From: Ehretia macrophylla
Lineage: Eukaryota > Streptophyta > Magnoliopsida > Boraginales > Ehretiaceae
Length of the DNA stretch: 64,000 bases
Direction: 5' to 3'
NCBI GenBank assembly: GCA_037974665.1
Contig: CM075783.1
Location: 43,609,818-43,673,817 of the forward strand
In this document: positions 1-64,000 of the stretch, one piece after another
Layout: each line of letters opens with the position of its first letter
How positions within the stretch are numbered: position 1 is the first letter of the stretch
Position numbers and translations under genes: made by a program
The notes under the pieces: generated by a model
The model's input: the letters and a program-made list of their open reading frames with translations, nothing else
Databases searched by the model: none
What the model was told of the DNA's origin: nothing

Positions 1-410
1 TGAATAATTGTTGTTGTAGAGGTTGGAATTGAATGGTTGTTGCTTCTATGCTTTTTTTAATTATTGTGTAGTAATGTTATAATGCCGAATTTTCAATTTG
101 GACGTCATAGCAAAAGTTCAAAAACTCAGCGTAGGTGCATTGCCAAAAATAGGGTTGTTGGACTTGTTTTGGATGGCTTTTGGTTGGTTTTCAGTGGGGT
201 TAATGTAATTGCATGTGTGATGGAGTGATAGAAAGTGGTTTGGGGGTTATTGGATTTCTAGATTGTAAGTTATGAATGTTTGAAGATTGTGTAGCCTTTC
301 TTTGAATTAGTAAAATGTTGTCTTTAGTTGGTTGGTGGTGTTTGAGTAGTTGTTTCATGGATTATTGTTGAGTGGATTTAGGTTTGGGAGTATGTTTAAA
401 TGTATACTAA

Positions 411-1053
411 GTTGGGTGGCCTACTTTGTCATCTAACTTAGTTGTTTTAGTGTTTAGTTGATGTTATGTTGATTGAAATATTGTTAAATGATTGATGATT
501 GATGATGGTCTGGAGGACAAGCTACTTTGTTGTCTTTCGAGAATATAAGATGTATATTATTGTTGTCATGAGTCTTGATAGTGTGTGCCACCTCTCAGGC
601 AGTATCGGGCTGTCAGGTTGATAACGGCATGACTATCATAGACTACCCCCAGCTCGCATGGGCGGAGATGCCATTGAGGGAGGGGCTAGATAAGGTACCA
701 TGGTTATGTATTATATGAGTTATAAGAAGATGGTTGAGATCGTGATGGCGTACGGAGCTACACCAACTAGTGTATCCTTTCTCAATTGAATGGTTATTTA
801 TGTGGCTTGAAATGTTAAGTTGATGTTAATGATGTTTAATGTGTGTTATTGCTCATAGGATGATTTCCCAAGTGGTAAAGTAAAGGTTTTCAAAACATCT
901 TTTGAATCCTCATTGAACTTTGCTATATATAAGCTCACCCTTGTTCGTTTATTGTCATCAGGTGTAACTGAGCCAGATTTTGGGTACGTCCCTCAGGAAG
1001 CTGAGTATGTGCCTTATGTGGAAGAGTCTTATGTGCCGGAGTCTTATCCATGA
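411..1053 (+). other. LTR structured module and 30-codon acidic frame (F 5' LTR)
   Basis: Modules in order: CTACTTT-loop hairpins at 411-437 and 512-538; a long stem, AGTCTTGATAGT (571-582) pairing with 632-644; a small hairpin with loop GGAGAT (658-674); the nonamer GTATCCTTT (772-780); a hairpin with arms 915-920 and 931-936 that includes TATATAAG (926-933); an AG ending at 961; and a reading frame at 961-1053. That frame reads GVTEPDFGYVPQ, then an acidic Y/P/E-rich part ending YVPESYP and a stop. There is no ATG, so translation would require splicing or fusion. Base pairing was judged by eye. Confidence 0.6.
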
Positions 1054-1152
1054 GTTATGTTGAAGTGCTCCGTGTTTTTGTCATAGCTTTTGTAGTATGT
1101 TGTTTTGTGTAACTTTCTCAAAAATAATGGATTATATAATACTAGTTTAGTA

Positions 1153-1157
1153 GTCTT
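1153..1157. repeat. Target-site duplication of element A (left copy)
   Basis: GTCTT directly precedes the TG of the A 5' LTR and recurs at 11176-11180 after the terminal CA of the A 3' LTR. The uninterrupted site survives in F's other LTR at 59663-59667, which confirms the insertion point. Confidence 0.97.
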
Positions 1158-3643
1158 TGTGACGCCCGAGAATTGCCATGCATTTAATTACTGTTGCATC
1201 CCTTGTTTGTGCATTTACTTCTATGCCTTATTAATTGACTTTGTGACTACTATTCACTCCGTTTTTTAAATGCTTTCTATTAGTTAATTAGCATTTTTAT
1301 TAAATCATATTAATTGTAAAAGTAGTGGGAAAAATGTGCTTTTGAGCTTAAGACGTTAGGAAGGCTCGTTTAGAAAATAATTTTAGAAGTCAAGTGAATA
1401 GTGTTACGTAACTAACTTAAGTAATTAATTAGCTAGCATATATTTTTACATCTAAGCTCGTTTTGGAGCTAGCAACGCGCATTTTATTAGACCACTTAAG
1501 CACCCTAAGGACCCCACCTCAACTCAAACCCTTATTATATCACACTTTAGCTCATTTATCACAACAAAAAAAAAAATAAAAGCTGAAACAGAACAGGGAA
1601 ACCCGACAGTAGCTAGGGAGAAAAGGAAGAGAATTTTGCTCACCAAGCCTCCAATCCAAGCCTCTCCAAGCCTTGAGCAACTAGTGTAGGGTGTTTGCAA
1701 GGTCCCTAGGTGCTTCTACGCGTAGTGGTGAGGGATTTCATGGCTTAATTTCGCATTTTAAAATAATTGCTATTTTCTTGATTTGTTGAAAATGTGATCA
1801 AATGCTATTGTAATTGTTATCTATGCTAATATACCATCTATATGAATGCTAGAGAACACATTTGAGCCGTTGTTTCGCTTTTTAAACGGTTAGAAACGTT
1901 AGTTTGATTTTTAGGGTGAATAGTGACGTTTTTTCTAGGGTTTTGCGTAATTGCTCGAATTGGATTGAATTAATGCTTCTAAATGATGCCTTAGGTACTA
2001 GTGAAGATAATTAAATAACCCCGTGCACTTGCATTGCCCTTAAATCGCCTAAAAATGGAAAATACCCGACTTTAAGTTGGGGCTTTCGGGGTTAATGCGA
2101 TTCCGGGTGGATTTGGGCTTCAATTCTAGTTTCCTTAAGCTACCTAGGTGCTATAGATGCCTTGATATCCCTTAGTTGAAGCCCGGACAATGTAGTAGTA
2201 GTTTAAAGCCAAAAGAGGGGAAATTGGGGCTTTCGGGGTAAACACGAGTATTTGACTGAGTTCGAGGGTTGAAAGGGTACCTTGGGGGTTAGTTAGAAGG
2301 TAGGGAGAGTTTCTTTTGAAAATGACATCATTAACTTGGGTTTGGAAGAGAAATAGTATGTAAAATAAAGGGGTTTAAGTACAATTTCGTTTGTCTCACA
2401 TTTCTAAACCCACGGCATGACTTCATGAGTGTTTATATATGATTTTTAATTGATTTGGAGCTTTTGAAATGATTCTATGCTTATATGGTATAAGTTCATT
2501 TGTAAACTGCTTATTAACTTCTATATTTGCTTCTATCCTAATTGCAACGAGGTCAACCTACTTTGTTGATCCTCATATGTGTTAATGCTTATATTATTGC
2601 TATTAACTTGCCATCGTTAAGTGCATTGCATAGTGGTTGCGCAACCATAGTGTCGGGGCGGATGTGTTGAATATCGGCTGGGCGGCAGAGGGCTTGCCGG
2701 TGGATATTCAAACTCCGTACCCTATTCCCTCATTCGCCTGGTCCGGAGATTGCCAGGGGATGTTGGGTCGTAGGATTCGGGGTACATCCGGAGTACACCC
2801 ATTGGAGTGATTGGGGTTATGCCGGCTTATCGTGATCGTGCTCGTGGTTCGTGGATCGTGATTGAAGACCAGTGAAGATTGGTGTATAGGGGATTGTTGA
2901 AATGTATCCTTTTAATTGTGTGGTTATTTAAGTTTTCATTGATTCTTAAATTGTTAAAGTGTTATTGTTGTGTAATTGTGTTATCTGTTGCATTGCACGC
3001 CCCGGGACTATATCCCTCACTGGGCAACAGTGGTTGCTCATACCTCGATATCTGTTTCAGGAGACGCTGAGGGTGATCCCCAGCTTGTTGATTTAGTTGA
3101 GGAAGAAGAAGTTCAGATCGAGCCTGTACCTTAGTTGCTGTGTCTGATAACTTGAGGTGGCTAATGATTTTGTTGCTATGTGGAAGACTCCTCTGATTAC
3201 TTTATGTACTATTTTGTAGCCCAAGGGCTTTGTATATGTTTGTTGTATAAGTCGAAGATTAGATGGTTGGGCTGTAGCTTTGAAAGTCTATGAACTGTAA
3301 TAACTTTTATTCTTGCCTTATTTCCTTGCATGCTTGTGAGTGGATGGTTAATGTAGAATGCTTTACTCTTTAAGTTGTTATATTGATTTCCTAGAATGTA
3401 ATGATTATAAGTCTATGCTGACAACCAGTTCTTGCATGCTTGTGTGTTTTGGTGATATTGTGTACTATAAGGCTCGGATGGCCTTATAGCTTTATTGTTT
3501 AATTAAATTAAGCTTGTATGTGTTGTAGAGACCTTGTTTAAGTGTTTACAGGTTTTTAGAATGTCCACGGTACAGAGGAGACTCTGTCCGTGTGTCGGGT
3601 CCGGACTTAACCTTTAGCTTGGGGGTTGGGTCGGGGCGTGACA
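1158..3643 (+). repeat. Element A 5' LTR (2,486 bp)
   Basis: It begins TGTGACGCCCGAG and ends GGGGCGTGACA, giving TG...CA termini. It matches 8689-11175 and the B LTRs. Poly(A)-rich stretches occur near 1564-1580, and a GC-rich island lies at about 2635-2850. I see no convincing TATA box apart from the weak TATATCC near 3010. Confidence 0.96.
2549..3134 (+). other. LTR structured module and 24-codon acidic frame (A 5' LTR)
   Basis: Hairpin with arms GAGGTCAAC (2549-2557) and GTTGATCCTC (2565-2574) around loop CTACTTT; palindrome GGTTGCGCAACC (2635-2646); GTATCCTTT (2904-2912); hairpin GGGCAAC / GTTGCTC with loop AGTG (3022-3039) preceded by CCTCACT; then CTGTTTCAG ending at 3060. From that G a 24-codon frame (3060-3134) encodes GDAEGDPQLVDLVEEEE and ends EPVP. 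It has the same phase relative to the AG as the 30-codon frame of the F/G/C/D LTRs. Confidence 0.6.
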
Positions 3644-3649
3644 TTTAAG

Positions 3650-3661
3650 TGGTATCAGAGC
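3650..3661 (+). promoter_or_regulatory. Primer binding site of element A (initiator Met tRNA)
   Basis: TGGTATCAGAGC lies six bases after the 5' LTR end. It is the usual plant initiator-Met-tRNA complement that primes minus-strand DNA synthesis. Bases 3662-3993 are an untranslated leader with nothing else recognisable. Confidence 0.95.
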
Positions 3662-3993
3662 TATAGATTGCATGAAGCCGGGTTAAATTTCTCGGTCTGT
3701 GGGTAGAGATTTGTTATGTGACTTTGTGAATACATGAGTCCTTGATTTTGATTGATCTAAGTGAAATTTGAATAAGGAATGAACATGCTAGCATGGAAAT
3801 AGAATATCAAGAGTCTAGAATGTCAAGTATGATCTAGTGATTTATGTTTACTTCAAGAATGTGGAATATTTATTTGAATTCCTATGTACTTGACTTTATG
3901 TGAATCTAATTGGACTTTTCTTTATATGTTTACTTATAAATTGCATATATACATATATACCTGTCATAACACTTTGCATTCTAGCTATTCGTG

Positions 3994-6900
3994 ATGGGGC
4001 CTCGCCGTCGTGCTGATAATCCGAATATTGGTGGAGAACCCGAGGGGGTACAAGGGCAAGAAGCTGAGGTAGCCGAAAATGCACCGCAGGTTCAAGAGCC
4101 GAGCACTGCACAGATCTTGGCCACGATGGCCACAGCCATGAACACTATCGCCCAGTTTGTTACACAACAGGGTCAGCCAGGGGTCGTTGCAGGTAATCAG
4201 GCTGCGAGAGCCGGAGGTAGTGGTCCTACTGGAGGTAATCTGTATGATCGGTTTATACATCATGGGGCTTATACTTTCTTTGGGGAGCCGGACGATATGA
4301 AAGCTGAGATGTGGCTAAGAAAGTTCGAGAGAGTGGCAGCGATATTGGAGTGCCATGATGACAGGAAGATTACTTATGCTACTTTCCTTCTCGAGGGTGA
4401 TGCGGAAGATTGGTGGAATACCATCAGTGAGAAATGGGTAGCTGAGGGAGGTCATCATTCGTGGGCCGACTTTGTCCGAGAATTTCGAGACAAGTATATA
4501 TCGGTAGTTGCCCGCGAGAGGCGCCAGACTGAGTTCATAAACTTGAGGCAGGGAAGCATGACGGTAGATCAATACGAGGCTACTTTTACCCGGCTTTCCC
4601 GTTATGCACCAGCTTTAATTCAGCCGGAGGACATGAAGATTCAGAGGTTCATCATGGGTTTGAGGAGAGATATTATGCTGAACTTGTCTTCAAATGATTT
4701 TCCTAACTATGCTGCAGTAGTCCGAGCTGCCTCGAGATATGAGAAACGGAAAGCCGATGTATTAGCCGAGACCAGTCAATCGAGTAAACGGTTTCAGTCT
4801 CAGAGTCAAGGGTACCAGGGGCAAGCTGTATCAGTTGGTCAGAGTTCGCAGCCGAGACAGACTCAGAGTTACACAGGGCCTACTCAGACTCAGGCACGAC
4901 CAGTTCAGAGTCAGACTCAGAGTCAGTTCCGTCCAGCAGTTTCCCGTTCGCAGCAGGGTAGTTCAGCTACCTCTACTTACAGAGCTCCTTCGGGAGGCAC
5001 TGTTGCAAGACGTCACCAGCAGTGCAGCTTCTGTCAGCGTCAGGGCCACACTGAGGATGTTTGTTGGAAGAAACATAACAAATGTACAGGTTGCGGCAGT
5101 GATCAGCACAGGGTTAAAGACTGTCAGAAATTTAAGAACCCTAGGGGTCAGACATCAGCTCAGAACTCTCAGACCAGGGCCCCAGCTGCAGTACCACCAC
5201 CACGAGGCCAGGCCCGTGTGTTTGCTTTGGATGCCGAGGAGCTTCCGGATACTACCGCTGTGGTAGAAGGTATTTTTCTTCTTAATGATCAATCAGTTAA
5301 GGTTTTAATTGATTCCGGGGCTTCGCATTCTTTTATCACTCCTACTTGTGCACAAAATGCTAAATTGAAACATGATAAACTGTTGCATGAGATTGTGGTT
5401 TATACTCCTATGGGTCCGAAGTTTGTTACTAGGTCTATTTGCAGAGCATGTAGTATATTTATTGAAGGTCGTGTTTTTCCTGCTGATTTGATTATCCTAC
5501 CCTTCAATGACTTTGAGATTATATTGGGGATGGACTGGTTAAGTAAATATTATGCCCAGCTTGATTGTAGAAAGAAGATTGTGTATCTAGAGATGCCTGA
5601 CCAGCCTGTACTTAAAATAGTTGGTAGTAGAAAATCTACGGGAACTCCTATTATTTCTTCTATTAGGGCATCTAAATTATTAAGCAAGGGTTGTGAGGCT
5701 TATCTTGCTTATTTGATTAATCAACCTGGGGATCAACTGAAATTGACTGATGTACCTATCGTGAGGGAGTTTCCGGGGGTCTTTCCTGAGGAATTACCTG
5801 GGTTACCGCCTGATAGAGAGATAGAGTTCATGATTGATTTATTGCCGGGGACTTCACCTATCTCTAGGACTCCGTACAGAATGGCTCCACCTGAGTTGCA
5901 GGAATTGAAAGTTCAATTGCAGGGCTTGCTTGAGAAGGGATTCATTCAGCCGAGTTCTTCGCCGTGGGGTGCGCCAGTTCTCTTCGTTAAAAAGAAAGAC
6001 GGATCTCTTCGCCTATGCATCGATTACCGGGGTCTTAATCAGGTAACCATCAAAAATAAATATCCTTTGCCTTTAATCGAAGAGTTGTTTGATCAGTTGC
6101 AAGGCGCCAGGGTATTCTCTAAATTTGATCTGAGGCAGGGCTATTATCAACTGAGGATTAAGAAAGATGATGTTCCTAAAACTGCCTTCAGAACTCGATA
6201 TGGCCATTATGAGTTTGTTGTCTTGCCGTTTGGTCTTACTAATGCTCCCGCCGCATTCATGGATTTAATGCAGAGGGTATTCCGTCCTTATCTGGATCAA
6301 TTTGTAGTCATATTTATTGATGATATCCTTGTTTATTCTAAATCTGAGGCGGAACATGAACAACATCTCAGAATTGTGTTGCAAACTCTTCAGGAGCATC
6401 GGTTATTTGCAAAGTTTAGCAAGTGTGAATTCTGGCTTAAGCAAGTTGCTTTTCTTGGCCATATTATCTCGCAGGATGGTATTTCTGTTGATCCAGCGAA
6501 GATTGAAGTTGTGTTATCTTGGAAACGACCTGAAACTGTCACGGAAATTCGTAGCTTCCTTGGTTTAGCTGGGTATTATCGGAGGTTTGTAAAGGATTTC
6601 TCTAAGATTGCAGGGCCTTTAACTCAACTTACTCAGAAGAAAACAGTATTTGACTGGAATGATAAATGTGAGGCCAGCTTCCAGGAATTGAAGAAGAGAT
6701 TGACTACAGCTCCTGTTCTTGCTTTACCTGAGGGTTATGATAATCTGGTGATCTACAGTGATGCTTCGAAGGAAGGTCTGGGTTGTGTATTGATGCAGAA
6801 TGGCAGGGTTATTGCTTATGCTTCCAGGAAACTGAAGCCTTATGAGCTCAACTATCCGACTCACGATCTTGAGCTTGCAGCTATCATCCTTGCATTAAAG

Positions 6901-8766
6901 AAATGGCGTCATTATCTTTGGGGCAACAAATTTGAAATCTTTACAGACCATAAGAGCTTGAAATATCTGTTTTCCCAGAAAGAGTTGAACATGAGGCAGA
7001 GGCGATGGCTGGAATTACTTGAGGACTATAATTGCACTATTAATTATCTTCCAGGCAAGGCCAATATTGTTGCTGATGCTTTGAGCCGAAAGGCTACTGT
7101 TGCCAGCTTGATTATCAAGAATTGGGAATTCATGGAAGAATTGTGCTTATGGAAGCCTAGTACTTCAAATTCTGGTATTCAATTTGCAAGTTTGCAGATT
7201 CAATCTCTGTTGTTATCCAGGATTCGAGAAGCTCAACAGGCTGATCTTCAATTGTTGAAAGTCTTAGAGAATTCTAAAGGGGGAGAGTCGGATTTCAAAC
7301 TGCACGACGATGGTATTCTCAAATTCAAAGGTAGAATCTGTATTCCGAATGAGCCAACTTTGAAGAAGGATATTCTTGCTGAGGCACACAGTTCCAGATA
7401 TACTATCCATCCAGGCAGTACGAAAATGTATAAAGATTTGAAGCAGAACTTCTGGTGGAATAATATGAAGAGAGAGATTGCTGACTATGTTGCCCGATGT
7501 CTTACTTGTCAGAAAGTTAAAGCAGAACATCAGAGACCTGCAGGGTTATTGCAGCCTTTGGCTATTCCTGTTTGGAAATGGGACCATATTACTATGGATT
7601 TCGTATCCGATTTACCGAGGTCTTCGAGGGGTAACGACTCAGTCTGGGTTATTGTGGATAGACTGACCAAGACTTCTCATTTTATTGCTAAAAAGAAGTC
7701 TGATTCTCTCGATAAACTGGTAGAGTTGTATATTGAGAATGTTGTCCGACTACATGGAATTCCAAAGAGTATTGTGTCGGATAGGGATCCCAGATTCACA
7801 TCTCAGTTCTGGCAGAAGATTCAGAAAGCTCTGGGCACGAATTTGAATTTCAGTACAGCTTATCACCCTCAGACAGATGGTCAATCCGAGAGAACTATCT
7901 TGATCCTTGAGGATATGTTGCGGGCTTGCATTCTGGACTTCGGTAAAAGTTGGGAGAAATATTTGCCACTAGCAGAGTTCGCCTACAACAATAGTTATCA
8001 AGCTACTATTGGTATGGCACCTTATGAGGCACTGTATGGGCGTAAATGTCGGTCTCCTCTCTATTGGGATGATGTGGGTGAGATGAAGACTATCGACCCT
8101 ACTCTTTTACCTGAAATGAACAAGATGATTGATCAGGTGCAGCTTATCAGAAAAAGAATGCTTACAGCACAGAGCCGGCAAAAGAGTTATGCAGATAGAC
8201 GCCGTCGTGATCTGAAATTTACTGTAGGGGATCGAGTATTTCTGAAAATTTCTCCTCGCAAGGGTTTGATTCGGCATGGTAAAGGAGGTAAACTCAGTCC
8301 TCGATATGTGGGACCATTTGAGATAACTGAAACTGTTGGTGATTTGGCCTACCGTCTAGCTTTACCTCCCAGTCTGGGCAGAATTCATGACGTATTCCAT
8401 GTTTCCATGCTTCGGAAGTATCAGCCAGACCCCTCTCACATACTTGAGCCGGAACCGCTAGAGATCAGTGAAACTTTGACCTACACAGAGAAACCTCTTC
8501 GAATTGTTGATCAGAAAGTTCAGGAGCTGAGGACTAAAAGCATTCCGATGGTTAAAGTTCTGTGGGATCATCATGGAGTAGAGGATGCAACATGGGAAAG
8601 AGAGGATCAGATGCGGGATCGGGATCCGGAGGTATTCGCCGAATCATGTAAGAATTGCGTGGGCGCAATTAGTTTAAGGGGGAGAGGATGTGACGCCCGA
8701 GAAATTGCCATGCATTTAATTACTGTTGCATCCCTTATTTGTGCATTTACTTCTATGCCTTATTAA
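3994..8766 (+). CDS. Element A gag-pol polyprotein (1,590 aa, intact)
   Basis: A single polyprotein of a Tekay-type chromovirus that would form particles, cleave itself, copy its RNA and integrate the DNA. The ATG at 3994 is chosen because it begins the basic MGPRRR start shared with element B; a GTG three bases earlier is less likely. Visible domains by residue: capsid-type gag at about 90-270 (WWN motif); two CX2CX4HX4C zinc knuckles near 344-382; protease DSGAS near 440; reverse transcriptase with FIDD near 774; RNase H from IYSDASKEG near 920; integrase zinc finger (about 1138-1170) and D, D, E near 1201, 1262 and 1299; GPF motif near 1439; and a chromodomain-like C-terminus (about 1500-1549). 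There is no internal stop or frameshift. The frame crosses the polypurine tract and stops 78 bases inside the 3' LTR. Confidence 0.97.
8674..8688 (+). promoter_or_regulatory. Polypurine tract of element A
   Basis: The purine run AAGGGGGAGAGGA directly precedes the 3' LTR and would prime plus-strand synthesis. It is also translated as part of the polyprotein tail (SLRGRG). Confidence 0.92.
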
Positions 8767-11175
8767 TTGACTTTGTGACTACTATTCACTCCGTTTTTTA
8801 AATGCTTTCTATTAGTTAATTAGCATTTTTATTAAATCATATTAATTGTAAAAGTAGTGGGAAAAATGTGCTTTTGAGCTTAAGACGTTAGGAAGGCTCG
8901 TTTAGAAAATAATTTTAGAAGTCAAGTGAATAGTGTTACGTAACTAACTTAAGTAATTAATTAGCTAGCATATATTTTTACATCTAAGCTCGTTTTGGAG
9001 CTAGCAACGCGCATTTTATTAGACCACTTAAGCACCCTAAGGACCCCACCTCAACTCAAACCCTTATTATATCACACTTTAGCTCATTTATCACAAAAAA
9101 AAAAAAAATAAAAGCTGAAACAGAACAGGGAAACCCGACAGCAGCTAGGGAGAAAAGGAAGAGAATTTTGCTCACCAAGCCTCCAATCCAAGCCTCTCCA
9201 AGCCTTGAGCAACTAGTGTAGGGTGTTTGCAAGGTCCCTAGGTGCTTCTACGCGTAGTGGTGAGGGATTTCATGGCTTAATTTCGCATTTTAAAATAATT
9301 GCTATTTTCTTGATTTGTTGAAAATGTGATCAAATGCTATTGTAATTGTTATCTATGCTAATATACCATCTATATGAATGCTAGAGAACACATTTGAGCC
9401 GTTGTTTCGCTTTTTAAACGGTTAGAAACGTTAGTTTGATTTTTAGGGTGAATAGTGACGTTTTTTCTAGGGTTTTGCGTAATTGCTCGAATTGGATTGA
9501 ATTAATGCTTCTAAATGATGCCTTAGGTACTAGTGAAGATAATTAAATAACCCCGTGCACTTGCATTGCCCTTAAATCGCCTAAAAATGGAAAATAGCCG
9601 ACTTTAAGTTGGGGCTTTCGGGGTTAATGCGATTCCGGGTGGATTCGGGCTTCAATTCTAGTTTCCTTAAGCTACCTAGGTGCTATAGATGCCTTGATAT
9701 CCCTTAGTTGAAGCCCGGACAATGTAGTAGTAGTTTAAAGCCAAAAGAGGGGAAATTGGGGCTTTCGGGGTAAACGCGAGTATTTGACTGAGTTCGAGGG
9801 TTGAAAGGGTACCTTGGGGGTTAGTTAGAAGGTAGGGAGAGTTTCTTTTGAAAATGAAATCATTAACTTGGGTTTGGAAGAGAAATAGTATGTAAAATAA
9901 AGGGGTTTAAGTGCAATTTCGTTTGTCTCACATTTCTAAACCCACGGCATGACTTCATGAGTGTTTATATATGATTTTTAATTGATTTGGAGCTTTTGAA
10001 ATGATTCTATGCTTATATGGTATAAGTTCATTTGTAAACTGCTTATTAACTTCTATATTTGCTTCTATCCAAATTGCAACGAGGTCAACCTACTTTGTTG
10101 ATCCTCATATGTGTTAATGCTTATATTATTGCTATTAACTTGCCATCGTTAAGTGCATTGCATAGTGGTTGCGCAACCATAGTGTCGGGGCGGATGTGTT
10201 GAATATCGGCTGGGCGGCAGAGGGCTTGCCGGTGGATATTCAAACTCCGTACCCTATTCCCTCATTCGCCTGGTCCGGAGATTGCCAGGGGATGTTGGGT
10301 CGTAGGATTCGGGGTACATCCGGAGTACACCCATTGGAGTGATTGGGGTTATGCCGGCTTATCGTGATCGTGCTCGTGGTTCGTGGATCGTGATTGAAGA
10401 CCAGTGAAGATTGGTGTATAGGGGATTGTTGAAATGTATCCTTTTAATTGTGTGGTTATTTAAGTTTTCATTGATTCTTAAATTGTTAAAGTGTTATTGT
10501 TGTGTAATTGTGTTATCTGTTGCATTGCACGCCCCGGGACTATATCCCTCACTGGGCAACAGTGGTTGCTCATACCTCGATATCTGTTTCAGGAGACGCT
10601 GAGGGTGATCCCCAGCTTGTTGATTTAGTTGAGGAAGAAGAAGTTCAGATCGAGCCTTTACCTTAGTTGCTGTGTCTGATAACTTGAGGTGGCTAATGAT
10701 TTTGTTGCTTTGTGGAAGACTCATCTGATTACTTTATGTACTATTTTGTAGCCCAAGGGCTTTGTATATGTTTGTTGTATAAGTCGAAGATTAGATGGTT
10801 GGGCTGTAGCTTTGAAAGTCTATGAACTGTAATAACTTTTATTCTTGCCTTATTTCCTTGCATGCTTGTGAGTGGATGGTTAATGTAGAATGCTTTACTC
10901 TTTAAGTTGTTATATTGATTTCCTAGAATGTAATGATTATAAGTCTATGCTGACAACCAGTTCTTGCATGCTTGTGTGTTTTGGTGATATTGTGTACTAT
11001 AAGGCTCGGATGGCCTTATAGCTTTATTGTTTAATTAAATTAAGCTTGTATGTGTTGTAGAGACCTTGTTTAAGTGTTTACAGGTTTTTAGAATGTCCAC
11101 GGTACAGAGGAGACTCTGTCCGTGTGTCGGGTCCGGACTTAACCTTTAGCTTGGGGGTTGGGTCGGGGCGTGACA
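8689..11175 (+). repeat. Element A 3' LTR (2,487 bp)
   Basis: Starts TGTGACGCCCGAG and ends GCGTGACA, followed by the GTCTT duplication. It is nearly identical to the 5' LTR; differences seen include an extra A near 8701, a G/A change near 8734 and scattered single substitutions. Confidence 0.96.
10081..10666 (+). other. LTR structured module and 24-codon acidic frame (A 3' LTR)
   Basis: CTACTTT-loop hairpin 10081-10106, palindrome 10167-10178, GTATCCTTT 10436-10444, second hairpin 10554-10571, AG ending at 10592 and the 24-codon frame 10592-10666 ending EPLP. Same order and phase as in the 5' LTR. Confidence 0.6.
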
Positions 11176-11180
11176 GTCTT

Positions 11181-11481
11181 CCTTTTGAATATGATTAGGT
11201 TGCTAGACTAGTTTATAATCTATTTTACAAATGTATAGTATAACTTGTGGTATGTTTTTGAAATGCAGGCTTTTGACTTATCTTGGAATGTCGTATGGAT
11301 GTTAAATGAATGGCTATGTATTTGTTAAATGGATGTTGGAGTTGTTGCCGAACTTGGAGTTGGTTGTGTTATGTTTTTAAAGGATTAGATAGAGTCCTGA
11401 TGTTCATGTTACAGACGTTATATAGCTGAAATTCCGTTGCGTCATGACTGATAGTAAGTGGGGTTGAGTTGGGGCGTGACA
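11181..11481 (+). repeat. Element F 5' LTR, right end
   Basis: Continues the F LTR after element A and its GTCTT duplication. It matches 59668-59968 and ends GGGGCGTGACA at 11481. Confidence 0.93.
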
Positions 11482-11734
11482 TTAAGTGGTATCAGAGCAC
11501 ATGTTTAGCCGTCAGCCGGGTTATTCTCAGAATGTGGGTAATGGTCTTAGCATGAAACTATGTAGGAAGTGAAAGAAAAGTGAATTATGTGTTTATGTGA
11601 TTATATGATTAACTTGTTTATGTGACTAACCCTTATGTGACCTATGTGCCTTATGTGAACTTCATTCCTATGTGCTATTAACTGTCTATAGCCTGTCTAT
11701 GTGCTATAAACTCTGCTAACTCTTTGATAGTGGA
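11482..11734 (+). promoter_or_regulatory. Element F primer site and untranslated leader with TTATGTG-like repeats
   Basis: TGGTATCAGAGC at 11487-11498 is the initiator-Met tRNA primer site. From about 11580 to 11690 the leader is dominated by degenerate repeats of a TTATGTG / CTATGTG type. Related, but longer or shorter, arrays occur at the same place in elements C and G. Confidence 0.85.
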
Positions 11735-12966
11735 ATGGTTGTACGTCCAAGAACACGTGGTAGGCCACAAAAAGGTAATGAGGCACCAGGGAATGCGGCA
11801 CCAAGCCGAGATCAGGGTTACGACCGTCTTGCAATGGCTATGGACCGAATAACGGAGGTCATAGCGGGGCAGGCGCAGATTTTAGCGGGGCAGGCTGCTA
11901 AAGCACAAACCGTTCAAACTCAAATGCAGAATGCGCTGGGTAGTTATAGATGGGGTAGTCTGTTGAAGGAATTTATGGGTTATTATCCACCGAGGTTCCA
12001 GGGTGAGCCTGACGATCGAAAGGCCGAAGCTTGGATCAGTAAAATTAAGAAAATATTTGATCCCCTTGATTACACGGATGAGAGGAAGGTTACCTTTGCA
12101 GTGTATCTATTTGATGAAGAGGCTGAGGAATGGTGGCGTATGGTGAGGTTTGATTGGGAAGCTCATGGTACTCCTTATATTTGGGCTACCTTTCTATGGG
12201 AATTTTAGGCCAAGTATATCCCGAGGATTGCCGGAGAACGACGGGATGAAGAGTCCACATCATTGGTTCAGGGTAATTCTACAGTGGCTCAATATGAGGC
12301 CAACTTTACCAGGCTTTCCTGGTATGCACCGGAGTTTAGGAACGAAAGACCCGGAGGTTCATTTTGGGTCAAAGGCCCGAGATTCAAGATGCGATGGCCT
12401 TGATACAGTATGATGAATTTTTTGCAGCCTTTAATGCAGTTTCTAGGTTGAAAAAGAAGAAATGGGAATAGGCGGGTTCTAGTCAGGCCAATAAGAGGTC
12501 GTTTCAGCCTCAAGGTCAGTAGGTTGTTTATAGGCCTTCAGTGCAGCAGAGTGCTTACAGGCCCCTAGTGCAGAAGGGTTCTTTTAGACCTCAGGGGCAG
12601 TAGGGTTCATTTAGGCCCCAGATTCAGCAGCGATCCTACCAGACACAGTCACAGCATAGGCCAGCACAGTCTCAGGGTCAGTACAGGCCATAGGTTATGA
12701 GACCTCAGCAGCAGGCAGGTACAGCTACTTATTCAGCTTCTGGTTCTTGAGGAGGCAATGTTAGTGCTTCGACACTACAGTGTGCTTACTGTAAACATAA
12801 GGGCCCTTTGGAGGCCGACTATCAGGCAAAGGCAGGGATATGTTTAGGTTGCGGCAGCAACCAACACAGGGCAAGAGATTGTCCTAGGTATTAAAGATTT
12901 GAGAGTCAGCCAGCAGGCCAGGGTTATCAAGGTAGACCTACAGGTAGTGTACCTCAGCAGCAGCGG
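11735..12966 (+). pseudogene. Element F gag (decayed)
   Basis: Gag of the same type as that of element C: it starts MVVRPRTRGRP, followed by a capsid-like part with YYPPRFQGEPDDRKAE and EEWWRM. The open stretch ends at 12208, where TTTTAG replaces the expected codon, and further stops follow in the Q-rich linker (several CAG to TAG). The first zinc knuckle near 12781 has lost its His and last Cys. The second (CLGCGSNQHRARDC, about 12840-12885) is intact. It cannot make a working gag. Confidence 0.88.
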
Positions 12967-14008
12967 GTTCAGGCTCGGGCCTACGTAGTGGACTTGGAGG
13001 AGTTACCTAAAGCAGCGATAGTTGTGCTAGGTAACTTTCTTATACTCAATCAACTTGTTAAAGTATTGATTGATTCTGGTGCTACATATTCTTTCATTAC
13101 ACCTACCTGTGTACAACGTGTTAATGTGCAACCTGAGAAATTACCTTATGTGGTTAAGATTAGTACTTCTTTGACTGATAAGTATGTAAAGATTGTAAAA
13201 TACATGTTAAGGGTCAGGATTTTCCTTCGGATCTTATCTTATTTCCTATCCGAGGGTATGATGTTATCTTAGGTATGGATTAGCTTTCCAAGTATGATAC
13301 TCAATTAAACTGTAGAACAAAGTTCGTACAGTTTCGATTACCAGAACAGCCAGTGGTTGAGGTAGCAGGGAACCAGGATGCTAAGACGAGTTTCATTATC
13401 TAATCAGTTAAGGCTATTAAGCTGGTGAGTAAGGGGTCTTCAAGTTATCTAGCTTATTTGATCAACAAGCCATCTAATAAGCTAAAGCTAGAGGAAGTTC
13501 CAATAATTCAGGAATATCCCAATGTATTTCCCGAGGAATTGCTAGGATTGCTGCCAGAGAGAGATATTGAGTTTGTGATTAACCTTGTTCCCGGTACTAA
13601 ACCTATTTCTAAATCAGCATACCGGATGGCACCAGCTGAACTTAAAGAACTGAAATCTCAATTGCATGAGTTATTAGAGAAGGGTTTCATTCAGCAGAGT
13701 TCTTTACTGTGGGGAGCACCCATTTTATTTGTGAAGAAGAAGGATGGTACCTTAAGATTATGTATCGATTATCGTGGTTTGAATCAAGTGACCATCAAGA
13801 ACAAGTATCCTTTGCCACTAATTAACTAGTTGTTTGATCAACTTTAGGGAGCCAAAGTCTACTCTAAGTTTGACTTGAGGCAGGGGTATTATCAGCTTCG
13901 GATCCATACGGAGGATGTTCCAAAGTCTGGTTTCAAGACTCGGTATAAGCATTACGAATTTGTAGTTATGCTCTTTGGACTAACTAATGCACCGGCATCA
14001 ATCATGGA
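12967..14008 (+). pseudogene. Element F protease and N-terminal reverse transcriptase (decayed, cut by G)
   Basis: Protease motif LIDSGATYSFI lies near 13068-13100, and the reverse transcriptase start ([39 protein letters not shown]) near 13600-13820. Frame changes around 13200-13290 and stops (for example INQ to INstop at about 13827) break it. Element G is inserted at 14008 inside the conserved APAAFMDLM part, with ATGGA duplicated. The frame resumes at 21685. Confidence 0.9.
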
Positions 14009-16466
14009 TGTCACGCCCTAACTCGACCCCACCTACAATCAGTCAGGACGCAACAGAATTTCGGCAGTATAACGACAGTAATTAAGACACCGAGGTTTTA
14101 AACCAACCTCTCAGAACATCATACATTCAACTCCTCAACCAAACAACAATCAATTCCTCAATACCATTAACAACATACAACATAACCATATTATACAATA
14201 ATCATTCTTAGTTATACGCCTCCATTCCAACATAACCATAACTTTAACATACATATCAAAATAGATTATAAACCAACTTAGCAACCTAAATCATAACAAA
14301 AGAAAGACTACTAAGTTAGCATCATTTAGTTCATTATCTTTACTACAACTTATACATCATAAACTACAAAGTAAATAAAAGACAACTAGTTTAATATACA
14401 AGATAATAGAGTATACAACATCTCAAGCATCAAGGACAAGACTCTGGCACATAGGACTCGTCCACATACGACACATTATCCCCTTCTGGAGGCACGTACC
14501 CGTAATCTTGCTCAATAACACCTGTATGCATGCAATAATAGAGAGTGAGCTTATATAAACAAGCTCAGTGAGGATCCGATAGATCTCTAACAGTATTTAC
14601 TATACTCCTTGGAAATGATCCTTTGAGCAGTAAACACGCAATAAAACATCAATAACAATATAAACACATAACTATAATGACCAATCAATAAAGGATACTC
14701 TAGTTGATGTAGCTCCAAACGCCATCACAATCTCAACCATTCTTCTTGTAACTCCCCATTACTCACGCACCCGAGGTACCTCACTAGCCCCTCCCTCCAT
14801 GACACCTCCGTCATGGGAGCTGGGGATAGTCTCTGGTAGTCATGCCATTATCAACCCGACAGCCCGATGCTGCCCGAGAGGTGGCAAACATATACCAAGA
14901 CTCAGCAAAAATAATAAACATCATTCACAGGAGGACAATCTAGCAGAATCGCCTATCTCTCGGTTCATCAATCATCAATCAATAATCATCAGTAATCATC
15001 AATTATCATCAATTATCATCAATATAACATCAAATAATAAATTAAACAACAAACAACTAAGTTAGATGACAAAGTAGGCAATCCAACTTAACATGCATTA
15101 AACACGTAATCTAACCCTAGTCTAACCATCAACAACTCACAATTCAATCACTCAAACACCACCCAATCATCTAAAGGCTCAATTCAACAATTTAAAGAAA
15201 GACAACCTAAACTTCAAATAATCATATCTTACATTCTACTAATCCAAACAACTCCAAATCAGTTTCTAACACTCACCCATTCAATCATTTATATTAGCCC
15301 TCTCGGAAACCAACCAAGACACATCAAAATCAAGCCCAACAACCCTAAAACCTCAATGCACCTAGGCTGAAAATTCTGAATTTTCACCCAAACATCGCAA
15401 TCAAAAATTCGGCATTATAACGGTGTCACCACGTAATTAACAAATTTTTAGAAATCGACGGCAATCAATTCCAACTACAACAACTCAAGATAATCATCAA
15501 ATGACCAATCTATCAACTTTTAATACCCGAAAATAAATAATTTTGCTACAATGGTTCAAATCTCGTAGTAATACACATAAACGATCCCTAGCATACACTG
15601 AGAAATAATATAACTTCAAATTAACATTCTAACGGTTCAAAATGCAATTATGAGCAAAAACATAAAAAATGACTTTTGAGATCTAGAATTTTTCTCTCAC
15701 CTTTGATGTGTTTTGAAGCGACAAAGATGATCAATGGATGCTCAAGAGGTGGAATCAAGCCTTGGTTGATGGAAATTGGCCTTGAATTGCAACTTTTAAT
15801 GAAAATTTACTTTGAAAAAATGTTGAAAATGCTCTCAAGAAAAGCTATGGAGTTTCGGCCACTTGTGTGTGCTTTGAGTGTGTTTTGTGTTGTTTTAGTA
15901 GGTGTTGATGCATAAATAAGTAATGGTCAAACTTATTAAAAATGGTCAATGTTAGTTTATTAGTCTTTTAATTCATTTCTTAGTCTTTTAAGTCATTTCT
16001 TGGCTATTTCTTGCTCAACTAAAAAATTAATACCTAAATTAATTCTAGACATTATATTTTAGGTGACAAAGAGTGTTACTTTAAAACAGTTTCACCCGAA
16101 TTGGCTTAAAACTCGTTTTCTTACAAAAGAAAGTGTAAAAATCTTTAAAATTCCAAAACCGATTCCAAATCCGTTTTCATCAAATACGGGTCTATTAATA
16201 CCCGAGGACTAGGTTTTAAAACGTTTAAAACACCCCTGTAAAAATTTTAGCGGATAGGTGTTCAAAAATGCTATTCACCAAAACCGACGATAAAATTTCT
16301 GATTCCGTTTTTTATGAAAATTTCATGAATGCACACTTAGCATGTATTAGGAATATAAATCACATATTTAGCACATTCTAACTCATATAACACATAAACA
16401 GGTCAAATTACGTAAATCGAGGCAAAGACACGCACATCGAGACAAAGCAAAATGTGGGGTCTCACA
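14009..16466 (-). repeat. Element G 3' LTR (2,458 bp)
   Basis: On the plus strand it runs from TGTCACGCCCTAACTCG to GGGGTCTCACA, which reads TGTGAGACCCC...GGGCGTGACA on the element strand. It is about 50 bp longer than the other G LTR, partly through a local duplication near 15960-16000 and an extra ATCATC unit near 15000. Confidence 0.93.
14430..15087 (-). other. LTR structured module and 30-codon acidic frame (G 3' LTR)
   Basis: On the minus strand: CTACTTT-loop hairpin 15087-15061; hairpin CATGAC / GTCATG with loop GGAGGT (14815-14798); GTATCCTTT (14698-14690); hairpin GAGCTT / AAGCTC (14566-14547) preceded by CCTCACT; AG at 14522; and the 30-codon frame 14522-14430, starting GVIEQDYGYVPPEG and ending YVPESCP. 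Confidence 0.6.
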
Positions 16467-18640
16467 TTCTCTCCCTCTTAAAACAATTACGTCCGCGCAA
16501 TTCTCGAACTAATAGACAATTAAATCCTCAATCGTTACACTTAACAATATTTCTCTTAGTTCTCATTTATCTCTTAGGATGACACCTAACCAAAGACCTC
16601 AAAAGAACAAACTCTGTTGACTGCAAGATAATTATCATAATTCCAAGACAATCTTCCATTCATAATTCTTTCCCACCTAATATCATATTGCATATGAAAG
16701 AAATCGCAACTCCAAAGTCTTAGCATGACACCACTACTTATCAATCATCCTGTACTACACAAAAGAGCTCTATGAACACCCCGAGGGTTTAAAAACTCAT
16801 TCACGATAACATGAATGATTATTGATCAAGGAAATATCTCAAAAGTGACATTGTTTAGAATATGTCTCTTATAAAATTTATAAGGAAATAAGAATATGGA
16901 AAGTCATATTCGAGCCAACAATCAAGTGAACAAGAGGTCAAACAAGTTAGAGAATCAAAAGGCTAATAGTTTAATAAGGAAGCATGATAACTAAGATAAG
17001 AAATGTCTCAGCACCTATCAATTAAATAAGTACAAACAAAGGATGATGGTGAGTCAAAACAATGCTGAGTATGTTGAACAAAATTCCTGAACAAGTAGAC
17101 ATTTCAATTCTCGATAATTGTTCAATGAACCAACAAGTAAGTTGTATTTGAGGCGAAATGAAATTAAGAAATAAGAGGTGATTAATTCAATAGAAAACAT
17201 GAGTGGCAAGAGTATCTCAGCACGCAATACCAAAGAAGTACGAATAAGAAATGATAACAATAAGACAGTGCCGAGTACTTTGAGTGAGCAATTACAAGCA
17301 AAGTAATGGCTCAGGATTTAATAATAAAACAATAGGATTAACAAAGATCAACAAGAATGACAATGATGTACTTAGGTAAGGAGTACATCAAACAAGTGAA
17401 ATCGAATAAGTAAAATGGTATACCAAAGGTGAAATTACTTCCAAATGAATAGTAATAGGATGAAATGAATTATTGAAACCAATCGCTGGAGATATAGAAT
17501 GAAATATAGATGTCTCAAACCTTAACTCCAATAACCGACATTGCTATAAGAAGCATATATGAATGTGAAGAATAGAAACAATGTCAAATGGGTATAGGAT
17601 CCATTAATCCAATAAGAAAAACTTTCAAGAAATAATTGATAAGCTAGAAAAGTGTAACTCTCTCTCAAATAAGTGAGAATAGAGTAGAAAAAAATAATAA
17701 GACCAATAGAATAGGAAGCACAAAGGGGTGTCCCACTTACACATTTAAATACCAACAAGTCAAATCCTACAATCTATCTTCTTCCAAAACAAGACACTAA
17801 GGAGATCTAGAGAACCTAAGGAGTCATAACAATCACCAAACAAGATAAATCACTCCAAAATTTTACATTCCGTAACCAGACCAATCACCAAACAAGATAA
17901 AGCACCGAGTACCGAACAAGATTGACTGATGAAGACTCCAAAATCTGATAATACAATACAGATTCACACTAACCCATTATAACACAAGAGAATCCCCAAT
18001 CATCAATTTAGAAAGTCATACCACCTAGAACTCAAAAGCTCGATGTAGGCAAGTAAATGTTCAGTCACCAAAATGCATTCTTATTTCCTCAAATAATTCT
18101 ATCTCCCAACAATTACATCTTCGAATAAAGTAACTTTAGTCAGGATTCACTTCAATTGGCTCCAAGGTTTAAAGATCAAAACTCCAAAATAACCTTTGAT
18201 AATATAGCAATCCCAAATAGTAGAAATACTCACATGTTATACCACACTTCATTCCATTCACAAATATACATCACTAATTCCTCAAATAAATTCATTCTAA
18301 AATAACTTCAAGAAAGTATAATCTGAGTTGAGACTCCCAAAGTGTCTAATCACAACCTCACGGAAACCTCAACCTATAATCCATCTCCAAGTAATAACAA
18401 GTGAAACATGGCAACAAAAGTAATTATAATCATCAAGATACATTGCTATTTCCTCGAACAACTTCATTCTTGCTAAAAGAACATCAAGAACAGATCCATT
18501 AAACTGAGACTAAAATCCATAAACATAACAATTAAAATCTCACTGATAAACTACTAGAATAATAATAATTCAAAATCATGGCCTACCTCTATTTCCGATA
18601 ACTCTTACAACCACCCAGACATTAAAAGGTCACTCACGAG
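16467..18640 (-). other. Element G interior without recognisable coding sequence
   Basis: The first bases after the LTR (TTCTCTCCCTCTTA, about 16467-16480) are the reverse complement of a polypurine tract. About 40 following bases resemble the pol tail of element C. Beyond that this AT-rich stretch has no gag, protease, reverse transcriptase or integrase motif in any frame. Open frames of 68-78 codons at 17054-17260 and 17522-17758 look like chance. Confidence 0.8.
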
Positions 18641-19258
18641 TTAAAACATGTATGCAACTATATCATATGAAAGACAAGTACAACGTAATGCGCAATTATC
18701 ATACAATGCAACATTATCACATAACACACAATTCAGCATATAAGAAGCCAACATCACATAAATAGGTTATATCATAGAAGTAAGTTATAAACAATTAAAG
18801 TCACATAAGCAACAAACTTCACATAAGACAAGTTGATCACGTAACTCACATTGCTCACTTAAAGTACATTGAACACCTAAAGCACGTTGTTTCACATAAG
18901 CTAGTTATAAACAATTAAAACCACATAAACAACTAACTTCACACAGACACTTCAATCACATAAAACACATTTGTCACATAATACACATTAATCACATAAT
19001 GCACATGAATCACATAATGCACATTAATTACAACATATTGAGTATGTAAGGCACGTTGTCATATAAAACATATTGACCACATTAGTTCACTTAACACATA
19101 AAGCTTATTGAACACATAGAAAGTTAGACACATAAGTAAATTAATCACATAAACATATTAACATATGTTTCACTTTTCTTTCAATTAATACATACTTGCA
19201 TGTTTAGACCACTAACGACATTCCGAGACTACCCGGGCTCACAGCTCACATGCGCTCT
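18640..19258 (-). repeat. Element G leader: expanded TTATGTG repeats and damaged primer site
   Basis: The plus strand shows many CACATAA-type units (TTATGTG on the element strand), irregularly spaced over about 500 bp. Elements F and C have shorter versions at the same place. The primer site beside the LTR reads GCTCTGCTTCCA instead of GCTCTGATACCA (about 19248-19265), two changes that would weaken tRNA pairing. Confidence 0.8.
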
Positions 19259-19271
19259 GCTTCCACTTAAA

Positions 19272-21679
19272 TGTCACGCCCCAACTCGACCCCATCTACA
19301 ATCAGTCAAGATGCAACAGAATTTCGGCAGTATAACGACAGTAATTAATACACCAAGGTTTTAAACCAACCTCTCAGAACATCATACATTCAACTTCTCA
19401 ACCAAACAACAATCAATTCCTCAATACCATTAACAACATACAACATAACCATATTATACAATAATCATTCTTAGTTATACGCCTCCGTTCCAACATAACC
19501 ATAACTTTAACATACATATCAAAATAGATTATAAACCAACTTAGCAACCTAAATCATAACAAAAGAAAGACTACTAAGTTAGCATCATTTAGTTCATTAT
19601 CTTTACTACAACTTATACATCATAAACTACAAAGTAAATAAAAGACAACTAGTTTAGTATACAAGATAATAGAGTATACAACATCTCAAACATCAAGGAC
19701 AAGACTCTGGCACATAGGACTCGTCCACATACGACACATTATCCCCTTTTGGAGGCACGTGCCCGTAATCTTGCTCAATAACACCTGTATGCATGCAATA
19801 ATAGAGAGTGAGCTTATATAAACAAGCTCAGTGAGGATCTGATAGATCTCTAACAGTATTTACTATGCTCCTTGGAAATGATCCTTTGAGCAGTAAACAC
19901 GCAATAAAACATCAATAACAATATAAACACATAACTATAATGACCAATCAATAAAGGATACTCTAGTTGGTATAGCTCCAAATGCCTTCATGATCTCAAC
20001 CATTCTTCTTGTAACTCCCCATTACTCACGCACCCGAGGTACCTCACTAGCCCCTCCCTCCATGATACCTTTGTCATACGAGCTGGGGGTAGTCTCTGGT
20101 AGTCATGCCATTATCAACCCGACAGCCCGATGCTGCCCGAGATGTGGCACACACATACCAAGACTCAGCAATAATAATAAATATCATTCACAGAAGGACA
20201 ATCTAATAGAATTGCCTATCTCCCGGTTCATCAATCATCAATCAATAATCATCAATAATCATCAATTATCATCAATATAACATCAAATAATCAATTAAAC
20301 AACAAACAACTAAGTTAGATGACAAAGTAGGCAATCCAACTTAACATGCATTAAACACGTAATCTAACCCTAGTCTAACCATCAACAACTCACAATTCAA
20401 TCACTCAAACACCACCCAATCATCTAAAGGCTCAATTCAACAATTTAAAGAAAGACAACCTAAACTTCAAATAATCATATCTTACATTCTACTAATCCAA
20501 ACAACTCCAAATCAGTTTCTAACACTCACCCATTCAATCATCTACATTAGCCCTCTCGGAAACCAACCAAGACACATCAAAATCAAGCCCAAAAACCCTA
20601 AAACCTCAATGCACCTAGGCTAAAATTTCTGGATTTTCACCCAAACATTGCAATCAAAAATTCGGCATTATAACGGCGTCACCACGTAGTTAACAAATTT
20701 TTAGAAATTGACGGCAATCGATTCCAGCCACAACAACTCAAGATAATCATCAAATGACCAATCTATCAACTTTTAATACCCGAAAATAAATAATTTTGCT
20801 ACAATGGTTCAAATCTCGTTGTAATACACATAAACGATCCCTAGCATCCACTGATCAATAATATAACTTCAAATTAACATTCTTACAATTCAAAATTCAA
20901 TTATGAGCAAAAACATAAAAAATGACTTTTGAGATCTAGAATTTTTCTCTCACCTTTGATGTGTTTTGAAGCTACAAAGATGATCAATGGATGCTCAAGA
21001 GGTGGAATCAAGCCTTGGTTGATGGAAATTGGCCTTGAATTGCAACTTTTAATGAAAATTTACTTTGAAAAAATGTTGAAAATGCTCTCAAGAAAAGCTA
21101 TGGAGTTTCAGCCACTTGTGTGTGCTTTGAGTGTGTTTTGTGTTGTTTTAGTAGGTATTGATGCATAAATAAGTAATGGTCAAACTTATTAAAAATGGTC
21201 AATGTTATTTTATTAGTCTTGTAATTCATTTCTTGGCTATTTCTTGCTCAACTAACAAATTAACACCTAAATTAATTCTAGACATTATATTTTAGGTGAC
21301 AAAGAGTGTTACTTTAAAACAGTTTCACCCGAGTCGGCTTAAAACTCGTTTTCTTGCAAAAGAAAGTGTAAAAATCTTTAAAATTCCAAAACCGATTCCA
21401 AATCCGTTTTAATAAAAAACGGGTCTATTAATACCCGAGGACTAGGTTTTAAAACGTTTAAAACACCCCTGTAAAAATTTTAGCGGATAGGTGTTCAAAA
21501 ATACTATTCACCAAAACCAACGATAAAATTTATGATTCCGTTTTTTATGAAAATTTCATGAATGCACACTTAGCATGTATTAGGAATATAAATCACATAT
21601 TTAGCACATTCTAACTCATATAACACATAAACAAGTCAAATCACGCAAATCGAGACAAAGTAAAATATGGGGTCTCACA
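19272..21679 (-). repeat. Element G 5' LTR (2,408 bp)
   Basis: Plus-strand ends TGTCACGCCCCAACTCG and GGGGTCTCACA. It matches the other G LTR with moderate divergence. Followed by the ATGGA duplication at 21680-21684. Confidence 0.93.
19693..20340 (-). other. LTR structured module and 30-codon acidic frame (G 5' LTR)
   Basis: CTACTTT-loop hairpin 20340-20314, GTATCCTTT 19961-19953, hairpin GAGCTT / AAGCTC 19829-19810, AG at 19785 and the 30-codon frame 19785-19693. Compared with the other G LTR the frame has the changes Y to H and E to K but keeps its length. Confidence 0.6.
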
Positions 21680-21684
21680 ATGGA

Positions 21685-24083
21685 TCTTATGCATCGAGTC
21701 TTCCAGCCATACTTGGACCAGTTCATGATATTGATGATATCTTTGTATATTCTAAGACTGAATCGAAGCATGAGCAACATCTATGACTTGTCTTACAGAA
21801 ACATCAGGAGCCTCAATTGTTTGCGAAGCTTAACAAATGTGAATTCTAGCTACAATGAATATATTTTCTTGGTCATGTGATTACTCAGAATGGTATTTCA
21901 GTAGATCCTACTAAGATTGAAGTGGTGATGTCTTGGAAAAGGCCGGAGAATGTTTTGAAGGTTTGCAATTTCCTTGATTCAGCAGGTTATTACCGCAGGT
22001 TTGTGAAGAACTTTTCTAAGATTACAGGGCCACTTTCTAAGTTAACTCAGAAATGAACCAGCTTTACATGGGATGAGAAGTGTGAGTGGGTTTTAGGAGG
22101 TGAAAAAGAGATTGACTACCACTCCGGTACTTGCTTTGCCAAAGGGAACTGATAATATGGTCATCTACAGTGATGCATCCAAGGATGGCTTGGGTTGCGT
22201 ACGTATGCAGAATGGTCGGGTTATTGCCTAAGCTTCTAGGAAGTTAAAACCGTATGAGATAAATTATCCGACTCATGATCTTGAATTGGCAGCAGTTGTT
22301 TTCACACTGAAAAAATGGCGACACTATCTGTGGGACAGTAAGTTTGAGATTTTCACTGATCACAAAAGTCTGAAGTACTTGTTCTCAAAGAATGAGTTGA
22401 ATATGCGTCAACGGAGGTAGATGGAACTTCTCGAAGATTATAATTGTTCAATCAATTATTTGCCTGGGTAGGCAAATGTTGTAGCAGATGCTCTTAGCTG
22501 AAAGGTAGGTATTGCTTGTTTGGCAATTAAAAAATGGGAGGTGCTTGAGGATGTTAGCTATTGGAGACCAGAGTTAACTCAGGTTGGGGTGATGTGTTCA
22601 CATCTCTGGATTCAACCTTTATTGTTGCCTCAGATCAGAGAAGCCCAACAACTTGATGTGAAACTTCAGAAGATCAAGGTTTATATTACAGATGATCAGT
22701 CTCACTTCAAAGTACATGAGGATGGTATTGTTCAATTTCGGAACAAGGTATGTGTTCCTAATGAACCGGGTTTAAAGAGAGGTATTCTGGAGGAGGCTCA
22801 TAAATCTAAGTACACCATTCATCCCGGTACAAACAAGATGTACCAGGACTTGAAACAGTATTACTGGTGGAACAACATGAAAGTGGAGGTTGTTCAGTTT
22901 GTGTCCAGATGTTTGACTTGTTAGCGGGTGAAAGCAGAACATCAACGACCCGCAGGGTTACTTTAGCCGTTGGCAATACCCGAGTAGAAATGGGAACATG
23001 TTACAATGGACTTCGTCTCTAGTTTTCCTAGAACACCGAGAGGTTGTGATGCGGTTTGGGTTATTGTGGACCGATTGACAAAGACAGCTCATTTTATTTC
23101 GATGAGGATGGGAGATGAAGTTGCAAAGTTGGTAGATCTTTATTTGGATCAGATTGTTAAACTTCACGGAATTCCAGCTAATATTGTCTCTGACTGAGAT
23201 CCTCGGTTTACTTCTCGACTTTGGGAAAAACTCCAGGAAACTTTAAGTACTCAATTGAACTTCAGCACAGCGTATCATCCTCAGACTGACGGCCAGTCAG
23301 AGAGAACTATTCAGATTTTGGATGATATGCTCAGGGCTTGTGTTTTGGACTTTGGGAAGAACTAGGAGAAACATCCACCGCTAGCCAAGTTTGCCTATAA
23401 CAATAGTTATCAAGCGACTATTGGGATGGCACCTTATGCAGCTCTCTACGGTCATAAGTGCCGATCATCTTTGTATTGGGACAAGGTAAGGGAGATGAAG
23501 GCTATTGATTCGACTATAATGCCAGAGCTTCTAGACAAGATTGAGAATGTACAGTTGATCAGGCAGAGAATGCTGACAACGTAGAGCAGATATAAGAGTT
23601 ATGTTGATAAATGCCGTCGGGATGTGGAGTTTACAGTCAGGGACTAAGTTTTCTTGAAATTGTCTCCTCGTAAGGGTTTGGTCGTCATGGTAAAAGTGGT
23701 AAGCTAAGTCCGAGGTTTGTGGGGCCATTTGAGATTACTGGTAAAGTTGGCAAGTTGACGTATCAGTTGGCTTTACCAGAAAACTTCTCTAATATTTATA
23801 ATGTTTTCCACATGTCTACTTTGAGCAAGTATTTTTCGGATCCTTCTCATATTCTAGGACTAGAGCCATTACAGCTTCGTGAGAATATGACTTATAATGA
23901 ACGACCGATTCATATTCTAGATTAGATGGGACGAAATTTGAGGTCAAAGAAGATTCTGATGGTTAAAGTATTGTGAAAACATCACGGGATTGAAGAAGCT
24001 ACTTGGGAAAGAAGAGATCAGATTTAGCAACAATACCCAGATTTATTCCGAGCAGCAAGTAAGAATTTCGAGGATGAAATTTC
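21685..24083 (+). pseudogene. Element F reverse transcriptase to chromodomain (decayed)
   Basis: Continues F pol after element [16 protein letters not shown] near 21680, RNase H (IYSDASKDGLG near 22165), an integrase zinc-finger part (HPGTNKMYQDLKQYYWWNNMK near 22820), an integrase core with MDFVSSFPR near 23006 and DGQSERTIQ near 23290, a GPFEITG motif near 23720, and a chromodomain-like tail near 23900-24030. Reverse transcriptase is frameshifted near 21725. Many stops arise from CAG or TGG becoming TAG/TGA and CGA becoming TGA (for example 22419, 22921, 23195, 23362). Clearly non-functional. Confidence 0.92.
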
Positions 24084-24098
24084 TTTAAGGGGGGAGAA
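24084..24098 (+). promoter_or_regulatory. Polypurine tract of element F
   Basis: TTTAAGGGGGGAGAA directly precedes the 3' LTR start TGTGAAACCC. Confidence 0.9.
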
Positions 24099-24431
24099 TG
24101 TGAAACCCTAAATTTTGTCTTTTGTGAAATTGCGTGTTTTGACATGAATATGTGTTAGTTGAATTAAAATGTGCTAATTTTGTGATTTCTACTCCTATTG
24201 CATGCTATGTGAGCAAACATGAAATTTTCATAAAAAATGGGCATTGAAAATTTTATCGTTGAGTTTCGTGAATAGTATTTTTGAAACATGTCCGCTAAAA
24301 TTTTAAAACTGGTCTTTTAAGCATTTGAAAACCTAGTCCTCAGATATTAATAGACTCGTGTCTGATTAAAACTGATTCTGAAATGAATTAAGAATTTAAA
24401 AGGATTTTTCACTATCTTTCGCAAAAATAAG

Positions 24432-24433
<2 letters not shown>

Positions 24434-24481
<48 letters not shown>

Positions 24482-24493
24482 TTATATATATAT
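24434..24493. repeat. (TA)n microsatellite in F 3' LTR
   Basis: About 60 bases of nearly pure TA repeats, interrupted once near 24481. Simple-sequence expansion after insertion. Confidence 0.95.
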
Positions 24494-25478
24494 GCTGTCA
24501 ATTAGAATATAGTTCTAAAAAAATAGAACTAATTATATAGTATTATAATTACTATTTTTGGCAAACTAACTAAAATAACAAAAGTTTGACAACTTTGACT
24601 AAGTTTATTTTGTTGACTATGTATATAAATATATCATACACATATTATACATACACAATACAATTAGACAAAGGTCAAATCACCAAAAATACACACACAC
24701 ATGGCCGAAACTCCATAGAGAAAAAAAGGAGATTTTTCACTTGGTTTTCAAAGCAATTTTTCATTAGAAAACTTAATTTTTGTCCAAAGCTTTTAATTCT
24801 GGGTTTGATTCCGCTTGTTGGGCATCCATTGCACGCATTCCTAGCTTTACTTCGGATCAAAGGTAAGAGAAAAATTCTAGATCTTGAAATGCTATTTCTT
24901 GTCAAATTATTATAGTTACATTTTTATCCGATGCTTTGTCAAATTGTCTTTAGATTATTGCTCAGTAGTTGCCAATGAGCATTTATATGTATTTATAGCT
25001 GTTTTGAATGGTAGTAGCATATATTTCTGATTTTCGGGCATTAAAATTGATTTATTGGCTTATAGTTGAATAATTGTTGTTGTAGTGGTTGGAATTGAAT
25101 GGTTGTTGCTTCTATGAGTTTTTTAATTATTGTGTAGTAATGTTGTAATGCCGAATTTTCAATTTGGATGTCGTAGCAAAAGTCAAAAAATTCAGCTTAG
25201 GTGGATTGCCAAAAATAGGGTTGTTGGACTTGCTTTGGATGGGTTTTGATTGGTTTTCGGTGGGGTTAATGTAATTGCATGTGTGGTGGAGTGATAGAAA
25301 GTGGTTTGGGGGTTACTGGATTTCTAGATTGTAAGTTATGAATGTTGGAAGATTGTGTAATCTTTCTTTGAATTAAAAAAAAAATGTTTTCTTTAATTGG
25401 TTGGTGGTTTTGAGTAGTTGTTTAATGGATTATTATTGAGTGGATTTGGGTTTGGGAGTATGTTTAAATGTATGCTAA

Positions 25479-25606
25479 GTTGGGTGGCCTACTTTGTCAT
25501 CTAACGTAGTTGTTTTAGTGTTTAGTTGATGTTATGTTGATTGAAATGTTGTTAATTGATTGATGATTGATGATGGTATGAAGGACAACCTACTTTGTTG
25601 TCTTTC
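25479..25606 (+). other. Two CTACTTT-loop hairpins (F 3' LTR)
   Basis: First: arms GTTGGGTGGC (25479-25488) and GTCATCTAAC (25496-25505; 10 pairs, three G-T wobbles). Second: arms GAAGGACAAC (25580-25589) and GTTGTCTTTC (25597-25606; 10 pairs, one wobble). Both enclose CTACTTT. The rest of this LTR's module continues at 59426-59563. Confidence 0.65.
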
Positions 25607-25759
25607 CAGAATATGAGATGTTTATTATTGTTGTCATGAGTCGTGATAGTGTGTGCCACCTCTCGGGCAGCATCAGGTTGTCGGGTTGATAACGGCATGA
25701 CTATCATAGACTACCCCCAACTCGCATGGGCGGAGATGCCATGTAGGGAAGGGCTAGAT

Positions 25760-25827
25760 GAATATAGAGATACAAATGTTAAATGCACTAGATCCTATGG
25801 TTGATAGCATTAGTGCAAGTGGGAGAT
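25760..25827 (+). repeat. Extra copy of H's 3' interior and polypurine tract before the left LTR
   Basis: Almost identical to 57131-57198, including CAAGTGGGAGAT directly before the LTR. A normal 5' LTR would be flanked by target DNA instead. Confidence 0.9.
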
Positions 25828-28243
25828 TGTTGGGGATATGCCCTAATGCTAAAGTTTGAGATGACCTTATTAGGGTTTAATGAGAATATATTTATGTGTT
25901 TTTTACACTCTATGATTTGTAGGATATTCATATTCTCCGCTTCGATATGAATATGCCCCTAGTGTTTATCCGAGAAGGAAAATGTTCTAAAAGGGTTTAG
26001 GATATTTCACACTTTTCTTCGATATGATAAACATTATGAAACGATTCATAGCCCTTCAGATTATTCAACCGGGACTAGAATAATTGAGTACGGGTTATCA
26101 TATGTTATTACCTTTGATTAACATAGTAATGTTAATGATAAAGGATGGCGTGCGAAATGCCATAACAACATGGTAATATGGACTAATAAACATATGAGTG
26201 ATCGTCTGTGCACGGATAATTGAATGTGACAATAAATAGTGGAGTACATGATTTCAGGTTAATAGTTTACTATTTAGTTGAGAATTGTGCAAATTAATCC
26301 TTAGACTTGAGAGATTACAGCTGTCGGTTATATCAGGGACTAAATACTGCGTTTGGACAATGCCTGTCTTCTATAAGGTGGGATATAGCCTTTCGCGTTT
26401 TAGTCTTGTGGTATGAACCGACAGGTAATTGTCAAGATAGGATCTGTTAACCTCCGACGTGAGGTGTCCTATGATATCTGAAATCGATTGGTTAACGAGG
26501 AAATCTTTGGCCAAGGTGAGTATGAAGTGATGGAAATGAGTTTTTCCATGGTAGTCATCTCTCGTTTCACCGATTCAGATTTATACATAGTATCGGATGT
26601 GGGCTTAACCATCATGGCCCTTTCTCGATCGGGGCAATTATAACAGAAGGATTGGACTACACGCTAATTCTTGACGGTTAAATGGATTCATAAAAGACGT
26701 CGTCTTCATTATCGTATACATTCTCATGGTACGTTTGTTGCTAGTGCATCACTCATGAGCATGAGGGTATTTCAGTAAATGACGGAGACATTTCCGAAAT
26801 AGATAAAGAGGTTTATTGGTCCATCATCGGTGCGCGATTATGAATCTAGAAGGCCACACACTAATAAGTATCATGAATAAGTTCACTGCAAGCATGTATT
26901 ATATGGTCGATGGCTTTAAAGTGTTAAAAGTCATCTTTGTTGGTATTTGTGCAAAAAGTATAATTTTGAAAAGTTTTAGGATTAAATTGTAATTACCAAA
27001 ACTTTTGGGGCCAAATTATAATTATTGAAAAGGTTGTTTCAATATATTTATTCTAATGGAGATTAGAATTGGCAAGAAAATAATATATATATAAAGGTGT
27101 TTATATATGTATATGTGTAATGATGATGTAATTTATAAAATGCCACGTCATCATCTTAGTTGTCAAAAGGTAAATTGCAAATTAATAACTAGATAATTAC
27201 ATGTGGCATGTGCATGTAGAGATTGATGACTAGGATTGTCCATGTCATCAATCCTAGTCATTTGAATTTGAAATGAATGAATATGATTCATTTTTGAATA
27301 AAGACAAAAGAATCTTGATCATTGCTTTTGTTGAGAAAGCCTTTTTGACAAGTGTCAAGAGAGAGAATGAAGTTATCTTTAGATTGTAATGATTACAATC
27401 CTATGGCTTGTATGTCTTTTACTTTAAAAGGAAGAAATTTTGATTGGCCACCTATTAAAGTAATATTATATATATGTTTGTATGAGCACATAATATATAT
27501 TTAATAAAAGATGACAAGCATTCTCTCTCCATCCACTTGCATTTTCGGCCAAGGGAGGGAAGAGAAAGAAACTTGTCATCTTGCCATCTAATGCTAATCA
27601 TTAAGATCAAAAGGCTTTCATGGCTTTTGATTAAAAGGTGATAATATGATTGGTCACCTATTTTGATTGATTATTATAATAAAAGATGATAGCTTTTTTC
27701 CTCTCACACACAAGGCCTCTCACCACTCGACATACACACCAACTAAGAAGACAAGAACTTCATCTTTTTCTTTGTGTGTATTGGCCATAGCTAGAACAAC
27801 AAGAATGGAGTTTTGTTTTGCTTGGTAACATACTTACATAGTCTCAAAACTTGAAGCTACTACTAGCACATTCCTTCTTCAAGTTAGAAGGATTCAAAAG
27901 CTTGTCTACCATTTTTCATCTCCTCCAAAGTGATCTACTACAAGAGGTATACCTTATACCATCTATTCTATATATATATTGTTGATATATATATTTATAT
28001 CTTTGTTGAGCTTCTTCTATTCTATATATATATTGTTGATATATATATATTTATATCTTTGTTGAGCTTCTTTAGTGAATGGACATTGATGAATGAATGT
28101 ATATTGATATTAGATAGAAAATTTTGAGATTTGGCCTAGTAAATTTTTGGCCCTAACATGCTATCTATACATATCATTCTCGATCTTGAATCCAAGTTTT
28201 ACATATGTGGTGACATGATATAAGATGTTGGCTAGTACTTTCA
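25828..28243 (+). repeat. Element H left LTR (copia-type, 2,416 bp)
   Basis: Starts TGTTGGGGATATGCCC, a typical plant copia LTR beginning, and ends CTTTCA two bases before the primer site. It contains the hairpin GATTATTC (26059-26066) / GAATAATT (26078-26085). It lacks a 47 bp stretch present in the right LTR, apparently lost between two TTCAAGT repeats. Confidence 0.88.
27964..28073 (+). repeat. Tandem duplication of about 54 bp in H left LTR
   Basis: Two adjacent units with TATATATATTGTTGATATAT and TTTGTTGAGCTTCTT, offset by 54 bases. Confidence 0.9.
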
Positions 28244-28448
28244 AGTGGTATAAGAGCCTCGGTTGGCATGTCCATGTTGCTAACTAGTTAAGCTTCTTTA
28301 TTTTCTTGTGTATGTCGTGTGTGTACATATAATTTGGATGTGTTGGCTTTAGTGTTTTGCATGTTTAGAGTTCATGTTGGATCTAGCTTATGATTGTAGA
28401 TCTTGAATGTATGAGTTAAACATTGAACATGCATGCTTCTATCAAAAA
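28244..28448 (+). promoter_or_regulatory. Element H primer site and start of leader
   Basis: TGGTATAAGAGCC at 28246-28258 is an initiator-Met-type primer site with one change (C to A). The leader is cut by element C after 28453 and resumes at 52843. Confidence 0.8.
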
Positions 28449-28453
28449 CACTT

Positions 28454-30900
28454 TGTCACGTCCCAACTCGACCCCACCTACAATCAGTCAGGACGCAACG
28501 GAATTTCGGCAGCGTAACGACAGTAAATAGATTTCCGAGGTTCTAAACCAACCTCATTAATAACATTAAACACCCAATTCTATAACCATACAAACAACAA
28601 CTCCTCAACAGCATAACAAAACACAACATAACTGTAATATACAATAATCAGTCTTCGTTATCTGCCTCCGTTACAACATAACATACAATACCTCAACCTT
28701 ATCATACATTTCAAAAATAAGTTGAGACCCATCTAACAACTTAACCATAGACAAAAGAAAGCCACTAAGTTAACATCATTTGGATCATCATCTTTCAACA
28801 TCTATTACAATAAGAACCATAAAGCATATAAAAGTCTATTAAGCTAATATACATGACATTAAACAACATAGAATCATGGATAAGACTCAGGAACATATGA
28901 CTCATCCACGTAAGGCACATTTTCCTCCTCAGGAGGCACGTACCCGTAATCCGGCTCTGCAACACCTGTAAGCATGCAATAATAGAGAGTGAGCTTATAT
29001 ACATAAGCCCAGTGAGGATCCGATAGATCTCGACAGTATTCACTATGCTCCTTGGATTTAGTCCTTTGAGCAAGTAAACACACAACAACAATAATAACAT
29101 TATCATCACATAACTATATAACCAATCAATAAAGGATACTCTATTTGGTGTAGCTCCAAACGCCATCACGATCTCAACCGTTCTTCTTATAACTCCCCAT
29201 TACTCACGCACCCGAGGTACCTCACTAGCCCCTCCCTCCATGACACCTCCGTCATGCGAGCTGGGGGTAGCCTATGACAGTCATGCCGTTATCAACCCAA
29301 CAGCCCAACGCTGCCCGAGAGGTGGCACACACATACCAAGACTCCATAATCATCATCAATCATCAATCAATCATCAATCAATCAATTGGGAGATCAGCAA
29401 CGAAAGTGCCCGATTCCCGAACTCAATAATAATCAATCAATAACATCAATATAACATCAATATTTAATTAAACAACAAACAACGAAGTTAGATGACAAAG
29501 TAGGCCATCTAACCGGACATGCATTATATACACAATTAAACCCTAAATTACTCATCAATAACTCACCATTCAACACTCAAACACTACCCAACCATCTAAA
29601 GGCATCGTTCAAGAAATTAAAGAATGACAACCTAAACTTCTAAAATTCATAACTTACAATCTACTAATCCAAACATTGCCAAATCAGTTTCTATCACTCA
29701 CCCATTCAACCTACTACATTAGCCCTCTCGGAAATCCACCATAACACCTCCAAATCATGCCCGATAACCCTAAAACCCTAGGATGTCTTGGCTGAATTTT
29801 CCGGATTTTCACACGAACCATGTAATCGAAAATTCGGCATTACAACAGCGCTAACACGTAATTATCAAGTATTTAGAAATCGACGGCAATCGATTTCGAT
29901 CAACACAACTCATTTAATTCAACTTTGAACATTTTAATCAAAATTAAATACCCGGAAAATAAAAATTATGCTACATCCGATAGAAATTCGTAGTATTGCA
30001 TCAAAATGATCCCTAGCTTGCAAGGAGCAATAATCTATCATCAGATTTCAATTCTAATGGTTAAATTTTCATTTATGAGCAAAAGTATAAAAATGACATT
30101 TTGAGATCTAGAATTTTTCTCTCACCTTTGATGCGATATAAGCCTAGGAATGCGTGCTATGCGTGCCCAACAAGCAGAATCCAAGTCGGTGCAAAGTTCT
30201 ACGGACAAAAACTAGTTTTTTCTTTGAAAAATTGATTGAAAAGCTTGAGTTTTTCTCTTTCTTTTTCTCCCTCGACCTCTCGTCCCTTTGTGTGTGTGTG
30301 GAGTGTGTTTTGTGCTTTGCCTAGTGTGTGTTGATGACAATATATAATTAAAAGCTTAGTCAATTAAAAAAAATGCAAAGTCAAAGTAGTTTAAGTTAGT
30401 ATTTTTGTGTTTTCTTGACTTTAAACTCATTTTATTGCTCACCAAGCTCAAAATTATTATGCAACCCCCAAGATATCTCAAGTGAATTATTTTTAGGTGA
30501 CAAGAAGTTTTACAATCCAACAATTTCACCCGAGTCGGCTTAAAACTCGATTTTCGCAAAAGTCGGTGTAAAAACCCTAATAAATTCTTAAGCCGATTTT
30601 AAAACCGTTTTCATCAAACACAGGTCTATTAAAGTCCGTTGACTAGGTCTAGAAGGGTTAAAAAGACCAGTTTCAAAATTTTAGCGGACGTGTTTCGAAA
30701 ACACTATTCACTAATAATTGACGATAAAATTTATGACTCCGTTTTTGATGAAAATTTCATGAATGTACATTTAGCACGTATTAGGAGTATTGACATCAAA
30801 ATTATAACTTTCTAGGTCCTATAGCACATAAACAGATCATATGCACGCAAAACGAGGTATAGCACGCAAAACGAGATAAGCAGGAAAGTGGGGTTTCACA
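28454..30900 (-). repeat. Element C 3' LTR (2,447 bp)
   Basis: Plus-strand ends TGTCACGTCCCAACTCG and GGGGTTTCACA. It preserves the empty target site of solo LTR D (GTTAA at 28769-28773). Confidence 0.95.
28874..29513 (-). other. LTR structured module and 30-codon acidic frame (C 3' LTR)
   Basis: Minus strand: hairpin arms GTTAGATGGC (29513-29504) and GTCATCTAAC (29496-29487) around CTACTTT; hairpin CATGAC / GTCATG (29256-29239) with loop GGAGGT; GTATCCTTT (29139-29131); hairpin GGGCTTAT / ATAAGCTC (29009-28990) after CCTCACT; CTTACAG ending at 28966; 30-codon frame 28966-28874, starting GVAEPDYGYVPPEEE and ending YVPESYP. The open frame extends upstream to 29083, but that upstream part is not conserved as protein in F. 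Confidence 0.62.
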
Positions 30901-33900
30901 TTCTCCCCCCCTTATAGAAATTTCGTCCTCGAAATTCTTACTTGATATACGGAATAGATCTGGGTATTGCTGCTGCATCTGATCTCGTCTCTCCCACGTA
31001 GCTTCCTCAATGCCGTGATGCTTCCACAACACCTTAACCATCGGAATCCTCTTCGACCTCAACTCTCGGTCCATCTGATCTAGAATACGAATCGGATGCT
31101 CGTCATAAGTCAAATTCTCTCGAAGCTGTAACGGCTCTGGCTCAAGAATATGAGAAGGATCCGGATTATATTTCCGCAAATTAGACACGTGAAACACATC
31201 GTGGACATTAGAGAAGTTCTCCGGTAAAGCCAACCGATATGCCAACTTACCAACCCTGCCAGTAATCTCAAACGGCCCAACAAATCTCGGACTAAGCTTT
31301 CCACCTTTACCATAATGAGCAAACCCCTTTCGAGGAGACAATCTCAAGAAAACCCGATCTCCGACTGCAAACTCTAAGTCTCGACGACGCTTATCAGCAT
31401 AACTCTTGAATCTACTCTGTGCCGTAAGCATTCTCTGCCTGATCAACTGAACATTCTCAATCTTTTCTAGAAGCTCTGGCATGATAGTCAGATCAACAGT
31501 CTTCATCTCTCCTACCTCGTCCCAATATAAAGGTGAACGGCACTTACGACCGTAAAGAGCTACGAAAGGCGCCATCCCAATAGTAGCTTGATAACTATTG
31601 TTATAGGCAAACTCGGTAACTGGTAGATGTTTCTCCCAGTTCTTCCCGAAGTCCAGAACACAAGCCCTAAGCATATCTTCCAGAATCTGAATAGTCCGCT
31701 CAGATTGACCGTCGGTCTGTGGATGATACGCGGTACTGAAGTTCAACTGAGTACCTAAGGTCTCCTGAAGTTTCTCCCACAAACGAGAAGTAAATCGAGG
31801 ATCTCGATCAGAGACAATACTAGATGGAATACCGTGAAGTCTAACAATCTGATCCAAATAAAGATCCGTCAACTTTGTAACCTCATCTCCCATCCTCATT
31901 GCAATAAAATGAGTTGTCTTCGTCAAACGATCCACGACAACCCAAACTGCATCATTACCCCTCGGTGATCTAGGCAACCCAGTGACGAAGTCCATCGTAA
32001 TATGCTCCCATTTCCACTCTGGTATAGCCAACGGCTGAAGCAAACCTGCAGGTCGTTGATGCTCGGCTTTCACTCTCTGACAAGTCAAACATCTAGACAC
32101 AAACTGAGCAACCTCTCTCTTCATGTTGTTCCACCAGTAATGTTGCTTCAAATCCCGATACATCTTGGTTCCACCGGGATGAATAGTATATTTAGAATTA
32201 TGAGCTTCCTCCAGAATACCTCGCCTCAAACTCGGCTCATCGGGAACACAAACCCTATTCCGAAACTGAAGAATACCGTCCTCATGCAGTTTGAAGTCAG
32301 ACTGATCATCAGTGATCTGATCCTTGATCTTCTGAAGTTTAACATCAAGTTGCTGAGCTTCCCTGATCTGAGACAATAATAAAGGCTGAATACGGAGATG
32401 TGAACACATCACTCCAACCTGAGTCAACTCTGGTCTCCAATAACTAAACTCCTCAAGAACCTCCCACTTCTTGACAGCCAAACAAGACATACTAGCCTTC
32501 CGGCTGAGAGCATCTGCCACAACATTTGCCTTTCCAGGCAGATAATTGATAGAACAATTATAATCTCCAAGAAGCTCCATCCACCTCTGCTAGCGCATAT
32601 TCAACTCCTTCTGTGAGAACAAGTACTTCAGACTCTTATGATCAGTGAAAATTTCAAAATTACTTCCCCACAGATAATGACGCCACTTCTTGAGTGCAAA
32701 GACAACTGCTGCCAACTCAAGATCATGAGTCGGATAGTTTTCTTCATAAGGCTTCAACTTTCGAGAAGCATAGGCAATAACTCGGCCATCCTGCATAAGA
32801 ACACATCCCAAGCCCTCCTTGGATGCATCGCTGTAAATGACCATATTATCGGTCCCCTCTGGTAGAGCAAGTACTGGAGCGGTAGTTAACCTCTTTTTCA
32901 ACTCCTGAAACCCACTCTTACACTTCTCATCCCAATTAAAGATAGTCCGTTTCTGAGTCAACTTAGATAGTGGCCCCGCAATCTTCGAGAAGTCCTTGAC
33001 AAACCTACGGTAATAACCCGCCAAGCCAAGAAAGCTACGGACATCAGTAACACTCTCTGGCCGCTTCCAAGACATCACGGATTCAATCTTAGTGGGATCT
33101 ACAGAGATACCGCTCTGTGTAATAACATGACCAAGAAAAGAAATCCGTTGCAGCCAAAATTCACATTTGCTGAACTTGGCAAACAACTGATGCTCCTGCA
33201 ACTTCTCTAATACAAGCCGTAGATGTTGCTCGTGCTCCGATTCAGATTTAGAATAGACCAAGATATCATCAATAAAAATCACCACGAACTGGTCCAAGTA
33301 CGGCTGAAAGACTCGATGCATCAAATCCATGAATGCTGCCGGTGCATTAGTCAAACCAAAGGGCATAACAACAAACTCATAATGCCCGTACCGAGTCCTG
33401 AAGGCAGACTTCGGAATATCCTCCGTACGAATCCGAAGCTGATAATACCCCTGCCTCAAATCAAATTTAGAATAGACTTTAGCCCCCTGAAGTTGATCAA
33501 ACAACTCATCAATCAGTGGCAAAGGATATTTATTCTTGATGGTCACCTGATTCAAACCACGGTAATCAATACACAATCTCAAAGTACCATCCTTCTTCTT
33601 CACAAATAAAACAGGAGCTCCCCAAGGTGAAGAACTCTGCTGAATGAATCCTTTCTTCAATAACTCCTGTAACTGAGTCTTCAACTCCTTCAACTCAGCT
33701 GGTGCCATCCGGTACGCCGATTTAGAAATAGGTTGAGTACCGGGAACAAGATTAATCACAAACTCTATATCCCTCTCTGGCGGCAATCCTGGTAACTCCT
33801 CGGGAAATACATTAGGATATTCCCGGATAATAGGGACTTCCTCTAGCTGTAGCTTATCAGATGGCTTGTTGATCAAATAAGCTAGATAACCCGAACACCC

Positions 33901-34448
33901 CTTACTCACCAACTTAACGACTTTAGTTGCTGAGATAACAAAACTCGTCTTAGCACCCCGGTTACCCGCTACCTCTACTACTGGCTAATCCGGCAAGCGA
34001 AACTGTACTACCTTTGTTCTACAGTTCAACTGGGCATCATACTTAGAAAGCCAATCCATACCCAGAATAACATCATACCCCCGGATAGGAAATAAGATAA
34101 GGTCTGAAGGAAAATTATGCCCCTTAACATGTATTATACAATCCTTACATACTAAGCCAGTAACATACTTATCAGTCAAAGAGGTACTAATCTCAACCAC
34201 ATAAGGCAATCTTTCAGGTTTCAATTTAACACGTTGCACACAAGCAAGAGTAATGAAAGAATGAGTAGCACCAGAATCAATCAACCCTTTAACAAGTTGA
34301 TCAAGTATAAGGAAGTTCCTTTCCCCAACTGCAGTCTCCCCAGGCATCTCCTCCATATCAACTGCATAAGCCCAAGCCTGAACCCGCTGCTGCTGTGGTA
34401 CACTGCCTGTAGGCCTACCCTGGTAACCCTGAGTCGCTGCCCGACCCT
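30802..34448 (-). pseudogene. Element C protease, reverse transcriptase, RNase H, integrase and chromodomain
   Basis: The pol part of a Tekay-type polyprotein. In order on the minus strand: protease LIDSGATHSFI (near 34260), reverse transcriptase with [11 protein letters not shown] (near 33260), RNase [12 protein letters not shown] (near 32830), integrase HPGGTKMYRDLK and CX2C (near 32160-32080), catalytic parts [17 protein letters not shown] and DGQSERTIQ (near 31990, 31790, 31700), GPFEITG (near 31270) and a chromodomain-like tail (near 31100-30980). Two in-frame TAG codons, at 33985-33987 and 32590-32592, both look like former CAG. Otherwise the frame is open and ends 99 bases inside the LTR. 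Solo LTR E truncates the upstream side at 34448. Confidence 0.95.
30901..30914 (-). promoter_or_regulatory. Polypurine tract of element C
   Basis: TTCTCCCCCCCTTA on the plus strand, a G-rich purine run on the element strand, directly beside the 3' LTR. Confidence 0.93.
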
Positions 34449-34453
34449 CAGTC
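34449..34453. repeat. Target-site duplication of solo LTR E
   Basis: CAGTC here and at 36521-36525. Removing E plus one copy restores continuity of the element C gag frame. Confidence 0.92.
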
Positions 34454-36520
34454 TCTTAGAGATATGCCCTAATGCAATATAGTTAGATGACCTATGTAGG
34501 GCATTTTGATGTAAATATATGTTTTATTAATGGCATTTTGAGTTGACATTTATATTCTCCGTCTTATATTGTATGAATGTGTCCTTATGTTTTTTCTTAG
34601 AAGAAATATATTCTAAAAGTTGTTTAGAATATCTTGGCGTATTTCTTTAATATGATTAACATTAAAAGTTATTCATAGTCCTTAGATTATTCAACCAGGA
34701 CTAGAATAATCAATTATGGACTATCATATGTAGTTACTTTTGATTAATATATGATATTAATGATAAAGGATGGCGAGCCTCGAGCCATAATAGTATGGGA
34801 TGTGATTAACTTACATATGAATGATTATTAGTGGAATAGATCATTGAATGTGGCATGAGTAATAAACTACATGACGTTGGATTAATAGTTTTATTACTCG
34901 TTGCGATTGTGCAAGTAATCCTCTGACTTGAGAAATTACGGTTGTCTGATATATCGGGGTTTAGATTTTAGCATTAGGACAATGCTTGTCTTTGTTTATA
35001 AAGATGTGTTACGGCCTTTTTGCAGTTTACTCCTTCGGTATAGAGATTGACAGGTAATTGTCAACACAGGATCTGTTAACTTCCGATAGGAAGCGATGTC
35101 CTATGCGATCTAATTTCGGTAGTTGAATGAGGAAGTCCTTGGCCAAGGCGTGATGATGGAAAGAAGTATTTCCATGAATGTCATCTCTCATTCTACCGTT
35201 TAGATCTAAGCGTAGAATCGAACCAATGGACTTAATCATATCATGGTCCTTATTCAATCGGGACATATTAACGGAAGGATCGAACTGCACGTTAATTTGC
35301 GACTGTAAATAGATTCACAAGAGATTGACTTCATTACCGTATATATTGTCTTGATATGTTACTAGACGTCACTCTAGAACGTGAGGGTATTCCGAGAATG
35401 ACGGGGACATTTTTGGAATAGATTAAAAGGGTTTAATGGTCCCTCATCGCTATACGGTGGTGAATCTAGAGAGTCACACACGTTTGAGTATCATGAATAG
35501 AGTTTCTATAATGAGCTTACAAAAGGTTTGGAAACGTTAAGGAGTTAACGTTGTTGTATTTGGTCATTAAGTTGTAATGGGCCAAAAATGTAATTATTGA
35601 AAGTATTGGGGCCAAAGTTTATATAAATATGGAAAGTTGGTTTCCAATAAATTAATCTAATATAGATTAGGATTAATTTAATCATATATATATATATATA
35701 ATTAACAAAAGATAATGACATCCAAAGGCCAAGATTTGATTTTGATTAAAATCTATGGCTAGGATTAATACTTGGCAAGTTAGTGGAAAAATACATATTT
35801 TTCCACTATAATTTTCAGCCCAATAAATGTATATATTAATAGTTACACAAGACACCAAGTTGCATAGGAGACATAAATGCATAGAAGGCTACAATTTCAT
35901 GACACAAGGTTGTCTTGAAAGCTTGAATGCATGGAAGACTTCAAATGCACAAGACACAAGTATGCATAGATAACATATATGCATAGAAAGCAAGAATGAA
36001 AAATCAGAATTTTAACACAACAAAAGAGCAAGAAAAATCAGATTTTAGGTGGTGAACACACAAGAGCAAAAAATCTGAATTTTTTCTCTCTCTCTTTTTC
36101 TCTCCATTTTCGTCCATTGCTTGCAAAGCTTGGGCAGATTTTTCTCTTGCTTTCAACCCTTGTGTAAGCTCATATTTCCATCCAAATAGCTAGTACATAC
36201 ATTTGGTTTGTGGAGGAGAAGCTCTTGGATGCTTGTGTGGACAAACTAGTGCTTTTGCAAGGTGTGAAAGGCTTGTCATCATTCTTGTAGTGCTTCTTCA
36301 TCTTCTTGGCTGAATCTTCAAGAGGTATACCTTGATAACTCTTGTTAATTCATATATATAGTTATATATGTAGTAGATTTGTTGATTACATGGACTAGAC
36401 ATAAGCTATTATGGTGAATACAAATGTTATGATGCTGAATTTTTTTTTTTAAATCATGGTTTTGCTTCCACCTAGCTCATTAATAAATGTTGTGATTCAC
36501 CTATTGCAATGGTCCTTTCA
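34454..36520 (+). mobile_element. Element E: solo copia-type LTR in element C gag
   Basis: A 2,067 bp single LTR related to the H LTRs (AGATATGCCCTAATGC start, GACAGGTAATTGTC core, CTTTCA end). Its first base pair reads TC rather than TG. With CAGTC on both sides and no interior, it fits a full element reduced by LTR-LTR recombination. It contains a short TA run near 35683-35700 and the hairpin GATTATTC (34685-34692) / GAATAATC (34704-34711). Confidence 0.9.
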
Positions 36521-36525
36521 CAGTC

Positions 36526-36606
36526 CTCGCATATCTAGGGCAATCCTTCGCCCTATGCTCGATGCTACCACAACCCAAACATGTCCCTGCCTTTACCCTG
36601 CAGTCG
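36526..36606 (-). pseudogene. Element C gag fragment: end of first and whole second zinc knuckle
   Basis: An 81 bp island between E and B. The minus strand encodes the last Cys of knuckle 1 and a complete second knuckle, CLGCGSIEHRAKDC. It is in frame with the gag on the far side of B once B is removed. Confidence 0.93.
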
Positions 36607-36611
36607 GACTC
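36607..36611. repeat. Target-site duplication of element B
   Basis: GACTC here and at 46633-46637. Confidence 0.95.
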
Positions 36612-39095
36612 TGTGACGCCCGGGTTTTAGCCATGCATTTAATTACTGTTGCATCCCTTGTTTGCGCATTTACTTCTATGCCTTATTAACTGACTTTTGT
36701 GACTACTATTCACTCCATTTTTAAACTTCCTTCTATTAGTTAATTAACATTTTTATTAAATCATATTAATTGTAAAAGTAGTGGGAAAAATGTGCATTTG
36801 AGCTAACGGCGTTAGGAGAGCTCGTTTAGAAAATGATTTTTGTAGTTGAATGAATAGTGTTATGTAATAACTTTATAGATTTAATTAGCTAGCCTAAGTT
36901 TTATACATTAGCCTCGTTTTGGAGCTAGCAACGCGCATTTTATTAGATCACTTAAGCACCCAAATGACCCCACCTCAACTTAACCCCTTTATTATATCAC
37001 TTAAGCTCATAAAATGCAAAAGAAAAAAAAAAACTGAAAACAGGAGCCAAACCCGACAACCCCACTTTTCACCTAGGATGAATTTTTCATCTTCAAATCT
37101 TCAATTCAAGCCAAGCCAGGCCTTCAGCACCTAGTGTAGGGTGTTTGCAAGGTTCCTAGGTGCTCCTACGCGTATTGGTGAGGGATTTCACGACTTGTTT
37201 TTGCATTTTTAAATAGTTACTCATTTCTTGATTTGTTGAAAATATGATTATATGCCATTGTAATTGTTATCTATGCTAATATACCATCTATATGAATGCT
37301 AGAGAACACATTTGAGCCGTTGTTTCGCTTTTTAAACGGTTAGAATCGTTAGTTTGATTTTTAGGGTGAATAGTGACATTTTTTTCTAGGGTTTTGTGTA
37401 ATTGCTCGAATTAGCTTGATTTAATGCTTCTAATAGATGCCTTAGGTGTTAGTGAAGATAGCCTAATAGCCCCGTGCACTTGCATTACCCTTAAATTGCC
37501 TAAAAATGGAAAATAGCCGACTTTAATTTGGGGCTTTCGGGGTTAATGCGAATCCGGGTGGATTCGGGCTTCAATTCTAGTATCCTTAGGCTATCTAGGT
37601 GCTATAGATGCCTTGATATCCCTTGTTTGAAGCCCGGACAATGTAGGTGTAGTTTAAAGCCAAAAGAGGGAAATTGGGGCTTTCGGGGTAAACGCGGGCA
37701 TTTGAATGAGTTAGAGGGTTGAGAGGGTACCTTGAGGGTTAGTTAGAAGGTTGGGAGAGTTTCCTTTGAAAATGAAATCATTAACTTTGGTTTGGAAGAG
37801 AAATAGTTCGAAAAACAAAGGGGTTTAGGTGCAATTTAAGTTGTCTCACACTTCTAAACCCATGTCAGGACTTCTTGAGTGTTTATATATGATTTTAAAT
37901 TGATTTGGAGCTTTTGGTATGATTCTATGCTTATTTGGTATATGTTCATTTGTAAACTGCTTATTAGCTTCTATATTTGCTTCTATCCTAATTGCAACGA
38001 GGTCAACCTACTTTGTTGATCCTCATATGTGTTAATGCTTATATTATTGCTATTAACTTGCCATCGTTAAGTGCATTGCATAGTGGTTGCGCAACCATAG
38101 TGTCAGGGGCGGATGTGTTGAATATCGGCTGGGCGGCAGAGGGCTTGCCGGTGGATATTCAAACTCCGTGCCCTATTCCCTCATTCGCCTGGTCCGGAGA
38201 TTGCCAGGGGATGTTGGGTCGTAGGATTCGGGGTACATCCGGAGTACACCCACTGGAGTGTTTGGGGATTATGCCGGCTTATCGTGATCGTGCTCGTGGT
38301 TCGTGGATCGTGATTGAAGACCAGTGAAGATTGGTGTATAGGGGATTGTTGAAATGAATCCTTTTACTTCTGTGGTTATTTAAGTTATCATTGTTTCTTT
38401 AATTGTTTAAGTGTTATTGTTGTGTAATTGTATTATCTGTTGCATTGCACGCCCCGGGACTATATCCCTCACTGGGCAACAGTGGTTGCTCATACCTCGA
38501 TATCTGTTTCAGGAGACGCTGAGGGTGATCCCCAGCTTGTTGATTTAGTTGAGGAAGAAGAAGTTCAGATCGAGCCTCTACCTTAGTTGTTGTGTCTGAT
38601 AGCTTGAGGTGGTTAATGAATTTGCTGCTATGTGGAAAGTTCAATTAATTGTTTTATGTTCTATTTTGTGGCCTAAGGGCTATGTATATGTTTGTTGCGC
38701 AAGTCGAAGGATAGTAGATTGTGGTGTAGAATTGGAAGCCATGTCTTGTAATAACTTTTATTCTTGCCTTATTTCCTTGCATGCTTGGGAGTGGATGGTT
38801 AATGTAGAATGCTTTATCCTTTAAGTTGTTTTATTGATTTCCTAGAATGTCATGATTATAAAACTATGCTGACAACAAGTTCTCGCATGCTTGTGTGTTT
38901 TGGAGCTATTGTGTACCATAAGGCTCGGATGGCCTTATAGCTTTGTTGTTTAATTAAGAAAAGCTTGTATTGTATTGTTGGGACTTTGTTTAAGTGTTTA
39001 CAGGTTTTTAGAATGTCCACGGTACAGGGGAGACTCTGTCCGTGTGTCGGGTCCGGACTTAACCTTTAGCTTGGGGGTTGGGTCGGGGCGTGACA
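36612..39095 (+). repeat. Element B 5' LTR (2,484 bp)
   Basis: TGTGACGCCCGGG start and GCGTGACA end; same family as the A LTRs. Confidence 0.95.
37999..38586 (+). other. LTR structured module and 24-codon acidic frame (B 5' LTR)
   Basis: CTACTTT-loop hairpin 37999-38024, palindrome GGTTGCGCAACC 38085-38096, nonamer changed to GAATCCTTT (38356-38364), hairpin GGGCAAC / GTTGCTC 38474-38491, AG at 38512 and the 24-codon frame 38512-38586 ending EPLP. Confidence 0.58.
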
Positions 39096-39101
39096 TTTAA
39101 G

Positions 39102-39113
39102 TGGTATCAGAGC
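39102..39113 (+). promoter_or_regulatory. Primer binding site of element B
   Basis: TGGTATCAGAGC, initiator-Met tRNA type, six bases after the LTR. Bases 39114-39448 are an untranslated leader very similar to that of A. Confidence 0.95.
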
Positions 39114-39448
39114 TATAGATTGCATGAAGCCGGGTTAAATTTCTCGGTCTGTGGGTAGAGATTTGTTATGTGACTTTGTGAATACATGAGTCCTTGATTT
39201 TGATTGACCTAAGTGAAATTTGAATAAGGAATGAACATGCTAGCATGGAAATAGAATATCAAGAGTCTAGAATGTCAAGTATGATCTAGTGATTTATGTT
39301 TACTTCAAGAATGTGGAATATTTATTTGAACTTCTATGTACTTGACTTTATGTGAATCTAATTGGACTTTTCTTCATGTGTTGCTTATAAATTGCTTATA
39401 TACATATTTATATACCTGTCATAACACTTTGCATTCTAGCTATTCGAG

Positions 39449-42400
39449 ATGGGGCCTCGCCGTCGTGCTGATAATCCGAATGTTGGTGGAGAACCCGAGG
39501 GGGTTTAGGGGCAAGAAGCTGAGGTGGCCAAAAATGCACCGCAGGTTCAAGAACCGAGCACTGCACAGATCTTGGCCACGATGGCCACAGCTATGAACAC
39601 TATCGCCCAGTTTGTTACACAACAGGGTCAGCCAGGGGTCGTTGGAGGTAATTAGGCTGCGAGAGCCGGAGGTAGTGGCCCTACCGGAGGGAATCTGTAT
39701 GATCGGTTTATACATCATGGGGCCTATACTTTCTTTGGGGAGCCGGACGATATGAAAGCTGAGATGTGGCTAAGGAAGTTCGAGAGAGTGGCAGCGATAC
39801 TGGAGTGCCATGATGACAGGAAGATTACTTATGCTACTTTCCTTCTCGAGGGTGATGCTGAAGATTGGTGGAATACCATCAGTGAGAAATGGGGAGCTGA
39901 GGGAGGTCATCATTCGTGGGCCGATTTTGTCCAAGAATTTCGAGACAAGTATATATCGGTAGTTGCCCGCGAGAGGCGACAAACTGAGTTCATAAACTTG
40001 AAGCAGGGAAGTATGACGGTAGATCAATACGAGGCTACTTTTACCCGGCTTTCCCGTTATGCACCAGCTTTAATTCAGCCGGAGGACATGAAGATTCAGA
40101 GGTTCATCTTGGGTTTGAGGAGAGATATTATGCTAAACTTGTCTTCAAATGATTTTCCCAACTATGCTGCAGTAGTCCGAGCTGCCTCGAGATATGAGAA
40201 ACGGAAAGCCGATGTGTTAGCCGAGACCAGTCAATCGAGTAAACGGTTTCAGTCTCAAAGTCAAGGGTACCAGGGGCAGGCTGTATCAGTTGGGCAGAGT
40301 TCACAGCCGAGGCAGACTCAGAGTTACACAGGGCCTACTCAGACTCAGGCACGACCAGTCCAGAGTCAGACTCAGAGTCAGTTCCGTCCAGCAGTTTCCC
40401 GTTCGCAGTAGGGTAGTTCAGCTACCTCTACTTACAGAGCTCCTTCAGGAGGCACTGTTGCAAGACGTCACCAGCAGTGCAGCTTCTGTCAGCGCCAGGG
40501 CTACACTGAGGATGTTTGTTGGAAGAAACATAACAAGTGTACAGGTTGCGGCAGTGATCAACACAGGGTTAAAGACTGTCAGAAATTTAAGAACCCTAGG
40601 GGTCAGACATCAGCTCAGAACTCTCAGACCAGGGCACCAGCTGCAGCACCACCACCACGAGGCCAGGCCCGTGTATTTGCTTTGGATGCTGAGAAGCTTC
40701 CGGATACTACCGCTGTGGTAGAAGGTATTTTTCTTCTTAATGATCAGTCAGTTAAGGTTTTAATTGATTCCGGGGCTTCGCATTCTTTTATTACTCCTAC
40801 TTGTGCACAAAATGCTAAATTGAAACATGATAAACTGTTGCATGATATTGTGGTCTATACTCCTATGGGCCCGAAGTTTGTTACTAGGTCTATTTGCAGA
40901 GCATGTAGTATATTTATTGAAGGTCGTGTTTTTCCTGCTGATTTGATTATCCTACCCTTCAATGACTTTGAAATTATATTGGGGATGGACTGGTTAAGTA
41001 AATATTATGCCCAGCTTGATTGTAGAAAGAAGATTGTGTATCTAGAAATGCCTGACCAGCCTGTACTTAAAATAGTTGGTAGTAGAAAATCTACGGGAAC
41101 TCCTATTATTTCTTCTATTAGGGCATCTAAATTATTGAGCAAGGGTTGTGAGGCTTATCTTGCATATTTGATTAATCAACCTGGGGATCAATTGAAATTG
41201 AATGATGTACCTATCGTGAGAGAGTTTCCGGGGGTCTTTCCTGAGGAATTACCTGGGTTACCACCTGATAGAGAGATAGAGTTCATGATTGATTTATTGC
41301 CGGGGACTTCACCTGTCTCTAGGACTCCGTACAGAATGGCTCCACCTGAGTTGCAGGAATTGAAAGTTCAATTGCAGGGCTTGCTTGACAAGGGATTCAT
41401 TCAGCCGAGTTCTTCACCGTGGGGTACGCCAGTTCTCTTCGTTAAAAAGAAAGACGGATCTCTTCGCCTATGCATCGATTACTGGGGTCTTAATCAAGTA
41501 ACCATCAAAAATAAATATCCTTTGCCTTTAATCGAAGAGTTATTTGATCAGTTGCAAGGCGCCAGGGTATTCTCTAAATTTGATCTGAGGCAGGGCTATT
41601 ATCAACTGAGGATTAAGAAAGATGATGTTCCAAAAACTGCTTTCAGAACTCGATATGGCCATTATGAGTTTGTTGTCTTGCCGTTTGGTCTTACTAATGC
41701 TCCCGCCGCATTCATGGACTTAATGCAGAGGGTATTCCGTCCTTATCTGGACCAATTTGTGGTCATATTTATTGATGATATCCTTGTCTATTCTAAATCT
41801 GAGGCAGAACATGAACAGCATCTCAGAATTGTGTTGCAGACTCTTCAGGAGCATCGGTTATTTGCAAAGTTTAGCAAATGTGAATTCTGGCTTAAGCAAG
41901 TTGCTTTTCTTGGCCATATTATCTCGCAGGATGGTATTTCTGTTGATCCAGCGAAGATTGAAGTTGTGTTATCTTGGAAACGACCTGAAACTGTCACGGA
42001 AATTCGTAGCTTCCTTGGTTTAGCTGGGTATTATCGGAGGTTTGTCAAGGATTTCTCTAAGATTGCAGGGCCTTTAACTCAGCTTACTCAGAAGAAAATA
42101 GTATTTGACTGGAATGATAAATGTGAGGCCAGCTTCCAGGAATTGATGAAGAGATTGACTACAGCTCCTATTCTTGCTTTACCTGAGGGTTATGATAATC
42201 TGGTGATCTATAATGATGCTTCGAAGGAAGGTCTGGGTTGTGTATTGATGCAGAATGGCAGGGTTATTGCTTATGCTTCCAGGAAACTGAAACCTTATGA
42301 ACTCAACTATCCGACTCATGATCTTGAGCTTGCAGCTATCATTCTTGCATTAAAGAAATGGCGTCATTATCTCTGGGGCAACAAATTTGAAATCTTTACA

Positions 42401-44221
42401 GATCATAAGAGCTTGAAATATCTGTTTTCACAGAAAGAGTTGAACATGAGGCAGAGGCGTTGGCTGGAATTACTTGAGGACTATAACTGCACTATTAACT
42501 ATCTTCCAGGTAAGGCCAATATTGTTGCTGATGCTTTGAGCCGAAAGGCTACTGTTGCTAGCTTGATTATCAAGAATTGGGAATTCATGGAAGAATTGTG
42601 CTTATGGAAGCCTAGTACTTCAAATTCTGGTATTCAATTTGCAAGTTTGCAGATTCAATCTCTGTTGTTATCCAGGATTCGAGAAGCTCAACAGGCTGAT
42701 CTTCAATTGTTGAAAGTCTTAGAGAATTCTAAAGGGGAAGAGTTGGATTTCAAATTGCACGACGATGGTATTCTTAAATTCAAGGGTAGAATCTGTATTC
42801 CGAATGATCCAACTCTAAAGAAGGATATTCTTGCTGAGGCACACAGTTCTCGATATATTATCCATCCAGGCAGTAAGAAAATGTATAAAGATTTAAAGCA
42901 GAATTTCTGGTGGAATAATATGAAGAGAGAAATTGCTGACTATGTTGCTCGATGCCTTACTTGTCAGAAAGTTAAAGCAGAACATCAGAGACCTGCAGGG
43001 TTGTTGCAACCTTTGGCTATTCCTGTTTGGAAATGGGATCATATTATTATGGATTTCGTATCAGATTTACCGAGGTCTTCGAGGGGTAATGACTCAGTCT
43101 AGGTTATTGTGGATAGACTGACCAAGACTTCTCATTTTATTGCTAAAAAGAAGTCTGATTCTCTTGATAAACTGGTAGAGTTGTATATTGAGAATGTTGT
43201 CCGACTACATGGAATTCCAAAGAGTATCGTGTCAGATAGAGATCCCAGATTCACATCTCAGTTCTGGCAGAAGATTCAGAAAGCTTTGGGCACGAATTTG
43301 AATTTCAGTACAGCTTATCATCCTCAGACAGATGGTCAATCTGAGAGAACTATCTTGATCCTTGAGGATATGTTACGGGCTTGTATTCTGGACTTCGGTA
43401 AAAGTTGGGAGAAATATTTGCCACTAGCAGAGTTCACCTACAACAATAGTTATCAAGCTACTATTGGTATGGCACCTTATGAGGCACTGTATGGGCGTAA
43501 ATGTCGGTCTCCTCTCTACTGGGATGATGTTGGTGAAATGAAGACTATCGACCCTACTCTCTTACCTGAAATGAACAAAATGATTGATCAGGTGCAGCTT
43601 ATCAGAAAAAGAATGCTTACAGCACAGAGCCGGCAAAAGAGTTATGCAGATAGACGACGTCGTGATCTGAAATTTGCTGTGGGGGACCGGGTATTTCTGA
43701 AAATTTCTCCTCGCAAGGGTTTGATTCGGCATGGTAAAGGAGGTAAACTCAGTCCTCGATATGTGGGACCATTTGAGATAACTGAAACTGTTGGTGATTT
43801 GGCTTACCGTCTAGCTTTACCTCCCAGTCTAGGCAGAATTCATGACGTATTCCATGTTTCCATGCTTCGGAAGTATCAGCCAGATCCCTCTCACATACTT
43901 GAGCCAGAACCGCTAGAGATCAGTGAAACTTTGACCTACACAGAGAAACCTCTTCGAATTGTTGATCAGAAAGTTCAGGAACTGAGGACTAAAAGCATTT
44001 CGATGGTTAAAGTTCTGTGGGATCATCACGGAGTAGAGGATGTGACATGGGAAAGAGAGGATCAGATGCGGGAACGGTATCTAGAGTTATTCGCCGAATC
44101 ATGTAAGAATTGCGTGGACGCAATTAGTTTAAGGGGGAGAGGATGTGACGCCTGGGTTTTAGTCATGCATTTAATTACTGTTGCATCCCTTGTTTGCGCA
44201 TTTACTTCTATGCCTTATTAA
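39449..44221 (+). pseudogene. Element B gag-pol with four in-frame TAG codons
   Basis: Collinear with the A polyprotein in a single frame from the ATG at 39449 to a stop inside the 3' LTR, without frameshift. TAG codons occur at 39506-39508, 39653-39655, 40409-40411 (all gag) and 43100-43102 (integrase core, where A has TGG). Protease DSGAS, reverse transcriptase FIDD, integrase HHCC and D,D,E residues are still readable. Missense changes include R to W in the conserved CIDYRGLNQ part (about 41480) and S to N beside the RNase H aspartate (about 42211). At least three of the four stops fit C to T change in a CHG context. Confidence 0.96.
44128..44143 (+). promoter_or_regulatory. Polypurine tract of element B
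   Basis: TTTAAGGGGGAGAGGA immediately before the 3' LTR. Confidence 0.92.
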
Positions 44222-46632
44222 CTGACTTTTGTGACTACTATTCACTCCGTTTTTAAACTGCCTTCTATTAGTTAATTAACATTTTTATTAAATCATATTA
44301 ATTGTAAAAGTAGTGTGAAAAATGTGCATTTGAGCTAATGGCGTTAGGAGAGCTCGTTTAGAAAATAATTTTTGTAGTTGAATGAATAGTGTTACGTAAT
44401 AACTTTATAGATTTAATTAGCTAGCCTAAGTTTTATACATTAGCCTCGTTTTGGAGCTAGCAACGCGCATTTTATTAGATCACTTAAGCACCCAAATGAC
44501 CCCACCTCAACTTAACCCCTTTATTATATCACTTAAGCTCATAAAATGCAAAAGAAAAAAAAAATAAAAAGCTGAAAACATGAGCCAAACCCGACAGCCC
44601 CTCTTTGCACTTGGGAGGAATTTTTCATCTTCAACTCTTCAATTCAAGCCAAGCCAAGCCTTGAGCAACTAGTGTAGGCTGTTTGCAAGGGTCCTAGGTG
44701 CTCTTACGCGTATTGGTAAGGGATTTCACGACTTGTTTTTGCATTTTTAAATAGTTACTCATTTCTTGATTTGTTGAAAATATGATTATATGCCATTGTA
44801 ATTGTTATCTATGCTAATATACCATCTATATGAATGCTAGAGAACACATTTGAGCCGTTGTTTCACTTTTTAAACGGTTAGAATCGTTAGTTTGATTTTT
44901 AGGGTGAATAGTGACATTTTTTCTAGGGTTTTGTGTAATTGCTCGAATTAGCTTGATTTAATGCTTCTAATAGATGCCTTAGGTGTTAGTGAAGATAGCC
45001 TAATAGCCCCGTGCACTTGCATTGCCCTTAAATTGCCTAAAAATGGAAAATAGCCGACTTTAATTTGGGGCTTTCGGGGTTAATGCGAATCCGGGTGGAT
45101 TCGGGCTTCAATTCTAGTATCCTTAGGCTATCTAGGTGCTATAGATGCCTTGATATCCCTTGTTTGAAGCCCGGACAATGTAGGTGTAGTTTAAAGCCAA
45201 AAGAGGGAAATTGGGGCTTTCGGGGTAAACGCGGGCATTTGAATGAGTTAGAGGGTTGAGAGGGTACCTTGGGGGTTAGTTAGAAGGTTGGGAGAGTTTC
45301 CTTTGAAAATGAAATCATTAACTTTGGTTTGGAAGAGAAATAGTTCGAAAAACAAAGGGGTTTAGGTGCAATTTAAGTTGTCTCACACTTCTAAACCCAT
45401 GTCAGGACTTCTTGAGTGTTTATATATGATTTTAAATTGATTTGGAGCTTTTGGTATGATTCTATGCTTATTTGGTATATGTTCATTTGTAAACTGCTTA
45501 TTAGCTTCTATATTTGCTTCTATCCTAATTGCAACGAGGTCAACCTACTTTGTTGATCCTCATATGTGTTAATGCTTATATTATTGCTATTAACTTGCCA
45601 TCGTTAAGTGCATTGCATAGTGGTTGCGCAACCATAGTGTCAGGGGCGGATGTGTTGAATATCGGCTGGGCGGCAGAGGGCTTGCCGGTGGATATTCAAA
45701 CTCCGTGCCCTATTCCCTCATTCGCCTGGTCCGGAGATTGCCAGGGGATGTTGGGTCGTAGGATTCGGGGTACATCCGGAGTACACCCACTGGAGTGTTT
45801 GGGGATTATGCCGGCTTATCGTGATCGTGCTCGTGGTTCGTGGATCGTGATTGAAGACCAGTGAAGATTGGTGTATAGGGGATTGTTGAAATGTATCCTT
45901 TTAATTGTGTGGTTATTTAAGTTATCATTGTTTCTTTAATTGTTTAAGTGTTATTGTTGTGTAATTGTATTATCTGTTGCATTGCACGCCCCGGGACTAT
46001 ATCCCTCACTGGGCAACAGTGGTTGCTCATACCTCGATATCTGTTTCAGGAGACGCTGAGGGTGATCCCCAGCTTGTTGATTTAGTTGAGGAAGAAGAAG
46101 TTCAGATCGAGCCTTTACGTTAGTTGCTGTGTCTGATAGCTTGAGGTGGTTAATGAATTTGCTGCTATGTGGAAAGTTCAATTAATTGTTTTATGTTCTA
46201 TTTTGTGGCCTAAGGGCTATGTATATGTTTGTTGCGCAAGTCGAAGGATAGTAGATTGTGGTGTAGAATTGGAAGCCATGTCTTGTAATAACTTTTATTC
46301 TTGCCTTATTTCCTTGCATGCTTGGGAGTGGATGGTTAATGTAGAATGCTTTATCCTTTAAGTTGTTTTATTGATTTCCTAGAATGTCATGATTATAAAA
46401 CTATGCTGACAACAAGTTCTCGCATGCTTGTGTGTTTTGGAGCTATTGTGTACCATAAGGCTCGGATGGCCTTATAGCTTTGTTGTTTAATTAAGAAAAG
46501 CTTGTATTGTATTGTTGGGACTTTGTTTAAGTGTTTACAGGTTTTTAGAATGTCCACGGTACAGGGGAGACTCTGTCCGTGTGTCGGGTCCGGACTTAAC
46601 CTTTAGCTTGGGGGTTGGGTCGGGGCGTGATA
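44144..46632 (+). repeat. Element B 3' LTR (2,489 bp)
   Basis: TGTGACGCCTGGG start; ends GCGTGATA instead of GCGTGACA, followed by GACTC. Same family as the A LTRs. Confidence 0.95.
45536..46123 (+). other. LTR structured module and 24-codon acidic frame (B 3' LTR)
   Basis: CTACTTT-loop hairpin 45536-45561, palindrome 45622-45633, GTATCCTTT 45893-45901, hairpin 46011-46028, AG at 46049 and frame 46049-46123 ending EPLR (final Pro changed to Arg). Confidence 0.58.
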
Positions 46633-46637
46633 GACTC

Positions 46638-47723
46638 CACATGCCCTGGGCGCTTGCAGTAATTACACTGCGATGATGTGGCACTAACACTGCCTCTAGA
46701 AGAACCAGAAGCAGATGAAGCAGCTGATACAGCCTGCTGCTGAGGTCTCACCACACTAGGCCTGTACTAACCCTGAGACTGGGTTGGCCTATACTGAGTC
46801 TGAACCTGATGTGGCCTCTGCTGAAACTGAGGCCGATAGTAACTCTGCTGACCCTGTGGCCTATAAGAACCCTGCTGGGCTGGTGGCCTGGAGACAACCT
46901 GCTGTACTGGAGGCCTATATATAACCTGCTGGCCCTGTGGCTGATACGGCCTCTTACTAGGCTGACTGGAGACAATCTGATCCTCTTTCCTCTTCTCTAA
47001 CCTAGAAGCTGCATCAAAAGCCTCAGTAAAGATATCATAGCGATTCAGAGCCATTGCATCCTGAATCTCGGGCCTCAATCCCAACATAAATCTACGGGTC
47101 TTCCTCTCCTCCACAGCTACAAACTCCGGTGCATACCGGGACAACCTAGTGAATGTAGCCTCATATTGAGCCACAGTAGAATCCCCCTGTACCAAAGACA
47201 AGAACTCAGCCTCTCTCCTCTCCCGTGCAACTCTCGGGACATACTTATCCTTAAAAGCAGTCAGAAAGGTATCCCAAACATACGGAACACCCCCGGTTTC
47301 CCAACTGGCTCTCACAGTGCGCCACCATTCCTCTGCCTCATCATCAAGCAAATAGACAACACAAGTCACCTTCCTCTCATCAGTGTACCCGAGAGAATCA
47401 AAAATTTTCTCTAACTTACTAATCCACGACTCGGCCTTCCTATCATCAGGCTCTCCCTGAAATCTAGGAGGATAGTACCCCAGAAAGTCCTTCATAGTAC
47501 CTCGACCGTGATTACCTCCCTGTACACTCTGTATCTGAGCCTGCAACGCCTGAGTCTGAACAGCCTGACCTGCTAACAACTGGGCCTGCCCAGCCATCAA
47601 ATCTGCAATCCGATCCATTGCTGCCCCTAACCTGCCATCACCCCCATCACTGCCCTGTGCCACATTACCAGGGACCTCATCTACAATCTCGGGCCTACCA
47701 CGAGTCCTCGGTCTACCGGCCAT
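46638..47723 (-). pseudogene. Element C gag (cut by element B, one TAG)
   Basis: Starts MAGRPRTRGRPEIVDEVPGN at the ATG ending at 47723. The capsid-like part has YYPPRFQGEPDDRKAE, EEWWRT and LSRYAPE, followed by a long Q/P/R-rich linker. TAG at 46767-46769, probably from CAG, interrupts the linker. The frame then reaches the first zinc knuckle (CNYCKRPGH), where B is inserted before its last Cys. An upstream in-frame codon at 47777 lies in the leader and is not preferred, because the MxxRPRTRGRP start is shared with F. Confidence 0.93.
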
Positions 47724-48017
47724 CGTACTAATCAAAGAGTTAGCACAGGTTATAGCACATAAACAGATTATATACAACTTTTAACACATAAACAACAAAC
47801 TCATATAAAGCACATAGATCACATAAGTTTCAATCACATAAGAAAATTGATCACATAATCATATAAGCACTTAAATCACATAATCACTTAATCATTTAGT
47901 CATATCAATACATAATTCACTCTTCTTTCTTTTCATACAAATTTCATGCTAAGACCATTACCCACATTCCGAGAATACCCCGGCTAACAACTAACATGCG
48001 CTCTGATACCACTTAAA
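47724..48017 (-). promoter_or_regulatory. Element C leader and primer binding site
   Basis: GCTCTGATACCA at 48000-48011 is the reverse complement of the initiator-Met primer site. From about 47760 to 47930 the leader is rich in CACATAA-type units (TTATGTG on the element strand). Confidence 0.9.
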
Positions 48018-48337
48018 TGTCACACCCCAACTCGACCCCACCTACAATCAGTCAGGACGCAACGGAATTTCGGCAGTGTAACGACAGTAAATAGATTTCC
48101 GAGGTTCTAAACCAACCTCATTAATAACATTAAACATCCAATTCTATAACCATACAAACAACAACTCCTCAACAGCATAACAAAACACAACATAACCGTA
48201 ATATACAATAATCAGTCTTCGTTATCTGCCTCCGTTCCAACATAACATACAATACCTCAACCTTATCATACATTTCAAAAATAAGTTGAGACCCATCTAA
48301 CAACTTAACCATAGACAAAAGAAAGCCACTAAGTTAA
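48018..48337 (-). repeat. Element C 5' LTR, first part on plus strand
   Basis: TGTCACACCCCAACTCG start. Interrupted at GTTAA (48333-48337) by solo LTR D; continues at 50706. Confidence 0.94.
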
Positions 48338-50705
48338 TGTCACGCCCCAACTCGACCCCTCTTACAATCAGTCAGGACGCAACGGAATTTCGGCAGCATA
48401 ACGACAGTAACATGAACATCAGGGCTCTAAACCAACCCTTAATGACAACATACATCAAACTCCACAAATCACCAACCAACTCCACAATCAAATTAACAAC
48501 ATACAACGCAACCATTTCATACATTAAACATTCTTTCATCAACTCATTCATAGTTATGCACCTCCGTTCCAACTTAATACATAAGCTATACATACATTTC
48601 AAAATAGATTATACAAAACATTATTTTACAACAACTAAGATAATCTCATGGCAATGACTCCTGCACTTAAGACTCATCCACATACGGCACATTTCCCTCT
48701 TCCGGAGGCACATACCCGTAGACAAAATCAGTAACACCTGCATGCATGCAATAATAGAGAGTGAGCTTATATAAATAAGCCCAGTGAGGATCCGATAGAT
48801 CTCGACAGTATTCACTACGCTCCTTGGATTTAGTCCTTTGAGCAAGTAAACACACAACAACAATAATAACATAAATAAAGCTATCATCACATAACTATAT
48901 AACCAATCAATAAGGATACTCTATTTGGTGTAGCTCCAAACGCCATCACGATCTCAACCGTTCTTCTTATAACTCCCCATTACTCACGCACCCGAGGTAC
49001 CTCACTAGCCCCTTCTCTCCATGACATCTCCGTCATGCGAGCTGGGGGTAGCCTATGGCAGTCATGCCGTTATCAACCCGACAGCCCGACGCTGCCCGAG
49101 AGGTGGCACACACATACCAAGACTCCATATTCATCAATCATCATGCAAGCATAAATCAATCAATCAATTGGGAGATCAGCAACAAGAGTGCCCGATTCCC
49201 GCATTCAATAATAATCAATCAATATCATTTTATCATCATCAATAATCATATCATCATCATCAATAACATCAATAATCAATTAAACAACAAATAACTAAGT
49301 TAGATGACAAAGTAGGCCATCCAACCGAACATGCATTAAACACACAATCAAACCTTAGTTTACCCATCAACAACTCACAATTCAATCACTCAAACCACAC
49401 CCGATCAACTAAGGCTCAATTCAATAATTTAAAGAAAGATAACCTAAACTTCAAATAATCATATCTTACATTCTACTAATCCAAACAACTCCAAATCAAT
49501 TTCAAACACTCACCCATTCGATCATCTACATTAACCTTATCGGAAACCAACCAAGACACCTCAAAATCAAGCCCAACAACCCTAAAACCTCAAGGCACCT
49601 AGGCTGAAATTTTTGAATTTTAGCACGGACATCACAATCGAAAATTCGGCATTACAACAGCGCTAACACGTAATTATCAAGTATTTAGAAATCGACGGCA
49701 ATCGATTTCGATCATCACAACTCAATTAATTCAACTTTGAACATTTTAATCAAAATTAAATACCCGGAAAATAAAAATTATGCTACATCCGACAGAAATT
49801 CGTAGTATTGGTATATAACGATCCCTAGCATGCATGGAGCAATAATCTAACATCAGTTTTCAATTCTAACGGTTAAATTTTCATTTATGAGCAAAAACAT
49901 AAAAATGACATTTTGAGATCTAGAATTTTTCTCTCACCTTTGATCCGAAGTAAAGCTAGGAATGCGTGCAACAGGTGCCCAACAAGCGGAATCTAGCTCG
50001 GTTTGAAAAGATTCGGACTTTAAATGAGTTTTCTAAGGCAAAATTACTTTGAAAATAAGTTGAATAAAATCCCTTTTTTTTCCTAAGCTTTCACGGCTGC
50101 AAGGTGTGTGAAAATGTGGTGTTTTGCTTTGTTTCATTGTGTGTTGGTGATATATGCATGAAAGTCAACAAGTCAAATGAAAGTCAAAGTTGAAACTTTA
50201 GTATTTTTAGTGTTTTCTTGACTTTAAATGCATTTTATTGATCACCAAAGTTCAAAACAATTATTCAACACACAAGCTAGCTCAAGTAAATTATTTTTAG
50301 GTGACAAGAAGTTTTACAATCAAACAATTTCACCCGAGTCGGCTTAAAACTCGATTTTCGCAAAAGTCGGTGTAAAATCCCTAATAAATTCTTAAGCCGA
50401 TTTTAAAACCATTTTAATCAAACACAGGTCTATTAAAGTCCGTAGTCTAGGTCTAGAAGGGTTAAAAAGACCAGTTTCAAAATTTTAGCGGACGTGTTTC
50501 GAAAATACTATTCACTAAAAATCGACGATAAAATTTCTGACTCTGTTTTTTATGAAAATTTCATGAATGCACATTTAGCATGTATTAGGAGTATTGACAT
50601 CAAAATTATAACATTCTAGGTCATATAGCACATAAACAGGTCAAATGCACGTAAAACGAGATAAAACACGTAAATCGAGTTAAAGCAGAAAAGGGGGGGT
50701 TCACA
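48338..50705 (-). mobile_element. Element D: solo LTR of the F/G/C family inside the C LTR
   Basis: A 2,368 bp single LTR (plus-strand ends TGTCACGCCCCAACTCG and GGGGGGTTCACA), flanked by GTTAA at 48333-48337 and 50706-50710. The uninterrupted site is visible in C's other LTR at 28769-28773. No interior remains, consistent with LTR-LTR recombination. Confidence 0.95.
48646..49325 (-). other. LTR structured module (solo LTR D), 30-codon frame broken
   Basis: CTACTTT-loop hairpin 49325-49299 (arms GTTGGATGGC and GTCATCTAAC), hairpin CATGAC / GTCATG 49037-49020, GTATCCTTA (48919-48911, one base changed or lost), hairpin GGGCTTAT / ATAAGCTC 48782-48763, AG at 48738. The 30-codon frame 48738-48646 has a TAA at 48667-48669. 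Confidence 0.58.
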
Positions 50706-52837
50706 GTTAACATCATTTGGATCATTATCTTTCAACATCTATTACAATAAGAACCATAAAGCATATAAAAGTCTATTAAGCTAATATACATGACATTAAA
50801 CAACATAGAATCATGGATAAGACTCAGGAACATATGACTCGTCCACGTAAGGCATATTTTCCTCCTCAGGAGGCACGTACCCGTAATCCGGCTCTACAAC
50901 ACCTGTAAGCATGCTATAATAGAGAGTGAGCTTATATACATAAGCCCAGTGAGGATCCGATAGATCTCGACAGTATTCACTATGCTCCTTGGATTTAGTC
51001 CTTTGAGCAAGTAAACACACAACAACAATAATAACATTATCATCACATAACTATATAACCAATCAATAAAGGATACTCTATTTGGTGTAGCTCCAAACGC
51101 CATCACGATCTCAACCGTTCTTCTTATAACTCCCAATTACTCACGCACCCGAGGTACCTCACTAGCCCCTCCCTCCATGACACCTCCGTCATGCGAGCTG
51201 GGGGTAGCCTATGGCAGTCATGCCGTTATCAACCCGACAGCCCAACGCTGCCCGAGAGGTGGCACACACATACCAAGACTCCATAATCATCATCAATCAT
51301 CAATCAATCATCAATCAATCAATTGGGAGATCAGCAACGAAAGTGCCCGATTCCCGAACTCAATAATAATCAATCAATAACATCAATATAACATCAATAT
51401 TTAATTAAACAACAAACAACGAAGTTAGATGACAAAGTAGGCCATCTAACTGAACATGCATTATATACACAATTAAACCCTAAATTACTCATCAACAACT
51501 CACCATTCAACACTCAAACACAACCCAACCATCTAAAGTTATCGTTCAAGAAATTAAAGAATGACAACCTAAATTTCTAAAATTCATAACTTACAATCTA
51601 CTAATCCAAACATTGCCAAATCAGTTTCTATCACTCACCCATTCAACCTACTACATTAGCCCTCTAGGAAATCCACCATAACACCTCCAAATCATGCCCG
51701 ATAACCCTAAAACCCTAGGATGTCTTGGCTGAATTTTTCGGATTTTCACACGAACCATGTAATCAAAAATTCGGCATTACAACAGCGCTAACACGTAATT
51801 ATCAAGTATTTAGAAATCGACGGCAATCGATTTCGATCAACACAACTCATTTAATTCAACTTTGAACATTTTAATCAAAATTAAATACCCGGAAAATAAA
51901 AATTATGCTACATCCGACAGAAATTCGTAGTATTGCATCAAAATGATCCCTAGCATGCAAGGAGCAATAATCTATCATCAGATTTCAATTCTAACGGTTA
52001 AATTTTCATTTATGAGCAAAAGTATAAAAATGACATTTTGAGATCCAGAATTTTTCTCTCACCTTTGATGCGATATAAGCCTAGGAATACGTGCTATGCG
52101 TGCCCAACAAGCAGAATCCAAGTCAGTGCGAAGTTCTATAGACAAAAACTATGTTTTTCTTTGAAAATTTGATTGAAAAGCTTGAGTTTTTCTCTTTCTT
52201 TTTCTCCCTCAACCTCTCGGCCCTTTGTGTGTGTGTGGAGTGTGTTTTGTGCTTTGCCTAGTGTGTGTTGATGACTCATTTTATTGCTCACCAAGCTCAA
52301 AATAAAAAAAATGCAAAGTCAAAGTAGTTTAAGTTAGTATTTTTGTGTTTTCTTGACTTTAAACTCATTTTATTGCTCACCAAGCTCAAAATAATTATGC
52401 AACCCCCAAGATATCTCAAGTGGATTATTTTTAGGTGACAAGAAGTTTTACAATCCAACAATTTCACCCGAGTCGGCTTAAAACTCGATTTTCGTAAAAG
52501 TCGGTGTAAAAACCCTAATAAATTCTTAAGCCGATTTTAAAACCGTTTTCATCAAACACAGGTCTATTAAAGTCCGTTGACTAGGTCTAGAAGGGTTAAA
52601 AAGACCAGTTTCAAAATTTTAGCGGACGTGTTTCGAAAATACTATTCACTAAAAATCGACGATAAAATTTATGACTCCGTTTTTGATGAAAATTTCATGA
52701 ATGCACATTTAGCACGTATTAGGAGTATTGACATCAAAATTATAACTTTCTTGGTCCTATAGCACATAAACAGATCATATGCATGCAAATCGAGGTATAG
52801 CACGTAAAACAGATAAGTAGGAAAGTGGGGTTTCACA
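50706..52837 (-). repeat. Element C 5' LTR, second part on plus strand
   Basis: Resumes after D and ends GGGGTTTCACA at 52837, followed by the CACTT duplication. Bases 52274-52304 are a 31 bp copy of 52363-52393 that replaces unrelated sequence found in the other C LTR near 30334. Confidence 0.93.
50811..51450 (-). other. LTR structured module and 30-codon acidic frame (C 5' LTR)
   Basis: CTACTTT-loop hairpin 51450-51424, hairpin with loop GGAGGT 51193-51176, GTATCCTTT 51076-51068, hairpin GGGCTTAT / ATAAGCTC 50947-50928, AG at 50903, frame 50903-50811 of 30 codons starting GVVEPDYGYVPPEEE. Confidence 0.6.
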
Positions 52838-52842
52838 CACTT

Positions 52843-54810
52843 TGATGGCCGAAAATCACTAGGATGCTTGAGATGTTTTGCCTTCTTGATATATGAGCTT
52901 GAATAAAAGGACAATGGTGGATTTTCTCTTTGTATGTTAATATTAGACTTTGGATAAAAGTCTATGTTTAATAGAGTCATATTAAAAAGGGGTTTTCTCT
53001 TGCATGTATAAAGGCCAAAATTTTGGAAAAGACAAGTCTTCCATTTATGTGGTGTTGGCCGAAAATTCTCCTTGTTGTAGGAGATTTATTTTGCATTTTG
53101 TTAAATATGAAAAGATGATAGTAGTTGCCATGAGGTCCTCAAAAGAATATTTCTATTATGTACATGTCTTAGAATGAAAGTTTAAAGATAGTTATAAGCT
53201 TATTTCAAGTGTTCATGCATAAGAATTTGGTTGAGGACTACTTGATGATTAAAAGTGTTTAATAGTCAAGAATGCAACTCATCTATGTATCTTGAATATT
53301 GCAAAATGTATTTCACATAATTGGTCTATATGTTTTTAATCTTGAAATTAGAAAATTATCTAATAAGTAGTATTGAGATATTTCTAAATTTAAAAAAGTA
53401 GAAAGTTGATTATACAATGATATAATACTTTCAAAGGACTATTGGGCTATAGTTAATGTATATGGGCCTTAAAAGACATGTTGATTTGGGCTTAGGCCTT
53501 GTATACATCTACTTGTGCTTGATTTTAACCTATTGGGCCACTTTGTGTTAATGGGCCATGAACTTGTGCTTTTCTTTAAGTTTTGGACTTGGATATGAAT
53601 ATAATTAATTATAAGGAGTTATGAATTAATAGGCCATTATGACTTGCATATATAAAAGGGGTTTTATATTTATGCTAAAAGGGCATTGCTTTAGTTTATT
53701 CTTTCATGATTGATGAGTAAATTAAACTTGAATGCTTGAAATTAATATGTTGGTTATTATATTTTGATATGAATAATCATGCATATTTATTATTTTAGAA
53801 TGGTGAATTTGATCATGGACTTGGGCTTTAGGGTCAAAAGTTATTGGGTTGTAATTTGAGATATAAATCTCAATTTGAGTTTTTGCTTTTTGAGAGAATT
53901 GTGTAGTGAAGACTTTTATGTAATTCTTCAAGAGAAAGCTTGACAAAGGCCTAATGGACTTTTCCAAGGAGTTGGAGGCCCAATGGACTTTTCCATAGAG
54001 TTGGAGGCCCAATGGAGATTTCAAAGTGTTAAAGATCTTTTAAATAGAATAGTTTTATTTCTTTTAGCCCGAAAGTCAAGCCCATGATCCACCATTCATA
54101 TATCTTTGCATTCATACTATTTAATTTTCTATAATTGAGATTGTTAGCTTATTGTATGTTGAATGCTTATTGTTTTGATGAGATTCTATCAACTCCCTAC
54201 GTGCAAGCAAATATTAGATTTTCAAACGTTAAAAGGGGTTTTATCGTAGTCCTCCGCCATCCTAGGATATTTAATAAGACCCAAATGAATACGATCCTTC
54301 TTACCCAAAGGTAGAGGATATGTTTCAAAGTAAGTTTATTAAAATTACTAGAATGAAACATAGTGATGTGGTTGTCTGCCAAAATCTAACGGTCAACATA
54401 GCCATAAAGGCTTGAGGCTATTGATTCAATTTGAGGAATAACTAAGTGATGGTGGGTCCAATCTAACTAGAACACCTAATCAATTATAACCACAAAGGTT
54501 TGAGATCAAGTGATTTAGGGACTAAAGTAGACCATATCCTATTTAGAGAAATAGACAACAAAGAGTTGTTGACCTTTCGTATTCATGTTCCAATTATAAT
54601 CACAAAGGTTTGAGGAATGTGTCTTATCATAGGAACTTGGTAATCCACTTAAAGTCTTTTCAAAGATTCATGTTTTCTCATTAAGGAAGTATGAGATTTA
54701 AAACAAATAGTGGGAGTAACTATTTTATTTTGCAATATTATAGCTTTATATATATTCTTGTTAACCTGCAATCTTACTATCCGTTATATTTACTTTTTCT
54801 GTAGTTTATT
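52843..54810 (+). other. Element H leader, non-coding
   Basis: About 2 kb of AT-rich sequence between element C and the H gag. No protein motif found. A part (about 53230-53480) recurs at 61600-61840 (piece K), which supports its being element sequence rather than host DNA. Confidence 0.75.
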
Positions 54811-55557
54811 ATGGCTTCATTCATAAATCCTATTTTGTCCATCCTTAATCATGACTATTTAGTTGGACCAAACTTTGAAAAATGGTACAAAAGTTTAAGG
54901 GTAGTCCTCTGATTTGAGAGAATTGAGTATATTTTGGATGTCGCGATATTTGCTCCTGTTGATGAGACTGCTTCCGAGACCGACAAGGTCACTTACTATA
55001 AGTGGGTCCACGATGACCTGCGTGCTAGGGGATATATTCTTTCATCAATGAGCGATGATCTGCGTCGATTCTATGAGGGGCTGCCTTATTCCGTAGATAT
55101 CATTCATTGTTTGGAGGAATCCTTTGGCGAGCGTAGTCAGTCTATAAGATTCCAGTTGACTCGTGAACTTTTTGGTATGAGAGTTGAAGAAGGGGGTGAT
55201 GTGAGCCAGTACTGTCTCAGAATGATTTACTTGGTAACTCAGTTGCAGGCATTTGGTTTCGTTATGGATCCCCAACTTCAAGTTGACTTGATCTTGCAGT
55301 CTCTTCTACCATCCTACTCTCCTTTGACCTTGGACTTTCACGTGCACAGAATTAAGATCACACTGAATGAGTTGCCATATATTTTGACTAGTTGGCAGAA
55401 CCTTGGTTTGGATGCAGGGCGCGATCCCCATGTTGAGTCCTCTCCTTTTGTGGTTGCACCCAGCCAAAACAGATACAAAAGAAGGAGGAGGATGAGACAT
55501 AGGAGATGCCAGGTCGTGGCATTCTTACCAGGAGATCTCTCATTAGGAGGGGATTGA
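54811..55557 (+). pseudogene. Element H copia-type gag with one nonsense codon
   Basis: From ATG 54811 (MASFINPILSILNHDYLVGP) to the stop at 55557. The frame is interrupted by TGA at 54910-54912 and open again from 54913. The protein resembles plant Ty1/copia gag: YYKWVHDDLRARGYILSSMSD, then a helical part with SVDIIHCLEESFGERS, VSQYCLRMIYLVTQL and LQVDLILQSLLPSYSP, followed by a short basic tail (YKRRRRMRHRR). No zinc knuckle, protease or integrase follows. I infer a gag-only element that would need pol from elsewhere. Confidence 0.82.
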
Positions 55558-57186
55558 GTAGTAGACATTATCTATCCATGATTTGGTTGTTTTGGATCGG
55601 CTTGGTGTGCGATCCCAATTTTGAAAAAATGTTTATAAATGTTCGAATAGTTTGACTATTTATTTAAATAGTAGTGACTATTTTCAATCGTTTCTAGAGG
55701 ATGTTTTGGAAATGATCGTTTGTAAGAAATGAATGACATTTTGTATATCTTTCATTAATAGTAATGAAATGATCGGAATGCATTTCGGAAGGAAGAATGT
55801 TTTCAAACTCAAAACATTTATATTTCATTGTTTTGCATTTATAGAAATGGCTAAATACCAAATCATACATATAATGTCTTGAACTTTGAAATGGTCAAGA
55901 GTTAAAGACTGGAATTCCTGTATTAATCTATTTAAACGAGTTTGATAGATTAATTATTCTTTTTGACAAAAGAGTTAGTTCAAAATAAATAATTGAATGA
56001 AATGGAGCTTATGAGACTTGTCCAGAATATGTTGGGTTATAAAAGAAGATTAGAGAATGCGTCTTTTATCACTATAATCTTTCAAATTAATTTTAAACTT
56101 ATACCATGTTTTAATTCTATAGCTGTATAGAATATAAACTCCTTCATGCATAGTTTCTTTAGAGAAAGATAACTACGATGAAATGGTTGAAATGAAAAGA
56201 TAGAGATCGTTTTCATTTATAAATAAAGGTAATATCTAAATTTATAAGAAAGGTTAGTGGGAGTTCACGCCCTTAACAAATCTTGTGAATTTATGATACC
56301 TTCGTTCGCCAAGGTCCAATTAAATTTAATATCATGTTGTTTTTCCTTGGGTAAATCAATCATGTCTTGTAAGTATCGTGTCTATGAAGTACAGTGATAT
56401 GATTGTTTGTTTTCTCATTGCCTGTACACCAAGTCACGATCTTAAAGTTCTCTTTAAGATGGAGGAATCTAAGAAATTTTGGTCTCTAGTCTTAATGACA
56501 GGGTATCCGTCTTTTCTTGTAGATTTCTTTCTGACTAATAAGGAAACGTTGCGAATGGTTTTTGCACATAATCCTTTCGCTGTTTGCATTCTCTTTTAAA
56601 TGCAATAGCAAGTACATGGCATGATATGATGTAATGAGTTACATGATAGGTATCGAAGAGAAAACATATGGGTTCCAGTGATGTTATTGTTATAATGATC
56701 TCTATATGAACTTTAATCCAAAATTTTAAGGTTTACGGTTATAGTAAAGTTCTTAGTGAAGAATTCACTTAAAAGGATAAAAGTGTATTTAATGGATTTG
56801 TGAATTATTGGAAAGAGTTCCGAATAATGATAAATAATAGTTATGTTGTTATTTGAGCCTAGATGCTACTTGACTTTTATGATGTTTGGATAATATATGG
56901 TTCTGTCTATTGATAGTAGCCGATGCAATATGGTGGCTATCATAGAGGCTTTCTGTACAAGCTCAAAAGAACCTGATCTCATCAAGAGTCCAAACCTGTA
57001 AAGAGTCAATTCAAGAGTTTCTTTCTTGATAAGAAAATGAATTAACAGATAAAGATCCTATAGTTGTTTCTATATATGACCCACTGATCCTGTAAAGACC
57101 ATTACAGTTGATCACCATCTTCAGGAAGATGAGTATAGAGATACGAATGTTAAATGCACTAGATCCTATGGTTGATAGCATTAGTG
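55558..57186 (+). other. Element H 3' interior without recognisable pol
   Basis: About 1.6 kb. I found no integrase, reverse transcriptase or RNase H motif. A 73-codon frame at 56378-56599 has no recognisable relative. Confidence 0.7.
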
Positions 57187-57198
57187 CAAGTGGGAGAT
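57187..57198 (+). promoter_or_regulatory. Polypurine tract of element H
   Basis: CAAGTGGGAGAT directly before the right LTR, typical of plant copia elements. Confidence 0.85.
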
Positions 57199-58460
57199 TG
57201 TTGGGGATATGCCTTAATGCTAAAGTTTGAGATGACCTTATTAGGGTTTAATGAGAATATATTTATGTGCTTTTTTACACTATATGATTTGTAGGATATT
57301 TATATTTTCTGCTTCGATATGAATATGTCCCTAGTGTTTATTTGAGAAGGAAAATGTTCTAAAAGGGTTAAGGATATTTCGCACTTTTTCTTCGATGTGA
57401 TAAACATTATGAAACAATTCATAGCCCTTCATATTATTCAACCGGGACTAGAATAATTGAGTACGGGTTATCATATATTATTACCTTTGATTAACATAGT
57501 GATATTAATGATAAAGGATGGCGTGCAAAATGCCAGAACAACATGGTGATGTGGACTAATAAACATATGAGTGATCGTCTATGCATGGATCATTGAATGT
57601 GACAATAAATAGTGAACTGCATGATTTCAGGTTAATAGTTTACTATTTAGTTGAGAATTGTGCAAATTAATCCTTAGACTTGAGAAATTTCGGCTACCGG
57701 TTATATCAGGAGCTAAATACTGCGTCTGGACAATGCCTATGTTCTATAAGGTGGGTTACAGCCTTTCACATTTTAGTCTTGTGGTATGAACCGACAGGTA
57801 ATTGTCAAGATAAGATCTGTTAACCTCCGGCGTGAGGCAATGTCCTATGATATTTAAGATCAGTTGGAAAACGAGGAAGTCCTTGGCCAAGGAGAGTATG
57901 AAGTGATGAAAATGAGTTTTTCCATGGTAGTCATCTTTCATTTCACCGATTCAGATTTATACATAGTATCGGATGTGGGCTTAACTATTTAATGGCCCTT
58001 TCCCAATCGGGGCACTTATAATAGAAGGATCGGACTGCACGCTAATTTTTGACGGTTAAAAGGATTCATAAAAGACATCGTCTTCATTATCGTATACATT
58101 TTCATGGTACGTTTGTTGCTAGTGTGTCACTCATGAGCATGAGGGTATTTCGGTAAATGACAGAGACATTTTCGAAATAGATAAGGAGGTTTATCAGTCC
58201 CTCATCGGTACGCGATAATGAATCTAGAAGGTCACACACTAATAAGTATTATGAATAAGTTCTCTGGGAGCTTGTATTATGTGGTTGATGGCTTTAAAGT
58301 GGTAAGAGGCATCTTTGTTGGTATTTGTGCCAAAAGTGTGATTTTGAAAAGTTTTGGGATTAAATTGTAATTACCAAAACTTTTGGAGCCAAACTGTAAT
58401 TATTGAAAAGGTTGTTTATATATATTTATTCTAATGGAGATTAGAATTCGCAAGAAAATA

Positions 58461-58502
<42 letters not shown>

Positions 58503-59384
58503 GTGTTTATATATGTATATGTGTAATGATGATGTAATTTGTGAAATGCCATGTCATCATCTTAGTTGTCAAAAGGTAAATTGCAAATTAATGACTAGAT
58601 TGATGACATGGCATGTGATGCAGAGATTGATGACTAGGATTGTCCATGTCATCAATCCTAGTGATTTGAATTTGAAATGAATGAATATGACTCATTTTTT
58701 AATAAAGACAAAAGAATCTTGATCATTGCTTTTGTTGATAAAGCCTTTTTGACAAGTATCAAGAGAGAGAATGAAGTTATCTTTAGATTGTAATGATTAC
58801 AATCCTAGGGCTTGCATGATTTTTACTTTAAAAGGAAGCAATTTTGATTGGCCACCTATTAAAGTAATATTATATATATGTTTGTATGAGCACATAATAT
58901 ATATTTAATAAAAGATGACAAGCATTCTCTCTCCATCCACTTGCATTTTCGGCCAAGGGAGGGAGGAGAGAGAAACTTGTCATCTTGCCATCCAAGGCTA
59001 ATCATTAAGATCAAAAGGCTTGCATGGCTTTTGATTAAAAGGTGATAATATGATTGGTCACCTATTTTGATAGATTATTATAATAAAAGATGATAGCTTT
59101 TTTTTATCTCACACACAAGGCCTCTCACCACTCGATGCACACACCAACTAAGAAGACAAGAACTTCATCTTTTTCTTTGTGTGTTTCGACCATAGCTAGA
59201 ACAACAAGAATGAAGTTTTGTTTTGCTTGGTAACATACTTACATAGTCTCAAAACTTGAAGCTACTACTAGCACATTCCTTCTTCAAGTATTGGTTGATC
59301 TTTGGATACTTGGTGGACCAACTAGTGCCTTCAAGTTAGAAGGATTCAAAAGCTTGTCTACCATTTTTCATCGTCTCCAAAGTG
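57199..59384 (+). repeat. Element H right LTR, 3'-truncated
   Basis: Starts TGTTGGGGATATGCC and follows the left LTR to AAAGTG (59379-59384), where it joins F LTR sequence. The last 311 bp of the LTR are missing. An (AT)n run lies at 58461-58500, and the hairpin ATTATTC / GAATAAT at 57433-57457. Confidence 0.87.
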
Positions 59385-59968
59385 GTAAAGTAAAGGTTTT
59401 GAAAACATCTTTCGAATCCTCACTAAGCTTTGTTATATATAAGCTCACCCTCATTCGTTTATTGTAATCAGGTTTAATTGAGCCAGATTTTGGGTACGTC
59501 CCTCAGGAAGTTGAGTATGTGCCTTATGTGGAGGAGTCTTATGTGCCGGAGCCTTATCCATGAGTTATGTTGAAGTGCTATGTGTTTTTGTCTTAGCTTT
59601 TGTAATATATTGTATTGTATAACTTACTCAAAAATAATGGTTTATATAATACTAGTTTAGTAGTCTTCCTTTTGAATATGATTAGGTTGCTAGACTAGTT
59701 TATAATCTATTTTGCAAATGTATAGTATAGTTTGTGGTATGTTGTTGAAACGGAGGCTTATGACTTATGTTGAAATGTCGTATGGATGTTAAATGAATGG
59801 CTATGTATTTGTTAAATGGATGTTGGAGTTGTTGCTGAACTTGGAGTTGGTTGTGTTACGTTTTTTGAGGATTGGATAGAGTTCTGATGTTCATGTTACA
59901 GACGTTATATAGCTGAAATTCCGTTGCGTCCTGACTGATCGTAAGTGGGGTCGAGTTGAGGCGTGACA
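59385..59968 (+). repeat. Element F 3' LTR, right part
   Basis: Aligns with 875-1157 and then 11181-11481, ending GGCGTGACA. It keeps the empty site of element A (GTCTT 59663-59667). Confidence 0.93.
59426..59563 (+). other. Second hairpin and 30-codon acidic frame (F 3' LTR)
   Basis: Hairpin arms 59426-59430 and 59441-59445 (weakened, AGCTT / AAGCT); AG at 59471; 30-codon frame 59471-59563 starting GLIEPDFGYVPQEVE and ending YVPEPYP. The GTATCCTTT nonamer was lost with the 178 bp missing at the H junction. Confidence 0.58.
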
Positions 59969-61269
59969 TTAAAAGGTGCCACAATGTGAGGGTTGGAGGA
60001 TAGGATAGTTCGTTTATGAATTGGGAACCTTGTATTCTCGTTAGAAGCTAAATAGCCTATGTTAATAAAGGAAAAAAGTAGAGTTTGAGGGTTTTTAACA
60101 CTTACATTGCCTTGTTGTGGTTTATAGTATGCATAAATGTAGTCCTAAGGTTTATGTGAGTTTTTGGTAAGGTTCCGTGAAAGATTATGATTTTTATCTC
60201 TTTATGCTCAAACGGTTATTTTATTGTTATTGCTTGTAATTCATTGATTTCTGAGGGTGACCTACTTTGTTGTCCCGCATTTATTATTTTGCTTCATATC
60301 TCTTTATATTATTGTCATATTGTCATTTTCTTTAAGTGCATTGCATAATGGTTGCACAACCATAGTGTCAAGGGCAGATGTATTGGATATCGGCGGGGCG
60401 GCAGCGGGGTTACCAGTGGATATTCGATCTTCATGCTCGAGTTTCTTACTCGCCTGGTCCGGAGATTGCCAGGGGGTGTTGGGTTGTAGGATTTTCAGGG
60501 TATATCCGGAGTACACCCAATGGAGTGTTTGGGTTTTATGCCGGCATATTGATCGAGGTTCATGGATCGAGGTTCGTGATTGAAGATCAAGTGAATTTTG
60601 GAGTGTTTGGTGTTAAAGTGAATCGTATCCTTTTTAATGTGTGGCATTTTAGTGTTTATTGTCTCTTATTTGTCATGTTAATTGTTTAATGGGTTTACTT
60701 GTACATAACTATTGCATTGCACGAATCTCCTTATAAATGCTTCTTAAATATTGTTCCCCTCCTTCATTGGGTATACATGATTGTATACTCACTCCTCATT
60801 ACCCACTTTTCAGGAAATGTTGTGCTAGCAGGAAAGTTCGTGTTTACGTGATAGTTCGTGCTTGAAGAGTTACCTTAATTGTTATGTGGCTTGAGTTGTA
60901 AAAGTTGTAAAGGTTTATTTCCATGAATTGTATATACTCGATGTATAAAGAAATGTAATTTAAGTTTAACTAGGTCATCAGAGTGGGTATGATAACCTAG
61001 TTTATGTAATAGGTTGGTAAGGTTTAAATCCATTGCATGTTCGTGCTTGTCTAAAGGAAAAGAGTTAGGATAGCTATTGAATTTGGAAATGTATAATTGC
61101 TTGTGTTTGTTTGCTGGTCCATTTATATTTTGTTTGCATATTTTGGTTTGTCCTATAAACAAAGGAGACTCCGTCCGTTTTCCCTAAATTTTGTGCCCAG
61201 ATTTGGATTTGGGTTGAGTATAGCATGTTTAATAGAATTTTCGATCTCGTGAGTGGTCAGGGCGTTACA
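59969..61269 (+). repeat. Partial LTR 'I' of a third Tekay-type family
   Basis: The GC-rich island near 60340-60560 closely matches that of the A/B LTRs (GCCTGGTCCGGAGATTGCC). The 3' end, CCGTCCGTTTTCCC to GGGCGTTACA at 61269, resembles the A/B LTR end. F is inserted at its left edge (59968/59969), so the rest of the LTR lies left of the window. Module positions: CTACTTT-loop hairpin 60254-60278, palindromic ATGGTTG / CAACCAT 60348-60363, GTATCCTTT 60625-60633, hairpin GGGTATAC / GTATACTC 60769-60790, TTTCAG ending at 60813. Confidence 0.82.
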
Positions 61270-61576
61270 ATTAACATCACAATGTTAATCAAAGGTAATA
61301 ACATATGATAACCCGTACTCGATTATTCTAGTCACGGTTGAATAATCTGAAGGGCTATGAATCGATTCTTAATATTTATCATATCGAAGAAAAACTGTGA
61401 AATATCTTAAACCCTTTTAGAACATTTTTCTTCTCAGATAAGCATTAGAGATATATTTATATCGAAACGAAGAATATGAATATCCTAAATAACATAGTGT
61501 ATAAAACACATAAATATATTCTTATTAAACTCTAATTATGTCATCTCAACTATATCATTAGGGCATATCCGCAACA
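61270..61576 (-). repeat. Partial copia-type LTR 'J', inverted
   Basis: The minus strand starts TGTTGCGGATATGCCC at 61576 and follows the first roughly 307 bp of the H LTR, breaking off at 61270 where LTR I ends. It includes the hairpin GATTATTC (61321-61328) / GAATAATC (61340-61347), read on the plus strand. Confidence 0.85.
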
Positions 61577-61840
61577 ATTATTTGATGATTAAATTATTTA
61601 ATAGTCAAGAATGCAACAATTATTTGATGATTAACTTATTATGTGTCTTGAAAAACAGCAAAATGGATTTCACATAAATGAAGGCCATTGTGTTCTAATC
61701 TTGAAATTAGAAATAGTCTAATATGTTGCATTTGGATATTTCTAAGTTTAAGAAAGTTAAAAGTCGATTATATAGTGATATAATACTTTTAAAGGACTTT
61801 TGAGCTAAAATTAATGTACGTGGGCCTAAAAAGACATATT
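61577..61840 (+). repeat. Piece 'K' of a copia-type interior
   Basis: Matches the element H leader around 53230-53480 on the same strand, with a local duplication of about 45 bp (AACAATTATTTGATGATTAA twice, starting near 61574 and 61615). Confidence 0.8.
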
Positions 61841-62789
61841 TATAATGCCCTGATCCCTCTCGAGACCAGAGACTCTATTAACCTTGCTATTCTCAACCTA
61901 ATACCAACCCAGTCACAAAATTTAGGGAAAACGGATGGATTTTCCCCTGTTTATAGGCCGAACAATTTACCTGCACACAACATATAAAATGGATCAGTAC
62001 CGTGTCCAAACATACAACAACTCATCAAGGCCATCCGAGCCTTGGTTCACAACAAAAGTTCACAATCAAATGTACATTCCCAAATACAAAAGCTATCCCA
62101 ACCCTTTTCTTTTTGACAAGTACATTTAAGCTTTGAATTTAAATTATGCTAACCTATTACATAAAATAGGTTATCATACCACTCTAGTGATCTAATTAAC
62201 TCCATTACATTCTTTATTACATTGAATACATACAACCAGTAAATAACATCTCTACAACCCACGCCACATAGCACATTCACTCCCAAGCAAATATTAAGCA
62301 CCACAAACATGAACATTCCTTCTAACACTACAATACCTGAAAGGTGGGTAAGGAGGAGTGAGTATACAATCATGTATACCCAGTGAGGGAGGGGAAACAA
62401 TATATGGGAAGCATAGAGGATTCATGCAATGAAAATAGCTACCTTCAAGTAAGCAGTTAAACAATTAAAATACTCATAAGCAATAAGATACCACATTGAA
62501 AAAGATACGATCGATAATCCTTATCACTCCAATTCTCGAACCACGATCCACGATCCACGAACCATGATATGCCGGTATCCATTTACACCAATGGGTACTC
62601 TGGATGTACCCGATCCTACGACCCACACACCCTGGCATACTCCATACTATGAGAGTGAGGGACTACGGTACGGAGTCAGGGCAACTAACACTGGCAAGCC
62701 CGATGCGGCCCAGCGAGACCCATCGCATTAGTCCCGAACGACGAGGTTGCGCAACTATTGATACGAACAATAGATAACAATAATAAAGC
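61841..62789 (-). repeat. Partial LTR 'L', same family as I, inverted
   Basis: Plus-strand start TATAATGCCCTGATCCC (TG changed to TA). The reverse complement of the I LTR runs through the hairpin GGGTATAC / GTATACTC (62381-62360), AG at 62337, the nonamer changed to GTATCTTTT (62508-62500) and the palindrome GGTTGCGCAAC (62745-62756). It breaks at 62789 where M begins. Confidence 0.82.
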
Positions 62790-64000
62790 TGTCATGATCC
62801 CATTTTTCTAATTAATGTAATAATCTCTTATTCCACATTAACGAAACAAGAAGGATTACATTCAACTTGTGTAGACTTCTAAATCCAAGATCATGATTCT
62901 ACGGGCTTAAGAAGATCACTCCTCTTAGGTCTGCTAAGGCACAGTATACTAACCCGAGCTCTAATTTCCATGAACTAAACATCTAAGTTGTTAATTATCA
63001 CAGTCACGTCACCCATTGATACCTAATTCCAATAAAATGCATTATACAACTTCATCACTAATAATTAAAATTACAACCAATGAATACTTTTCTACAAGAC
63101 CGAGATCCTTCAGATTACATCATCTAGGTTCAACTACTACATCTAGACCTCAAAAGAACAATAAACTAATTATCTACAACCCACATATCCAAAAGAATAA
63201 GTACAATCCTACAAGTATTCCAATTTACATCATACAATAATGTAACATAAGAGAGCACATCATGACATCAACTAGGATAAAAAAGGGAAAAGATCCAACT
63301 CAACAATGAACTGGAGCTTTCCATCCCATGGAAGGCTTAACTATACCTGAAATAGTAATAAAAGAAGAATGAGCTACAACTAGCTCAGCGAGGGTTAAAG
63401 GTCACGGGTGGTTTTTGCAGACATTTTTCTATTTCAAAATCCTTCTGAAAACCATGCCATGCAATACACATAATAATAAATTAACAAGATATAATAATGA
63501 TAGGCTATAGCAACAGATAACCCAACTCCCAGGGCAAAGGCTCCTATGAGAGTGGCAACACCTAATATTAAAAGGATACAGTTGTTCTTGCAGTTGCTGT
63601 AGACGGCCAGCCTTGAATCAATCTTCATCAAAATCCCCAAACCCCTAGGTGATGTTCGGATATCCACCGGGGACCATGGTAGTCGAGACTGACTGGTAGC
63701 CCAATGCTACCTAGAGGAAACGAACGCTACCATACCCATAGTACAGTTGCAACCATCGCGCCCATAGTGGTTAACATTGTAACCATAACATGAATAATAA
63801 CATAGAGGGGAGGCAACAAAGTAGGTTGCTCTAACCCATATAACAAGCAAGCATATTTGAACATATATATTTGATTCAAGCTTATTCAAGCATATTCATG
63901 ATTTGAGCATAATCCAAGCATGTTCAAACTTATACACTAGACAAATTTACTCAAGCATACTAAGCATACAATTATCCATTAACATATTCCAACATATCAA
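62790..64000 (-). repeat. Partial LTR 'M' of a fourth Tekay-type family (runs off window)
   Basis: Begins TGTCATGATCCC inside L. It is assigned as an LTR by its end and by shared modules on the minus strand: CTACTTT-loop hairpin 63835-63805, GTTGCAAC palindrome 63746-63753, GATATCCACCGGGG block near 63659, GTATCCTTT 63579-63571, perfect hairpin TGAGCTA / TAGCTCA with loop GTTG (63387-63370), TTTCAG ending at 63347. No coding sequence seen. The other end and duplication are outside the window. Confidence 0.7.

Follow-up and report, generated by a model that had tools for sequence, protein, structure and literature searches.

An intron and an acidic, apparently coding exon in the LTRs of Ty3/gypsy elements of Ehretia macrophylla

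Introduction

Long terminal repeats (LTRs) are normally treated as non-coding. In a 64,000-nt stretch of contig CM075783.1 of Ehretia macrophylla (genome size 1.58 Gb), termed here the window, the LTRs of four lineages (F, G, C and D) display an open frame of 30 codons immediately behind a conserved CAG, and those of two others (A and B) a frame of 24 codons. The question is whether so short a frame in an LTR is translated, and if so, as part of what protein.

The elements presumably represent the Tekay clade, the name given to them in an earlier note on this DNA. An integrase C-terminal SH3-like domain (PF24626) is found in pieces of A (E-value = 5.2e-26) and C (E-value = 1.7e-25), which places both among the Ty3/gypsy elements with a Tf2-1-like integrase C-terminus. 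A chromodomain (PF00385) is not reported for these pieces at E 0.001; some homologues carry PF00385 in precomputed annotation. The polypurine tract comes after the last conserved Pol block, whereas in a CRM-type ORF extension the chromodomain/CR motif follows the tract.

The acidic frame in the window

The frames are located as follows.

961..1053, forward strand: 30-codon acidic frame and TGA, F 5′ LTR (961 is the G of the acceptor AG)
59471..59563, forward strand: the same, F 3′ LTR
28874..28966, reverse strand: the same, C 3′ LTR
50811..50903, reverse strand: the same, C 5′ LTR
14430..14522, reverse strand: the same, G 3′ LTR (the G element has no pol ORF)
19693..19785, reverse strand: the same, G 5′ LTR
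48646..48738, reverse strand: 30-codon acidic frame with one internal stop, D solo LTR
3060..3134, forward strand: 24-codon acidic frame (GDAEGDPQLVDL...) and stop, A 5′ LTR
10592..10666, forward strand: 24-codon acidic frame and stop, A 3′ LTR
38512..38586, forward strand: the same, B 5′ LTR
46049..46123, forward strand: the same, B 3′ LTR

All seven 30-codon frames described in the earlier note are present, each with TGA after 30 codons, as are the 24-codon A/B frames beginning at 3060, 10592, 38512 and 46049. A recount of base differences by codon position gives identical values, i.e. 2/3/14 for the 19 sites that differ between F and C, and 2/4/12 for the 18 sites that differ between G and C. 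Two details require correction. The frame was said to start right after the AG, but the start given is the G of the AG itself and the exon begins one base later; codon 1 of the LTR exon is split across the junction (phase 1). The absence of an ATG holds for the exon itself, yet in C, G and D an in-phase ATG precedes it by three codons, within the intron described below; F and A/B have none at that place.

When the F 5′, C 3′, G 3′ and D sequences are pooled, the 35 variable columns distribute as 4/9/22 by codon position (hypergeometric p = 2.9e-6). In all six comparisons the frame ranks at the top among gapless 90-nt windows of the LTR alignment (167 to 676 windows), tied with windows offset by one or two codons. 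Among 2000 shuffles of the alignment columns, 0, 0 and 1 reached a protein similarity as high as that observed. The A/B copies are too alike for a selection test, and the purifying-selection result below covers F/G/C/D.

Selection in a broader genomic sample

The pattern at the start of the frame has 4391 matches in the host genome. A tree of 76 copies was used, the main branch counts being taken from a tree built on flanks only; 70 of the copies were picked for exact identity over 30 nt upstream of the AG, all in the first 24 Mb of contig 1, and are hence young and non-random. Among these 70, 55 frames are intact, 14 have a stop and one has a frameshift.

Internal branches show 21/33/76 changes at codon positions 1/2/3 (67 synonymous, 63 nonsynonymous). 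Per-site rates are 0.64/1.0/2.3 by codon position, compared with 2.23 in the downstream flank, i.e. third positions evolve at the flank rate. Terminal branches show 64/49/78 (62 synonymous, 129 nonsynonymous; Fisher p = 7.6e-4 against internal branches). A tree from all columns gives 17/27/73 for internal and 63/45/68 for terminal branches. Eleven LTR pairs, which record post-insertion change only, show 13/4/7 (6 synonymous, 18 nonsynonymous; p = 0.025 against internal branches); the C 5′ LTR is interrupted, and the downstream flank in its row (41 of 187) is therefore wrong. With 20.7 synonymous and 69.3 nonsynonymous sites in the frame, omega computed from site counts is about 0.28 for internal branches, 0.62 for terminal branches and 0.90 for LTR pairs. 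Indels within the frame consist of one of 9 nt and one of 1 nt; of the 29 distinct gap runs downstream of it, 26 have a length not divisible by three.

Because internal branches are heavy in third-position changes while LTR pairs are not, the frame is shown, as far as substitution patterns can do so, to have been protein-coding and under protein-level selection in the F/G/C/D lineages that spread. Purifying selection in codon phase is what is expected of a coding exon, and the selection proposed in the earlier note is upheld by the dN/dS test that the note itself had suggested. That the third-position excess is due to chance or mutation bias in an untranslated frame might be argued from the shortness of the frame and the presence of four lineages only in the window; the replication of the excess in 76 copies and the neutral behaviour after insertion leave this explanation almost no credence.

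An intron inside the LTR

The AG preceding the frame ranks 1–3 among 87–144 AGs in 11 of 11 window LTRs (by weight matrix). The leader donors in the same LTRs are listed here (a slash marks the splice junction).

24863..24868, forward strand: leader donor CAAAG/GTAAGA, F 3′ LTR
30120..30125, reverse strand: leader donor CAAAG/GTGAGA, C 3′ LTR (use shown by the related copy L141)
1728..1733, forward strand: leader donor GTAGTG/GTGAGG, A 5′ LTR (use shown by L142–L144)

L141, a copy related to C, lacks exactly the LTR intron, which shows that this donor/acceptor pair is used. Three A-family copies also lack exactly the intron (L142, L143 and L144, the first two being both LTRs of one element); the missing 1333 nt extend from GTGAGG to TTTCAG. 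Precise removal, as in an intron-bearing LTR retrotransposon, is thus seen indirectly, in genomic copies, and because such copies exist, they show the AG to be a real 3′ splice site used with a donor in the same LTR. It follows from them, too, that RNA spliced in the leader is able to undergo reverse transcription and integration. The proven intron is wholly inside the LTR, and not between or within gag and pol.

A hairpin is located just upstream of the acceptor.

28990..29011, reverse strand: hairpin, C 3′ LTR; its 3′ arm ATAAGCTC resembles a TATA box, and its arms covary between families
3021..3040, forward strand: equivalent hairpin, A 5′ LTR, arms GGGCAAC and GTTGCTC

The TATA-like sequence, found in F, G, C and D, suggests another role for the AG, that of a transcription start with a TATATAAG box about 35 bp upstream, the frame being merely conserved R sequence. 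This is rejected as very improbable: the TATA-like stretch belongs to the covarying hairpin, the arm is not TATA-like in A/B, H/I and L003 (a plant-like contaminant, see below), the intron-less LTRs prove an acceptor, and codon-phase selection and the 9-nt indel would be left unexplained. The hairpin-bearing LTRs H and I have no acidic frame, and E/J is a different LTR family; neither provides a further case.

The leader exon displays no coding pattern: its final 54 nt show internal changes of 13/13/18. This count covers 19 of 30 loci, which were retrieved with a motif that already includes the leader donor, and donor conservation among them is therefore partly built in. Of 20 loci drawn from the list of frame-pattern matches (many chosen for LTR spacing), 17 have an in-phase stop no more than about 28 codons from the junction. 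In the final 90 nt of the leader, 18 of the same 19 loci have either no ATG or one that is out of phase, with no conserved in-phase ATG found there. LTR exon 1 is therefore rejected as a coding partner by way of an ordinary ATG, and because the leader has no coding signal, the proven junction does not itself explain coding. The terminal exon joined by splicing, as proposed earlier, stands with respect to use of the AG and to selection; that it forms the last exon of a protein goes beyond these data, the only junction traced being one to a leader without coding pattern.

The same data bear on a micropeptide made from leader-spliced RNA by a non-AUG start near the junction, in autonomous and non-autonomous elements alike. 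It would use the only proven junction, where the codon is Gly in F/G/C/D and in A, would account for A as well, and agrees with the apparent constraint on branches whose labelled descendants are all non-autonomous, i.e. without pol (10/16/30 by codon position; the labelling is coarse). The lack of a coding pattern in exon 1, the in-phase stops and the state of its ATGs speak against it, and we regard it as rather unlikely.

A candidate donor at the end of pol

A further, candidate donor is found at the end of pol.

24059..24064, forward strand: candidate pol-end donor CAA/GTAAGA, F
30936..30941, reverse strand: candidate pol-end donor CAA/GTAAGA, C (same site in other copies)
8648..8653, forward strand: pol-end GTAAGA of A; splicing to its own LTR exon would give TGA
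44103..44108, forward strand: pol-end GTAAGA of B; splicing would likewise give a stop

This site has the best minimum score of the 50 GTs common to A, B, C and F in the 3′ part of pol (by weight matrix), and the GT is kept in phase 1 in 12 of 12 copies with a readable pol end (20 fetched). Unspliced Pol C-termini range from 19 to 48 residues at the pol end; predicted spliced tails reach the usual end in 11 of the 12 and stop early in one.

We infer from this that the LTR peptide of F/G/C/D, to which the claim is confined, is a C-terminal tail of Pol. This is the leading reading, as yet unproven, with a probability of about 0.48. Each LTR consists of a leader exon, an intron of ~1.2–1.3 kb and a second exon; the opening 30 (or 33) codons of the latter specify a peptide that is acidic and rich in Tyr and Pro. 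In the 3′ LTR, this AG would be joined to the phase-1 donor CAA/GTAAGA, and the spliced mRNA would encode a Pol ending in ...LFRTS-S-VAEPDYGYVPPEEENVPYVDESYVPESYP (acidic tail of 30–33 residues), while unspliced RNA would read through into the LTR. The spliced form would have lost the polypurine tract and most of U3; it could be translated but could not template replication. More tentatively, and with some doubt, the LTR may be a split gene used twice: the acceptor of the 5′ LTR removes the leader intron, that of the 3′ LTR makes the pol-end splice, and splicing decides between a tailed-Pol mRNA and a genome.

Searches of the genome for a trace of the pol/exon junction gave 0 matches for F/G/C/D (≤2 mismatches) and 0 for A (≤1 mismatch). 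Because such RNA could hardly replicate, this is weak evidence against a tail. The constraint retained on the coarsely labelled non-autonomous branches was also counted against it.

In A and B the pol-end splice produces a T/GA stop, and the same T is present in 8 of 8 further A copies. Family K has a perfect pol-end donor (CAG/GTAAG) in phase 0, giving Q-E-stop (read from three of four loci; L147 missed the exon). Families A and K keep acidic phase-1 frames despite this, and a single mechanism for F/G/C/D, A and K is missing. Homology of the A and C-type tails is rejected, shuffles reaching the score in 3770, 2180 and 1753 of 5000 trials.

Joining the LTR exon to the N-terminal part of gag (about 70–80 residues) in a spliced subgenomic RNA would yield a small accessory protein, with a layout like CERV of Cer1. 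C has a phase-1 G/GT site in the QGG region of gag, A has such sites at similar positions, and 9 of 10 fetched autonomous copies carry one too; the junction codon would stay Gly, and in A a site there (4193, GCAG/GTAATC) scores highest among the donors of the internal region (by weight matrix). The donor position shifts by one codon between families, its quality varies and F has only a weak site, and a protein of this kind is considered improbable.

Database searches

No protein with the acidic tail was found among 120 listed of 399 matches or among the 9 matches of a second search, and a further protein search yielded no candidate. Scans of viral contigs and tblastn against plasmids and phages gave nothing useful; a scan of prokaryote assemblies yielded four plant-like contaminants (L001–L004).

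Discussion

According to a recent paper, introns are generally absent from plant LTR elements; Ogre and EVADE are singled out as exceptions, and BARE1 is also mentioned (PMC12786077, 2025). In the parts of the reports consulted, the introns of Ogre (Ty3/gypsy) and EVADE/BARE1 (Ty1/copia) are internal, between or within gag-pol regions (PMC6317226, PMC12786077). The elements described here resemble these in that functional introns lead to RNAs with different coding ends, but here the intron is confined to the LTR, where a coding exon starts at its acceptor.

In CRM-clade chromoviruses and beet Bingo, according to the sections seen, the gag-pol ORF extends into the 3′ LTR (PMC3605345). Pol coding sequence in an LTR is thus common to both, but that frame runs on across the LTR start, whereas here ~1.9 kb of LTR precede the coding piece, which in the Pol tail model would be reached by splicing only. 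Cer1 of C. elegans, also a Ty3/gypsy element, makes a spliced extra product with its own terminal exon: CERV has 517 residues, in contrast to a tail of 30–33, and five exons, the last in the polyprotein frame, and the portion consulted describes no LTR exon (PMC10309623). The additional ORFs of sunflower Tekay (5′aORF) likewise encode an extra protein, in the clade named in the earlier note, and differ in place and size, being at the 5′ end of the element and about 400 residues long in the part consulted (PMC11728184). In titles, abstract openings and parts of PMC6317226, PMC3605345, PMC2832683, PMC11728184, PMC12786077 and PMC10309623, no report was found that LTRs of such elements contain an intron or a spliced coding exon, which does not prove that none has been published.

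The protein to which the LTR coding piece belongs is still something that we infer. LTRs with an intron and a conserved coding exon, matched thousands of times in the genome, would call for a different annotation of these plant elements. If the proposal is true, splicing in the LTR would provide a simple means of allotting RNA to translation or to replication.

Nested elements and position of the frame

The window contains nested plant Ty3/gypsy elements. Elements F, G and C and the solo LTR D form one LTR group and elements A and B another; PF24626 (integrase C-terminus) is present in A and C. Other features of the window are:

25757–27884, 57127–59289 and 34461–36609: LTR family E/J, unrelated to the frame finding; its insertions interrupt the F 3′ LTR and the C pol
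8640–8766, 30802–30945 and 24059–24120: gag-pol frames of A, C and F, respectively, crossing the polypurine tract into the LTR with no stop before the tract
24065–24080, 30920–30935, 8654–8669 and 44109–44124: small hairpin directly 3′ of a GTAAGA at the pol end

The F/G/C/D LTRs display an acidic reading frame directly after a conserved AG, and its counterpart in A/B has 24 codons. The frames, coordinates and counts of the earlier note are correct on re-examination of the window LTRs. The frame start it quoted falls on the last base of the conserved AG. The exon itself therefore opens one base further on, with GT (F/G/C/D) or GA (A/B), and its first codon has to be completed by a base from an upstream exon.

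The conserved AG as a splice acceptor

By weight-matrix score, the conserved AG ranks first to third in each of the 11 window LTRs, which hold 87–144 AGs apiece. A donor, CAAAG/GTRAGAG (the slash marks the splice site), is found about 1.2 kb upstream in the same LTR in F3, G3, G5, C3, C5 and D (5 and 3 denote the 5′ and 3′ LTR). A hairpin precedes the acceptor, with arms GGGCAAC and GTTGCTC in A/B, GGGCTTAT and ATAAGCTC in C and D, GAGCTTGT and ATAAGCTC in G, GGGTATAC and GTATACTC in H and I, and TGAGT and ACTCA in L003, a plant-like contaminant locus; pairing is imperfect in F. This hairpin accounts for the TATA-like appearance of the region in F/G/C/D.

If the LTR intron is spliced and the RNA copied back, intron-less LTRs are expected. 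A junction search yielded one in the F/G/C/D group (L141), whose frame is intact. Aligned with its closest relatives, the leader side ends at 611 and the exon side starts at 607, with the junction at 608; the overlap consists of bases common to both splice sites. The A-family search yielded three (L142, L143 and L144), all without 1333 nt running from GTGAGG through TTTCAG. L142 and L143 are the two LTRs of one element (G000:C5:35988048 and 35994259) and are identical at 1073 of 1090 positions. Intron loss from both LTRs of a new element would be expected with an intron in the transcribed leader, and in this case an RNA spliced in its leader was apparently copied into DNA and integrated. Because such copies exist, the AG is accepted as a real 3′ splice site; its use as an acceptor is well supported by these genomic traces.

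Selection on the frame

Among F5, C3, G3 and D, the 35 variable columns fall 4, 9 and 22 at first, second and third codon positions (p = 2.9e-6). In six of six comparisons no 90-nt window of the LTR alignment is more biased towards third positions than the frame, which ties with windows shifted by 1–2 codons, and column shuffles reach its protein similarity in 0, 0 and 1 of 2000. Differences between the paired LTRs of F, G and C (5/3/2) match the post-insertion expectation.

A degenerate frame-start pattern has 4391 exact matches in the host genome (reversed control, 0); for the 30 nt just before the AG the figure is 6390. Seventy copies (30 + 40 loci) were picked by the latter sequence, in which no part of the frame lies, and six copies from the window were added. 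The frame is intact in 55 of the 70, carries an internal stop in 14 and a frameshift in one; it is 30 codons long in 36, 33 codons long in 33 and short in one. One 9-nt block accounts for the difference between the 30- and 33-codon forms. Over the 206 downstream columns there are 29 distinct gap runs, and the length of 26 of them is not divisible by three.

On a tree built from flanks only, internal branches carry 21/33/76 changes at the three codon positions (67 of them synonymous and 63 nonsynonymous) and terminal branches 64/49/78 (62 and 129; Fisher p = 7.6e-4). With all columns used for the tree, the corresponding counts are 17/27/73 and 63/45/68. The internal-branch third-position rate, 2.3 per site, matches the 2.23 of the downstream flank, and first- and second-position rates are far lower (0.64 and 1.0). 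Eleven LTR pairs differ 13/4/7, with 6 synonymous to 18 nonsynonymous changes, a ratio near neutral given 20.7 synonymous and 69.3 nonsynonymous sites. The frame therefore evolved under protein constraint in active lineages, and this constraint was released after insertion. Protein-level selection, proposed by the earlier note, is thus well supported by codon-phase constraint on internal branches in the wider sample of 76 copies.

Source of the N-terminus

In 75 of 76 copies residue 2, encoded by the first complete codon past the AG, is V or I, and the second exon has no conserved in-phase ATG. LTR exon 1 shows no coding signal in the frame's phase (13/13/18 versus 7/14/35 for the frame, same tree, 19/30 loci), nor does its last 90 nt hold a conserved in-phase ATG. 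So a different junction onto the same AG is likely; a non-AUG leader peptide is a less probable rival.

The earlier note's terminal exon joined by splicing holds as to the acceptor, through the intron-less LTRs; Pol as N-terminal partner is a best guess, for F/G/C/D. Of 50 GTs that A, B, C and F have in common towards the 3′ end of pol, the GTAAGA at its very end has the best minimum donor score. Twenty further F/G/C/D loci were fetched, and in all 12 with a readable pol end the GT is in phase 1 (GTAAG in 10, GTGAG in one, GTAAT in one). The arms of the small hairpin after it covary: ATTTCG..CGAAAT (C), ATTGCG..CGCAAT (A/B) and ATTTGG..CCAAAT (L001). L001–L004, retroelement sequences of plant type that are probably contamination, come from assemblies labelled Streptomyces, Mycobacterium and two bacterial MAGs. 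Donor-like sites are present at the pol end of L001 (GAG/GTAAGT, phase 0) and L002 (TTAG/GTAAAT, phase 1), with none in L003 and L004.

Eleven Cucumis melo gene models (P0067, P0076, P0080, P0086, P0087, P0091, P0101, P0107, P0108, P0114 and P0120) exit the chromodomain into other sequence. This is the pattern that a predicted splice would give, and it may be either annotation artefact or real splicing.

Several observations stand against a Pol tail. For A and B, the base preceding the pol-end donor yields T/GA, a stop, as in eight of eight further A copies. A third family, K (L145, L146, L148–L154), came to light through its perfect donor pattern CAG/GTAAG, which has 45 genome matches; three copies were read at both ends. 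Hairpin and acceptor are present (one of the three copies has a mutated acceptor), and the frame is acidic and in phase 1 (GVVEAAPIEVLEEEEEQVEVFP). In pol, however, the donor is read in phase 0, and the splice would yield Q-E-stop (three copies, one with a shifted pol frame). The host genome search returned no sign of a junction between pol and the exon. Element G is without pol, with no stop-to-stop ORF above 87 residues inside it. Under coarse labels, branches assigned solely to non-autonomous (pol-less) lineages still show a third-position excess (10/16/30), against 8/10/33 for those with an autonomous descendant. An N-terminus derived from gag and joined to the AG is a further, less probable rival.

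In the literature searched, no description was found of such an element with both an intron and a coding exon within its LTR. According to a 2025 review (PMC12786077), plant LTR elements are generally without introns, Ogre and EVADE being notable exceptions. Splicing from the pol end to the 3′ LTR acceptor is the best guess for F/G/C/D, at near even odds. It would give Pol a conserved acidic tail instead of a variable read-through of 19–48 residues into the LTR.
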